Assembly (NCBI GenBank): GCA_947034885.2 | Contig: OX344749.2 | Coordinates: 8,447,501-8,511,500, forward strand | Direction of reading: 5' to 3' | From: Thuidium tamariscinum | Taxonomy: Eukaryota > Streptophyta > Bryopsida > Hypnales > Thuidiaceae | Length of the DNA: 64,000 nucleotides | In this document: positions 1 to 64,000 of the stretch, one piece after another | How the letters are laid out: every line of letters starts with the position of its first letter | Numbering within the stretch: the first letter of the stretch is position 1 | Made by a program: the position numbers and the translations under genes | Notes under the pieces: generated by a model | What the model saw: only the letters and a program-made list of their open reading frames with translations | Databases searched by the model: none | What the model was told of the DNA's origin: nothing

Positions 1-1442
1 TATTTCTTAAAAGAATTATTTTGAAAGAAGTTTATTTAGTTACTTGAGTTTCCCACCAAGTAAAAAATGACATATCATGCCATAACTTTTTAACCATGTT
101 CCTACAAGCATAAAAACAAACGTTATGATCATTTGGGCACAATAGTCAATTGATGATCATGGTCTAATGTGGACTCAACTCATTTAAGAACATTGGGTTT
201 CTGACGACTTCCATAATCGATCCATTCTACTAAACTTGAAATTCATACTCAATTGACTTACAATACTCTATTTCACAAGATTGATTGAATAATTTGGTGA
301 TATTGTGTGAAATTCAACATTATAATAGGAATGTAAATATAGGATTCAATTTTGAGCATATAGTTGCTTTATGTGCTCAAAAATACCACCTAAAGTTGAT
401 TTATTTTCTTTAAATTTCCCAAAAATGGAGATGATACACTGGTGTTTGTGATATGCAATTACATGTGTACTTATCTCTATATGTGCATGATATATCCATA
501 TATCCATATTTCTATATATGTATATCTTCAAATGACATTTCTATAGATATACATATTTACATATTTGTTGTGATGTGTGTATACCACATTTGTATATCCA
601 TCATAGATCCCAAATAATTTTTTTTTCAATGAGCAAATCCCAAATTTTGAAGGTAGAGGGGTGAGTGGTGATTTTGAAGGGATTGTAAATATTCCCTTTG
701 TCCCACTCATAACCTCCAAAAATCTTCTTCTTGAAGGATTAACCTACGTATTTTCTATCATAGTGCCACCAATACATGTATTTGAGAATGAATATCCTAT
801 CACTTAGAACTATACAAAATCTTGAGCTTAGGCATTACCATTTAAGCACTCCAACTCCATGTAGAAAATACAATATTTGAACACATTTTGTAAATGTTGC
901 CAACTCTATCATTTTAGATGATTTAAAAGGGGGTGGAAACAATGGGATTCTATATACATGTTGCCCAACCTAAGTATCAATAATATGAAAACCTAGCCTA
1001 CTTAATGATTAAAGTTTCATAGTGCTAAAGCAGTTATTAAATGCATCGGCAACACTACAATTTGAGAAAGCAATTAGTACAAGGAACCTCATACTGGCAA
1101 GGCCAAGCTAGAAATTATTGATATAGATTATTTAGAATGCATCAAATTCAAATGTTAATCAAATGTACCAATATAATAATAGAGTTGTATACAACATTTT
1201 TCAAATAATAGAATTATATTCTAGAAGGCAATAGAATTTACTATTACAATGATTCACAAACCTAAGTATATCTTTGTAAGTTTTGCATTCAAAAGAAATG
1301 ACTAGAAGACCAAAAGCTAGAAATTAAAGGAAAATTCACATACTAGGTTCATTAGGATATATTTAAATGATTATGCATTTGGATTCAATACTTCAATTAA
1401 TTGGCATTGTGAGGTTCATTTGTAAAAGGATCAATTGTTTTT
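1..1442. other. AT-rich intergenic DNA
   Basis: No gene is visible. Open frames here are short, of low complexity and lie in A/T runs, and none resembles a known protein. There are short runs of TATA-rich alternating sequence near 480-560. Confidence 0.6.
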
Positions 1443-2182
1443 TTAACCCTGTGAAAATCCGGGCAGCTGCACTTCACAAGGTCACATTTGTGTGAAAAAA
1501 AAATTCGAAATGGTGGTTATTCTTTGAATTCATACTTCAATGCAAGTTGGATACATTCTCAAAAAATTTCAAACCATTTGGAATTGTACAACATATAGGA
1601 AAAAATAAGTAAGTAGAAAGAAGTAAAAAATGAGCCAAAATACTATATTTGTGAACATTTTATTCATGGAATTAAAAATTTTCAATCCCAATGGTTAAAA
1701 TGTTGTAATAAACAATCTACACCTTTTGTTTTCATTTTTTTTCCAAAAATATGAAAAATTGAATTAAATGAAGAATTTCAAACTTTTTTTGTATTGTAGA
1801 GATTCTGTAACGAGCCGCAAACTACCCCAAACTCAAAATCTTCATAACTTTTGACTCATTGATTGGAATGGATTGATTCAAAGCTTTACTTTTAGATAAA
1901 AATCTAATAAAAAAATTTCAAATTTTTATTTTTAAAAAAAAGTAATTTTTGAAGAAGTTTTTTATCTGCCCAGGCTGCCCGCCTAGTAAAGGAAACAACA
2001 TATCCTGCCATAACTTTTTAACTGTGTAGTCAAAAATTATGAAAATTGTTGGACTTCAAAGCTACTCCTCGGGCACATGTTGTATCAAAATTTCAAAGAA
2101 AAAAAATGAAAACTCCATCTGTAGTGAGTTGCCCCAAAAATTTATGTTCTCAAAAAATGCAGTTTAGGACTTTAGGGGTTAA
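1443..2182. mobile_element. TTAA-flanked non-autonomous element (family B), internally deleted copy
   Basis: The block starts TTAACCC and ends TAGGGGTTAA, so TTAA flanks both ends. Its body is similar along its length to 24200-24932: both carry a GGCAGCTGCACTTCA stretch, later the phrase CTACTCCTCGGGCACATGTTGT, and a right end with GCAGTTT...TTAGGGGTTAA. The left 220 or so bases of the longer copy (23976-24932) are missing, so this looks like a deletion derivative that kept only the outermost left tip. There is no coding capacity. A TTAA target with CCC tips is what piggyBac, Kolobok or Sola3 elements leave; I cannot choose between them from the tips alone. Confidence 0.6.
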
Positions 2183-2942
2183 CCAATCAGAAAGCACAAA
2201 GGAACAATCCATCGTAACCACCCTACTCTAGCTACAAATTTGGTTGTGAACACATCACACCTCTATGAACACATGAGAGTACATATTTGTGAGCATATTT
2301 TGGTTTCATCAACTCTAAAGAACTTGTAATCTTGAATTTGGGCGAAGAAGGAAACTTCAAGGCATGGCTTTTTGTGCACTTGATACACATGAATATTTAG
2401 GAAGATGAAGGAAAGGAGAATCGAGAGCCCTTCAACCTTGACTATTTTGTAAATTAAGCCATAGTCTATTGCAATGCTATACTTCACAAGAAGCATCAAA
2501 CATGAAGATTAGGTTTATATTTGTAGGAGTTCAATAAACAGTCTTGAAATTAAAGTAAATAAATTGAAACATCAAAAGTTTATCTTACTACTATTAATAC
2601 TTGTTTGTATTGCTTATGGAGTTCAGACATACATTCAATGTGAACTAGAAAGAGAATGCAAAGAGGTATTACAAACCAAAGCATACCAAAACCTTGTCAA
2701 TACGGCACTATCAGTATGATCACAACGTTCCATCAAACCAAGCTGATTTGTTATTACTGAATGAAAGAGAACAGATTTCAGGAAGAAGTGACCTTTAAGA
2801 ATCAGGATTCAATTAGACAAACAAACAACAAGACAGTAATACATGCAAACCACAAATTACCTCTTGCTTGCGATTACATTGAAAATTTACGGGAGAAAAA
2901 TGAAACAAGTGAAGGTCCTACAATTCAATCAGTGACAGCAGT
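2183..2942. other. Intergenic DNA and probable 3' UTR of the AVT1-like gene
   Basis: No ORF of protein-like character is seen. The part next to 2943 lies downstream of the stop codon of the minus-strand transporter gene, so some of it should be its 3' UTR. I could not place a polyadenylation site with confidence. Confidence 0.45.
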
Positions 2943-5900
2943 CTACAAATATGGTCGGAAAAGACCTACCCTCTCAAGACCTAAGAAATTATCTATAATG
3001 GCTTTCACAGAATAGTAAGTGCCTCCAACTCCCACAAAAATACCAACACACAGCACGGCCCCAACAAACGAAGCCTCTCGCCAGGATAACTGACTTCGGT
3101 AAATCTTCAAGTAGCAGAGGCAAGGCAGGACGATAGACACTGTGGCACTGAGAAACGAACCAATGAAGGCCATGAGAAGACCGAAAAACGGAACCGCAAG
3201 CGCAACGACAACTGTGCTCGAGACAATGAGAGTCCTCAGGATTGTGCCCCAAAACCTCACGTCCTTGTTGGAGCCTGCCATTGAGGGCGGCAAAAACTCC
3301 TCCAGTGCCACAGCCACTGGCGTCAGCGTGATGGCATATTTCGCAAAAGGGTTGACGAGAGTCACCCAGATTGCAAAATGGGACGCAGGAATTTCCGGGG
3401 GCAAGTTCAGCGTGATTTGCGACTGCAGCTCGTCTCCAAACATCGAGTAGCCCATTACAGCAATGCCTCCATACATGATGGTACACAAGATGAAACAAAT
3501 GACCAGAACCTGCATTCAATTCCGGGTTAGCAACACCACAACTTTCTTCATTATGCTACGCCTCTCCCTTGAGATAGAGACAATGAATTCAGGACTGCGA
3601 ACATGTTAATATTGCAGAGCTGGATAAAAACAGATAAAAAGAAGCAAAGAAATGGAAAGTGATGTCTGCTTACGTGTGAAAACTGCGAGCGGTTGCGCAT
3701 GGAACCGTAAATGCTGGGGAAGACAGCATGCCCGCAGTAGCAAAATGAGTAAAGGCCCACGGCCACAGGAAGCCCGTCAAAGTGGACAAGGGAGCCTTGC
3801 TGATGAAACCCCACCCCATCGAAGAGCCCAATCCAGCCCACGGTCATCACAATTAAGAATGAGGCAACGACCCCCGTGGCGGAGACGTAAGACAAGATAC
3901 GGAGCTCCCGCAGCCACACAGTGGGCAACATGCAAATAGCAGACAGAATTACGAAGACTTCGTGGGGGTTTAAGGCAATGTGCCCAATTGTCAAGCCAGC
4001 GGACGGGAACAGATGGGCCAAATTGTCGCCAGAAAGGATCAAAAACTCGATGGCCACAGCGTAGAGTTCTAAATACAACAGAATGGATGTGGCCCACCGG
4101 CCCCAGTTCCCAAATGCGGCTTCCCCCACGTCCGGGTAACTGCGAATGTGAGCGGCTGAATCCAAACAGTGACGAAGCAGAATGGCTGTGCAGCAACAGA
4201 CCAAGGCAAAGGCCACAAGAAGCGTCAAGCCCAGCCATCCCCCCTTGGCTGCAGCATAAGGAGTTGATAGAATTCCAACACCTGCAAAGCAAACGTGGTT
4301 GGATCATAATCGCATCAGAGTCAATATTCAAAGACAGATGCAAGTTGGTGGAAACTCGATCCTTTCGGACCACTGTAGATTCAACAGGCCGTCAAAGCAA
4401 CAAGTTTGAAATAACAGACTCAAAGTTTGAACTCAAATATGTGCACTCATAATCATCACAACTACATTTGGACAAAAAGCGACACTAAAAACCTCACCTC
4501 TTTGTTGAGGCGGATCAGACAAATGTTACCTCAAATGCATCGTAAGGTGACATAAACACGATGGATTATTTAAACCCAAGTGAAAGACGTTATTCATGCA
4601 CTTTACTATGCATTACTTGGCCAACTTATGAATAAGTTATGAAATTTAAGGTTCTATCTGTAGATGTACCAAAAAATCAACACTAGACTCTCCTAAGCTC
4701 TCATGCTCTGATTGTTTACATCTTGTGTAATCGATCTCTAGGTTCTACTTTAAACCTCGGATATCTCAAATATTTTTATCATCCCGTGTACGGGCCATGA
4801 GCCATGGAAGCGTCATCTCTTCATGCTCATTTTCGTTACTAACAAGTGTTCACTAAGACTTTAACAAGTATACTACTGTACTTCCTGGTCAGCTACTAGT
4901 GTAAAGTTGATATTAGACTATCAGTACCTGGGCTAGTGAAAAAAAGACATCGAACAAAACGAGGTAAGACAAATAATACTATATTCTGTCACCAATGTCA
5001 ACGTGTAGAATTTCTTGAAATTCCAAGCTCGTTGCAATCTAAAGCGTCCATTAGTCATTTGCATTCAATAAGCAACATGCTAACATTCTAAAAATGTATG
5101 CCGCGCGGACATTGGTGAGGGGATTTCAATCGAGCAGACTCTAAATTTAAACGTCAATTTCTCTAATAGGCGGTATCCCACTACTTTGGCACTTTTCAGG
5201 CCGCCTGGCCTGAACCGTCAATCTATACCAGTGCTAGTTTTAGAGATTTGAGTAGATGTTTTGTCACAATTTTGATCGAATTTGACAATTTCAAGTCTAA
5301 ACTCAAGCCGGGCCCAAAGACAGATTGCAGTTCTAACTCCTCTTAAATACATGCTTACACAAATTCCACAGACTACTTCATCAATGAGGTCTATAACTGG
5401 CTATCCAAAGTACACATAACAAGCAGAAATTCGCCTTGAAGTGGTGGGATTCTAAAATAGACTCTAAATTCATGTCGGTTTCAAAAGAGGAAAGAGTTTT
5501 CTTGCAAGTATGCTTACATAAACTCCACAGACTAATCAACATTGTCTAAGCGTGGGTATCCAAAGTACACACAGACAACCACAAATTCGATACATTAATA
5601 TCGCTTGGAGAGACCGGAAAAAGCACTTCCAATCCTCTCCAATTTTGCAACAAAAGAAAGGCAAAACATGAATGCACACAAGGCGAAACGGTGACATTAC
5701 CTGCAAGAACGTTCATACCGTTGAACAAAGCTTGAAAGAAGGAGCTGCCCTGTTCGCTGCTCTCGCCCCCATCATCAGCGACATCTTCGCAGTGACGATG
5801 GTAGAATTTTCCCAGCAGAGGCTCCAGGTTCTCATTATACTCCTTTCCTGCCTCTGTGCAAGGGGACGCACCGGATTCTATTGCAGTATTCGCTTCAGCC

Positions 5901-6082
5901 TCCAATGCTCCTGCATCGTTTTCGCTTCGTTGTGACGTTGATCGTGAGTACAGGTCCATGGCTCGACCAATGCTTTGTGGCCACAGAGGGGAGCCCGTGA
6001 CGACAGGCGAAGCGCACACAGGTGCAGAGTCATCGTCACTCGGCAAATTCAAGTCCGAGAGGTCGTCGTGCGGGAGGCCCAT
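2943..6082 (-). CDS. AVT1-like: AVT1-like vacuolar amino acid transporter (AAAP family)
   Basis: Three coding exons join in frame: 6082-5701, 4281-3674 and 3509-2943, giving 518 residues. Introns are 1419 and 164 bp, with GT-AG borders (GTAATG...TTTGCAG and GTAAGC...AATGCAG). Residues 1 to about 112 are a hydrophilic, acidic, Ser-rich cytosolic tail. The transporter core starts near FFQALFNGMNVLAG and crosses the first splice junction into VGILSTPYAAAKGGW, the AAAP/AVT1 TM1 signature with its unwound glycine stretch. Later come SYPDVGEAAFG, FPSIYGSMRNRSQF and YGGIAVMGYSMFG, all family landmarks, and hydrophobic segments to the end (SVKAIIDNF). The length fits plant AVT1 proteins (about 520-550). 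Family members are proton-coupled amino acid carriers of the vacuolar membrane; substrate cannot be read here. The first ATG in the exon 1 frame is used. All frames are intact. The exact paralogue is uncertain. Confidence 0.93.
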
Positions 6083-7396
6083 GGCACCAGAGTCTTGGCA
6101 AACAACAACTCACATTCAAATGCTGGAGACGGTACCTGTCAGGCTCCAAGTTGAACTAAAACCCTAAACCCTGCGGACAAGAAGTTACGTTGATCTCAGG
6201 GTACTCCACTATTCTCGATTCTCCGACAATCTATTCCAACGCGCCGCCAGTCTTTGTGTTCCCGAATTTCTCAACCTAATAAGAATCGCCAACATGCGCG
6301 CAAGAGCACCGAGGATTTAAAGCTGGTGGACAGTTTCGTTGCCGCAGCATCATGGCGACAGCTTGAACTGGTCCCGAAAGGTAAAGCTGTAGCCCCTTAA
6401 GTAAACGAACTCTGCAGGAAGAGAACACAACACACCTTGATTTCAGATATGAGGAATCTACAGAACTACCTCAGAGGTCGGGAAATGTAATGCCTGCACT
6501 TGAAACTGTTCAAGTCGTGGCTAAGAGCGCTGGAGGTTTCCGGAGAAGACGACATCAAGCTCGACGGTTGCACTCTCACGGATGATAAAAAGCGACGCCC
6601 ATCAACTTCATCGTCTTCCTCTCCTATCTGTCTGTTACTACATCACCTTTTCCTCAGAGATGGCGGGGTTTAAGCAATTGGTAGACCTAATGCTCACGCG
6701 TATTGCCCCCTCCCGCAAGTCTCACTCTCTGCATGGCTGCAAATCAGCTTTTGGAAAGCTTTGTTGCAACTACCCAAACAAGCAGATAGCTCTTCACTGA
6801 AGCGGTGCCCGCAAATTGTCCCGACGCACCCTCTTCACAAGAATCTCCCAGAGGACGTATAAAATAAAACAAGGCAACCCAGCTTCCCTTCAACAACAAC
6901 ACGCACACCCAACAAAAACATATGCAAGAAACTCCTACCCTGCTCTAAAACTGAGAAATACAAACACCTTCTACAGATACAATAAACCAAAACATCAGGT
7001 GTGCAAGAAATCCTGCAGCTCACAAAAGAATGGTTGCAACGTATATATGGTGTACCAGAGATTGCATCAGTTGCTGTAGATTTTTTGGACGTTGTACTCC
7101 AAGCAGTGGACTGGTTTTCCAGAGGATTAACAAGAGGTCAATGGCGGCGGAGGATTTCAGAGCACTTTTGGTTTCTACAGTACAGTGCGGAGTGCGGACG
7201 CAGCTTGAGAGAGAATTTTGGCGTGGGGAATGTCATACTTACTACGGCCTTTGAGCTTTCCGAAGAGGCCTACGCTCCATCAGTCCAGTTCAGCTGAGTT
7301 TAGTAGGTTTTGGTCTTTTGATCTCTTTGTCCACGTGTTATCTTCTCCCACACCACAGCAAATTTTTTACCCTGTCTGAAAGATAATGAAACGAGT
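6083..7396. other. Upstream region of the AVT1-like gene, no supported gene
   Basis: This stretch has more balanced base composition than its surroundings and should hold the 5' UTR and promoter of the minus-strand transporter. Several ORFs of 60-100 codons overlap in different frames, some opening on GTG, and none has recognisable motifs. A plus-strand TATAAAAT at about 6858 resembles a TATA box but leads to no convincing gene. Confidence 0.45.
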
Positions 7397-7625
7397 TTAA
7401 CCCTGAAGCGTCTCAATCCTTTTTTGAATTTTTGCACATTTTTGCTTAAAGCTTTGTACAGATATATCATTTACCAAAATTTTATGAATTTGGTCATTAA
7501 AGAAGGTTGTATTTTCTAGATTCAAGTGTTACATTTGATAAATGAGAAGTTAATTGGATGAAATAGGGCCTTGAAGCCCTCTATTCATCATCCAAAATAT
7601 GGACGTCGGAGCGCTTTAGGGTTAA
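7397..7625. mobile_element. Short TTAA-flanked MITE (family B)
   Basis: The left end TTAACCCTGAAGCGTCTC and the reverse complement of the right end, TTAACCCTAAAGCGCTCC, match at most positions, with TTAA as the duplicated target. The element is 229 bp and non-coding. Its tips resemble those of the other TTAA-flanked elements in the window, but its body is unrelated to theirs. Confidence 0.75.
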
Positions 7626-8131
7626 ACTACTCTGAAATATTATTTTTCTATTTATGTTTCATAGTTTACTATGATAATAAAAAATTTGGTGACCCCTAAC
7701 CCTCATCTAGGTGGATTTGGTAAATACAGTAAGAAAATCTCCAAGTTTCTTTTACTCTTGTTACAAAGTGCGAATTGATGTGATAGATTGCCAAAAACTA
7801 ATACAATATCCCACACTTTTCTTTCACTTATTTGGTTGTGTTTGATTAATTTTGGACTCATGAGATGTGAAATATTGATTTCCATCCTATTTTGATCTTC
7901 AAAATTAATATTTGGGCCTCCAAGCACCTATGCAAACCAAATTGCCTTTCATCATGATGTTAAAATAAACATGAATTTAGAATATGGATGATATGCTCTA
8001 TACCAACCTTTTAGGAATGATTTCAAATTTTTCACTCTAGGCTAGACATTTCTTAAAGATGGCAATTGTTAACTAGTCCACTACGTTAAATTAGTTGGTA
8101 CATTCACCAAACAAACTCTTTGTTCATGATG
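7626..8131. other. AT-rich intergenic DNA
   Basis: No gene, terminal repeat or tandem repeat was recognised. Confidence 0.5.
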
Positions 8132-8620
8132 GGGTTATTGCAAGGAACATTGTGCAAAAGTCGTAGTGTATTAATCGATACTCTCTTTTGGGGGGGAAGT
8201 ATTCTAAAATTAGAAAAAACAATTTTAAAAAAAATTATAAAATGTGTTTCATGTATACACCTTTAAGAAGAAGGTATCCGAAAGAGGAAAAGCATAGAAA
8301 AAATCTTTTAGTAGGAAAACTAGAAAAGTGCAAAATCTCATGAAAATTGGTACTTTCACATTTTAATTGTAAAAAATAGGAAAATCAATTTTAAGAAAAA
8401 ACTAAAAAATGACCATTTGAAAGGAGTTGATATTGTTGAGATTTCACCAAAAGAATGATCTTAGAACCATCTTCAATGTTCAAAAATTATGTGCAATGGG
8501 AGTTCTATTTGTACTCATGTAGAGAATATAAAATAACATATTTTCATATTTCATTTGAAAGTTATATGTTATACACCTATGTAAATAGACCATGAAATTT
8601 TTGTCTACAAATCATTAAAT
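8132..8620. mobile_element. Partial copy of family A element
   Basis: It starts GGGTTATTGCAAGGAACA, a diverged form of the family A tip, and continues with body sequence (TATACACCTTTAAGAAGAAGG, then a GAAAAGTGC...CTCATGAAAAT stretch) that matches the other copies, for example 10426-11173 read in reverse. No right-hand inverted tip is found, and similarity fades near 8620. It looks truncated. Confidence 0.55.
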
Positions 8621-10425
8621 TTGGGCAGTCATAACGTAGTGAGAATTGTAAAGCTCTACACCTTGTGATAGCTCAACAAAAATGATTTTTTAAATATAAA
8701 ATGTTTTTTTTTAATTTTTGAAAAAGAAGGGATCTATTTACCATAAAGTCAGACACGTTCAATAAAAATTTCATGCTCATTGGACTTGTGCTTCGAAAGT
8801 TACAGTGGACAACAGAAAAGTAAGTAAACCCACATTGTGTCAGGAAACTAGGACCGGTGTTCAGTCTTTGCAATGACTCGATGATCTCAGGCGAACATCA
8901 ATTTTCTTCATCATTCTTCAACTGCGAACAAGGCACAATCGCATTGCCGCCAATTGCAATGCGAAGAGTATTTTGTCCCGCAAGCCAGTCCAGTCTTGGC
9001 AGCAATTTCTGAAACCTCAACGTAACTACGAAACAATGAAAGAGTGAAACGCCATCATTCGTAAGATACTGATCGATCCGGGCTTTGCTCTGATCTTGGC
9101 CGGCATCGAACCGAACCGAGCGAATTCTCAAGTCCCTGAATGCCATCATCTTTGAATGCAATGCAACTGTTTGTTTGTGTAATGAGGCTGCAGCTAGTTC
9201 CGTGCTCCAGTAGCAGACTTGAAGAAAACATGTGCAACTTCGGAGTGACGTAAGTGAGCTTCGTTGTCGTGAGCCGGTGACAATCCATTGCCATTGCTTC
9301 GAGTCTGACCAACTGAGCTGCTTGCGGTTATCCGAAATGGTTGGCTGGCTCGGAGCTTTCAGTTTTCCACTGGAAAAAGCAAGTGCTTCGATCGGGGCGG
9401 GCCTGCCCTACAAACCGGGGTTCTTCACATGCCGGCTGAGTCAGAAGTGAGTCACAGTCCACCATGGCTGCTGGAGTGCTGGGCTGTTCAGTAGCAGCCC
9501 AGGGAAGCAGGGACGGACCCTCCCCGGCAACACTCATCTCCGATTCTGCTCTCCCGGGGCCACACGATGCCGGTCTAGAAGGGAGACAAGCCTATTATTT
9601 ACCACCCTGATTCGGAATTGGAATATCTGGGGCCAAACTCCAAGAGGGGCATAACATTCAGTAGCCCATGGAAGGACTGCCTTCCCCTTGGTGAAGTCCC
9701 CATCACCTAATTTCATCTGACATTTCTTGGAGTTGCAACTTTAGTTACTGAATGGTGTGGAATACCATTGGTGCTGAATGAATGGAATGGTGTGGGATAT
9801 TCTACACCATTTCATCCGCTGGGAGGCAGTGTAATAGGCTGCTATAGAATGTAATGGGCACAGCTTCATCAGAGGTGTGTGCTTGTTTCATGAATCAAAT
9901 CCAAGTGGAATTATAATTTTGTGATTGAAATTGCAATTTAGTTCATGTGTATTTCTGAAGTGGTTTGCCCTTAAATTACAAAATTGCTCACAGAGTGGAG
10001 TCACGAATGCCTTATGAAATAATTTCTAACTGCCATTCTGTGTATACAATGGTATATATGTGTTCACCATTAAATAATTGACACATTATCATTGTTGTCA
10101 TTACGATGCAATAATTTTGTCAAAAAAAATGAATGCATTTGGATGAGTTTTGGGATAGAATCGGGGTGAGATGGAGGAAGATGGAATTTGGCAACTTATA
10201 GACATGGAATGGTGTATGGTAGCCAACTCATTTTTTTAATCATATATACACCCATTTTGGTAGTGTAGGGTGCTCTCTTTTTGTACATTTAGAGATGAAT
10301 AGTGATCGATTATGGTGTAGTTTCTTGTGCTCTTGAGGTCCATTTTGATTGTCTACAAGTCTCTCAATATTGCAACTAGCCTTTGTTTGATTTTTTTTTC
10401 AACCTTTGTTTGGAAATAAAGAGAC
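8621..10425. other. Intergenic DNA with a GC-richer island at about 8870-9720
   Basis: The island stands out from the AT-rich surroundings and contains ORFs of 60-87 codons on both strands, but none resembles a known protein and no splice-linked series could be built. From 9730 to 9840 there are repeated and inverted pieces of GAATGGTGTGG, possibly the end of a decayed element. The remainder is AT-rich. Confidence 0.45.
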
Positions 10426-11173
10426 AGGTGATTGCAAGAGAGGGCTATACTATTTGGCGTCGCTGAATTGAAGTGACTTTGTGCCATTGGTTATAACTTT
10501 TGGGGCATTAATCCAATTTTATTACTTGAAATTTTTATTGAATATGACCAACTTAATAGTAATAAGATTCCTTATTTTTCAAAAATTTCCAAAAAATATT
10601 TTCTATTCAAATTTAAATTTAGCTAATTTGTCACACTTTACGATTTAGGGGTTTTTAGTACTATGGAGTATCCAAAATTAGTGATGTAGACTTGAAATTT
10701 ATGTGGTCTATTTTCACACTAGAGATTCATGTTTCCACCAAAAAGAATTTTAAAAAACATTATTTTATATCCTCTACATTCATGCAAATAGGGACCTCTT
10801 GCACATGCAATTCTGAATATTGAAAATGGTTTCAAAATCATTCTTTTGTGAAATCTCATCACCACCAATCCTTCCCAAATCGCCAATTTTTACTTTTTTC
10901 TTAAATGTCTTTTCCTATTTTTTACAAATTATTACAAATTAAATTGTAAAAGTGCTCACTTTTTCATGAGATTTTGCACTTGTCTAATTCACCTACTTAG
11001 AAAATTTTCCTACACTTTTCCTTCATAGGGTACCTTCTTCTTCAAGAAATATACATTGAACATATTTTTTATTTTTTCTTAAAATTGTTTTTCTATTTTT
11101 AAAGTACTCCCCAAAAAAACAAGTACTATTCCAAAACGAGACAAAAAACGGGAGGCCTTTCTTGCAATCACCC
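10426..11173. mobile_element. Family A element, diverged copy
   Basis: The left end AGGTGATTGCAAGAG and the right end TTCTTGCAATCACCC are inverted copies of the family A tip. The body shares the family's CCATAACTTTT-like left part and the GTACTCC...TTTAAAG right part. The 4-bp flanks (AGAC left, GAAC right) do not match well, consistent with an old insertion. Non-coding. Confidence 0.7.
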
Positions 11174-11245
11174 GAACCTATATATATATGACCAATATAG
11201 GTTGAACAAAATCTTTAGCTTGGAAATTCATGGTAATTATACTTA

Positions 11246-11870
11246 GGATGATTGTAACTTTGCAAAGAAGACTAGTACTGTTTTGCATCACACTTGGAAC
11301 AATAGAGTTGTCATCTTCTATAACTAAAGTTAGAAGTATGAATCCAATTAGCTTGGAATTTTTATTGGAGGTGTCTAACTTGATAATGATTAGATTTTTA
11401 TTTTTGATAAATTTTCAAATGTCATTTTATATTTTAATTTTAATTTAGCTAATTTATCACACTTTGCAATTTTTGGGTTTTTTAGTATTGGGGAGTATCC
11501 AAAATTAATGATTTAAAGCTAAAATTTTTGTGGTCTATTTCTACAATAGGATGGCATGCACCTACCAAAGGAAATTTAAAAAAAAAAATTTATATCGTCT
11601 ATATGTGTACTAACAAGGCTCCCTTGCGTATATAGTTGTGAACATTTAAGATAGCTTTTAGATCATTCTTTTGGCAAAATCCCTTCATCATGAAGTTCTT
11701 CCAAATTTTCAATTTTTAGTTTCTTTGAAAAAAAATTCCTATTTTTTACAAATTAAAACATCAAAGGACCTATTTTCATGAAATTTTGTACTTTTCTAAT
11801 TTTCCTACTTAGAGATTTTTTCTATGCTTTTCCTTCTTACAATACCTTCTTTTTAGAGGTGTATGCATTA
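11246..11870. mobile_element. Truncated family A copy next to 10426-11173
   Basis: The stretch repeats the order of blocks seen in 10426-11100 (GATTGTAACTTTGCA-like start, AGCTAATTTATCACACTTTGC, TTTTAGTATTGGGGAGTATCCAAAAT, then CTTACAATACCTTC). It has no right tip; similarity stops near 11870, where sequence related to the element at 18435-19364 begins. The two copies lie in direct orientation. Confidence 0.55.
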
Positions 11871-11879
11871 AAGTAAAGA

Positions 11880-13200
11880 GCCTTTGATTCATTCCATTTG
11901 GATTAGTGATGTGAAAGTTATGAACAATCTTGCTTTTGGATCAATCTTAGCATCTTTTGGAAAATAAACTTAGCAAGTTCATTTTTTGAATGAAAATTTC
12001 ACAACTTTTCAAATTTTTTTTGATGAGGTTCAATTTTCTTGCTTTAACAATCTCAATGTTCGACTTATTGTTTGGGTGATTGCAAGAAACACCTGTCTTA
12101 TTTGTTGCGTTTGGCCGATTTTTTCGGGAGTACTTTTAAATTAGAAAATTAATTTTAAAAATTGAAAAATATGAATAATGTATATACTTCTAAGATGAAG
12201 GTTTTCACTAAAGTAAATGGATAGAGAAATTCTCTAAATAGGAGAACTTGAAAAGTGCCAAACCTCAAAAAAATACATATCTTCATGTTTTAATTAGGGA
12301 AAAATAGTAAAAATAGATATTTTCAAAAAATAAAAAGTGGCCATTTGGAACAACTTTATGGAGATGGTCATTCACCAAAAAACCCACCAAAATAACATTT
12401 TATGTGTTTCAAAATACAAGCAGAAGGGAGCTCACTTTGTAGACCTCCACACCACATAAAATTAACTATTTTTAAAAATCTTCCCTGGAGAGCTAGAAAT
12501 CTACTAGAAGACCATCTCGTCCAAATTTCATGTTAAAATCAATAAAAAAAGGTTTTCCCCAGTACTAGAAACCCCTAAACTACCAAGTATGACATCCAAT
12601 CGGGTCCATTTTTGGATAGTAAACTATTTTTGAAAATAATGAAAAAATTATGGAAGGTTTATAATAGTTATGAGTACCTTTCCTACAAATCTTGAGTCAA
12701 TCAGAGCTAAAATACAAAAGTTATGGCCAAAAAACCGATCAGCATGCAACATGTGACACAAAATATGACAAGTGTTTCTTGCAATCACCCATTTTTGAAT
12801 TCCATCTTAGAGCTATTAACAATTTAATTTTCTTTGAATCCTAGGCCTACTTCTACATAACATTTTTTTAAGGAATGAAAATGAAGTGGGTTTTTTTGAC
12901 TTGGCTTTCGACAACTTCCAATTCAATTCTTGAAAACAAAATTTTTTTACTTCAAAGTTCATAGTGCAACTAATTTCCATAAATGGCAGTCAAAGTCATT
13001 TGAAATTATAGGCAAGTGTTCAAAATAAATTTATTTTTCAACTTTAAATGCTAAATATCTTCCAATATCTACAATCAAAGTTCATGAAAATTTTATAATA
13101 TAATTTCAAATAAGTAAAGTGAAAGATCCTACAATTGGTCCAAATATAAAGAATTGTTTCTTCAATGAATGGAGTAGAAATGGCAGTTTAGAGTGACCAT
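11880..13200. mobile_element. Fragment related to the TTAA element at 18435-19364, split by a family A insertion
   Basis: Bases 11880-12073 match about 18720-18895 (GTTAYGAACAATCTTG, then TTCATTTTTTGAATG). Bases 12791-13200 match about 18900-19320 (CTTCTACWTAACRWTTTTTTAA, later TTCATGAAA). The break falls exactly where the family A element 12074-12790 is inserted. Neither TTAA end is preserved here, so this is a fragment. Non-coding. Confidence 0.6.
12074..12790. mobile_element. Family A element inside a TTAA-element fragment
   Basis: The ends are GGGTGATTGCAAGAAACACC and the inverted GTTTCTTGCAATCACCC. Flanking 4-mers are GTTT and ATTT. The uninterrupted relative at about 18925 reads GGTTTTTCAATTAC, which fits a single GTTT target duplicated on insertion with one later change. 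The element is 717 bp and non-coding. Confidence 0.8.
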
Positions 13201-15369
13201 TTTTTGAGTGAACATCAAATGATCAAAGTAGGATTGGACTCAAGAAGTGCCCCCTATGAACTACATGCAAGGACCCCCCAACCCCCCATAGCATTCATAT
13301 ATAATTTTAGAAAAATAGAAGAAAATAAGAATCTCCTATTCCCACTTGATTATGTGAGCCACTGAGCCTTGAAGGACCATTTTGATGTAACATGGTGATG
13401 GAATGGCAATTTGTGATTGGCTAGCTTGATGCACATATACTTTGCTTACAACCAATTACTAATTGAAACAACATAATAGGGCATTTGGTAGGCAATGAAG
13501 TCACACAAGATAGCCAAACTTAAATATAGTTTCTATAAAATAATTTTGAGGACTTGTTGATAGAGTCACGCCTTTCTTTGTACTCATTTCTTGAGATTTT
13601 ATAATGTTAGTACTTGAGATTTAACTAGACTTGTGCTGTGACTCATGATAGCACCATTTTCAGTTTGCATATTGATAGACTAGACCCTATCCTACTCTAT
13701 ACATTTCATTTTAAGGTGAACCAAATTTTTGGGGCACTTTTTGATTCCATTCCAGATTTCCAGCTCTAATGGAAGAATGCATTGGTTCCTGTGAAGGGGT
13801 TAACCGAAAGTCCGTCCTCGGCATCTAGCGAGGCATTATTCCTTCCCGGCATTGCCTGGTTCCAGATTGTTCTGAGGATCCATCCTATCCATTAGCTACC
13901 GTCGAATGGACGGGCAGGATCTCTCGGCGACCATTCCCAGGGTTCCATGAGTTCCACAAGTGCCATGCCAGTTCCACGCATGAGTTCCATGAGTTCCCGT
14001 CTGTCCACCCACCCACCCACTCATCAGGGTGGCGCTTTCCGAATGCAAATGAGATTCAGTTCGACCACTGCAGACACCAACAAAATTTCTGTCCAATGAG
14101 TCTCTCGCTCACGGTGGACACAACATGAAGCTGCAGTGAAGGTGGGTATCCATTCCGACGCATATGGTGCCATTTGCCAAACAAATCGCACGTTGTCCAA
14201 TGGTTCTGCGTCCTGCAGAACTAGCTAGATCCGACGTACCCAATTCCAGGCCAGACTTAAACGTATTGGGTGGTGGGGATTGGAGGAAACTAAACTCGGC
14301 ATCCGATGGCCCGGTGGCTGTGGTGAGCGGGATCGATCGAGAGACTAGTCTAGGACTCTAGTCTAGTGCAAGCTAGCAAGCAGGTGGAGGACAAGAAACT
14401 TTCCCCTGAAAGCTAGCGCGCCGATCGTTGATCCAATTGTACGTAGATGTAATGCCGATTAATTGTTCCTGTATTTTTTTTCCCATCAACTTTGATCCTT
14501 ACAGATTAACTGGAAAAGCGCAACCAGTGATTCCAGCTTGGGCCGAACGTATCTGTCTCACACTCTCACGACGTTCTGAACCAGCAGGAAAGATTGCTCA
14601 AATACCTGTAAGTGACGCTTACTTAGGTAGGGTCGTCCATGATATATACGGAGTCCAGATGACGAGCGAGGAACAGCAGATCGATTGGCAAGACGGACGG
14701 ACTGACGGATCACAGCACTCAATCGGAGCGAGGCACAGGAAGTTAGTATATGGACTCATCCTAGACTGTCGGTATCTCACCGATTCCTATTGTCTATTTC
14801 ATAATTTATATATTCAGCCATTGTTCTGATGATGTGTGGGTGAATTCTGACCCCTTCGCTGAAGTGGAGACCGCCTTGAACAACCGCGATGGTCTGAGCT
14901 GATGGTGCAAAATCATGGCAGATTGAAAGAAGTTAGCGAAAATTTCGAAAAAATGAAGCTGCCCAGTGCTGATCCGGGGGACTGACTTAATCTTACATGA
15001 TTCAAAGAATTCTTTTGCGTCGGTTCGGAAGACAAAAGAAGATGAGCTGGAAAAGCGATATGCTACAGTAGCTTACTGCCCTGGCAGTTCCCTGGAGATA
15101 CTGGCCACAATTATTTTGTTCTTCGAAGCTAGTACGAACGGAAATACAGTTATGAAAATTCTTTAGAGTTAAGTCTTATATTGTTTCTCATATTGTATTT
15201 GCATATGACGTTATCATTGCAGAAGTGTGTGATGACTGGCTGCGTTTCACTTTCTCAAGGAGATTCCTTGTTCCTGTACGGTTTCAGATAAGCTTACCAT
15301 GCACATGATCAGGCAGGACGCTAAATCCTCCATTCAAAGTGGGCCCAGCAGGGTAAATTTTGGGTTCGA
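13201..15369. other. Intergenic DNA with a GC-richer island at about 13740-15330
   Basis: The island contains short internal repeats (GAGTTCCATGAGTTCC-like units at 13940-14005) and several ORFs below 135 codons with no recognisable domain. It could be promoter, non-coding transcript or decayed gene. I found no exon series I could defend. Confidence 0.4.
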
Positions 15370-15740
15370 TTTGGGTAAAAGAGAAATAAACAAGGAATCT
15401 AACACAAATCATTTCAAAGTTTTTGAAGCATTTTTGAATTACTTATGAATTTTCAAACGAAATCTAGCATAGGGCCCTATTTGTGATTCATAGGCCTTGG
15501 AAACCCACACATGCTTAGTTTTTAAAAAAAATATATGGTTTTGTTCAAAAAACTAGCATTGCAACATCTAAAAAGTAATAGAGATGGTTTCTAAATGCGA
15601 TCCTTTCTAAAATTGAAATGAATGCTTGAATCAATCATTATTTCAAATTTTTTAACATTTGTAAGAAGGTAGTTGGACTACCAATTCTTATTTTGAATAA
15701 AACTAGTAGACACCTATCCAGTATTAAATATTCACTAAGT
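15370..15740. repeat. Inverted relative of the element at 23121-23705
   Basis: Read on the minus strand, this stretch matches 23270-23640 block by block: the GGATAGGTGTCTA, AAAATAAGAATTGGT, GAACTACCTTCTT and AATAGGGCCCTATG blocks occur in the same order. Its own terminal repeats are not preserved. Confidence 0.6.
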
Positions 15741-15858
15741 TAGAAAAAAAGCCATTGAGACAATGGCATGATATGGGTTCGAAAAAGGAGTGTCTCACTA
15801 AAACAATGTCATATTTTTACTCATTCAATGTGTGTTAGAAATTACACATTTTGTATTT

Positions 15859-16593
15859 GGGTGATTACAAGAAACACCTATCCTTTTTTTTGTCCTATTG
15901 ACCTTTAGGAGGTAGTTTTTTGCTCATAACTTTTTCATCTTTTGTTCATTTGACTTGAAACTTGAAATAAAGGTGCCTACAAAAGTTTTAAATTTTGTGT
16001 AATTTTTTCAATTTTTTCAAAATTAGTTTACTATTTTAAAACTGCCCCCAATTGGATGTCTACTATTCTACTTTGGCCATTTTGGGGGGTTTTAGTCCTA
16101 TTTTGACCCAAAAATGCAAATTTCGAGCTGAAAATTGGCATGCGAGGACCTCACCTAAAGTTACACAAGACCACAAAGAGATTTTTTGAAAATACTATAT
16201 TGTTCAACCTCCACATGTCGTCAAAGTGGTTGACTTTACGCAAGTGTAGAGAATAGAATTAATTTTTTCCAAAGATGAAATTTGTTGAAAAAGAAAGACC
16301 TTTACTTGGGAAAAAAATGGATATTTTATTTTTATTTTTTGAATTTTTTACTATTTTTACCAAATTAGTGAAAAAAGAGCTATTTTCATTGTATTTTCCA
16401 TTATCTATAACATTTAGAGAAAAAATTTCTTAGGTCTAAATTTCAAAAGACATAATATTCTCATTTCTCTTCAAATTATCCATATTTTTTTCAATTTAAA
16501 AAAAATTTATTTCAAAGGGTCACAGGACTCACAAGACTCACTAATTTTGAGCCATTTTGAGCCAAAACCGGTAAGTGTTTCTTGCAACGACCC
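15859..16593. mobile_element. Family A element with perfect 4-bp duplication ATTT
   Basis: The left end GGGTGATTACAAGAAACACC and the right end TTCTTGCAACGACCC are inverted. ATTT lies immediately on both sides (15855-15858 and 16594-16597). 735 bp, no ORF of note. The left half carries a CTCATAACTTTTTCATCTTTT stretch common to the family. Confidence 0.8.
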
Positions 16594-17959
16594 ATTTCCA
16601 TGAATTTGATGGAAAATTCATATAAAAGTTGTAATATTCCTTCCAAAATAATATTGAATAAGAAAAATTGAAGAATTTTGATATTCCTTTTTATTACTTT
16701 GTTGTAAAATCCAGAATTGTCCTAGTTTCAAATTTGAGGCAAAAAGAACAATCCGGAATAGGCCAATTTATAGAGAAATTGTTCATAAATATGATAATAA
16801 ACTAAAACAATGTTTGATTTATATCCATGTTTTAACTCTTAATTTGAGGTCTTATTATATTTCCTTATCTATGAGAACTTTCAAAAATCACAAATTTTAT
16901 ACAATTTAAAAGGATTGTGATTTCATAACATCTTCCTCTAGAAAACGATATGACATACTTAAATACAAACTTAATAAGGTGCATGCCTAGTTGTTTAAAT
17001 AGAAAACTTAAATACATAGTCTTTTCACTACTATAATGTGATAAGATGTTGAATATATTTAAATTAGGAAAAAATTCAATTGTTGAATTAGACCTATACA
17101 GTACATGATTATGGTGTACTAACATGCCTAATGCCTTCTATAACACCATGTAATTTTTGTAATTTTTCAATATTGTTTTCTTTTCTAGAAGGACATTATT
17201 CAAAAGTCCAAAGAGTCTTGAAAGTGATACCCATATCAAACCATTGCCCATTGTGACTCTTAAACCATGCATTGAAGAAGTATAAACCAAATCTTATCAT
17301 GCTCTAATGTAATCAAGAGGCCATTTTCCCACAATCAAGTATCCATTTCACAGCCTCCTACTGGATAGTTGAAACTTGAAAATGCGCGTACCATTTTAGA
17401 GTTTTCTCCTATAGTTTGCATTTCTTCAAGCTAAATTAGTGTCTCTAATTGCAAATATGAATTCAAAGTTTCCAAAAAAATTATTTGTAAAAAATAAAAA
17501 TTCCTATGTTTTTTCTAAAAATAAATCCACCTTCTTGGGCCTAGTTTGAATGAAGGATTTAGCATCTTGCCATGATATGTGCAACTATAAGAGAAATATT
17601 GAATTTTCTTGTAATGTTTTTGTTTTTAGATTTGTTTCCTCTATTTTGGAGAAGTAACTAGCTAAGTATTTCTTCTAGTATAAGACAACTACTCATGTGA
17701 TACTTGGATGATACTTGACAATGTCTATATCAAGATTAGTAGGACTAAGGTAAAATCTTTGGAGTGTGTTTCTATTTTTCTTCTAGTACATGTGAGGTCA
17801 AATGAATGGTTATTATAATTGCCTTGGTCAAAAATTTTAAACAGGAGTTGGAAGTAAATTTGGATTATGGTAATGGATTTAGGATCATTATAAATAATGA
17901 AGGGTAGGAAATAATAATGAACTTTTATTTTTTTAATATTTCTATTAAAGCTTTGTTAA

Positions 17960-19611
17960 GGGTGATTGTATAAAACACCTATACTATTTGTTGTGTTTTG
18001 CAATAATGCTCATGAATTTTTCTGGAGTACTATAAAATTAGAAACTAATTTTTTTAAAACTTGATAAATATGACTTACGTATACACCTTTAAGACAAATG
18101 TACCCACGGAAAGAATTATATAAAGAAAATTTCAAGTAAGAGAACTTGAAAAATGCCAAACCTCAAAAAAATACATATCTTTATGTTTTAATTAGGAAAA
18201 AATAGTAAAAATAAGTAAATACAAAAAATAAAAAGTGGACATTTGCAACAATTCTATAGAGATAGTCATTCACCAAAAAACCCACGAAAATAATATTTTA
18301 TATTTTTCAAAATACAAGTAGAAAGAAGCTCTTTTAGTAGACTTCCATACCACATAAAATTAACTATTTTCAAAAATCCTTCTTTGAAGAGCTAGAAGTC
18401 TACTAGAAGACAATCTCATCCAACTTTGATGTCATTAACCCCTAAAGGACTAAAGTCCCCTCGGGGGACACTTGGAATTTTGGGCAGGCTTGTGTGACCT
18501 GAATTTTTGTTATGATTTTTTGAAACTTTTTTTGAAGATATAAAATTAGGTTAGCTTTCCAAAAATATTATTTTTATTTCAATTATTGCTTGGAAGCGAA
18601 AGTTATGCCATTCTAAGTCCAAAAAGCAATTCGCTGTGTAGGAAAAAAAACACAAAAAAAATTATTTTTTTATTTTTTATGTTTTATCTCAAAGATTATG
18701 TTTTGTTCTACATCTAAAACTTTGTTTCATTTTATTTGGACAAATAATGAGAAAGTTACGGACAATCTTGTATTTCGGGCAATCTAAGCACCTTCTTCAA
18801 AAAATAGCTTATAGAATTCATTTTTGAATGCAATTTTTCAAAATTTTCAAAATTTCTTTTTTGATAGGATTTGGAATGTTTGCAAGAACAAGCTAACCTT
18901 TGGGATCATGGTTTTTCAATTACATCTTAAAGTTATTAACAACTTAGTGTTTTGTTCAATCTTGAACCTACTTCTACTTAACGATTTTTTAATGAATGAA
19001 AATCAAGTAGTTTGTTTTTGAAATTTTTTCCCCTAATTCTCAATTCAAATGTTCAACATAAAAAATTTTAACTTCATGGTCCATAGTGCAAACAAATTCA
19101 ACAAATGGTAGTCAAAGTCATCTAAAATTGCAAGTCAGAGTTCAAAAATACTTTTTTTTCCAACTTTGCATCCTAATATCTTCCAATACGTATGGTCAAA
19201 CTTCATGAAATCTTTACCACATGATTTCAGGCAAGTAATTTACAAGATCCTATGCTTAGATTATAAGAAAATTGTTTTCTTTTGTTTTATTGGGAAGAAG
19301 TAGCAAACATGGCAGTTTTGAGTGGTTTTCAAGCCAGAAAATGCCCTAGTCCTTCAGGGGTTAATAAAAAGGTACTCCTTAGTACTAAAATCCCCTAAAC
19401 TCTGAAATGCAACATTCAATTGGGGTCTATTTTTGGATAGTAAATTATTTTTGAAAATTATGAAAGAATTAAGTAAAGTGTATGATAGTCATGACTACCT
19501 TTTCTAAAAATCTTGAGTCATTTAGAGCAAAAATACAAAGGTTATGGCCAAAGAATAGATCAACATGAGACATGTGACAAAAAATAGTACAAGTGTTTCA
19601 TGCAATCACCC
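17960..19611. mobile_element. Family A element carrying a nested TTAA element
   Basis: The tips are GGGTGATTGTATAAAACACC and the inverted GTTTCATGCAATCACCC. Flanking 4-mers are TTAA and CTAA (one difference). Without the nested 18435-19364 block the element would be about 720 bp like its relatives, and the sequence on both sides of the nested block aligns with 12540-12560 of the undisturbed copy. Confidence 0.8.
18435..19364. mobile_element. TTAA-flanked element (family B) nested in family A copy
   Basis: The left end TTAACCCCTAAAGGACTA and the reverse complement of the right end TTAACCCCTGAAGGACTA differ at one base. The target TTAA is present once in the expected empty site of the host element and twice here. 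About 930 bp; the longest ORF inside is about 65 codons and not protein-like. Piggybac-, Kolobok- or Sola3-type mobilisation is possible. Confidence 0.85.
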
Positions 19612-20638
19612 CTAAATTTAAAGAAAAAAATCTAAATTTTTTTTAAGTATCAATGAGATGTACTATAGCTTTGTGAGGAGTATTCAATTGTGGATCTAAT
19701 GTCTATTGGATTACTTTGTATATATATTTCAACTATATTTGACTAATAAATGTATACAAATGTAACTTGTTTTCATATTACTCAATTAAGCAATTGAACA
19801 AACACCAACAATTATTGACTTATACCTTGTGTAGGTACATTTATTAATATTGGAATGACTACTTGACGATAGTTGGTCATGCTTTGGTTCAATGGCTAGA
19901 ATATTTCAAAACATAAATGTTGTCTAATTCTAAGTACAGTAAGTAGATCATCAAAATGAAACTTTGAAGTTATATAGATCTTGGTTGGTTCTTGTCATAG
20001 TAGTTTGTCATATTCAAGATTATTTTGCGTGGTGTAGAAAACATTTGTACAAGAAACATTAATAGTATGCGAGGGAAGAATATTGAAGCATATTAATGGT
20101 CTAATGACGGCTACAACTTTAGCTAATAAAGTTTTGTTTAGTACCTCAAAAAAAAGATAGGATTCTTCAGGAATATCAATTTCAATGCATCCAAAAACTG
20201 AAGTTGAAGCTTGGAATCCACATGAATTTCAAAATCTTTGCTACAAAATTCTTTCTTAAATGACATGATTTTTTTTAGATCTAGATTGATGATATGGTCA
20301 TTATGGTATAAAAAATTTGAATGATTGAGAGTTGAATTAACACCTCATTGCCTAAAGTCTAAATGTACCCAAATGAATTTTTTTATCAAAATGGTAGTAT
20401 TTTGTATGTCATTTTTTTAATCATTTCCTTATTTAAATCTAAAGTGTAGGATTGTTATAGATTTTAGAATGCACAATCTAAAAGTAAAAGTGCCAAGTTT
20501 GAAGAAAATCTTGCAATTTTAACAGAATTTTGGTTCTAAAAGTAGACTTGCTTTCCAAACCTTATAAGTCTATTTGTCACTAAGGTATGAAAATCTCAAT
20601 TGTACAATCTTGTAGTATGCATGTTATAGATCATGTGG

Positions 20639-21404
20639 AGGTGATTACATGAAACACTTTTCAATTTTGTTGCATTTTTATAATATTCATGCCTTTTTTT
20701 TCTAGAATACTTTAAAATTAGAAAAACAATATGGCCATATTTTTTTTAAAATTTAAAAATATGGCCAATGTCAGTATACACCTATAAGATGAAGGTAACC
20801 ACCATAGGAAAATCATACAAAATTCTCTAGATTGGAGAACTAGAAAAGTGCTATATCTCATGAAAATACATATTTTGATGTTTTAATTAATAAAAAATAG
20901 AAGAATTTTTTTTAAATAAATATAAAAATTGGACTTTTGCAAGAACTTTATTGAAATGGTCTTTTATTAAAAATAACCACTAAAATTATTTTTTACATGT
21001 TTCAAAATGCAAGTAGAAAGAAGCTCACTTTGTAGACTTCTATGCAACATATAATTATTCACTTTTGAAAATCCTTTATAAAATGTCTACAAGTCTAGTA
21101 GAAGACCATTCCTTAGAATTTCAACTTTAAATCCATTAGTTTGGATACTCAATGTTACTAACACCCCTGCAGGCCTGCACCCCCCCATTGGCAAGTGTGA
21201 ATGTGTGATACATAATTGGAGGCTATTTTGGATAGTAAAACATTTTAAGAAAGTTTCAAAAGTAAAGGAAGGTATACAATAGTTAGAAGTACCTTTACTA
21301 TAAAATTTGAGTTAATGCAAGAGTGATGGCCAAGAAACTAAATCAACTAGAGGTGTGTGACAAAATAGTACAATCAAGTCTTTCATACAAATATGCAATC
21401 ACTT
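20639..21404. mobile_element. Family A element with perfect 4-bp duplication GTGG
   Basis: The left tip AGGTGATTACATGAAACAC and the right tip TTCATACAAATATGCAATCACTT are diverged but clearly inverted family tips. GTGG flanks both sides (20635-20638, 21405-21408). The body shows the family's TATACACCT, AGAACTAGAAAAGTGC and CAAGTAGAAAGAAGCTCA blocks. Non-coding. Confidence 0.78.
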
Positions 21405-21408
21405 GTGG

Positions 21409-23120
21409 ATCTAATTTGGAGTCATTTGGTTGCATATATTGCAAGATTATATTTTATTAGTATTGAAAAAGATGTTGAAATTCCCTAAAAATATATTTTG
21501 GGGTAAATTTTGATTTCTAAACCTACTCAAATGAAAAACGTTGAAACTAAAAATCTTCAAAATCAACATACAAAGACATTGGTGATAAAAATGTCATTCA
21601 ATCAACTCATTGTATTTGCATTGTGACTTTAAAATGTAAAAAAAATAACAAAAAAGAATGCAAAAAATACATCTATAATAGAACCTCCTTCTACTAAAAT
21701 GCTTCTCAATCATTCACAACTTCTTGGATTGATATGAAATTTTAGATACATAGACTAGACTAGAATGAAAAAACTTTTCTAAAAAAATGATTAGAAATGG
21801 ATATTGTATGAAGTAGAAACAAGTTGTTGAATTTCACTGTAATCCAAAAATGTCTAGTTTTTGAACTTCAAATTGCTCCCAAACATTCAAAACAACTTGG
21901 ATTGCCATAAAAATTTGACCTTAATAATTAGACTTCTAGAAAATTATAATTCAATGTTTAAATACAAAATTTATAAAACAACAATTTATAACTTGTCATT
22001 GACACACACAATTACTACACAAAATACAATCAAATAAAAAAAAACACTCAAGTATCACACACTTGACAAGAATGAAACTCCAATTGATATCAAATTCCAA
22101 GTTTATGACTTTGCAATCAAGAAAATGATATAGCCAACTTGATTGGAACTCACATAATAAATTATACAAGCAAAAACAACTTCATTCTTTTTTAAGCATC
22201 TAGATTAGTGCACATCAACAGCAATTGGGACAACGACTATAACTACCCTTATTATTCTCACTAGACGAGCATTACCAAACCAAATAGGAAAATACTACAT
22301 TTATATCTAAAGTTTAAAACTACTTGGTAAACTAGTCACTTATTACTTGTTGAAGCCTAATTGGAACATTCAAAATTACTTCTTCATTTGATTAGCTTCT
22401 ACAAAACTCAAAGTACAAGTCATGTACACAATTTTTTTCATTTTTAGTAGATTCTCAAATTTTATTTTGAGTTTTTACAAACAATATATGATATTTTAAG
22501 AATTAAAAAATAAATAAAGATGTTAATGCAATTGGGGTTGTAAATCATTCAAATTTCCATTTGAAATTTTCAAAGTCATAAAACTTTATTATTCATTAAT
22601 AGATAGTATTTAAAAGACTTGTTTTTGAATCATTAGAGAAAATTTGGCTCCTAATAAAATTGTGAGTTCTTGAACTCTAGGAACTATGTCACATTAGAAT
22701 TTGATGTGGTTGAGCAATGGCCACATCATATATTTAATTTGATAAAAATTTTTGAAAAAAAAAAGATTCTTTTTCAATTTCAGATTTTTTCAAATTTTCA
22801 AAATTTTTAAACATTTATAATGGCTCACAATAGTCAACTATTCCTTGCTACTCTGAGAACAATATAGGGAATTGGCCTAAAATGGCCTTTTTATTTTTCC
22901 ATATCTCTTCTATTGTTACAATATGATCTTCCAAATGCTAAGTTTTTTTAAAATAAAAATTTGGAGGACATACTTCAATATATTCATTAAGAATTGTTAT
23001 AGTTGAATCTACCAAAAGATCAATAAAGACAATGAATTTAACCTTATAGTTTTAAAAAATCCAAATAATTATTGCCTTGAAACAACCAAAGAAGCTTAGG
23101 AATTAATAATATAGGAGAGG
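21409..23120. other. AT-rich intergenic DNA
   Basis: No gene or intact element was recognised. The stretch is dominated by A/T runs with weakly repeated phrases. Confidence 0.5.
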
Positions 23121-23705
23121 GCTCATAAACCGTTCACGCTTTTGCAAGTGTCCACTAGGAGGCTCTGAAATGGATAGTTAATTGTGAGAAAATGAATTGT
23201 GGATTACATTGAAGCATGCTAAGATTTGTTTTTTACTAATTGAATGGATGGTTTCAGGGTTCCAATGGATTCATTCTTAACTGAGTGGATAGGTGTCTAG
23301 TGATTATATTCAAAATAAGAATTGGTTGTTGAACTACCTTCTTTTAAGTGTTAAAAAAATGAAATAATGATTTATTCAAGCATTCACTTCAATTTTAGAA
23401 AGGGACACATTTAGAAACAAATTCTATTATTTTTTATATGTTGGAGTGTTAGTTTTTGAACCAAGCCAATTTTTTTTCCAAATTGCGCATGTATGGGTTT
23501 GCAAGGCCTACTAATCACAAATAGGGCCCTATGCCAAATTGTATTTGAAAATCCATAACTAATTCAATAATGCTTCAAAAAATATGAAATGACTTGTATT
23601 AGATCTCATCTATTTTTCCTTGATTAAAAAATACGCTAAAAATATTCCCATATTAGAAAATACATGGAAAAGATAGACCAACTCTTAAATGAGCGGTTTA
23701 TGAGC
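23121..23705. mobile_element. Non-autonomous element with GCTCATAAACCGTTCA ends
   Basis: The left end GCTCATAAACCGTTCA and the right end TGAGCGGTTTATGAGC are near-perfect inverted repeats of 16 bp. The flanks GAGAGG (left) and TTCTTAC (right) show no clear target duplication, so the true border may lie a few bases further out. The 585-bp body has no ORF. It is related in inverse orientation to 15370-15740. Superfamily unknown. Confidence 0.65.
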
Positions 23706-23975
23706 TTCTTACCTTACAGTCATATTTGGTGAGTAAGGTTTGCATTTTATGCACAATAATTAAATGAATTTTTAAAAAATGATTTCATAGATATTTTCAA
23801 AATTAATAAAATTATCAAAGTTTTTGTTTTTAAAATTTGAATATCTAGTATGTTGTCACATCATACATTTACATCTTCTATATCTTTATGAGACGTCCAA
23901 TGTTTGATTGATGGAGAGAAATGAAGTGCTTTATAGAAGTGGAAAGGATATGAAAGAATTCAACTACTCCAATAG

Positions 23976-24932
23976 TTAACCCCTATAGGTTTTTGACTAT
24001 GTTTTCACCAAAAACGTTTCAAAACTGTCATTTTTTAGACAACTATCAAATTTTTAGAAAAAAAGATTTTTTGACAAAAGTAGTCATAGGATCTTTTAGA
24101 GCACAGGTTTAAGAACATGTGAAAAAAATTTCAGCAATTTTCATCTTGTACTCGTGTAGATTGCAAGATATTAGTGTTTGAAGTGACAAAAATCATTTTT
24201 TTACCACTGCAGAAATCCAGGCAGCTGCACTTCAGAAGACCATATTTGTGTGGAAAAATGTCCAAAATGATTATAACTCTTTGGATTCATTTTTCAAGTG
24301 AAGTTGGCTACATGCTTGAAAATTTTTAGATCATTTGAAATTGTACAACATATAGGAAAAGGATAGTAAGTAGAAAGAAGTAGAAAATGAGCCAAAATAC
24401 TAAATTATTAACAATTTATTTATAGAGTTAAAAGAAAAAAATCTCAATGGTCGTAATGCTGTGTTAAACAATATACACCTAATTTTTATTTTTATTTTCA
24501 AAAATATTAAAAATTGAATTAAATAAAGAATTTTAAACTTTTTTTGTAGTGTAGAGATTTTATAACTAGCCAAAACTACCTCAAACTAAAAATCCTCATA
24601 ACTTTTGACTCATTAATCAAAATGGAATGATTTAAAGGTTTTCACTTAGATAAAAATCAAAGAAACCAATTTCAAATTTTAATCTCTTAAAAAAATAATT
24701 TTTGAAGAAGTTTTTTTAGCTGCCTGGACTGCCCAACGAGTAGAGAAATTACATATAAGCCAATAACTTTTTCACAATGTAGTCAAAAGTTATGAAAATT
24801 GTTGGGCCTTAAAGCTACTCCTCGGGCACATGTTGTGTAAATTTTTTTTAAAACACCAAAAACTCCATCTGTAATGAGCTGCCCAAAATCGCTATGTTGC
24901 CAAAAAATGCAGTTTGGTCATTTAGGGGTTAA
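23976..24932. mobile_element. TTAA-flanked element (family B), longer copy
   Basis: Ends are TTAACCCCTATAGG and, inverted, TTAACCCCTAAATGACC, with the TTAA target on both sides. 957 bp, non-coding. Bases 24200-24932 are similar throughout to 1470-2182; the left portion has no counterpart there. Confidence 0.75.
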
Positions 24933-27422
24933 ACTCATGGGCTCACACTTTTAGGCTCACATAATAACAACTCTCCAATAAACTACAGGACAATGAGGGA
25001 TCAATTCCTCATTCCATAGTTTGTGCACCTTGCAATAATTGAACAAAATAGTGGTGCCCAGGCAGTCCTCCTGAAGACAAGTTACTTTAGCCAGCCTCCG
25101 GCGTGAGGAGTGTGGCACCCACCCACCGAGCACCAATGAATGGAGGAACATCGACATCCAGCTGAACTGGGTCGATCAGTCCGTCAGTACCATATTGGGG
25201 TATTATGATTTTTCAGTATTTGGCCTGCGTGGGTTCAAAGTCAGTCAGTCTGCAGGCATGCCCTTTTATCTTACACAAGGGACCTTTCTTGGAAGTTTGG
25301 CAGGGGACACTAAGTTACTGTAAGGCGAGCTGTAACTTGAACTAATCTTAACTTAACTCGTCTTAACTTCCGTCGTTTTTATTATCAGGGATTTAAACGT
25401 ATCAACTCTGGAAACCCTGCCACTCTGTCAGGCTTAAGTTAGTCATAACTAATCAGGCGTTTGAAGCTATGGTTCTCAAAACCCATCAACTCCGTCACGG
25501 AGACAGGCTAACCACCGACACTCCCCTTTTCGTTACGTCGGTTAGGTGGACTTCGGTTCAATCCGTTAATTAAGGGAGAACAGTTCATATCACTCATTGA
25601 TCTAGAATTGTCAAATATCGATCATATATACTACGGGATCGATTGCAATGGAATATATACATTTACTCCAATTAATGTACTCCGATCATATACGAACTCC
25701 TGTAAGTTAGATACCGATAGAGAGGTTAGGGTATGTCATGCAGTTTTGAGTCTTGTTATCTACCTTTTGTTAATTCACAACTGACTTTGAAGCTGAGGCT
25801 TGTAATAATGCGGAGGCTAGAAATTACAGTGTCCGATGAAAGCCACGGAACGAGGTAACTTGTGGAACCAAATGGTGCACGTTTTCCTTGCTTTCGACTG
25901 ACCATGTGGGTGGGTCTTCCAACACCCGACAACCTATTGATTAGACCCTGTTTCAAGTTTCAAGGAGTGCGGGTCTGCGGGATTGAATTCATTGAGAATG
26001 TGGCATATTCAGTCCTGGAGAAGGTATGGATTCCATGAGCAAGCAAATCAGCGGGGAAGAAGGGGTCTACTTGCTCAGGAGCTAACCAAGTTGTTGAAAA
26101 GTCGCAGATTAAATGATTGTGCATTAATATCAAGCTCCATTGCAATGTCGGTGCTCATTCACTCCTTGGTTTAATTTCATTGTCGCATTCATGTCGAGCC
26201 CCGCAGACAGACAGCCTTGCCACCCTTGTGCTTGCTACCAGGAGTACCAATCATGTGGAAAAACAAGACGAACCAAAAGAATGTTGAGATATCAAATGCA
26301 CATGACGACTCTCGAGGACAACCTCAAACAGCGGAGCCCTTTTGGATTCACTACCGATGTTGGACTGTACAGTAAAGTGCACTACATTCGTATACGACCC
26401 CCTGGACTTGAGCTGGTGGAGAAACCCTTGTTAATTGCCGGAGGGGGAAATACTGATCTTACCTCTTGCAGGGGCAAAACTCACTCAGTGTTACGCCGCA
26501 TTGACTGATTTTCAAATGCTTCACTGATTTTTTCAGAAATTGAGGGGTTCAAATCTCAACAAAGGTGTTGAATAGCCTACAATTGTACCGCTTCCGATGT
26601 TGCTACAATTGATACCAATAAAGAGCTTCACCACACTCTGGTATCATCATTTCTGATGGGTCTCAACAGTCATTGAGGCATCTGTCAAAAGTAGCTCCTT
26701 TCCCCTTATTTCATGATCAAACTTCCAAGTGATAAGAAATAAACTTTTGTCATCATTGTTGTCATATAATTTCATGTGCCATGTAGGATACCCAACACAT
26801 GTTGAATTTGTGAAAAGAAATTTTCATCCTTGTAGTCACTCTTCTTAGTGTGGTAATCACTTGCTTTAATGAACCATTGACATGAAGTTTCTATCCCCAC
26901 TTGTTTAATGTCTTTTAGTTTCCTCAAAGAGCGACTTCTTGACTAATCACTTGCTAGCATCTAGTGTGTCTAGAAGACAATTGTTTGCATATTTCAACAA
27001 GTTTTTAGATCATGAATCCACCACTAGCCAAAGTTCACACAAGTACAATAACATCAAATGGAAAGAAATCATGCAATATTTGATTCTTGTAAAAGAAAAG
27101 GAATGATCCTATATTTGTGTTGCACCTTGTATAGCCACAAGCACGAAATGACTACTTAGAAGGTTCTTGGAAATAATGTGCGTAAGTGGAATGGCAACAA
27201 CAAAAGGAGCTTTGACCTCTATGGAAAGAATCCAAAGACATGAAAATTATTGACCTAATTCTTCCTTCCACTTCCCCTCTATGTATCCTCAATTGCTACC
27301 CCACTCCACTTTATCTAACCCAATCAGCTTTGATAAATTTGTGATTTTCATTGAGCTTGTTATGATGTTGATACTTTTGATGATACCTAAATGTTACACC
27401 TTTCTCTCCAACAAGGAGAAAC
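24933..27422. other. Intergenic DNA with a GC-richer island at about 25000-26550
   Basis: The island holds ORFs up to 122 codons. The plus-strand frame at about 26190-26508 has several Cys (CHPCACYQEYQSCGK) and ends near a CCTCTTGCAG acceptor-like site, but I could not match it to a domain family. It may be a decayed gene. From 26550 to 27422 nothing was recognised. Confidence 0.4.
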
Positions 27423-27425
27423 TTA

Positions 27426-27582
27426 GGCTAGGTTTAGACTAGGGTCCAAGATCAAGAAACTCTGGTGGAATTGAGCAATTTTGAATGGTTGAGAGCATGG
27501 ACCCCATTGGTTGAGAGCAATCCTATTGGTTGTGTGATTTTTCAGACCCAGTTCTGGACCCAGGTCTAAAATTAATCTGGCC
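27426..27582. mobile_element. Tourist-like (PIF/Harbinger-type) MITE
   Basis: The left end GGCTAGGTTTAGAC and the reverse complement of the right end GGCCAGATTAATTTTAGAC are related, and GGGTCCA blocks lie inverted further inside. TTA flanks both sides (27423-27425, 27583-27585), the TWA target of PIF/Harbinger MITEs. 157 bp. The tip is not the classic Tourist tip, so the superfamily is tentative. Confidence 0.6.
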
Positions 27583-27585
27583 TTA

Positions 27586-28296
27586 CCATAAAATTCTAAA
27601 TGTTGAAGAAACATGCCTGGAGCCCTGAATTAAAATGACAGCAGGGAAGACTAGGCAAAGGGGCATAGGGAGTTAACGTTCAAGGAAGTCAAACATTCCT
27701 GTAAGCAAGCAATAATGCATGTTCGCACTTTATAACCCTAATTAAGGTAAAAGCCATGGGATTGATAGCAGAGATCCAGTCCAATTTGGAGATAGTTGAC
27801 ATCATTAAATATCGTTTTTTCATTGACTCATGAAAAGCAAGAATGGATCATACACGACTCAGGTCTAAAGTGTCGAGCAAAGAATGGAAAAGGGTTAAAT
27901 CGATGGTATGACTTGGCTAACCTATTGAAGCACACATGCCCTCGTTACTATTCCTTTTACAAGCAGCACTAAAGTAATACCCCTTCCGAGAATCTTAGTG
28001 ACCTCAAGGAAGACAAATGAGAAAGGTCACTAAGATTACAATCAAATGGAATACATTCTTCAGCCAGGCGATAACTAAACAGCTAGGTCAGGGGTGATGA
28101 AATTCTGAACGCCTCAGAGGAGAGGTTCTCTTTTTATCACTGAGGTTTTCTCCTGAAGTGAACTGCATGAATAATAAATTATCAAAGAAAAACATAATTA
28201 CTTGAGGAGAAAATTGTTACAGATAGATAGTATTCCAGCTACACAAATGTCACAAGAGATATGGTAGGGATACAATCTAGAGCAAAAAAACCCAGT
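27586..28296. other. Intergenic DNA and probable 3' UTR of the DBC1-family gene
   Basis: No ORF with protein-like character. The part adjoining 28297 follows the stop codon of the minus-strand gene and probably includes its 3' UTR. Confidence 0.45.
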
Positions 28297-31200
28297 CTAC
28301 GTCATATCAACTTCAACTTCTTTCTCAGTAAAGATTCGATAAACAATACGATCATCACGCGAAGACTTGCTGCTCTCCGACACGGCACATGAAACAATGT
28401 CCTGCACACCCACAAATGCATGAAGAAGGCATGAGAACACAGATGTTGAAGGCCAGTAGTACTTGCCTATTTTGAGCGAGCAAGGACCAGATTGGAAGCA
28501 CTAAAACACGCATCTTCTCTGGCGTAGCATTTGATTTAACAAGCATCTGCTAAACAGAATACTAACAAAGAAATAAAACTAGGGGAGGAACATTTCCGGT
28601 GAAGATGGCGATCGACATACCTTAACATTCCTGTGCGACAGGAATTTTCTGAGGCAATGTAGGAGCCGCCGTACATCATCGGACTGCAAGACGTTGGCAA
28701 AGATAAGACTAAATGGACATCAAGACAGAAAAAACAAACCTTGCAAGTGGATAAAACCAAGAAACACACTCATCCTAGAGCTGTGAATGAAGCATTGTCA
28801 AGAGCAACTACAAATACATGAGCAACAATGACAAAAGGCTCAAGTGAGAAATCAGACCTTGAGATACCCCATTCTGTTCCTGTCAAAATATCGATATGCC
28901 TGTACGCAAACAACGTAAGGAATTAAATCAGTAAACCCTTACGACTTTGAAAATCATGGTGACATTTCCCCCATAATTGCAAATTCCACTCGGAAACTCG
29001 AATTAGTCCTAAAGCAAATGGACAGGAGGATCTACAGAACAATAACCAGGATTTTATCTCACCAGGAGTAGCTCTTCGTCCACTACAACCTTCTTCTCTA
29101 CCTTCCGCTCTTCTATTTTCTCTGCCTGCAAAACCAATTCAAAATTACACCATGGATCAAAATGTTGAACTGATACTACAGATGACATTATTTACATACC
29201 AGTTAAATGACAAAAAGATCTTGGTATTTTGAGATTGTTTAAGGAGGTTGACTAGTTCAATTAAGGAAAATTCTTAAAATGATCGAAAGTAACGCCGTGA
29301 TTCAAATAGACATGCTGAAAATTTAGACTTGTGCTCAAAATAGCTCGATGGGACTTAGATGGCACGTAGGCGCAACTAATTTACGTGCCGTGCATTAATG
29401 ACTTCACCAACATACCTCAACTTGTCTTTCCGTAGACGCAGCAGCGTCAGTCATTTCTGCATCTTTAAGCTCTTGCTTGACATGGTCAGTGCCATTTACT
29501 TCTGCGGTCTTAATCACACTAACTGCACTCGTAGGAGTAGCCTGAGAGTCTCCAGCGTCAGGTTCTTTCTTGCCATCGTTCTCCTCTATTTTATCACCCT
29601 CTGACCCATTTTCCTCCACTTTTTCTGCAGTCTTGAGAGGTTCTTCATCAGTCTTTACGTCTAAGATTGCTTTTGCATCCACCTCAACCTTCACCTCTAC
29701 TTCTGGTTTGTCAGAAAATTTACTGCGCTTCCGCTGGGAGGATGAGCCTTCTGCATCCACTTCTTTCTCATTCTCTTGTTTCCGTTTCTTCTCCTCTTTT
29801 CTACGAGCGTGGCTCTCTTCTCGTACGGTCTGGTCCCAACCATTGCAATGACAGAATGAGGAAAGTCCTTATTAAATGACGCACATTGATATTAAAGAAA
29901 AACAAACCGTAACAGATAAACCAAATCTAAAGAGAAACCTGCTCAGCTTCAATGTGCAGTAAAGTACCAGTAAATTTGATAAAATACGACTGCCCATCTT
30001 GAACTGTAGCAATTCTTGCAACACCTCCGCAAATAACGAGAGCTGCTCAACACCCAGTAGTCGATTCGAGACACATTTTAGTGACATCGGACTTCATACA
30101 ATGAACTCAACAAGGGATACTAATAAATCTACTCTCATATGGGTTAGAAGTAACGTCATTAAGAGAGGTAAAGGTCAGAGGAACAGTAAGCCATGAGGCT
30201 GCTCAGACACATATATCCACCATGGAATAAATTTGCAATCTATAGCTCGTCACTTGGGATTGCAGGTGGAAATAAAGTAAAGGGAGGTTACCTCAAAAGT
30301 GCACTCCTCTCTATCCTCCTCATCATAGTCGAGTAACCCATCAAGTGAGATGGTCATCGAACGCATCTGCTATGTCAAAAATAAAATTCACAATCCAGAA
30401 TGATCAGCCATTCGTACATGCGGAGTATTAAGCTAGGCACACAGAAATTGGGATCTGAGTCGATTGACATAACAAATTGAATGACCTATATAAGGATAAA
30501 TAGGTGCCTTCATGATTATCTGCTATTACCTAAGTGGCCAATCCATTATGAATGGGTGTAAAATTCGGAATAAGAATAGGACTCAGGTCCTGAAGGGACT
30601 AGCACGGAGCCCTACCTTTGATGACTTCGAACGTTTGGTTATGAGCAAAAGACCAGGTGCAGGAATTTCTTCTTGCGGAATCAGGAGCACCTTATTTTCT
30701 TCAGGTGCAGGCTTTGTTGGGTCATTCTCCACTTTGTCTTTCTCTTGGTTTTCAGTCAGTTTCTCCTTGATATCAGACTTTTCCTCAGAAATGGATGCCT
30801 CACCTGTTGCCCCCAGTGTTTCCTTTTCCTCTTTCACACCATTTGAATCACCTGCAAATTTTAGAAAGACCGAGGGTAAAGCACCTTTCAAGAATTATCA
30901 ACAATTTATTCCGGGACATGCCAAATGCCTTATCCAAGTCTCGCATTTCCGATCGAAAAAATTTCTTCAGCAAAATTTCAGAAATAACATCGCCTATCCA
31001 TTATTCACAAAGAAAACTTTAAAGCTGGCATTCGTACACATGTAAGGTCAACAAAAAGAAGCGAGAACGATAGATACCTTCTTTAGGCATCTTTTCCTCG
31101 GATGCATCCTGTGAACATGGATTCAAAAATTCGAACTAAAGGTCAGTTCTTTCATTACAGACAACCTCGCAATCAGACCACTTGCTCCGTTTGAAATCGT

Positions 31201-34200
31201 ATGCCATGGAATGTACAGAAAGCCAATATTTTCAAACAATTATTTCGAGCAAAATAGTACCAATTCCAAATCTAAAAGCAACTACAGCAGCCCGACTCAT
31301 TCGATCACTTTTATTCCACGAATTCATTACAACAAAACCGACCTTGGTTTTTTTAGCTGCGACTTCAGATTCAAGCTTGGCTTGTTGCCTCGCTTTCCAC
31401 CGAGCTTGCCAAACTTCGGTTGATGGAACACAGTCACTGATTGAAGGAAGGAACATCACTGTGATCTCCTTTACACTCGGCAGGCCATTTTCTCCTAGTC
31501 TTTCATAGTGAACCTACACACGAGGAATCTCACGACTCAGAAAAACAAGGTGAAATGCTCTCAATTTCATAATACAAAAACACACGAATGTCAAATTTTT
31601 CTGACTAAGATGGGACAGATCACGTAGAAGAACCTCCACTATGCGACTCCAAGTTTTACAGCCACTTAGATCCAACTGCGTAGAGTCCCGGGTACATCTG
31701 CAAAAAACAGTGGCAGATTAATACCACAACCGCACGTCACCAAAATTTAAGGTTGCACAAAATCTGCATATTCAATAGCTCTCTGACAATCAATATCCAG
31801 AAATACTTGACCTAATACTGTTGATTCGGAACAACAATGTGAAGCAACGTGCGGAAGGAAATGCTGAACAAAAGTCAACCTGATAGCAGTCTTAATTAGA
31901 GCACTGTCACCATTGGCCGGATCACCCCCATCAAGCTCCTCGTCCCAGCGGCCACCAACAGCCATGATTGCACTTCGATCCTTCCTAAGAGCTACAAACT
32001 TGAGGAGATTGTGTATGTGAGAAGGCTTCTCTTCTGAACTCTTATCTGAGAGAAAATCCGCCAAAGCTTCCGAATTAAGCCCGCTCATCAGCATGACCTG
32101 CGGCAATCCCCACAAATAGCAATAATTAGAGAAGAAAACGAACGTGGACAGATTCTGAGCACATGTACCCCAGTGGAAAGGGTCTCAGTAGAAGAGAAGT
32201 GTTCGGCTGATTCTGATACGTGGGGAGATAAATGCCAAACTGCTCTGAGCTGACGTATAACGAAAAGCCCCAAGGGAGCAATGCCTCTCCTCAAAATGTT
32301 GTTGATATCCAAGGAGAAAGAGGCACATGGCTAATTCAAACCAAAACAAGTCATTTGTCACCTGCGTGCTCTACTAGTACAAGTCTCAAATCGGGGTGTT
32401 TCTTTATGAGTTCAGATTTCAATAGACGGCAAAAAGAAAAGTTCGAAACCAGGAACCAGTAGTTTGCTCAGGGAGTCAGGACGTCAGATCGTCAGAACAG
32501 CAAAGGAACGTTAGTGTTCATGACTTGACTTCTTCACGCACACAATGATTGAAGTGAAGGAAGCGAAGGGCAAAGCTCAGAGTTTCTGAGAAGCAGCAAA
32601 GCTGAGAGCTGAGTTACGGATGAATGAGAGTCCGCAATTGAAATGATCTGCCTTCAAATCATTTATGAAATCGTCAAATGCCTCGACTGTAGTTACTGAA
32701 ATGGTGAATTGGCCCACCGGAATCCAGTAGCAGTCAAGACACAATTTCATTCTTCTGTACCCGGTTTTACCTTTGCGTTCCATACGGTAGTTTGCGGCGC
32801 CGGCTTAGAAGTAGTAGACGTAGAAAGAGTAGTTGCTGAAGCCGCAGAAGTAAGCGCTTTGTCGGAGATATTTGGTGGGGTCTCCTTAGTGGACTCGCCC
32901 TCATCCTCTATGTCTACAGCATCGTGCTCAAAGCTGTGGCAAATCCCATTCCAGGACCACGGTTGGTATGTGTCATGACAGAAGACCAATGGAGGGTTTG
33001 ACAATATAAGCGTTATCATGCTGTGACACGCGTCAGCGCTTCCCCAACTCTACTTTGCTGCAGTTACGAGCGTAGCCTCTTTTACATCTTTCTTCCCAGT
33101 TGCATCCATCGATTATTACCACATCATTGATCTGTTGAAATTTTTTTACTAGGACGTTCTAAGATAACCCCGAATTCATAGAATGAGCTTGAGAGTATCA
33201 TGACATCACGAAGGCCAATGGTGCCATGCACAGTAAGTTTCACAAAGACGAGGTACCCTGTGACGTCATTGATGAGATATTTCAACGGAGGAAACGACCA
33301 TGAAAACAGACCAACTTAGAATCCTCACTAATAACAAGTTCATGTCAAAGGCAGAAACAAGCACTCTACCCATGCTGTCCTTCTGGTGCCACTTGCAGGC
33401 CCTCGAAAAACAGCAGATTTCCACGAGTAGTAAAGCAGGAAGGGATTAATGGTAGACCTGATTGGTTCGTTTATAGGCAATTCCACGCCTCTGTTCACCC
33501 AACACGCAACTAGCTGCAAGACAGGTGACCAGAAACAGAACAAAACAGTATAAGCATTCACCGCAGGAAAGGATCTATAAATAACATATCGTTGATAACA
33601 AAATATGAACGCAATAAAGGTTCTAGCAGAGCGTGGTGATGAAGGTCTGAACATGAGGAGATATCCAAAATCTATGAAATCAACATAATTTCCAATAACA
33701 TAGAAGATTAACTACGTGAAAGACAGATGTTACCTTGGAGAATTCAGGCACCATATAGAGCTTGGAGTAGCGCTTGCTAACAGATGAATAGTCTCTTTCC
33801 ACATCCACTAAACTGTAGGGCTCAATCTATAAGTGCCAAACAACCAGTGTTTGCTGTTAAGCACAAGATTTCATTCGAACAATATATGTAAACAACTAGA
33901 AGTCAGTTTACAACCACAAGATCAGTAGAAAAATGTCTGTTCGGTATCTTGCTGGAACATACAAAAGGACGGAACCACTGATTTCCCAAACCTATGGCCA
34001 ACAAAATATTAAGGAAAGCGTATCACGTAACAAACACTTACCTTGCAAACATAATCTCTCCTTTTCTCCTTCGAAGGGGAAGTATGCCTGCGACCAAACA
34101 ACAAAAGTATATGAAAGGGTTTAAAATACAACTCTAAGCTGATCATGTAGGAGTGACGAGGGCGTCCCTACACATTCGACTTGCATGAGAGAAGCAGAGA

Positions 34201-37200
34201 AGTGACTGATCAGATTGAAAATTAAGGTGATTGTGCTGGGTAATACATATCATGATGATGTGACAAGCGCCACTGAGGAATCTAGGAACATAACAGGGTC
34301 AAATCATCTCCAGAATTCACCTAGAAACTCAACAGTTCATGACGGACACTGTAAGTCAGAAGCTCAAACATTGTCAAAGAATTGAATCATGAAGGAGGCG
34401 CGAAGTGCTAAAAACACAATTTCAACAAACAAAAACGAGTCAAACCACTGGTTAGACTCATAGACCTTCCATATATTGACCTCCAAAGGAACATGTTCTC
34501 ACCTGTAAGAAGTCTCCCGACGAGGTGACTCTTTCCGACTGCGTTCATCCCGGTCAGCAGCTGGTGACATCTTGCGGTCATGAGAGGCCCTTACACCAGG
34601 ACTGCGATCCCTCTTCCTGTCATCGTCTCTTCTGTCTCTATCCCGGTCTCTGCCTCTTTCTCGGTTATCACGATCATACGATCCCATGCTTCCAACAGGG
34701 CCTCGGCCACCACTCACTGGAATTCTACTATTGCTCCGACCTCTATCCCTGCTGTCACCGTCCCTGCTGTTACGACGATTGACGTCATCATGACGTCGAT
34801 CACCACCTCCAGATCGATCCCCGCCTCCGGAGCGGAACGGAGGTAGAGGATCACGACGATCGTCATTTCGACTGCTCCCGATGCTCGGACGGTCAGAGCG
34901 ACCGCCGCCGTAGCTGCCCTCTCTCTGCACGGGGAAACCCCCTCCACCAGTTCCACGCCCAGCACTGTAGTCACGCCCTGGAGGTAGTTGAACACCACCA
35001 TAACCCATGGCAGGTGCACTGTGACCAGCATAAATTTGACCTCCTGAAAAAACCGTTTTGAAATCCATCAGTTTTTCAGTTTTCTACTCCCTTACTGCAC
35101 GTTTGTGAAGACAGAAAAACACAAAGTCAACGCTAGAGCTCCATACAAAAACTTGATATGTTGAGGATATCCACATATATGACAGATGTTTGATGAACAA
35201 TGAGTGGAAGTACGTATGACAAGCTCAGGGTAGGCAGAGTACCCCCAGGACCTCGCCCAGCATTCATGCCTCCATACACTGAAGCTTGCTGATTGCCTCC
35301 ATAAGCAGCGCCCCCACCCGCAACTCCGGGATTACGCCCTCCTCCTGCTCCTCCATACTGCGCAACTAATTCCGCTTCAGCACGATTAGCCCCATAGTTC
35401 CCTCCTATCATTCCTCTGGGAGTACCGCCATAATCCTGACCAACACTTGTTCGTACAGCAGTCCCTCTCCCAAGATATTCTCCTTGTTGCCTGGACAAAC
35501 ACCCACTACGAAGATAAAGATTCGAATCAACATTGTATATAGCCCTCCAACTTCCCCCCGAAACTGATTGTCCTACGCCAATTCTTATTCTCCGATCTCA
35601 TAATGCCCATGCCGAGATTGGGGGCCTGCTAATCAAATTAAATGTTTTCATTCCACAACATTGAGACTTTTACTTGGATTTTCTAGAGTCATGCAAAAGT
35701 CACCCAATACCATGCAGCGAGCAATTTCTGAGCATCAATGCTGTGAAGAGAACTATTACTATTTCTAGACAGTGAGTTTCACTGAATAGCTGGAATTAAA
35801 TGCAAGTCGAGCTTTCACTAACCGTGTCGCACTCTCCAAGGCTGGAGTTGCAGGTCCTCGAACCGCCAGCTTTGCGGCTTGCAGTTTCTGAGCCTCGAAA
35901 GCTTGCAGAACCTGAACCTGTTGTAGAAGGAGCTGAATCTTTCATAACCAAGAAAATGCTTTAGCTGAAAGAATTCAGTAAACCTTCCTAACAAATACGT
36001 GAACCACTAACACAAACTCACCGCAGCACATAATCAGGAAGAGAGCATATAGCTCAGACGTAATTGGATTATATAGAGCGCTCATCGGTATGTTAATAAT
36101 ATGGAGGCGAGGAAAAGAAAAGTTTAAGAATCGATATGAATCTCCATACAGTGGCTGTTTCTTAATTACTGAGGACTTTAAATCATCAAAATGTTGCTGA
36201 GCCTCACAAGAGGAGAAAACGAGCACCTGATTTTGCTGGTTTTGCCGATCCAGCTGCTGCTGCCGCAGCACATCACAAGAACAGTAAGTCCAGGTGCAAA
36301 CGCAAGGTCTGATTCTAGAATGACATTGCAATCACATTCTCCATAATTGTCTCAATAAACGCGGATTTAAATAAACGATTACAGTATACTCATAAGGAAG
36401 TTTAATTTAGCTAGTGAGCTTTGAACACCTACACTATTTTAAGAATATTTAGATCAGTAAGGCACCATTTCCCAACATATTAGTTGTAGTTTGGAAACTG
36501 ACCTGTCTTTGCTGAGCAGTAGCAGTAACGGATTGAGGATCTTGATAGCCGCGTGCAGCATCGGATCGAGAATCAGATTGTCCGTAGGCATTCTGTGTCT
36601 GTCCAAAATGCCCCCTTTCGGCCATCCCGTACTCAGCAGCCTTCATATTATAGCTAGACCCATATTGGTCCGCTGCAGTTTTTTGATTATAATCCGAAGG
36701 CGAAGTAGCTACCCCATATTCACTAGCCTTCCCACCATAACCTGCTGTTGAAGCACTGCCAGTATACTTGGCAGTGTCCCCATATTTAGCCACTTCACCA
36801 TATTTGGGAGCCTCACCATACTTGGAAACCTCGGCGTATTTTGTAACATCTGAGGCACCGTACACACCAGATGTATTTACAGATGGTGCACCACCAACCA
36901 CGTAAGAAGCTCCACTACCAATAGTGGCCCTACTATCTTGAGCTGTACCATAAGCTGTTGAGCCGCGGGTAGCACCAGTTTGCGATTGATAGTCCTCTGC
37001 GGATCGACCGCTTGCTCCCAATACCTGCGCAAGATTGCATTTAAAGATGAGCCTTAACAAACTGGGAAGACCACCAATTAAAGTTGTGTTGAGAAGGCCA
37101 AGTGAGAACATTTCCTTATCTTAGAAATAACAAATTCCACTATCCACAACTGAATGAAATTTGGTTCGGTACGAAGATCTACTCGGCCTATGTATGAAAT

Positions 37201-38832
37201 ACACCATAAATTCGCATCGCCACTCGTTACAAAAATTCGCACATTTTCATTTCCTGCCAAGGCATCAGCAGTAACTATCTCACCTGTTGGCTAGCACCCT
37301 GTGTTGGAGCAGTATAAACAGCTCCATACTGACCTCCGTACTGACTAGCTGCAACATTTGCTGACCCACCACTGGCAGGTACCGATGCCACACCAGTGGA
37401 CGACCGACCATAAACACCCTGTTGTGCATCAGCCTGTTGAGCACCCTGGACTGAGGCTTGCTGGGACCAAGCCACCTGCTGCTGTTGTTGGGCCGATTGC
37501 TGAGTTGCAGCAACAGGAGCACCATATGTGGCAGTGGTAGCGTATCCTGATTGAGCGGAAGCTGCCGTTGGTTGCTGGAACAACGGCACACAAAACCCAA
37601 CAAGAGACATCAGTTGACAAATATAAACAATCAGAAACTAGGGCTCCCAACAGTCAGTAAAGATGGATTATATACAATGAATAATCAGTAATATGCGAGT
37701 CTTTAATCCAAAGATGCTTAGAATATTATTAAAAGACAAAAACCAAGCCGCACACAGAAATTCGTTAAAGAAGGCCCAAACACATCAAACAGTAAAGACA
37801 AAAGATGCAACAAATATTGGGTGTAAACACGTGGGATATCCACTACAAGGAATTTCTTACCTGATAAGCTTGCTGAGCATAGCTCTGCTGCGCATACGCT
37901 TGCGGTTGTCCATATGCCGCACTTGCTGCAGAAGAGGGAGCGACTGCTTGTTGTCCCGTATACGAGTTAGCTGAGTACGAGTACTGAGAAGCCACCACCT
38001 GCTGCAGCACACAAAGAATAAATGTCAGATTGCACTAGATTTTAAAGTAAGAATTTAACACAAAATCCTCGGGATCACACTGCCATATGTAAGAAGTCGC
38101 CTTTCATGGCCAGAAACATTATTCAACGTCATAAATGTGACACTTGCAACTCGAGAAGACTTAAAGGCACAATTGTGATCCGATCGTGAACTGCGGAAAG
38201 CCGGAAACCCCAAGGCGACAATTCAAATAAGCATATTGGCGGCATGAAGAACAAAATCACTGGAAAGCAACATCGATCACTTCGAAGAAACGCATAGAGA
38301 GCCATCTCACCAATATATTAAATCACAGAGAAAAAAAACTCTCGCTGGATAAAAGATTGTAAATTTCACAAAATAGAGAGAGAAGTAGTAAAGAAGAACC
38401 AACACATATACGCTCTAGGATTCGTCATGAGAAAGCGATGAACTATAGTAACTGCCTGAAACCCTTAAAACTCCCAAAGACCAACTTGGCTGTTTCAAAT
38501 TTGGATTAACTGTTTTCCGTAAACCCTAAAAGAGTGTCAGACATGATCATGAAGTCACTCCAAGAAACATCAACACCTGTTCGACCACTCTAAGGCAACC
38601 TAAACCATTCCCTTTCCTACAATGCAACAAAAAAAACATTCCATCCCACATTGCGATTGAACCCCGATTGCCCGACCAGTAATTGCGTCCAAATCCAAAA
38701 ATGACCCAAAAATGACGCAACTCCTTGAAATTACACCTGCGGAACGAGAGCCGCTTGTTGTTGTTGCTGCTGTTGCTGTTGCTGCGTCTGCGGCTGAGCC
38801 GCAGCAGCTCTCGCCATTGCCCACTGATCCAT
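28297..38832 (-). CDS. RSA1-like: Plant CCAR1/DBC1-family protein (SHORT ROOT IN SALT MEDIUM 1-like)
   Basis: 24 coding exons join in frame: 38832-38737, 38001-37861, 37574-37284, 37024-36503, 36259-36227, 35917-35823, 35490-35243, 35043-34503, 34087-34042, 33826-33734, 33513-33458, 32933-32771, 32097-31880, 31697-31634, 31513-31343, 31108-31078, 30851-30616, 30366-30292, 30042-29968, 29829-29416, 29125-29063, 28899-28858, 28683-28621, 28401-28297; about 1293 residues. The start MDQWAMARAAAA is followed by ten Gln. Residues 1-360 are Gln/Ala/Tyr-rich, with Lys-Tyr-Gly repeats near 238-264; 476-655 are Gly-rich, then Arg/Asp-rich. The DBC1 core (about 670-930) shows PYSLVDVERDY, GGRWDEELDGGDP, TQLDLSGCKTW and EITVMFLPSI. 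Then come TISLDGLLDYDEEDREE, LSLFAEVLQELL, a Lys/Glu-rich stretch and an EF-hand-like AYRYFDRNRMGYL. In Arabidopsis the family member is a nuclear regulator of salt-stress genes (RSA1); this role is inferred by homology. Exon 2 and 5 starts could shift by 3-6 bases. Confidence 0.9.
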
Positions 38833-39180
38833 ATATGCTCTCGATTGCGCTCCGATACCCAACAATAGACGAAATTTGAAAGGAATGCTACTCAAGCGGC
38901 CCACAGGAACTGGAGAAGGAAGTCAATCTGTCATATGTCAATGCGACCGACAACGTCCTGTCAATCGTCGGAGCGGAGAAACCATCGTGGCGAAGGGAAG
39001 CGGCGTCTTTCTCAAGGAGGACGACGAGTGAGTCCTCCAAAGTCCCCCGATGCGAGAAGAGCAACTACAAAACAACCAAATACTATTGGTACCTAATACG
39101 TATGTACAGATTTGGGTATGTATTTATTACGTCACATACGTAGTAGATTCCGTAAATGCTACCGTACGTGTAGGTCAGTT
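38833..39180. promoter_or_regulatory. 5' flank and probable promoter of the DBC1-family gene
   Basis: Sequence just upstream of the start codon is GC-richer and pyrimidine/purine-mixed up to about 39180, where AT-rich DNA starts. A transcription start could not be placed, and no clear TATA box was chosen. Confidence 0.35.
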
Positions 39181-42100
39181 TCGGAAATAAAAATAAATAA
39201 ATAACTAGAGAAATTTGGAACATGTCCAAAATTTTAAAAATTGTAGAACTATACTTTTTTTAAATCTAAAAATTTTCATTGTTACCAATTTTGAATATCC
39301 AAAAATTATTCTCGAGAAAATTTAGAAAAAATGACATATTTACAAATGAAAATAAAAAATTAATACAAAATTAGGGGTGTTGATAAAGTAGGAAAAATAA
39401 GGTGCGGAAATCCAAAAAAAAGAAAGCAAGTTGCCAAATTGTCAAAATTTTAAAATTAGAATATTTTAGAAGATGTCAAATCTAGCCTTCATGTATCATT
39501 AAAAGAGATTTTGGAGAATAGAAGGTTGTTTCAGGCTACTTCTTTGTGTTGTTTTTGCATTAGTGAGGGAACGGTTGACTATTGTTTAAGCCTCATAAAT
39601 ACTTTAAAGTTGACGTGGCCATCTCCTGACCACATCACATGTAATAGTGGCATAGTTCCTAGCATTTTCTATTGTACAAGAATTCATGATCCTCTATAGA
39701 GCCAAATTTCTTCTAATGGGTATAAAAGTTCATAATTCAACAAGTGAGAGAGTTTCAAAAGTATAAGAATCCAACTTTGTGATTCTTGTTTTGTGTTTTA
39801 TTTTGTTTTGTCCTAGTTGTCACCCAATTCATGTGCAACATGGTGTTTTTATTTCTTTGTTTGATGAATTGGATGTACTAAAAATGAAAGGCCAAATCTC
39901 AACCTTGATGCCTATTTCAAATTTCAAGGACAAAAACCTCAATTTTTGTAATATAATTCTTTCATATAATTTAATAAAATATAATTTTTTCAATATTGAA
40001 TGTTTGGGCAATTAGCCTCAAGGAGAATTGGCTCAACCTCAAAGTATAAAGCAATTATGAAATGACAACGAAGAATTGAAATTTTCTACATTTTATTGAA
40101 TTGGCATAGATTCTTGGCCTCAAGGCCTTTACATATGGGAGAATTGGCACTATTATAATCTCATTTTAACGATTGATTGAAGGCAGCTCTTAACTTCAAA
40201 GAGTTTTGAAATTTTGTGCAATTGGCCTCATGGAGATTTAGCTTGGCTTTTAGGTGTAAAGTGACCCTAATTCTAGATAACTTTAGATGCACTTGATGTA
40301 ATTTATGTGAACCTTTAGATGAAATTCCAATAAAAATTGGACAAAAGTACATAAAAATACAAGACAATCAAATGAAAGGTAAATGAAAATTATAGTATTT
40401 GAGATGTCAACAAAATAATTTGGGCCATACTAAGGTAGAACCACCCATAACCAATCATTTAAGGTATTCTAGACATGATGTAATGTAATGCAAGGCAAAT
40501 CAAATATTTTCAAAGGTGCAATGATAGAAATGATGGGGTCAGATTGCAAAAACTTTGGTAATTTTATTGCATGAATTGAAATTACTATGAATTTTGAAAA
40601 GCAAAAAGTGTGGCAGACCGAGAACCAATTTGTAGACTCTTCTAATTTTGATCACAAAAAAATCCTACTTTTCTACTCACTCCTTTCTATTTTCTTGTAC
40701 ACTACTTTGGAACATGTACCATAAACTTTTAGTCCCAACTTTTAAAAAAAATCTTATTCTAGCCTTGCTTGGAAATATATCCATTGACAGGTTGGTGAAG
40801 GGTGCTAGTTGGTTATGAGGGGTTCTATCTTATATTGAACTTATCTAAAATACTATGGACGATCATATTAATGAGCCTTACACATTTGCATAATTTAGGA
40901 ATTAGTATGAGTTATCATTATTGGTGCAAGGCACAAAATTATAGTAACTCAAGTGGTAAGGTCTTATTACTACAAAGAGAGTAATCATGTCAAAGACAAC
41001 TTAGAAGGTTTGAATGAATAGAGTCTTTCATCTCAAACTTGGTAGTATTACATTAAGGCAAGTGCACTTATAAAGATCATTAATAGTACTTGAAGATTGT
41101 TGCTATTATCAAATGTAAAGTATTTTTTTGGATCTATGTGACAATGAAAGACAATTTAACTAGACATTTTACTTGAAGGGCCTGTTTTCTCTTTTGCAAG
41201 AATTCAAGTCCAAAAGTTTGGCCTTTGAGCTAACATTTTAGTAAATACACTGCCTTTCCAAAGGAAAAAGATATCAACAAATATTGTCTTTTTATTTTCC
41301 TATTTTGTACAAATGACTAAAATGCATTGAATCTTAAAAAAAAATTGATGCACAATTCTAATTCAAACTTCATTTCACAAACTCAAAGATGTTAAGGAAA
41401 AAATAGAAATGAGATTGTAGCTTCTTTTAAGAGTCTATTACCACTAAATTTCCAATTTCCAATATGTGAACCATATATAAGCCACTTAAAAAGTCATTCA
41501 TCATTTGACCCTTTTTTAAAATTTTATTTTTTATTTTGTTCTTATAATTTTGAGTGAAGTTGTTATATTTTTGAAATGACAACAAGGCGTGATTACATGC
41601 AATCTAGTCACATTGAGTTATCTTCTCCTTCTATCAAGGTTTTCGTATCACACTTGCACCTCCAAGTTGCAAAGAGGCACTAAATTTTTCAAAAGTAAAA
41701 TTGATGAAAAAGTGTCTCAAAAATTAAAATTATTGTTGCCTAAACCTCTTTAATTGAAAAACGAATACATAGTTTGCAATATTATAGAATTACTAAATTT
41801 GCTCCTTGAGAAATAATGATGTTTTTGAGTTCAAATCTTTGAACATTCTTTCTAATCAATGTAAGATGAAATTTGATTCACTAATAGAATTTTTAATGAA
41901 TTGCCACAAAGAATGATTTGAAATTATTTAGGAAATGTTTATCCAAATTTGACAATATAGATCATTTTCATTTCTAATGCATAATATAATCTTTGTTGAT
42001 CAATATTTGAAAAAATTTGAATAAGATGTATTTTATAGTACATCTAATCTTTTTTCAACCATCATTGATCATTAGTGTCTCCTTTTTTCTTAAATACACA

Positions 42101-42784
42101 TTTGCATTACAAAAAAAGACAATAAATTGAATTATTTGCTTTGAAATTGCCTTAAGATATTGTTATATAAATTAAATTGACAAAAATTTATATTGTTACT
42201 ATGCAAAAAAAACATTGAGATGATATAATTATCAAATATAATGCATCAATAAAACATTGCACTATCAAATATTGGTAAAGTTTTATAGCTTTTGATCATT
42301 GATTTTTTGAGTTCTTCTCTCACTCTCTACTTCACCTTCATTTTTGGTTTTGTCTCCTTGTTTCAAACTTTGTGGTTAGTTGCTTTTGGCTAATGTTTCA
42401 ACAAAATTTTAGAACTATTGACACAAATGTTTTCATATAAGATGGTTTTGTAGTTTTTGTTGATAAATCTTTGCTCTCATGCATTGTTTACTTTTGTTTC
42501 CCATAATCATGGTAGGACTTTATTACTTGTGGTTCAAGGTATTGGTACAATTTTGTAATTGCCTTGGTGTTTCAACACAATTAAGCAAAGTTTGTAGGTA
42601 GATTGTTGGCACTACCTTTCTTTTAGATTATAATATCCTTTTCCATTTCTTTTCAATGCATAATTTTTATTTTGAATCAACTCAATGTTTTAGTAGAATT
42701 TTGTAGATTTTATATATTTTTCTAGGACCTTTATTTTCTTGTTCATCACTTTGTCTTTATTTTGTATATGCGCACTATGTAGAT
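39181..42784. other. AT-rich intergenic DNA
   Basis: No gene or element with recognisable ends. ORFs are short and A/T-driven. Confidence 0.5.
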
Positions 42785-43504
42785 GGGTGATTGCAAGAAA
42801 CAATTGTCCTATTTTGTGTCATACGTTGCATGCTGATATGTTTTTTGGCCATAATTTTTGTGTTTTATCTTTGATTGACTCAAGATTTGTAGGGAAGGTA
42901 CTAATAAATATCATAAACCTTCCATAATTTTTCATAATTTTCAAAAATATTTTACTATCCAAAAATAGACCCCAATTGGATGTCACTCTTAGTAGTTTAG
43001 GGGGTTTTAGTATTGGAGAATACCTTTTTTTTAATTATTTTAAGATGAAATTTGGGTGAAATGGTCTTCTAATAGACTTCTAGCTCTCCAGGGAAGGATT
43101 TTTAAAAATAATTCATTTTATGTGGTGTGGAGGTTTACAAAGTGAGCTTCCTTCTGCTTGTATTTTGAAACATATAAAATATTATTTTGGTGTTTTCTTT
43201 GGTGAATGACAATATCCATAAAGTTTTTGCAAATGTACACTTTTTTTTTTTTGAAAATATCTATTTTTACTATTTTCCCTAATTAAAACATGAAGATATG
43301 TATTTTTTGGAGGTTTGGCACTTTTCAAGTTCTCCTACTTAGAGAATTTTTCTATCCATTTACTTAGGTCAAAACCTTCATCTTAGAGGTACATACCTTA
43401 TTCAAATTTTTAAATTTAAAAAATAATAATTTTCTAACTTTAAAGTACTCACGAAAAAATCAGCCAAATGCAACAAATAGGACAGGTGTTTCTTGCAATC
43501 ACCC
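42785..43504. mobile_element. Family A element, best-preserved tips, 4-bp duplication AGAT
   Basis: The left tip GGGTGATTGCAAGAAACAAT and right tip (inverted) GGGTGATTGCAAGAAACACC match over about 30 bp. AGAT flanks both sides (42781-42784, 43505-43508). At 720 bp it represents the typical size. The two subterminal regions differ: the left continues TTTTTTGGCCATAATTTTTG, the right (inverted) GATTTTTTCGTGAGTACTTTA. No coding capacity. The superfamily is open, because 4-bp duplications occur in Sola1/2, Ginger and Academ-type elements among others. Confidence 0.88.
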
Positions 43505-43508
43505 AGAT

Positions 43509-44992
43509 GTAATATAGTATATAGATATTAATTTCTTGGGATATTCAAATTTGATTAAGTGTAATAAAATATGCAAGTGTTGGAAGAACTTAATTTTGTA
43601 TAATTTTGAATATATGTAGTGAAATTTTTGCACTCTATCTAGTACCATGTGTTAGAAAATATGTGGTTATAAGCACTTTCTCTCTCTATATATAAATATA
43701 TAATTGTACACAATAATATACTACCATTTCAATTTGAACCTTATATTATTTTAAACTAGCATTTTTGTATTCTAATATATTTTTTTAACCTTGTGCTGAT
43801 TTTAAACTGACGCTTTTGTCATGCATCTTTTTTATTTTTTATTTTCACCAAGCTTGTAGTATTTAAGATAGAAATTTGAAGAAAATAAGTGTTACATTCT
43901 CTCATTTCAAAATTTTAAGGTATTTAACTAGAGTTTATTCTTTATTGTGTTATTTTATATTGTTTGAATATTTTGAGTCAAGAATTTAAAGGTTTGATTA
44001 GAAACTTAGGACTTCAGAGATTTAGGATTATATGCATTTTGAGTTTTAGATTCAAGATTTGAAAATTTGAAAATATAAAAAGAATTTGAATGCATTATAG
44101 AATGGAAGTTCTCTATAGAATTATAATTCTTCAAATGTACAAATTTAAACATAATTACAAAGACAACGACGCTAAGATGTGAGCTTGGAGTGGCAAGCTT
44201 TGAGCGGCGAGCCTGTGAGCTGTGAGCGTCAAGTTGTGAGCCTAGAGCCTCCAATACAACTATTTTTGGATATTTTGGCATAAGAAAAAATGTTGGCTCA
44301 TTTTTTTATAAATTTTTAAAAAAAATTCACTACTTGTACTGGTTTTGTAGACCTATGACCATGGCCCTATAACCTTGGATGGTGTTAAATTTTACATATT
44401 TGTGTATTTGTTTCTTTAAAAACTAAATGCTTACCAATTTTTAATGTTTGAGAAAAGTTTGAGTATTTTTTTATCAAAGTTGTAGAATAAACTAGATTAA
44501 ACGCTTGAATCATAGTGTACTCTAATCATTTTGGATAAATAGTTTAGTGTTTTTAGATTCATATCAACTCAATGCCAAGTTTTGTAAATTCTAATATCCC
44601 TTAGCTATTGAAATTTTAAACATTTTGTAGTAGAGGAGGACTTGTTTTGACAATAAGAGTACTTGAAAGTTAGTGTAAGATGGATGCTAATGATGAAAAA
44701 GGTTTAGGGTTTACTCAAATCTTCAACTACTTTATTTCATATAATTAGTCATTCCAATAAAAAAAATGGATTTTGAATTTTTGAGTGCATTAGTTCACAG
44801 TAATAGAGTGACACATGCTACATGTGGCCAATGAAACATAATTCTTAATTAAATGAATTCTACTTAAACCATTTTAAATGCCATATGCGTAAAATCATTT
44901 CAATTACAAAATAAGAAAAGAATTCATTACAAATGGTAGAGAAGCATTTGGAAATGCCTATATGCCTACTTTTGAAGTGTGATGATTTCTGC
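43509..44992. other. AT-rich intergenic DNA
   Basis: No gene. A short run of GTGAGC-like repeats lies at 44176-44250. The part near 44990 follows the C-terminal end of the Mutator-like gene and might contain its terminal inverted repeat, which I could not define. Confidence 0.45.
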
Positions 44993-46350
44993 TCAGACTA
45001 GAAGTAGCTTCAGCTCATTGAAGCTATAACTAGGTGCATGAATGAACTTGTCTTTGTGGACATCCATCTTGCAAAAATACCTGTGGAGGTAGTATAAGTG
45101 CTTGCAGTTCACATATTGCTGGCGACCTCCAATAGCAAAAATTGTCATATTGACAAAATCTGAGCAAGTGCAGCCAAGGAACAAAACCATTGTCACTCGA
45201 TAAGTATTTTTGTTTGGATCTGTTCCTGTCTCTAGGGTGACTATTGGACTCAACCCCGAAAAGGGGAGTAAGGTCACTCCGAGAATTTGGCTCGTAATAT
45301 TTCGTACACTCTCCCACTTGTTCTAATGTTCAATTGTTGGTGCCTTTGCAATCTTGCGGATGGGTATGTTGTTCCTAATAGTTGGATATTCATCTGGATT
45401 TTGGAGTGTTGGTTGGTCATACAAAACAGTCTTGAAAACATTGGACATGGTAAAGAGTCTACGTAGTAAGAGGGTTGGTTGATCTTCAAGTCGGAAGCCC
45501 ACATGTTGCAACAGCACTGTTTCCTCTTGATTCAAGTTCGTCCCTCTCAAAATTAGCTGAACTTGCGAGACCTCGGGCCAATCAATGACCCACGTTCACT
45601 TTGTCCCTTTGACACATCACTCAATATCGTCCCAGCAAAACCAGAAATCAACGACGACCTCTTTTTTAGTCCTATGGTCTTGCTTCCTTACTCGATAGGT
45701 GGGAGCTCGTAAACCCTTGCTCCCTTTGGCAATTCTGGTAGTACACTTGATGTTCGTCTTTTGTTACTAAGTTTGGCATTTTGCGTTGGATTTGTGGAAG
45801 ATCCTCGCAATGTGCCACTTGGATGTGTCGCAATCACTTTGACATGCAACTGTAACATGTTGAGTGGTGGTATCCTTGGATTGTTGACTTGGTCCCTGCA
45901 AAGAGGGTACTAGAGAAGTAGTGGTGGATCTAGTCATTATCCTTGGTTGTGAGAAGTTGATCTTATCCGGTTTGTGTGAGTCCCTAGTATTGCCAATGGG
46001 TACGTCTAGCTTCCTCTTGGTGCTCCCAGAGATTTCTTCTCCCTCTAAATTTGGCATTTTTGTTCTGACCCCCTCTGTCCCAAGTAGCGTGTTCAATGCC
46101 TCCACAATTTTTTGGGGGTCTTTGCTGCACCTTATAGCTCTCAATCTGAACTCACCCTTAAATGGATTACTACTGGATGCATGACCTCTGAGGTACATGT
46201 GGTAGTTATTCATTTGCATTCAAGCACATATACTATCATCATAAGTGGCATCGAAGAGATTGTTTTCTTTCTTCCCGGACATTTGCAGCCACTTGTTATA
46301 AACTGTTTCGGATAGATTGCATGACAGGGGATCAACCATAATTTCCTCCA
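44993..46350 (-). pseudogene. Mutator-like transposase, C-terminal part with SWIM-like zinc finger
   Basis: Minus-strand frames run from EEIMVDPLSCNLSE (near 46345) through HMYLRGHASSSNPFKGEFRL (46180) to a C-terminal block YRVTMVLFLGCTCSDFVNM ... QQYVNCKHLYYL ... PSYSFNELKLLLV ending at 44993. The spacing C-x-C ... C-x-H is that of a SWIM finger, common at the C-terminus of MULE transposases. The region is broken by in-frame stops (for example just before MQMNNYHMYL) and frame changes near 45300-45560, so it is dead as it stands. The link to the upstream pieces rests on order, strand and common decay. Confidence 0.6.
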
Positions 46351-46842
46351 AATTCAATTTCTACAGATTCATAAATGTAAAGTAAGAAGTTAGTAGTGAT
46401 TGTTGTTTCTACACCCAAGACGGTACTAGGTTTCCGAGTTCTATTGAAGCCAAGGAATGCTATGAGATTGAATGGTTCCAACATACATTTCCATATTCTA
46501 AAAAAGATAACTCAATCACTTTGAAAACAAATAATTTAGAATTTTTAATAACCTCTGTTTAGTGCTGTAGTTTCTTCAAAACATTCGTGGTTTAAAAAAC
46601 CACTCAGTTTTAGTAATGGGCCCACAAAGAGGAGTCACTTTAGATGCTATAGAATCCTTAGTCAGTTCCGACTAAGCCTTCATTAGTGTTTGGAGCAACC
46701 CCTCTATTAGGGTCCCTCTCCGTAAACCACATCTAGAAATTTGGAACAAGGGATAACAAACTACAAGACTATATAATATATTTGTTTCACAATTTCATGC
46801 ATGAATGCATACAATTAAGTGGACCATTGTACCTATGAACAC

Positions 46843-47661
46843 TCATTGAGAAAACAAAAAAGGGTTCCATGGTTTTTTATAATGTAGGAGCTCAACATGT
46901 CCATTAAGCCTCCCCATTGCTTGTATCGAAAATGCTAGAACGCTAGCCAATGGTCCAACTGTCCAAGTGATGAAGTGCATCTTTAGATGCTGCTTTGGAG
47001 GACAAACACCATGAACAAATAGCAAGATACTGTCTCTGCTTCATCCATGTTCTTGGAATCCTTGTATTGTTTGCAAAGCAAAATGTGTTGTTTTTGAAAT
47101 GGCTCCTTAATGTGCTTTTGCATGTGTTTATGAAGCAAACTATTCCAATGCAGCAAGCACATCTTTTCTTGATTCTCCATTTTTTCACTAGCGATACCAT
47201 TGCCATAGACAATGCGGATCCCATTCCAATTGGCCATAGTGTTGTGTCATGAACCCCTTGAAATTCGTGTGTTCCAGTCCATATCGTGCCATGACTGCAT
47301 TCAAGCTCTTCCAAAATTATACTTGGACCTTGGTATCTTTGGATTGTATATTAGACATTGCAATGGTCATGACCTTCTTGTAGTCCGGGTCATACATATG
47401 GCAGACCATAGTGCTCTACTATTGGACCCGCCTGACATGGTCAAACATGAGCCATGCATTCTCCAAGTTTCCACCAGGCTGCATTTGTTTCACGAGGTCT
47501 ACTCCACTTCCGGGTCCCTCCGTAAGTATCTTGAAAATATAAACCTTTTCCTTTTCTTGTCTAGGAAAGACACTATCGTGTATGAATTTGAACTTGGAGT
47601 GCTTCTTCATTGTCATAATGTTATCAATGACTCTGGCCCGATTGTTCGTGCGGAACAAAGA
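46843..47661 (-). pseudogene. Mutator-like transposase, DDE core part
   Basis: From 47661 downwards the minus strand reads SLFRTNNRARVIDNIMTMKK, FIHDSVFPRQEKEKVYIFKI, GSGVDLVKQMQPGG and FDHVRRVQ, then the block MTIAMSNIQSKDT, KSLNAVMARYGLEHTNFKGF and, after a frame change, ANWNGIRIVYGNG-like sequence and KMCLLHWNSLLHKHMQKHIK. The CxxH-type CLLHW stretch and the layout are those of MULE transposases (family assignment from memory of the fold's motifs). There are stops and frameshifts, and the residue in the TIAxxD position is Asn, so it is inactive. It continues in frame from the piece at 52278-52433 once the CACTA element is ignored. Confidence 0.65.
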
Positions 47662-47968
47662 TATCACTACAAGGATTTGGAGGTACAAATGACTATCCTA
47701 AATGAGTGCAAAATAGTCATTCCGAACCTCAATGAGTGGAAAATAATTTTAGACCCTTGAAGTCATTCTAGACAAGTCATTCTTTAAATGAATGCAATTT
47801 TATTATCACCATCCATTTTGGCCTTGGATGAAAAAAAGTGACAAAGTCTACATGGTTGATGACGTGGACAAGTAAGTTTTTGGAAAAAAAATGGGCAACT
47901 GTCCATTTTTAAAGGACTTTTTGTCAATATGGATATCCATATCACCCAATTATGTAGTCATTTTATAG

Positions 47969-48290
47969 TTGTGATACAGTCAAAATATTGTTGACGTAGA
48001 CATCTACATCAGAGTCATATAAAAGTCATTTTAAAGTCATTTTGTAGTTACAATACAATCAAAACATTGTTGACATGGACATCCACGTTAGAGTCATATA
48101 GAAGTCATTTTAAAGTCATTTTAATGTTATTAACTTATTATGTAGTTGTGATACAATCAAAGCACTATTGACGTGGACATCCACTTCAGAGTCAAATAGA
48201 AGTCATTTTAAAATCATTATGTAGTTGTGATACAATCAAAGCACTATTGACGTAAACGTCAGAGTTATGTATAAATCATTTTAAAGTTAT
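47969..48290. repeat. Subterminal tandem repeats of the CACTA element
   Basis: About four imperfect units of roughly 80 bp share TTGTGATACAATCAAAGCA, TGACGTGGACATCCAC and GAAGTCATTTTAAA. CACTA transposases bind subterminal repeats, which makes these candidate binding sites (inference). Confidence 0.7.
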
Positions 48291-49249
48291 AATGTAGTCA
48301 TTTAAAAGTTAGGATGGAGTAAGTCATTTTATAATCACACATGAGTACATTCAAAGTTTCACAATAATATACCATATACAATAAGCCTTATACCATACAC
48401 AATACACCATACACAATATGCCATATAAAATATTTCATACATCATACATTACATTTGGCACATGTGCCATATGGCTTCCAAAGCCTCTTAGTATGAGAGT
48501 AAGAAAGGATGAAATGACATACCTTTTTACTAGAGGTATAGAAGGAGGCATGACAAAGCATGTGGGATATATAAAATGCAGGAATTATGTTACAAGTAAA
48601 ATTTTAAACCTCATTATTTTACACATAGTAGATCAATTTTTTTCAAAAAATGTTGAACTTACAAAAGTTGGGAAATCAATTCTACTTTCATTTCCAAAAA
48701 TTTCGTTTCAGATTTTGAGCCTTAAATCAAAATTTGTAAATATATTTGTACCATGGTCTATTTGGGACCTTGTAGTCATTTAAGAAAAATTTCAGCCCTC
48801 GAAGGAGTTGTGAAGAAAAACAAGGTAACCAAGCCAAAAAAAGTTCTTAAAATTATTTTTTAAAAAGAATGGAAATCTATTTTTTAGGCCAATGAATGGG
48901 GGTGCTTGAAACTATAGGATTGCGGGAGTAGTAAGAATGAAATGATTTTTATAGTATTAAAAAAATGTTTTTAAGAACTTCATATTAAAAAATTAAAAAA
49001 TTATAGAAATTCAGATCTGATGTAGGATCAATGCTACCACATCAACATTATATTTTCAAAATTATAAGTTTTTAAATTTTTTAAATTTAAATTTATTATT
49101 AGTATTTTAGTATTTTTTTAAATTAAATAATTTTTAAATAATTTTTTAATAGATCATTGTTGTTTCAAGGAGATGCAAATAACCTTGAAGGGAACTCTTG
49201 GAAGGAAATTAGCCCCTTTAAGGTCTGAAATTTTTCTTGAAATAGTATT

Positions 49250-49692
49250 GTCCATATTAGCTCAGTGCCCTATTTGTTTTTAGTGCAAAACATTGTACTA
49301 TGGTCAAATGAAGACCTTGTAGTCATTTTAAAGTCATAGAGTAGTAAAGCGTAGTCAAATTTTAGTAATTAAAAAATGACTACCATGATCTACAGTCAAT
49401 TTAGTGTCCAAACCTTTTTTAATGCAAAAAATTACCCCCAGCCTATTTTGGGCTTTGTAGTTATTTAGAGTCACATAGTAGTAAAACACAGTCATTGATT
49501 AGTAATTAAAAAATGACTACCATATACAGTCAACTTGGTGCCTTAACCTTTTTTAGTGCAAAAAATTACACCCTAGCCTATTTTGGACTTTGAAGTTATT
49601 TTAGAGTCACATAGTAGTAAAACACAATCAATGATTAGTAATTAAAAAATAACTACCATCTACGTTAGCTTGGTGCCTTGCCCGTCATTAGT
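49250..49692. repeat. Second tandem-repeat block of the CACTA element, interrupted by the nested element
   Basis: Three to four units of roughly 115-125 bp contain GCAAAAAATTACACCCTAGCC, CATAGTAGTAAAACACA and AATTAAAAAATGACTACCAT. The last unit is cut at AGAAAAAA by the nested element and resumes at 51964 with AGAAAAAATTACACCCTACC. Confidence 0.7.
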
Positions 49693-50283
49693 AGAAAAAA
49701 CCCGGGGAGATCACTCCTTGTAATTTTAAGTATACACTTGAGTTCAGAGGGTATTTAACATGGGGCTATTTACCTTCATTTTAGTAATTAAGAGGATCGT
49801 ATTTTTACATATAAAGATACTTAGGGCATATTTTTAATATCCTATGATTATTTATAAATTTAATCATGTGATTTTTATAATTAGTCTATTTTATATACAA
49901 AACTTACATGTCTAATTTTTTCATACTTATATACAATACACACCATAAAACTAGTGTCTTTCATATATGTTTAAAAAAATATATATGCACTACTTGTATT
50001 GTAGTACAATTTCAAATGACAAATAAAAATATAAAATGCAACATTAATTTTAAATATTTCTAAATTCTATGCCATGTATTTTAGAGAAAAACCTTTATAA
50101 GAAGATGAATAATGTTCCACCCCCCTCAAAAAAAAATTGTCTTGGAACAACCTGATATGGTGAATAGCAAACAACATCATAAAAACATTAAACATAGTTA
50201 TAATGATGAGACTAAGAAAAACACCAATACTAGCAATATAACATGAACAACATGAGAAATTGACACTTTGAAAACAATATAGA

Positions 50284-50842
50284 TTAACCCTTTAGGGCCT
50301 AGCATGCCAATTTTGGTTCTTTTAAATTGAATTTTGGAAATTGGAACACTTTCTTGGCCTTAGTTGCTTTTGAGGTATGAACAAGATGTGAGGGCACGGG
50401 TATTCCGCTTCCAATGAGCCATTGGCCATCGAATTTGGAGCAATGATGATTTGTCTATGGCAATTTGAAGTTGGGGATTTTAGAGTTTCAAAATGCATTG
50501 TGGAACATGTTTTTCTATTGAATTTATTTGTGTATAACTAAAGAGAGCATGCAAACTTCACCATAATGTTCAATACAATGAACTCTATTTTCAATAAAAA
50601 TTTCATGGTAAAGTGAGCTTTTCTGTAATTACTATGATTTTTCAAAGACATAAACTTTAAAAAATCATATAAATTTCATTTTTTTTCCAAAAATAAATTA
50701 AAAATCACATTAGATAGAAAATATGAATTATTATTTGTAGAAAAATAATAATTTAAATTAAATTATAAAATTTTAATAGGAAAATTTGATCCTAGAAGAA
50801 TTCAAGAGGTTGCTTGGGGCTCCTTAGGCCCTAAAGGGTTAA
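50284..50842. mobile_element. TTAA-flanked element (family B) nested in the family C element
   Basis: Left end TTAACCCTTTAGGGCCTA and inverted right end TTAACCCTTTAGGGCCTAAG are near perfect. TTAA is the duplicated target. 559 bp, non-coding. The tip itself contains the palindrome CCCTTTAGGG / CCCTAAAGGG. Confidence 0.85.
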
Positions 50843-51061
50843 TACAAGAATATGACCTCTGTTGTAACATAGAAACCATATATTTTATCTATACATATGC
50901 ATTTGCAATGGTTTTGAGTTTAGAATCAAAAAATAAAAGAGTGTTTATAAAACAATAGTAAAAAAAAGATGATTCTAATCATTTACAAGCACATGTACAA
51001 GTAATTGAGGCAAATCTAGAGTTTATAGTATCAAAGCATGGAAAAGATTCTATGCAATTGT

Positions 51062-51325
51062 TGTAAATCAACAACTTCTATAGATCAATAGTTGTTGTAG
51101 ATGAATAGGTCCTTCAAAAATAGCACTTTCAAGGCTTTAATTCATAGATCAGTAGTTGTTGTAGATAAGTAGCTCCACCAAAAATAGCACCTTCAAGGTT
51201 CCAATCTATAAATCAACAATTGTTATAGATAAGTTCTACCAAAAATAGCACCTCCAAGACTCCAATTCATAGATTAATAGTTGTTGTAGATAAGTAGCTC
51301 CACCAAAAATAGCACCTCTAAGGTT
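51062..51325. repeat. Tandem repeat, about 77-bp unit
   Basis: Three to four imperfect units contain ATAGATCAGTAGTTGTTGTAG, GTAGCTCCACCAAAAATAGCA and CCTTCAAGG. It lies inside the family C element and accounts for most of its complexity here. Confidence 0.75.
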
Positions 51326-51431
51326 CAATCCACACCAAACCTTTGACTACACATGTTGCATGTAATAACACCAATAACCAATAACCCATCTCTTCTCTAA
51401 AATAAATATAGTATAATAAATTTATAACTTA

Positions 51432-51595
51432 CACTAGAAGAAATTTGTGATTGCTTCAACAAAATCCACTTGATGTGTTTGTTGAGGCAAATACAAAAAC
51501 TGCGTTGAAGAACGCAGAAAAACGCAGATTTTGCATTTGCTTCAACAAACACATCAAGTGGATTATATTGGGACAAACGCAGATTTCTTCTAGTA
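51432..51595. mobile_element. CACTA-like foldback MITE, 164 bp
   Basis: Left end CACTAGAAGAAATTTGTG and right end (inverted) ACTAGAAGAAATCTGCG, with TTA on both sides (51429-51431, 51596-51598) if the last base of the right tip has changed from G. Long inner arms also pair (CACTTGATGTGTTTGTTGA with its inverse), so almost the whole element can fold into one hairpin. Confidence 0.75.
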
Positions 51596-52433
51596 TTAAT
51601 TCTTTTGTCTTGGAACAGTAAATTCTTACATGTTGTCACATACTTGGCATATTTATGGAAAGATTTGTATGTATGTAATAGATTGTCTAGATTTTATCAG
51701 TCACTTAAAAAAATTGTCTACATTTATACTCATTGTACTACAAAAAATTTGTATGGACCCTATTTGTAAAGGCTAATTTATTAATAAAAATTTATACGAA
51801 ATGATATTTTTACATAGCCTAATTTATATATAATAGGATATGTGACATTTCAAGGACCCTATAGTAGCCCTATATATTATATAAAATTTATCCCCTTTGA
51901 ATAAAATGGACCCTATCTTTGAACTCACGTAGTTTTCTAAAAACCTTGAGTAATCTCCCCGGGAGAAAAAATTACACCCTACCCTATTTGAAACCTTTTA
52001 GTCATCTCAAAGTCATTTCATAGTAATAAGTAGTCATAGTTTATGACAAGCAATTAGTCAATGACATTTTAAATGAATTTCTACTAATGAATATTTAATT
52101 TCATCTTTTTTTCCATCCTTGAGTCATAAGCATGACTATAGAATGACTTTGAAATTGTGAAGAGGGCAGAGTTCAACTTGGTGCAATTATAGAAGCACCA
52201 ATCATTTTTAAATAGTGAAATTGGACAAGCAATCATTCTTGTGCAGTCATTTATACCCCCAATTCCTTGTAGTGTATGACATTCTTGATGTTTGGATTGC
52301 TTAGAATTTGGAATCCATCTATGACTTCTTCTAGTTTTTCTTTGTTCAACATCTCCTTGTCTCTCTCTCCATTGTAGAAGAGATAGTTTGTAAGGAAGTC
52401 CTTACTAGTGGAGAGGGCTATAGTTGAGTTGGT

Positions 52434-53172
52434 GGGCAATTGCATGAAAGACTTGTACTATTCTCCGTCACACGTCTCATGCTGATCTGTTTTTTGACCA
52501 TAACTTTTTCATTTTTGCTCCAAATGACTCAAGATTTCTAGACAAGGTGCTCATAACTATTATATGGCTTACATGAATTTTTGATAATTTTCAAAAATAT
52601 TTTAATATAAAAATAGTACTAGTGATTGAATATCACATATTCACATATGACAATTTGGAGGTTTTTAGTACTATGGAATACCTTTTTTTGATGATTTTGA
52701 GATGAAATTTGGATGAGATGGTCTTCTAATAGACTTCTAGCTTTCCACAAAAGGATTTTCAAAAATAGTTAATTTATGTCATGTGGAGGTCTACAAAGAG
52801 AGCTTCATTCTGCTTGTATTTTGAAACATATAAAATATTATTTTGATAGGTTCTTTGGTGAATGACCATCTCCATAAAGTTGTTGCAAATGGACACTTTT
52901 TATTTTTTGTATTTACTTATCTTTACTATTTTTCCCTAATTAAAACATGAAAGTATGTATTTTCTTGAGGTTTGGCACTTTTCTAGTTCTCCTACTTAGA
53001 AAATTTTCTATACAATTCCTTTTGTAGGTACCTTTGTCTTACAAGTATATACATAAGTCATATTTTTAAAAAAATTTAAAAATTATTTCTCTAATTAAAT
53101 AGTACTCTAGAAAAAGTCAGGAGTACTATTGCAAAATGCAACAAATAGTACAAGTCTTTCGTGCAATCACCC
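52434..53172. mobile_element. Family A element inside the Mutator-like gene
   Basis: Left tip GGGCAATTGCATGAAAGAC and right tip (inverted) GGGTGATTGCACGAAAGAC. Flanking 4-mers are TGGT and TAGT (one difference). Body blocks such as TCTAATAGACTTCTAGCT and GTAGGTACCTTTG match the copy at 42785-43504. 739 bp, non-coding. On the minus strand it separates ISRAT from STIALSTSKDF of the transposase. Confidence 0.82.
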
Positions 53173-53603
53173 TAGTGGCCCTAGATATCTTAGCCACTTG
53201 CTTTGCAATGAGCCCACTAATTTTCTCTGCGAAATCTCTGTACGTTCCCTTGGCTATAGGGTGGACATGGACTCCGAGATGAATGGCAGCCATACTCATT
53301 TTTGGGTCATCGCTATACAAACAATACATCTTAGCTTAGCACAAGCTTAGGCACATGGGTGTTGTCCTACAGACCTTGCAAGCTAAGATAGTCTTTTGGA
53401 AGACTCTCTCCGACCACAAAAGGAAACATGGTATACCCAGTCCACTTTGATTCATTTTTCCTCACGGCCCTCTTAAGGAAATCACAATCACGATTTTCAC
53501 AAACAAGGTGACCAATGCAGTATGCCTTATGGAATTTGAGGTTGTTGAAGTTGTAGATGTTTGTCGTAACCAGCTTGTACCACGGATGTCCGTCGTATTG
53601 CTT

Positions 53604-54686
53604 GGGTCATTGCACAAAACACTTAAAGCGTTTTGTTACACCCTAGTTTTTTATTTTTTCTTTGGCTATAACTTTTGTGCTTTAGCTCCAAATGACTCAA
53701 AATTTATAGGGAAGCTACTCATAGCTATTATATATCTAAAATAGATTTTGGAGATTTTTCAAAAATAATTTATTATTTTTAAATAGCCCCAAAAATTTCT
53801 TACAATACTTGATTAAGGGTTTTTAGCACCACGTTTCTCCAAAAAAACGAATTTTGACCTAAATTTTGGAAAAGATGGTCTCTTAATAGACTTATAGCTA
53901 CCATCCAAAGGAATTCTAAAAATATTTATTTTTATATGTTGTAGAAGTCCACAAAAAGAGCTTCATTTTGCATTTTTTTTCCAAAGGTATAAAACATCAT
54001 TTTGGTGAGTTTTTTGGTCAAATCTCATCTCCAAAAAGTTTTTTCAAATGTTGCATTTTGATGTATTTAAAAAAAATCCTATTTTTTACAAATTAAAATG
54101 TCACAATGTGTATTTTCTTCACCAAAATTTTATGAGAATTCTATGTCTAAAGTTCCGGTGAAGAAAATATACCTTGTGACATTTTAATTTGTAAAAATAA
54201 GTTTGTTTTTTTAAATAAATAAAAATAAAGCATTTGAAAAAACTTTTTGGTGATGAGATTTGACCAAAAAACTCACCAAAATAATGTTTTATACCTTTGG
54301 AAAAAAATGCAGAATGAAGCTCTTTTTGTGGACTTCTACAATACATAAAAATAAATACTTTTAGAATTCCTTTGGATGGTAGCTATAAGTCTATTAAGAG
54401 ACCATCCTCTCCAAATTTTAGGTCAAAATTCGGTTTTTTGGAGAAACGTGGTGCTAAAAACCCTTAAATCAAGTATTGTGAGAAATTTTTGGGGCTATTT
54501 AAAAATAATAATTTAATTTTGAAAAATATCTAAAATTCATTTTAGATATACAATATCTATGAATAGCTTCCCTATAAATTTTGAGTCATTTGGACCTAAA
54601 ACACAAAAGTTATGGCAAAATAATAAATAAATAACTAGGGCGTGATAAAACACAATAAATAGTACAAGTGTTTCGTACAATGACCC
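53604..54686. mobile_element. Palindromic family A element (foldback), 1.08 kb
   Basis: The tips are GGGTCATTGCACAAAACACTT and (inverted) GGGTCATTGTACGAAACACTT. GCTT is duplicated exactly on both sides (53600-53603, 54687-54690). Nearly the whole element is a long inverted repeat: the left arm (for example GACCTAAATTTTGGAAAAGA at about 53850) recurs inverted in the right arm (about 54410), with a centre near 54120-54160. Each arm is about 500 bp and corresponds to one half of a normal family A element. No coding capacity. It splits the transposase between GMDK and QYDGHPW. Confidence 0.88.
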
Positions 54687-55072
54687 GCTTGTCCATTCCC
54701 TTTAAATTCCACACAGATGAAGACGTAGAAGATGATCTGCAAGGAGGCAACTCAAAGATGATGTCACCATTGAAGAGTGGTGGTAGAAACTGGACCTGAT
54801 GGTGTTTCACAGATGTGAGATCCATGGACAATAGTTCGTTTTTAGAGCGATGCATCGAAGCTAGTCTCTTCAAGCAGTCCATGATGCTCAGTCTCTCTAT
54901 AAGGTACGGGTGCAGAGGAGGGCAAGAGAACAGTAATGGTGATGGAATGTTGGACAGTGTGCTGCGCGTAGACTCTATTTTAGCCTTCATGTCAATCGGA
55001 GTTTGGGTGTCTTCTACAATCTCAAACCTGGGAATTCTCCTTTGGATTCATTGGACAACTCTATGATGGGGT

Positions 55073-55656
55073 CCCGGGGAGGACACTCCCCACGTTTTAG
55101 CAACCTACGTGCGGTGGAAAAAGTAATACAAGTAATACACCTTAAAATTTAAATTTTTTTTCAAAAAAAAAATTATGGATAGATTTTACTACTTTAGAAG
55201 TTTATGTTTTGAATTATTGGTATTTTTTTATGCTAATAGTAATTAGTTATAAATTTTTGAAGAAAAAAGATACACTGTAAAGCTGAAAATAACTTTCACA
55301 CCTCTATATTATATAAGAAAAAAAAATTGAAAAATGAAAAAAAAATTCTATAGAATAGCTTTCTATTGAAAGTTTAGCTTGGTTGAATATTTGATGCAAT
55401 AGTCGTCTTCATGTGAGCTATATAAATATTTTAGTTGGAAAACATGCCATTTTAGTTCATTTTTCAACCCTTTGTAGACAATATATCTTATGTTATTTGG
55501 AATTGAAATTTTTGTCAATAGAAACCTTTAGTCATTGTTAAAAAAAACTCAAAATTTTAAGATGAAATTATAGTTTATTCAAGGTGTATTACATGTTTTA
55601 CTTTTTCTACCGCCACACGTGGGTAACCCAAATGTAGTGAGAGTGTCCTCCCCTAG
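55073..55656. mobile_element. Family C-like MITE with long inverted ends, 8-bp duplication GATGGGGT
   Basis: Left tip CCCGGGGAGGACACTCC and right tip (inverted) CTAGGGGAGGACACTCTC. The inverted similarity runs on for about 80 bp (a GTGGAAAAAGTAATACAAG block on the left pairs with its counterpart on the right). GATGGGGT flanks both sides (55065-55072, 55657-55664). 584 bp, non-coding. The tip resembles that of the element at 49701-51963. It splits the transposase at LDP/IIELSNESK. Confidence 0.8.
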
Positions 55657-56083
55657 GATGGGGTCCAATTTTTCTACCTTGACAGATTGGAGAGGTGCAT
55701 TCTTCATAGGAGAGGAACAGTAGAGGTGGGGGGTGAAGAAGGTAAAAGTGCGTTTGCATTATAGGGTATATCTACACTGGATGCAATTGATTGTCTACTC
55801 ACAATTTCCGTAGAAGTGGCTAGCATAGTAAGGGGCAGTCCAAAAGTTCTATAATTTCCTGGGGCCAGGTACCAACAGTGCCCATCATCCTCTACACACT
55901 TTTCAATTGGAATAGATTCTACTAGTTCACTAGTCTCGGACCTTCTTTCTTCCTCTACATATATGGATCATTCTACAAACTTGAAGCGGACATGTAGTAT
56001 ATGAAAATTACCCTAGCCTTCCTCTAATCATATACCAGAAATACAAGAGGAACTTCATGACCATCTACTCTGATGCAAGCCAT

Positions 56084-57960
56084 TTTCAATGTGCATGCTC
56101 CTATCCCAAGAGACTGTAAGAAGAGGCAACTGGTATCAACTATTAGGGAATAGGGGAGAAATGACTTCTACGGAGTGTGTTGAGGAATGCTTAGGTGAAA
56201 GTGACTAGAAGGATGAAGAGAGCCTACTTCCAATGACTAGGTACCTTATACATTTTTTAGGGAGATCCATGATTCATTTCACCATTGACCGTAGATCAAA
56301 TTTGAATTCATATGTAAGCATCAATACCCCCTTCATTGAATCCTGATTGCATTATGAGTATCCTATATTAGTGGTTTGGCCATGGTGCATAATAAAAAAA
56401 AATGTAAATTAGGTGTTTTATCCAGATTTTGGTTAGGTTGTAACATTGTAAGGTCGAAGGCGGCCCGGTAGTATTAATACTGTCTGACCTAGATTTCAAG
56501 GTAGATTTGTTTGAGGGACAACCAGCAATTTGGAATGTCTTTTCAAATGATTCCCTTGCATTAACGGTCATCCATTGTAAAAATGAGGTCGTCCATTTAT
56601 TTTTGAGCCGGCCCAGGAATTTGAATTCCCTATCATGACACGGCAAGCTCTTCCATTAAATTTTCTTCGATGTGGGAGCAGGCCCCAAAAAATTCAGTCA
56701 TTAAGAGTCCGGCTACGAAGCATGGTAATGAAGGTAGGGGTTGTCCTAAGTACTTCAAAGAGAAGGCTCACGTTATTTTTAATTCCAGAGATTCTTTGGT
56801 GCCTAGTGAGGCAAGTTATCATTCAAGTTTTAGTTATAAAGATGTCATGTCTTGTTCCATGTCTCCATGTTGGAAGATGAAGAGGGTTTTTCCCCAGTAG
56901 TATAAGAGTTATGAGGTGGCAAAATAAAGGTAGTTCATTCTTGTTTTCAAGTTCGAAGGCACTCCGTAGGTTTAGGATGAAACATGCGATTCAAAAGAAT
57001 TTGTCCAAAAGTAGTCAACCCTCTCCCTCTACATTGCGCAAGGTCTTAAGGTATGGCAAGGAGGGCATTGTTGGAGATCCAAAAGTCCGCAATCAAAGGT
57101 CTATGGCTGTTGGAGAGAATTCTAACAACAACACCAGTAGGCACAGCCAGCCTAGAGATGAGAGACGTACCAACCCAACTGAAGTGAGCTTATCATCATT
57201 TTACTATTGTGTTTTTTATGGTTTGATGATACTTTTTCTAGATTTCAGTTCATGCATATTTTTGAAGAAAGGGGACCAACCAATGAATGCCATGATATGA
57301 ATTCATGACAAAATTGTAATTGCATTAGCCATTGATTTGAGATTATTGAGTGAGTGAATTGAGCAGTTAGAAGTGGTCAAAGGATTTTCCAATGGAACCA
57401 ATAGAATAAACTAGAAGCAAAGCACTTGGGCTGGCAATTCATTTGAAGGTGGTCTCTTTTTAGAGTTTAGGATGATTTAGAAATCTAGGATAACTAGGAC
57501 AATTCAACGCAATGAACTTTTCATGTAGGCAGGTTTATGAATTCAAAATGGTTTGAACAACCAAGCGGAAGTAGATTACTTTCGAGATACTGACTTTCAA
57601 AATTAGAATTATAGTAGGAAACATGATGTTCTAATTTGCGGAATCAAAACATGATTAAAAAGAAGGTAGTCCAAAAAACCTGAGGAACAAATAATTTGAG
57701 CCATTTACACATAGCACATGTAAATAAGCATTGAAAATAGTCTAATCATTTCGGCTTGTTCATATTCTCTATATCTTTTCTTGCATAGTAGGATGTCTCC
57801 CACTGTATGAAGTCATGGATAAGAAAAACAAGCAAAGAAAGATTGTGACTTTGGTCCAGTTTACAATACATAGTGTTGTATGCGCAGTCTAGCAAAAAGC
57901 ACCTTTAAATATCACACCAAAACGTGATAACATGACACGAAATATCGTCCTAGGAGATTC
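56084..57960. other. Intergenic DNA upstream of the Mutator-like gene, unidentified ORF fragments
   Basis: Between 56480 and 57190 plus-strand frames read protein-like stretches (DLDFKVDLFEGQPAIWNVFS near 56485; NEGRGCPKYFKEKAHVIFNS near 56730) that change frame and contain stops. They might be remains of a gene or element gag-like protein; I could not identify them. From 57310 to 57960 nothing was recognised. Confidence 0.4.
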
Positions 57961-58029
57961 CAAGCGTTGCTGTAAGTTGCGCTATCCAGTTTCTTGACCT
58001 TTTCCCTTCAAACCACCCAAGTTATTACT

Positions 58030-58160
58030 TTCTTCCGGGACACCACTTTGTTTCTGAATTCCGTTTTAGATCCGTTCCTTTCCGGATCCCCTCCTTGCTT
58101 CCGGATTCCCTTTCCGGATCCGGATTACATCTCTTTCCGGATCCATTTCTATCTGGATTC
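58030..58160. repeat. Cluster of TTCCGGATC-type repeats
   Basis: At least six copies of TTCCGGA(T/C)(T/C)C lie within 130 bp, next to pyrimidine-rich DNA. Isolated TCCGGATC copies continue to about 58350. Function unknown. Confidence 0.6.
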
Positions 58161-59380
58161 TAGTTTTAGTCTCTCAATTACCGATTTTAGATGCCCTTGT
58201 TTCATCCTCAAGGGGTCCTCTTTTAATCTTTAGAGGGGAGGGACTTACCACTTATAAACATCACAATCTCCCCTCTCAAACAAAACAAACAAAGCAAGCG
58301 AAAATACCCAAATAATCCAGATGTTGTAGTAGGGAAAAATCCGGATCCTTGTAGCTTTCTGAATGGCCGATCCGGTTCGTAGGTCACTCAGAACCACGTA
58401 CTCATAACCCTTACTACAACAATATAGATCCAAAGACCCCTAATTCCAAAAGGACGTACTCCCCTAGTTCCAAAGATTAGGTATGTAGTTGGTAGACCTT
58501 TCGATGGATGGAAAATTTCCTTTGGCGGCCGCTTAACTCCGCATGGATCCACCCTTGTGGTTCCAGAACCTCTTCCACACCACTCCTAGGCTCCCTCCGG
58601 ATCGCCGTTCCGACAATTTAGAGGCACCGCACGCAATCTCATAATTCAGATCCAAGTTCTAAGAAGCTAGTCACTCAATTTAGACTTAGTTGCCTAAGCA
58701 TTTGAATTCCTCCTCACCTATCTTTCTTACATCTCAATACTCCAAGCAAACACACCAACACAATTGGGACACCAAGTCAGAGCCAGAATGTCTACTTGAC
58801 GGCTTAGATTAGAGAAAGGAATGAAAATACAATTGAATAAGCTCTAGGATGGAATGAGAGGGCAACTAACTTGCCCGCCTTTAAAAACCAAAAATCAAAC
58901 CAAAGTCAACACCTAAAAAGACAAAACAGAATGCCAACAAGGCAAGGGAAAATCAAGGCAACCAATTAGAGTCCAGCCTAGGAATCCGGAAAAGACCTTG
59001 ACAATTAGCCATAGAGATTTAGAACCTAGCTCCATAGGTGGAAAAACCCGTTCCGGAAACTTTCGTCATATACTTCAAATCTAACCCCTATTCTACTTCT
59101 TTAGTTTCTTCGCATTGGTTGCCCTAGACGAAATTGAGAGTTGACGTGCTGCAAGCTTGGCGGGTGGAATCGACTTTGTGGCTGACCAAGTTATTGTGGG
59201 CGCTTCATTCCCACCCTTAGAATTAAGCAATCACAACCAGGCTCTTGTTTACAAAACTACTCCTACGGGTGTCTAAGCTTCAAACCCATTGTGCCTTCCA
59301 AGCAATGGATCTTTTGCTATTCTAATTATCCTAATGCCTGAGTTGGTTATTCCCAACAATCCTAGGTGTGTACTTGTTTC
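58161..59380. other. Repeat-region DNA without a supported gene
   Basis: Base composition is closer to balanced than in most of the window. ORFs are short and lack motifs. It may belong to a larger decayed element spanning 57960-62450, but I found no paired ends. Confidence 0.35.
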
Positions 59381-59539
59381 ATTCTCTTGTCCTACTTCTA
59401 ATTGCTTCCTTACTTTATGTGTTTCGTTTTCTTGTCCTACTCCTAATTACTTCCTTCTACTCAATCTAGGGTTTTATTCCTCCTATTTTACCCCCATGTG
59501 TTGCCTTTGGTTGACTCTACTCTATGCTTGGCCTTTTCT

Positions 59540-59830
59540 ACCCCATCTCTACGTATTTGCCCTTGTGTTGATCTACTCTACGTATTTGTCTTCACTTTAT
59601 TCTACTCTATGTATTTGTCTTGGTTTTAGTCTCATCTATATCTTGGTATTTGACCTACTCTAAGTATTTGTCTTTGCTTTACTCTACTCTACGTATTTGT
59701 CTTGATTTTAGTCTAATCTACATCTTGGTATTTGACCTACTCTACGTATTTGTCTTGGTTTTAATCTAATCTACGTCTTCTTCTACTCTACGTATTTGTA
59801 CTCTTCTACTCTATGTTTGTGTATTCATTA
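59540..59830. repeat. Imperfect minisatellite of CTACTCTACGTATTTGTCTT units
   Basis: Short units (CTACTCTACGTATTTGTCTT, TTTAGTCTAATCTACATCTT, GGTATTTGACCTACTC) recur many times in direct orientation, with higher-order copies about 90 bp apart. Earlier related phrases (CTTGTCCTACTCCTAATT) appear from 59390. The long plus-strand ORF over it (59289-59663) is a by-product of the repeat. Confidence 0.7.
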
Positions 59831-60580
59831 TTTTACTTCTCTTTATGGTTGTCTTCATATTCGTGGTTGCTAATCGCCGGACCTTAATCTCACTTGAGAT
59901 GTTAACCTTTTCTTTCTAACTAATTCCCTATTGCATCAATTAATTTAAATCAAAGGAAGGTTTAGAGGCCCACCTCCGTTCTGTGTGTCCCCCGTGTCCG
60001 GTCCCTTTCACTCCACGCCACGTCCATCATTGCCATGTCTTGGCTCCGGCTCTTTTAATTATCCCCTTCCGGGTGTTTCTTACAAATAGGTCTTTTTCGC
60101 AAACTACCTCCCCACCCTACTAGTGTTTACTATTTCCTAGCTCAATTAATCTCTAGACTATCCCCTAAACCAACTAATTTCTACTAATTTTTTGCCCAAG
60201 GACCCCCTGGACCCCCGAATCCCAAGCGGACCGACTGTTAGCCCAGCCGCGGACCCGGCTACGAACCCGGCTGGCTGGCTGGCTGGGCTCCAGCGTTGGA
60301 GTTTGGAAACAACCTTTGGATTTTTGGTTTTCAAGTAAAACTAGGAGCTTCTTAAACAAAACAAGCTAATGTAGCCCAAGGGTTTTAACCCAATGGATGT
60401 CGGATGCTAAACGTTGACTTAGTGCCAACCGTGTTGAACACTAAACGTTGATTCTAACTCAAGGAGAAGGTTATTTGACACCCCGCTAAGACTTAGAGGG
60501 TTCAAAGCTTCGCCGTAAGAGTGAGGCGTTTTGACACGTGGCTAAGACTTTTAGTTTCTAAGGATGGTGGGGGTTCATAG
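59831..60580. other. Repeat-region DNA without a supported gene
   Basis: Contains a run of (GGCT)n near 60265-60287 and phrases such as CTAAACGTTGA repeated at 60408 and 60442. No gene was recognised. Confidence 0.4.
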
Positions 60581-60738
60581 CTTCGTCGTCCCTTATGGGA
60601 CTAGATTAACCCCGTGACCAAGAGAAGAGGGAGAAGAGGGTGACCACACAATTTATCAAATGCTATAGTTAAAACTTCGTCGTCCCCTATGGGACTAGAT
60701 TAACCCCATGACCAAGAGAAGAGGGAGAAGAGAGTGAA
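60581..60738. repeat. Two direct copies of a 64-bp unit
   Basis: 60581-60644 and 60675-60738 are nearly identical (each with CTTCGTCGTCCC, ATGGGACTAGATTAACCCC and GACCAAGAGAAGAGGGAGAA), spaced 94 bp. The few differences suggest a fairly recent duplication. Confidence 0.8.
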
Positions 60739-62484
60739 CACAAGATGCAACATACTCTCAAAGTCACCTCCCTAGTAGCCTCTCGGTTCCTCCCAAGTTC
60801 TCTCCCACAACACCTCTCAATAGTGGCACAATACAAGAGTGAACCAAGATTAAATTGCATAAAATTCCACCAACTTGGGGGGGTCTCAAGTCCCCAAGCA
60901 CAAACCACATTTACCAAGGGTGTAAAAACCCCAAAAGACCATCAAAGGCTCCCTTGGCATCAAAAGCCAAAGGAATTCCGACATAACCCGACATTCCAAC
61001 ATTCCGACATAGTCCTCCTCCCTTAAATGGGTAGGAGTGGAAAAAAAAAGAGAATGAGAGGAGAATGCTGCCCCTTTTATACTCAAAAGGGAGCAACACC
61101 CCCCCTTAATCTACTAAGAATAATTAGATGAGGGAATTTAGGAGGTCCATACATGTTTACTAATCCCAAATCTAACTATCCACCTAAAATCTATACAATT
61201 TGAATTGAGAAATTCAAATCTTACCTAACCTTATAAGAACTTGCAAAACCACCTAATTTACCTTCCCTCAAATCTTCAAGTTCTCACATGGGGGAAGTTC
61301 CCATGTGTTCCCACCTACTTAATTTGAAATTACTTACACCAAGCACTTGGAGCCACCTCCACTAATTTTTTGAGGTGGTACTTGCTCCCACATGTGCCCG
61401 GAATTCCCCACGTGTTCCCTACACGTTCCCCACGGCTAATGGGGCCCAAACTCCCCAAAAAGCATTGGGGGGCCTTAAACCCCATTTTCTCTTCCATGTG
61501 ATGTCCCCAAAAGGCTAACTTTTGGAGTTTGACTCCGAATGGCAAACGGATTGCGCCATTGGGTTCGGAAGGCCATACTTAATCTATAGGGAATCCCTTA
61601 ACCCCTAAACTATATCCCAATTCTCAAAGAATCTTGGTGTAAGTTGGAGTCAAAGTTGGGATAAATTCCCAACTTTTGGAGTTTGGCAATTTTGGACCCC
61701 AAACCTTCACCAATCTCATAAGTAGATAGAGGGGGGTAGGAATAGACCTAAGATAGGCTTTGTTCCGATGTCGTATGGCCCCGATACGCTGGTCAACTTC
61801 AGCTTTCGTTATTTAAATTGTCAGTTGGAGAGGAATGTCACCGATTCAGGATCTTCCAACTATCGATTTGTCTTGAAACTTGGAGAAGCGCTCCGTTAAT
61901 GTGAGATCGCCTCGCCGGATTTTTAGTGGGATTTTACCGCACTTTGGAATATTCTTTCGAATTCCCACTCAAAGTCCACTACGGTTGACCGTCTGGGAAA
62001 ATATCCAAACAATGTCGGAAAATTCCCAAACTTTAGAGGGGACCACCCATGGGATCCCCCTACTTGGATGCAAATCTTCATCCCCACTGCGTGCTCCTAG
62101 AATTAGGAAATCGCCCGGTACCTGCATTTCAAGGTTAGTATTCCGCCTGTATTCTCTTTGATGCTATGGGAAGTGGGGGATTCCTCCTAGATTCTCCCAT
62201 GAGGACTTCCTAGCCTAGACAAGGCCTTTTTAGGCTTCTTACCCTAATCTTGCACATCACTATCAGTTTGGCGTCTATTTAGCTAAGACAAGGCCCGTTT
62301 TGGATGTAAACTATCCTAAACCCCCTCTAATGACCAAATGGCATATTGATATGTGTAATGCCAATACCGGTTTAATGCCCTTTTGTGGGTTTTATAAGCC
62401 TAATTACGCCTTAGTTTATGTAGGAATTCGAAAAAAGAACCTGTGAGTCCCCGGTGACGAATCGGAGACTCACAGTTATCCGTT
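60739..62484. other. Repeat-region DNA without a supported gene
   Basis: Several ORFs of 60-95 codons, none with motifs. A donor-like CAAGGTTAGT at 62130-62139 could mark an old plus-strand exon end, but there is no supporting series. It may be part of a decayed larger element. Confidence 0.35.
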
Positions 62485-62485
62485 T

Positions 62486-63962
62486 CTAAACCGGTTGAGG
62501 TGGAACCATCGGACATGCGCTTTCCGTCTCACTGGTTTCTGTAGTCTCATCCTCCTCTTCCTTTGACTCCTTGATCTCTTCCTCAACCTCTTGTTCTTCC
62601 GCGCCATGTCCCTGTTCTTCCTCCTCTTCCAAATCATCCACCACGTCAAACAGCACCGAAGTATTGTGGGATGCTAGCGTGGCTTCGGTCATCTGGACAA
62701 AACGTTTCGGATGTTGCCTGGCCAGATTCTACATCACCCCGATTCGTTTTTCTAGCTCCATATGGGTTGAAATCGAGGTTGAAGTTCCCAAACTAGTTTG
62801 TACCATCGGGGTTCCAGATCCAGTTCCAGTATGCTCTAGCAAGGGGTTGGATAGCTTTCGTTGCTATGATGTCCTCAGAAGCCCCCTATTCATCGACAAC
62901 TTTGTCTGTTGATCCAGACTCAGATCTGCAAACATGGAGACATGCATCACAACATCAGGTCTTCAAGTCCAACCGTGCATTCCGGGTTGAGACTTGCGAC
63001 CACTCCTCTCATCTCTTTCAAAACAACCTCCATCTTGGCCTGACACTCCACTAAAATGGTGAGCAACTTTGTCCTTATTATAGTCCCCTCTTGAACGAGT
63101 TGAGACGAGAAGAATCACGCCCTCACTATTGCCTCGACTAGCTGCTCCACGAGTTCCTTCAAGTTATGGATCATTGTGGTGGCATCGGCTATCTTATCCT
63201 TGGCAATCGTTAGCTCACTCTTTGTCCAGTGAATGCGCTGCTAGAGCTCATTCCATTCTGCCTCGACCTTCTAATGCTCCTCCTTGCCTTTCCAGAACTT
63301 CTCTTCTTTGATCTGGAACTCCTCGTTCATCTTTCGGATTTTCTCGTCCTTCTGTTGCAACACTTCTGGATTCGGTAGCTGGTCCAAAGCTTTCAACAGG
63401 TCCTCCGACTCAACTCCTCCTAGCTTAGTGGAAATTTGGTATAATAGACCCTCTAGATCTTGCTTCTCTGCGTGGGCTAAAAGCAGGTGTCTAGTCGCAA
63501 TGTCAAAGTAATCCTGCGACTTTGTTTCCTTCCATGACAATCCAGGCAAGGCTCAACTGGCACCCATCTTGCATTTGGAGTTGTGATTTTTCAGTGATCC
63601 GTCTTGCATTCCGGAGCATCCTCTCCTGGTTTACACTTTACAGTTATCTTCTTCCATTAGTTCCGGTTCTAGTTCATCCAGCTCAACCTTAGAAGTGAGG
63701 TCGTACTTCAAGATCTAGAATGCGGTTTTATACACTACAACCTGAGCCTTGGTAGCTGGTCCAAAGCTTTCAACAGGTCCTCTAATCTGGTGTTGAGGAT
63801 CTCTTGCTGGTAATAGAGGTGGAATAGATACACCCTCAAAAGGCTATACTTGGCCTTGGAGATATGGCTTGTTAGTTTAGAAACTAGCTGGCTTATCATG
63901 ATCGTCCAGTTCTCGGGTCTACTCTCAAAACACCCGAAAATGGTGTTTGCCATAATTAACAC
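62486..63962 (-). pseudogene. Broken coiled-coil ORF with acidic tail, identity unknown
   Basis: Minus-strand frames read, in order, LEDLLKALDQLP (about 63790), SQDYFDIATRHLLLAHAEKQ and DLLKALDQLPNPEVLQQKDE (63549-63330), a heptad-like helical stretch (AEWNELxQRIHWTKSELTIA, KDKIADATTMIHNLKELVEQ), KLLTILVECQAKMEVVLKEM and MRGVVASLNPE (about 63000), then after more breaks VLFDVVDDLEEEEEQ and a Glu-rich tail ending PPQPV at 62486. It looks like a long coiled-coil protein ending in an acidic tail, with frame changes and stops throughout. I do not recognise the family; it could be an element-encoded accessory ORF or a dead host gene. Confidence 0.45.
63374..63782. repeat. 32-bp direct repeat inside the coiled-coil ORF remains
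   Basis: GGTAGCTGGTCCAAAGCTTT and the following 12 bases occur identically at 63374-63405 and 63751-63782, 377 bp apart. On the minus strand both encode EDLLKALDQLP. The sequence around them is not obviously duplicated, so either a short segment was copied or the rest has diverged. Confidence 0.7.
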
Positions 63963-64000
63963 CGGTGATCCAGTTCGACTTTTCTCGATAGAGAATTGGA

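Follow-up and report, generated by a model that had tools for sequence, protein, structure and literature searches.

The window, a 64-kb stretch of Thuidium tamariscinum DNA, carries a gene with a Pfam Aa_trans domain (2943-4303), whose product we take to resemble the plant vacuolar AVT-type proteins, and a gene with DBC1 and LAIKA domains that presumably encodes a CCAR1-type protein; the two would suit a land-plant chromosome. It also carries ten repeats of one family, here called family A, of which eight retain both ends and two are broken; together they occupy 7.5 kb, or 11.8% of the window, on mixed strands. The copies and their flanking target-site duplications (TSDs) are as follows, in window coordinates.

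8132 to about 8797, plus strand: partial copy; left tip GGGTTATTGCAAGGAACAT kept, right end not found; matches profile model positions 1-435, to 8564, and extends to 8773 in pairwise alignment to copy 10426 and to 8797 in alignment to copy 11246
10426 to 11173, minus strand: full copy; profile model 1-730; flanks AGAC/GAAC, matching at 2 of 4 bases, eroded
11246 to about 11881, minus strand: partial copy; profile model 116-725 at 11870-11260
12074 to 12790, plus strand: full copy, nested in another repeat; profile score 782.6 bits; TSD GTTT/ATTT
15859 to 16593, minus strand: divergent full copy; profile E = 1.2e-31; TSD ATTT/ATTT
17960 to 18432, plus strand: first part of copy 17960 (17960-19611); profile match; 81% identity to copy 12074; left flank TTAA
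18433 to 19365, no strand assigned: nested non-A insertion in copy 17960, about 930 bp, placed from its sequence and breakpoints
19366 to 19611, plus strand: second part of copy 17960, with the right tip; 83% identity to copy 12074; right flank CTAA at 19612-19615
20639 to 21404, plus strand: full copy; profile model 2-725; TSD GTGG/GTGG
42785 to 43504, minus strand: full copy; 89% identity to copy 12074; TSD AGAT/AGAT
52434 to 53172, minus strand: full copy; profile match; TSD TGGT/TAGT
53604 to 54686, no strand assigned: palindromic copy; profile model 206-731 on both strands; TSD GCTT/GCTT

All ten sites had been named in a preliminary description of this DNA, and all ten were borne out by a tip scan and by a search of the window with a DNA profile; the profile, built from four of the copies, recovered each of them and no further body copies. 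The body length given in that description is 720-740 bp; six of the eight two-ended copies measure 717-766 bp, the exceptions being copies 17960 and 53604. The ordinary unit has a GC content of 27-31%, compared with 36.5% for the whole window. In the case of copy 11246, direct reading of the sequence shows that one tip is kept with a small insertion and that the opposite end is lost, adjoining another repeat, while in copy 20639 small insertions break up the right tip.

Alignment of the tips of both ends gives a terminal inverted repeat (TIR) of about 30 bp with the consensus GGGTGATTGCAAGAAACACTTGTCCTATTT. A 19-bp tip, GGGTGATTGCAWGAAACAC, is matched with at most three mismatches at 15 places in the window, against 0.03 expected from dinucleotide-preserving shuffles. 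Conservation extends over tip positions 1-30 and drops beyond them, and the bases outside the element share no sequence, so the borders of family A are exact. Nearly all copies have the termini GGG..CCC, the short form of the tip being GGGTGATTGCA. The tip pattern was absent from the viral and prokaryote contigs searched (collections without plant genomes), and no transposon end with this tip string turned up in the literature searched.

With the borders fixed in this way, the flanks of the eight two-ended copies can be compared base by base. Four of the eight pairs are perfect (ATTT, GTGG, AGAT and GCTT on both sides), three match at three of four bases (GTTT/ATTT, TTAA/CTAA and TGGT/TAGT), and the weakest, AGAC/GAAC, matches at two, the same tally of four perfect and three near-perfect duplications as was first reported. 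Summed over the eight pairs, 27 of 32 positions match, a figure reached in none of 100,000 trials with random genomic right flanks and rarely when right flanks were re-paired among the copies (p = 3e-5). This figure uses a right end for copy 20639 that is shifted by one base relative to the first trial; with that end one base off, the match is 24 of 32, which was still reached in none of 200,000 random trials.

A scan of duplication lengths likewise singles out 4 bp, for which the observed match was equalled in 0 of 20,000 random draws. There is no excess at 2 bp, and 4 bp is preferred over 3 bp (p = 0.08 for the latter), while the value at 5 bp (p = 0.004) depends on the misplaced end, by one base, of copy 20639. 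Lengths of 6-9 bp are unsupported, and for 7, 8, 9, 10 and 11 bp the scan gives p = 0.35, 0.10, 0.55, 0.009 and 0.16, respectively. At 10 bp the evidence is weak given that ten lengths were tested, with at most 6 of 10 positions matching in the best copy and no single good pair, and in the 8-bp register at most 4 of 8 positions match in any copy; duplications of 8, 9 and 10 bp were rejected. The perfect flank pairs, moreover, end at four bases. That family A makes a 4-bp TSD of no fixed sequence is thus strongly supported.

A second line of evidence, independent of the tip statistics, comes from copy 12074, which sits inside a non-A repeat. The sequences on its two sides (11882-12021 and 12792-13131) match 18720-18859 and 18912-19252, such that the relative at 18720-19252 represents a natural empty site for this copy. 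The empty-site alignment scores highest with exactly 4 bp taken off the right flank of copy 12074, and the relative, at 18811-19010, then crosses the junction without a gap. The 4-bp duplication without a fixed target, as first described, is therefore upheld both by the 27 of 32 matching flank positions and by the empty site.

Copy 17960 presents the reverse arrangement, being itself interrupted by a non-A element at 18439-19360 that has the tips CCCCTAAAGGACTA and TAGTCCTTCAGGGG and lies between TTAA sites. An internal coding region was considered for these additional 930 bp or so, and was rejected given that the insert is a nested element with CCCC tips of its own, TTAA sites and no Pfam domain. 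Such reciprocal nesting, with a family A copy in a non-A repeat and a non-A element in a family A copy, indicates repeated rounds of insertion.

The copies differ considerably in their relatedness. A core group (12074, 17960, 42785 and 52434) shows 80-90% mutual identity and is about 70% identical to copy 20639, whereas most other pairs of copies are only 50-69% identical. Given this spread, with copies mostly 10-50% divergent, activity of the family extended over a long period and the copies in the window are old; there is no sign of recent activity in the window.

Copy 53604 is a 1083-bp palindrome composed of two inverted right halves of 516 and 526 bp about a 41-bp spacer, with a self-inverted match of 88% over 1098 columns. 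The two arms share 88-91% identity with one another and about 67% with the core copies, and the two right-type ends are flanked by the perfect GCTT pair. Either this copy moved as a right-right element or it was formed in place by repair; if it moved, two right ends would suffice for mobility. In its long palindrome, short spacer and intact duplication it resembles foldback or hairpin-type TIR derivatives, but it differs from them in being the single such copy in the window and in its origin, the right half of a normal family member.

Family A lacks coding capacity, the longest stop-to-stop frame in a consensus of seven full copies being 60 amino acids. A six-frame search of copy 17960 found no Pfam domain, while the short-frame control in the same run found the amino-acid transporter. 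Read-through scans against Pfam in all six frames, covering 7-22 kb and 41-64 kb of the window, also found no domain; here the long-frame control recovered the DBC1 and LAIKA domains and missed the transporter at 2943-4303, that is, one of two known genes was recovered, so this negative is soft and weak remnants could escape. An Rfam search gave no match. The preliminary description had proposed looking for longer elements with the same tips that encode a transposase, and by profile search and tip scan the window holds none beyond the copies listed, and neither a transposase nor an autonomous family A copy was found within it.

Taken on its structure (717-766 bp, a 30-bp TIR, no coding sequence, TSDs, and eight full copies in 64 kb), family A is very probably an old, non-autonomous cut-and-paste family of the MITE type, mobilized in trans by a transposase whose cuts are staggered by 4 bp. 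A transposase encoded elsewhere would recognize the TIR of about 30 bp and, supplied in trans, would excise the element; the element would be joined to a target cleaved with ends 4 bp apart, and repair of the gaps would then yield a 4-bp duplication whose sequence is free. Mobilization would presumably depend on a DDE/D transposase, the class of element being assigned on established knowledge of TIR elements. This degree of confidence applies to the mechanism and the element class, and not to any assignment to Sola. Weighing against this explanation are the perfect duplications at only four of eight copies, the one pair that matches at two of four bases, and a search for a transposase that found none. 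Like the plant MITEs of the Tourist, Stowaway, hAT and Mutator types, family A is made up of AT-rich, non-coding units of less than 800 bp with TIRs and duplications and a high local copy number. It differs from them in its duplication, since 4 bp of free sequence is not what the five superfamilies usual for plant MITEs (PMC12550479) duplicate.

Since the copies are non-coding and MITE-like, the superfamily is not readable from the window. Sola is the most likely superfamily, as a tentative choice. Sola elements are characterized by 4-bp duplications and very variable tips (PMC10741241), and family A shares the first feature at 27 of 32 flank positions and at the empty site. The superfamily has been recorded from the moss Physcomitrella (PMC9033089) and is listed in a repeat table for the fern Ceratopteris (PMC6890710). 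Beside Sola1 and Sola2, the 4-bp TSDs of family A are alike, and Sola varies in both tip sequence and TIR length; the known Sola elements are, however, mostly 2-9 kb long with a DDD transposase, whereas family A units are about 720-770 bp and non-coding. Repbase places non-autonomous elements by the same duplication length together with tip positions 1-11 at no more than one mismatch (PMC4455052). Family A is accordingly best called Sola-like, a provisional label that does not file it as a member. Among the candidates first suggested (Sola, Ginger, Academ or an undescribed group), Sola thus holds on length, Ginger falls on its TG..CA ends, Academ is given 3-bp duplications, and nothing requires an undescribed group.

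It is nonetheless conceivable, if unlikely, that the transposase recognizing the GGGTGATTGCA tips belongs to a superfamily with 4-bp duplications that is undescribed, or undescribed in plants. The combination of a 4-bp duplication and a GGG tip matches no common plant superfamily (PMC10741241), and the literature search returned no transposon end with this tip, nor did the tip occur in the viral and prokaryote contigs searched. However, 4-bp duplications with variable tips are already covered by Sola, which is present in plants; a superfamily cannot be founded on non-coding copies alone; and the collections searched contain no plant genomes. More doubtful still is the fuller proposal of an undescribed plant superfamily with a transposase that cuts at a 4-bp stagger, binds to the GGGTGATTGCA tips and can act on a pair of identical ends.

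Also unlikely, to about the same extent as an undescribed transposase, is another described superfamily that makes, or could make, 4-bp duplications, namely Academ or a divergent CMC/Chapaev-type group. Chapaev elements do make 4-bp duplications, and the tips of CACTA and Chapaev elements start with CAC. The 4-bp duplication of Ginger1 shows that such lengths occur outside Sola (PMC10045372), but the family A tip is neither CAC.. nor the TG..CA of Ginger (PMC10741241), and for Academ 3-bp duplications are given (PMC5199201). Academ duplications may span 3-4 bp, and in family A the length scan prefers 4 bp over 3 bp.

Duplication length rules out the common plant superfamilies, as the preliminary description had argued. 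Their duplications are 7-12 bp for Mutator, 3 bp for CACTA, 8 bp for hAT, 3 bp for PIF and TA for Tc1/mariner (PMC10741241), and a 4-bp duplication of free sequence with a GGG tip fits none of the five. There is no convincing excess at 7-11 bp for Mutator (MULE) or at 8 bp for hAT (p = 0.10); the tip GGGTGATTGCA lacks the CAC.. start of CACTA/CMC; ATTT, GTGG, AGAT and GCTT are not the 3-bp TAA/TTA of PIF/Harbinger; and for Tc1/mariner, TA is not found at the borders of most copies and a 2-bp excess is lacking. Ginger1 and Ginger2 resemble family A as TIR elements reported in plants, with duplications of 4-6 bp, but end in TG..CA (PMC10741241) rather than GGG..CCC, and were rejected on this ground.

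Decay of a longer duplication, with the 4-bp match a remnant in Mutator- or hAT-type MITEs, is very improbable. In its favour are the age of the copies, most of which are 10-50% apart, and the G-rich tips of some plant Mutator elements; yet 4 bp stands far above chance with no excess at 8 or 9 bp, perfect pairs stop at four bases, and removal of 4 bp gives the best empty-site junction. Least plausible of all, to the point of being negligible, is an origin as solo LTRs or as TRIM-like retroelements that duplicate 4 bp. LTR elements do make duplications of 3-6 bp (PMC10045372), but the 30-bp ends of family A are inverted and start with GGG, not TG..CA, and one copy is palindromic.

Family A is thus ordinary in kind, real and well delimited, and the point of interest is its superfamily. 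In annotation, most plant MITE families are placed in one of five superfamilies (PMC12550479), and for flowering plants Sola is described as uncommon (PMC10741241). The 4-bp footprint points to a group of transposases seldom described in plants, with Sola a somewhat hesitant first choice. The local density of family A and its clean 4-bp duplication show that a transposase of the 4-bp type has at some time acted in this genome, and the defined 30-bp tip provides a handle for finding the autonomous partner. Should that partner prove to be Sola, the sparse plant record of the superfamily would be extended; if not, a new group would be opened.

The features below lie in the window alongside family A, an old, non-coding MITE-type repeat.

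1447-2178: element with CCC-type tips, TTAA context
2943-4303, minus strand: amino-acid transporter gene (Pfam Aa_trans; at least two exons)
18439-19360: element with CCC-type tips, TTAA context
24204-24928: element with CCC-type tips, TTAA context
29404-37637, minus strand: gene region (DBC1 and LAIKA domains)
47956-48298: short tandem array, period ~79-98 bp
49313-49679: short tandem array, period ~136 bp
51080-51317: short tandem array, period ~64 bp
59547-59776: short tandem array, period ~82 bp

The product of the DBC1/LAIKA gene region is probably a CCAR1-type protein. In addition, 51433-51594 (162 bp) is nearly palindromic, with 79% identity to its own reverse complement, and is possibly a small hairpin MITE.

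For the three elements with CCC-type tips, TTAA is present at five of the six borders, the remaining one being TTTA. Elements 1447-2178 and 24204-24928 share ~80% identity, while 18439-19360 has the tips alone in common with them. The combination of TTAA and a CCC tip resembles that of piggyBac-type elements, which are unusual in plants; elements with ACCCC tips and a duplicated TA would look the same.

A further repeat (15397-15720 and 17248-17374) is interrupted by ~1.5 kb within which family A copy 15859 lies; its paralogue at 23604-23142 is almost continuous. Family A copy 12074 interrupts a truncated relative of element 18439-19360 (11882-12073 and 12791-13131), and family A copy 17960 is interrupted by another element of that kind, such that the two families are nested reciprocally.
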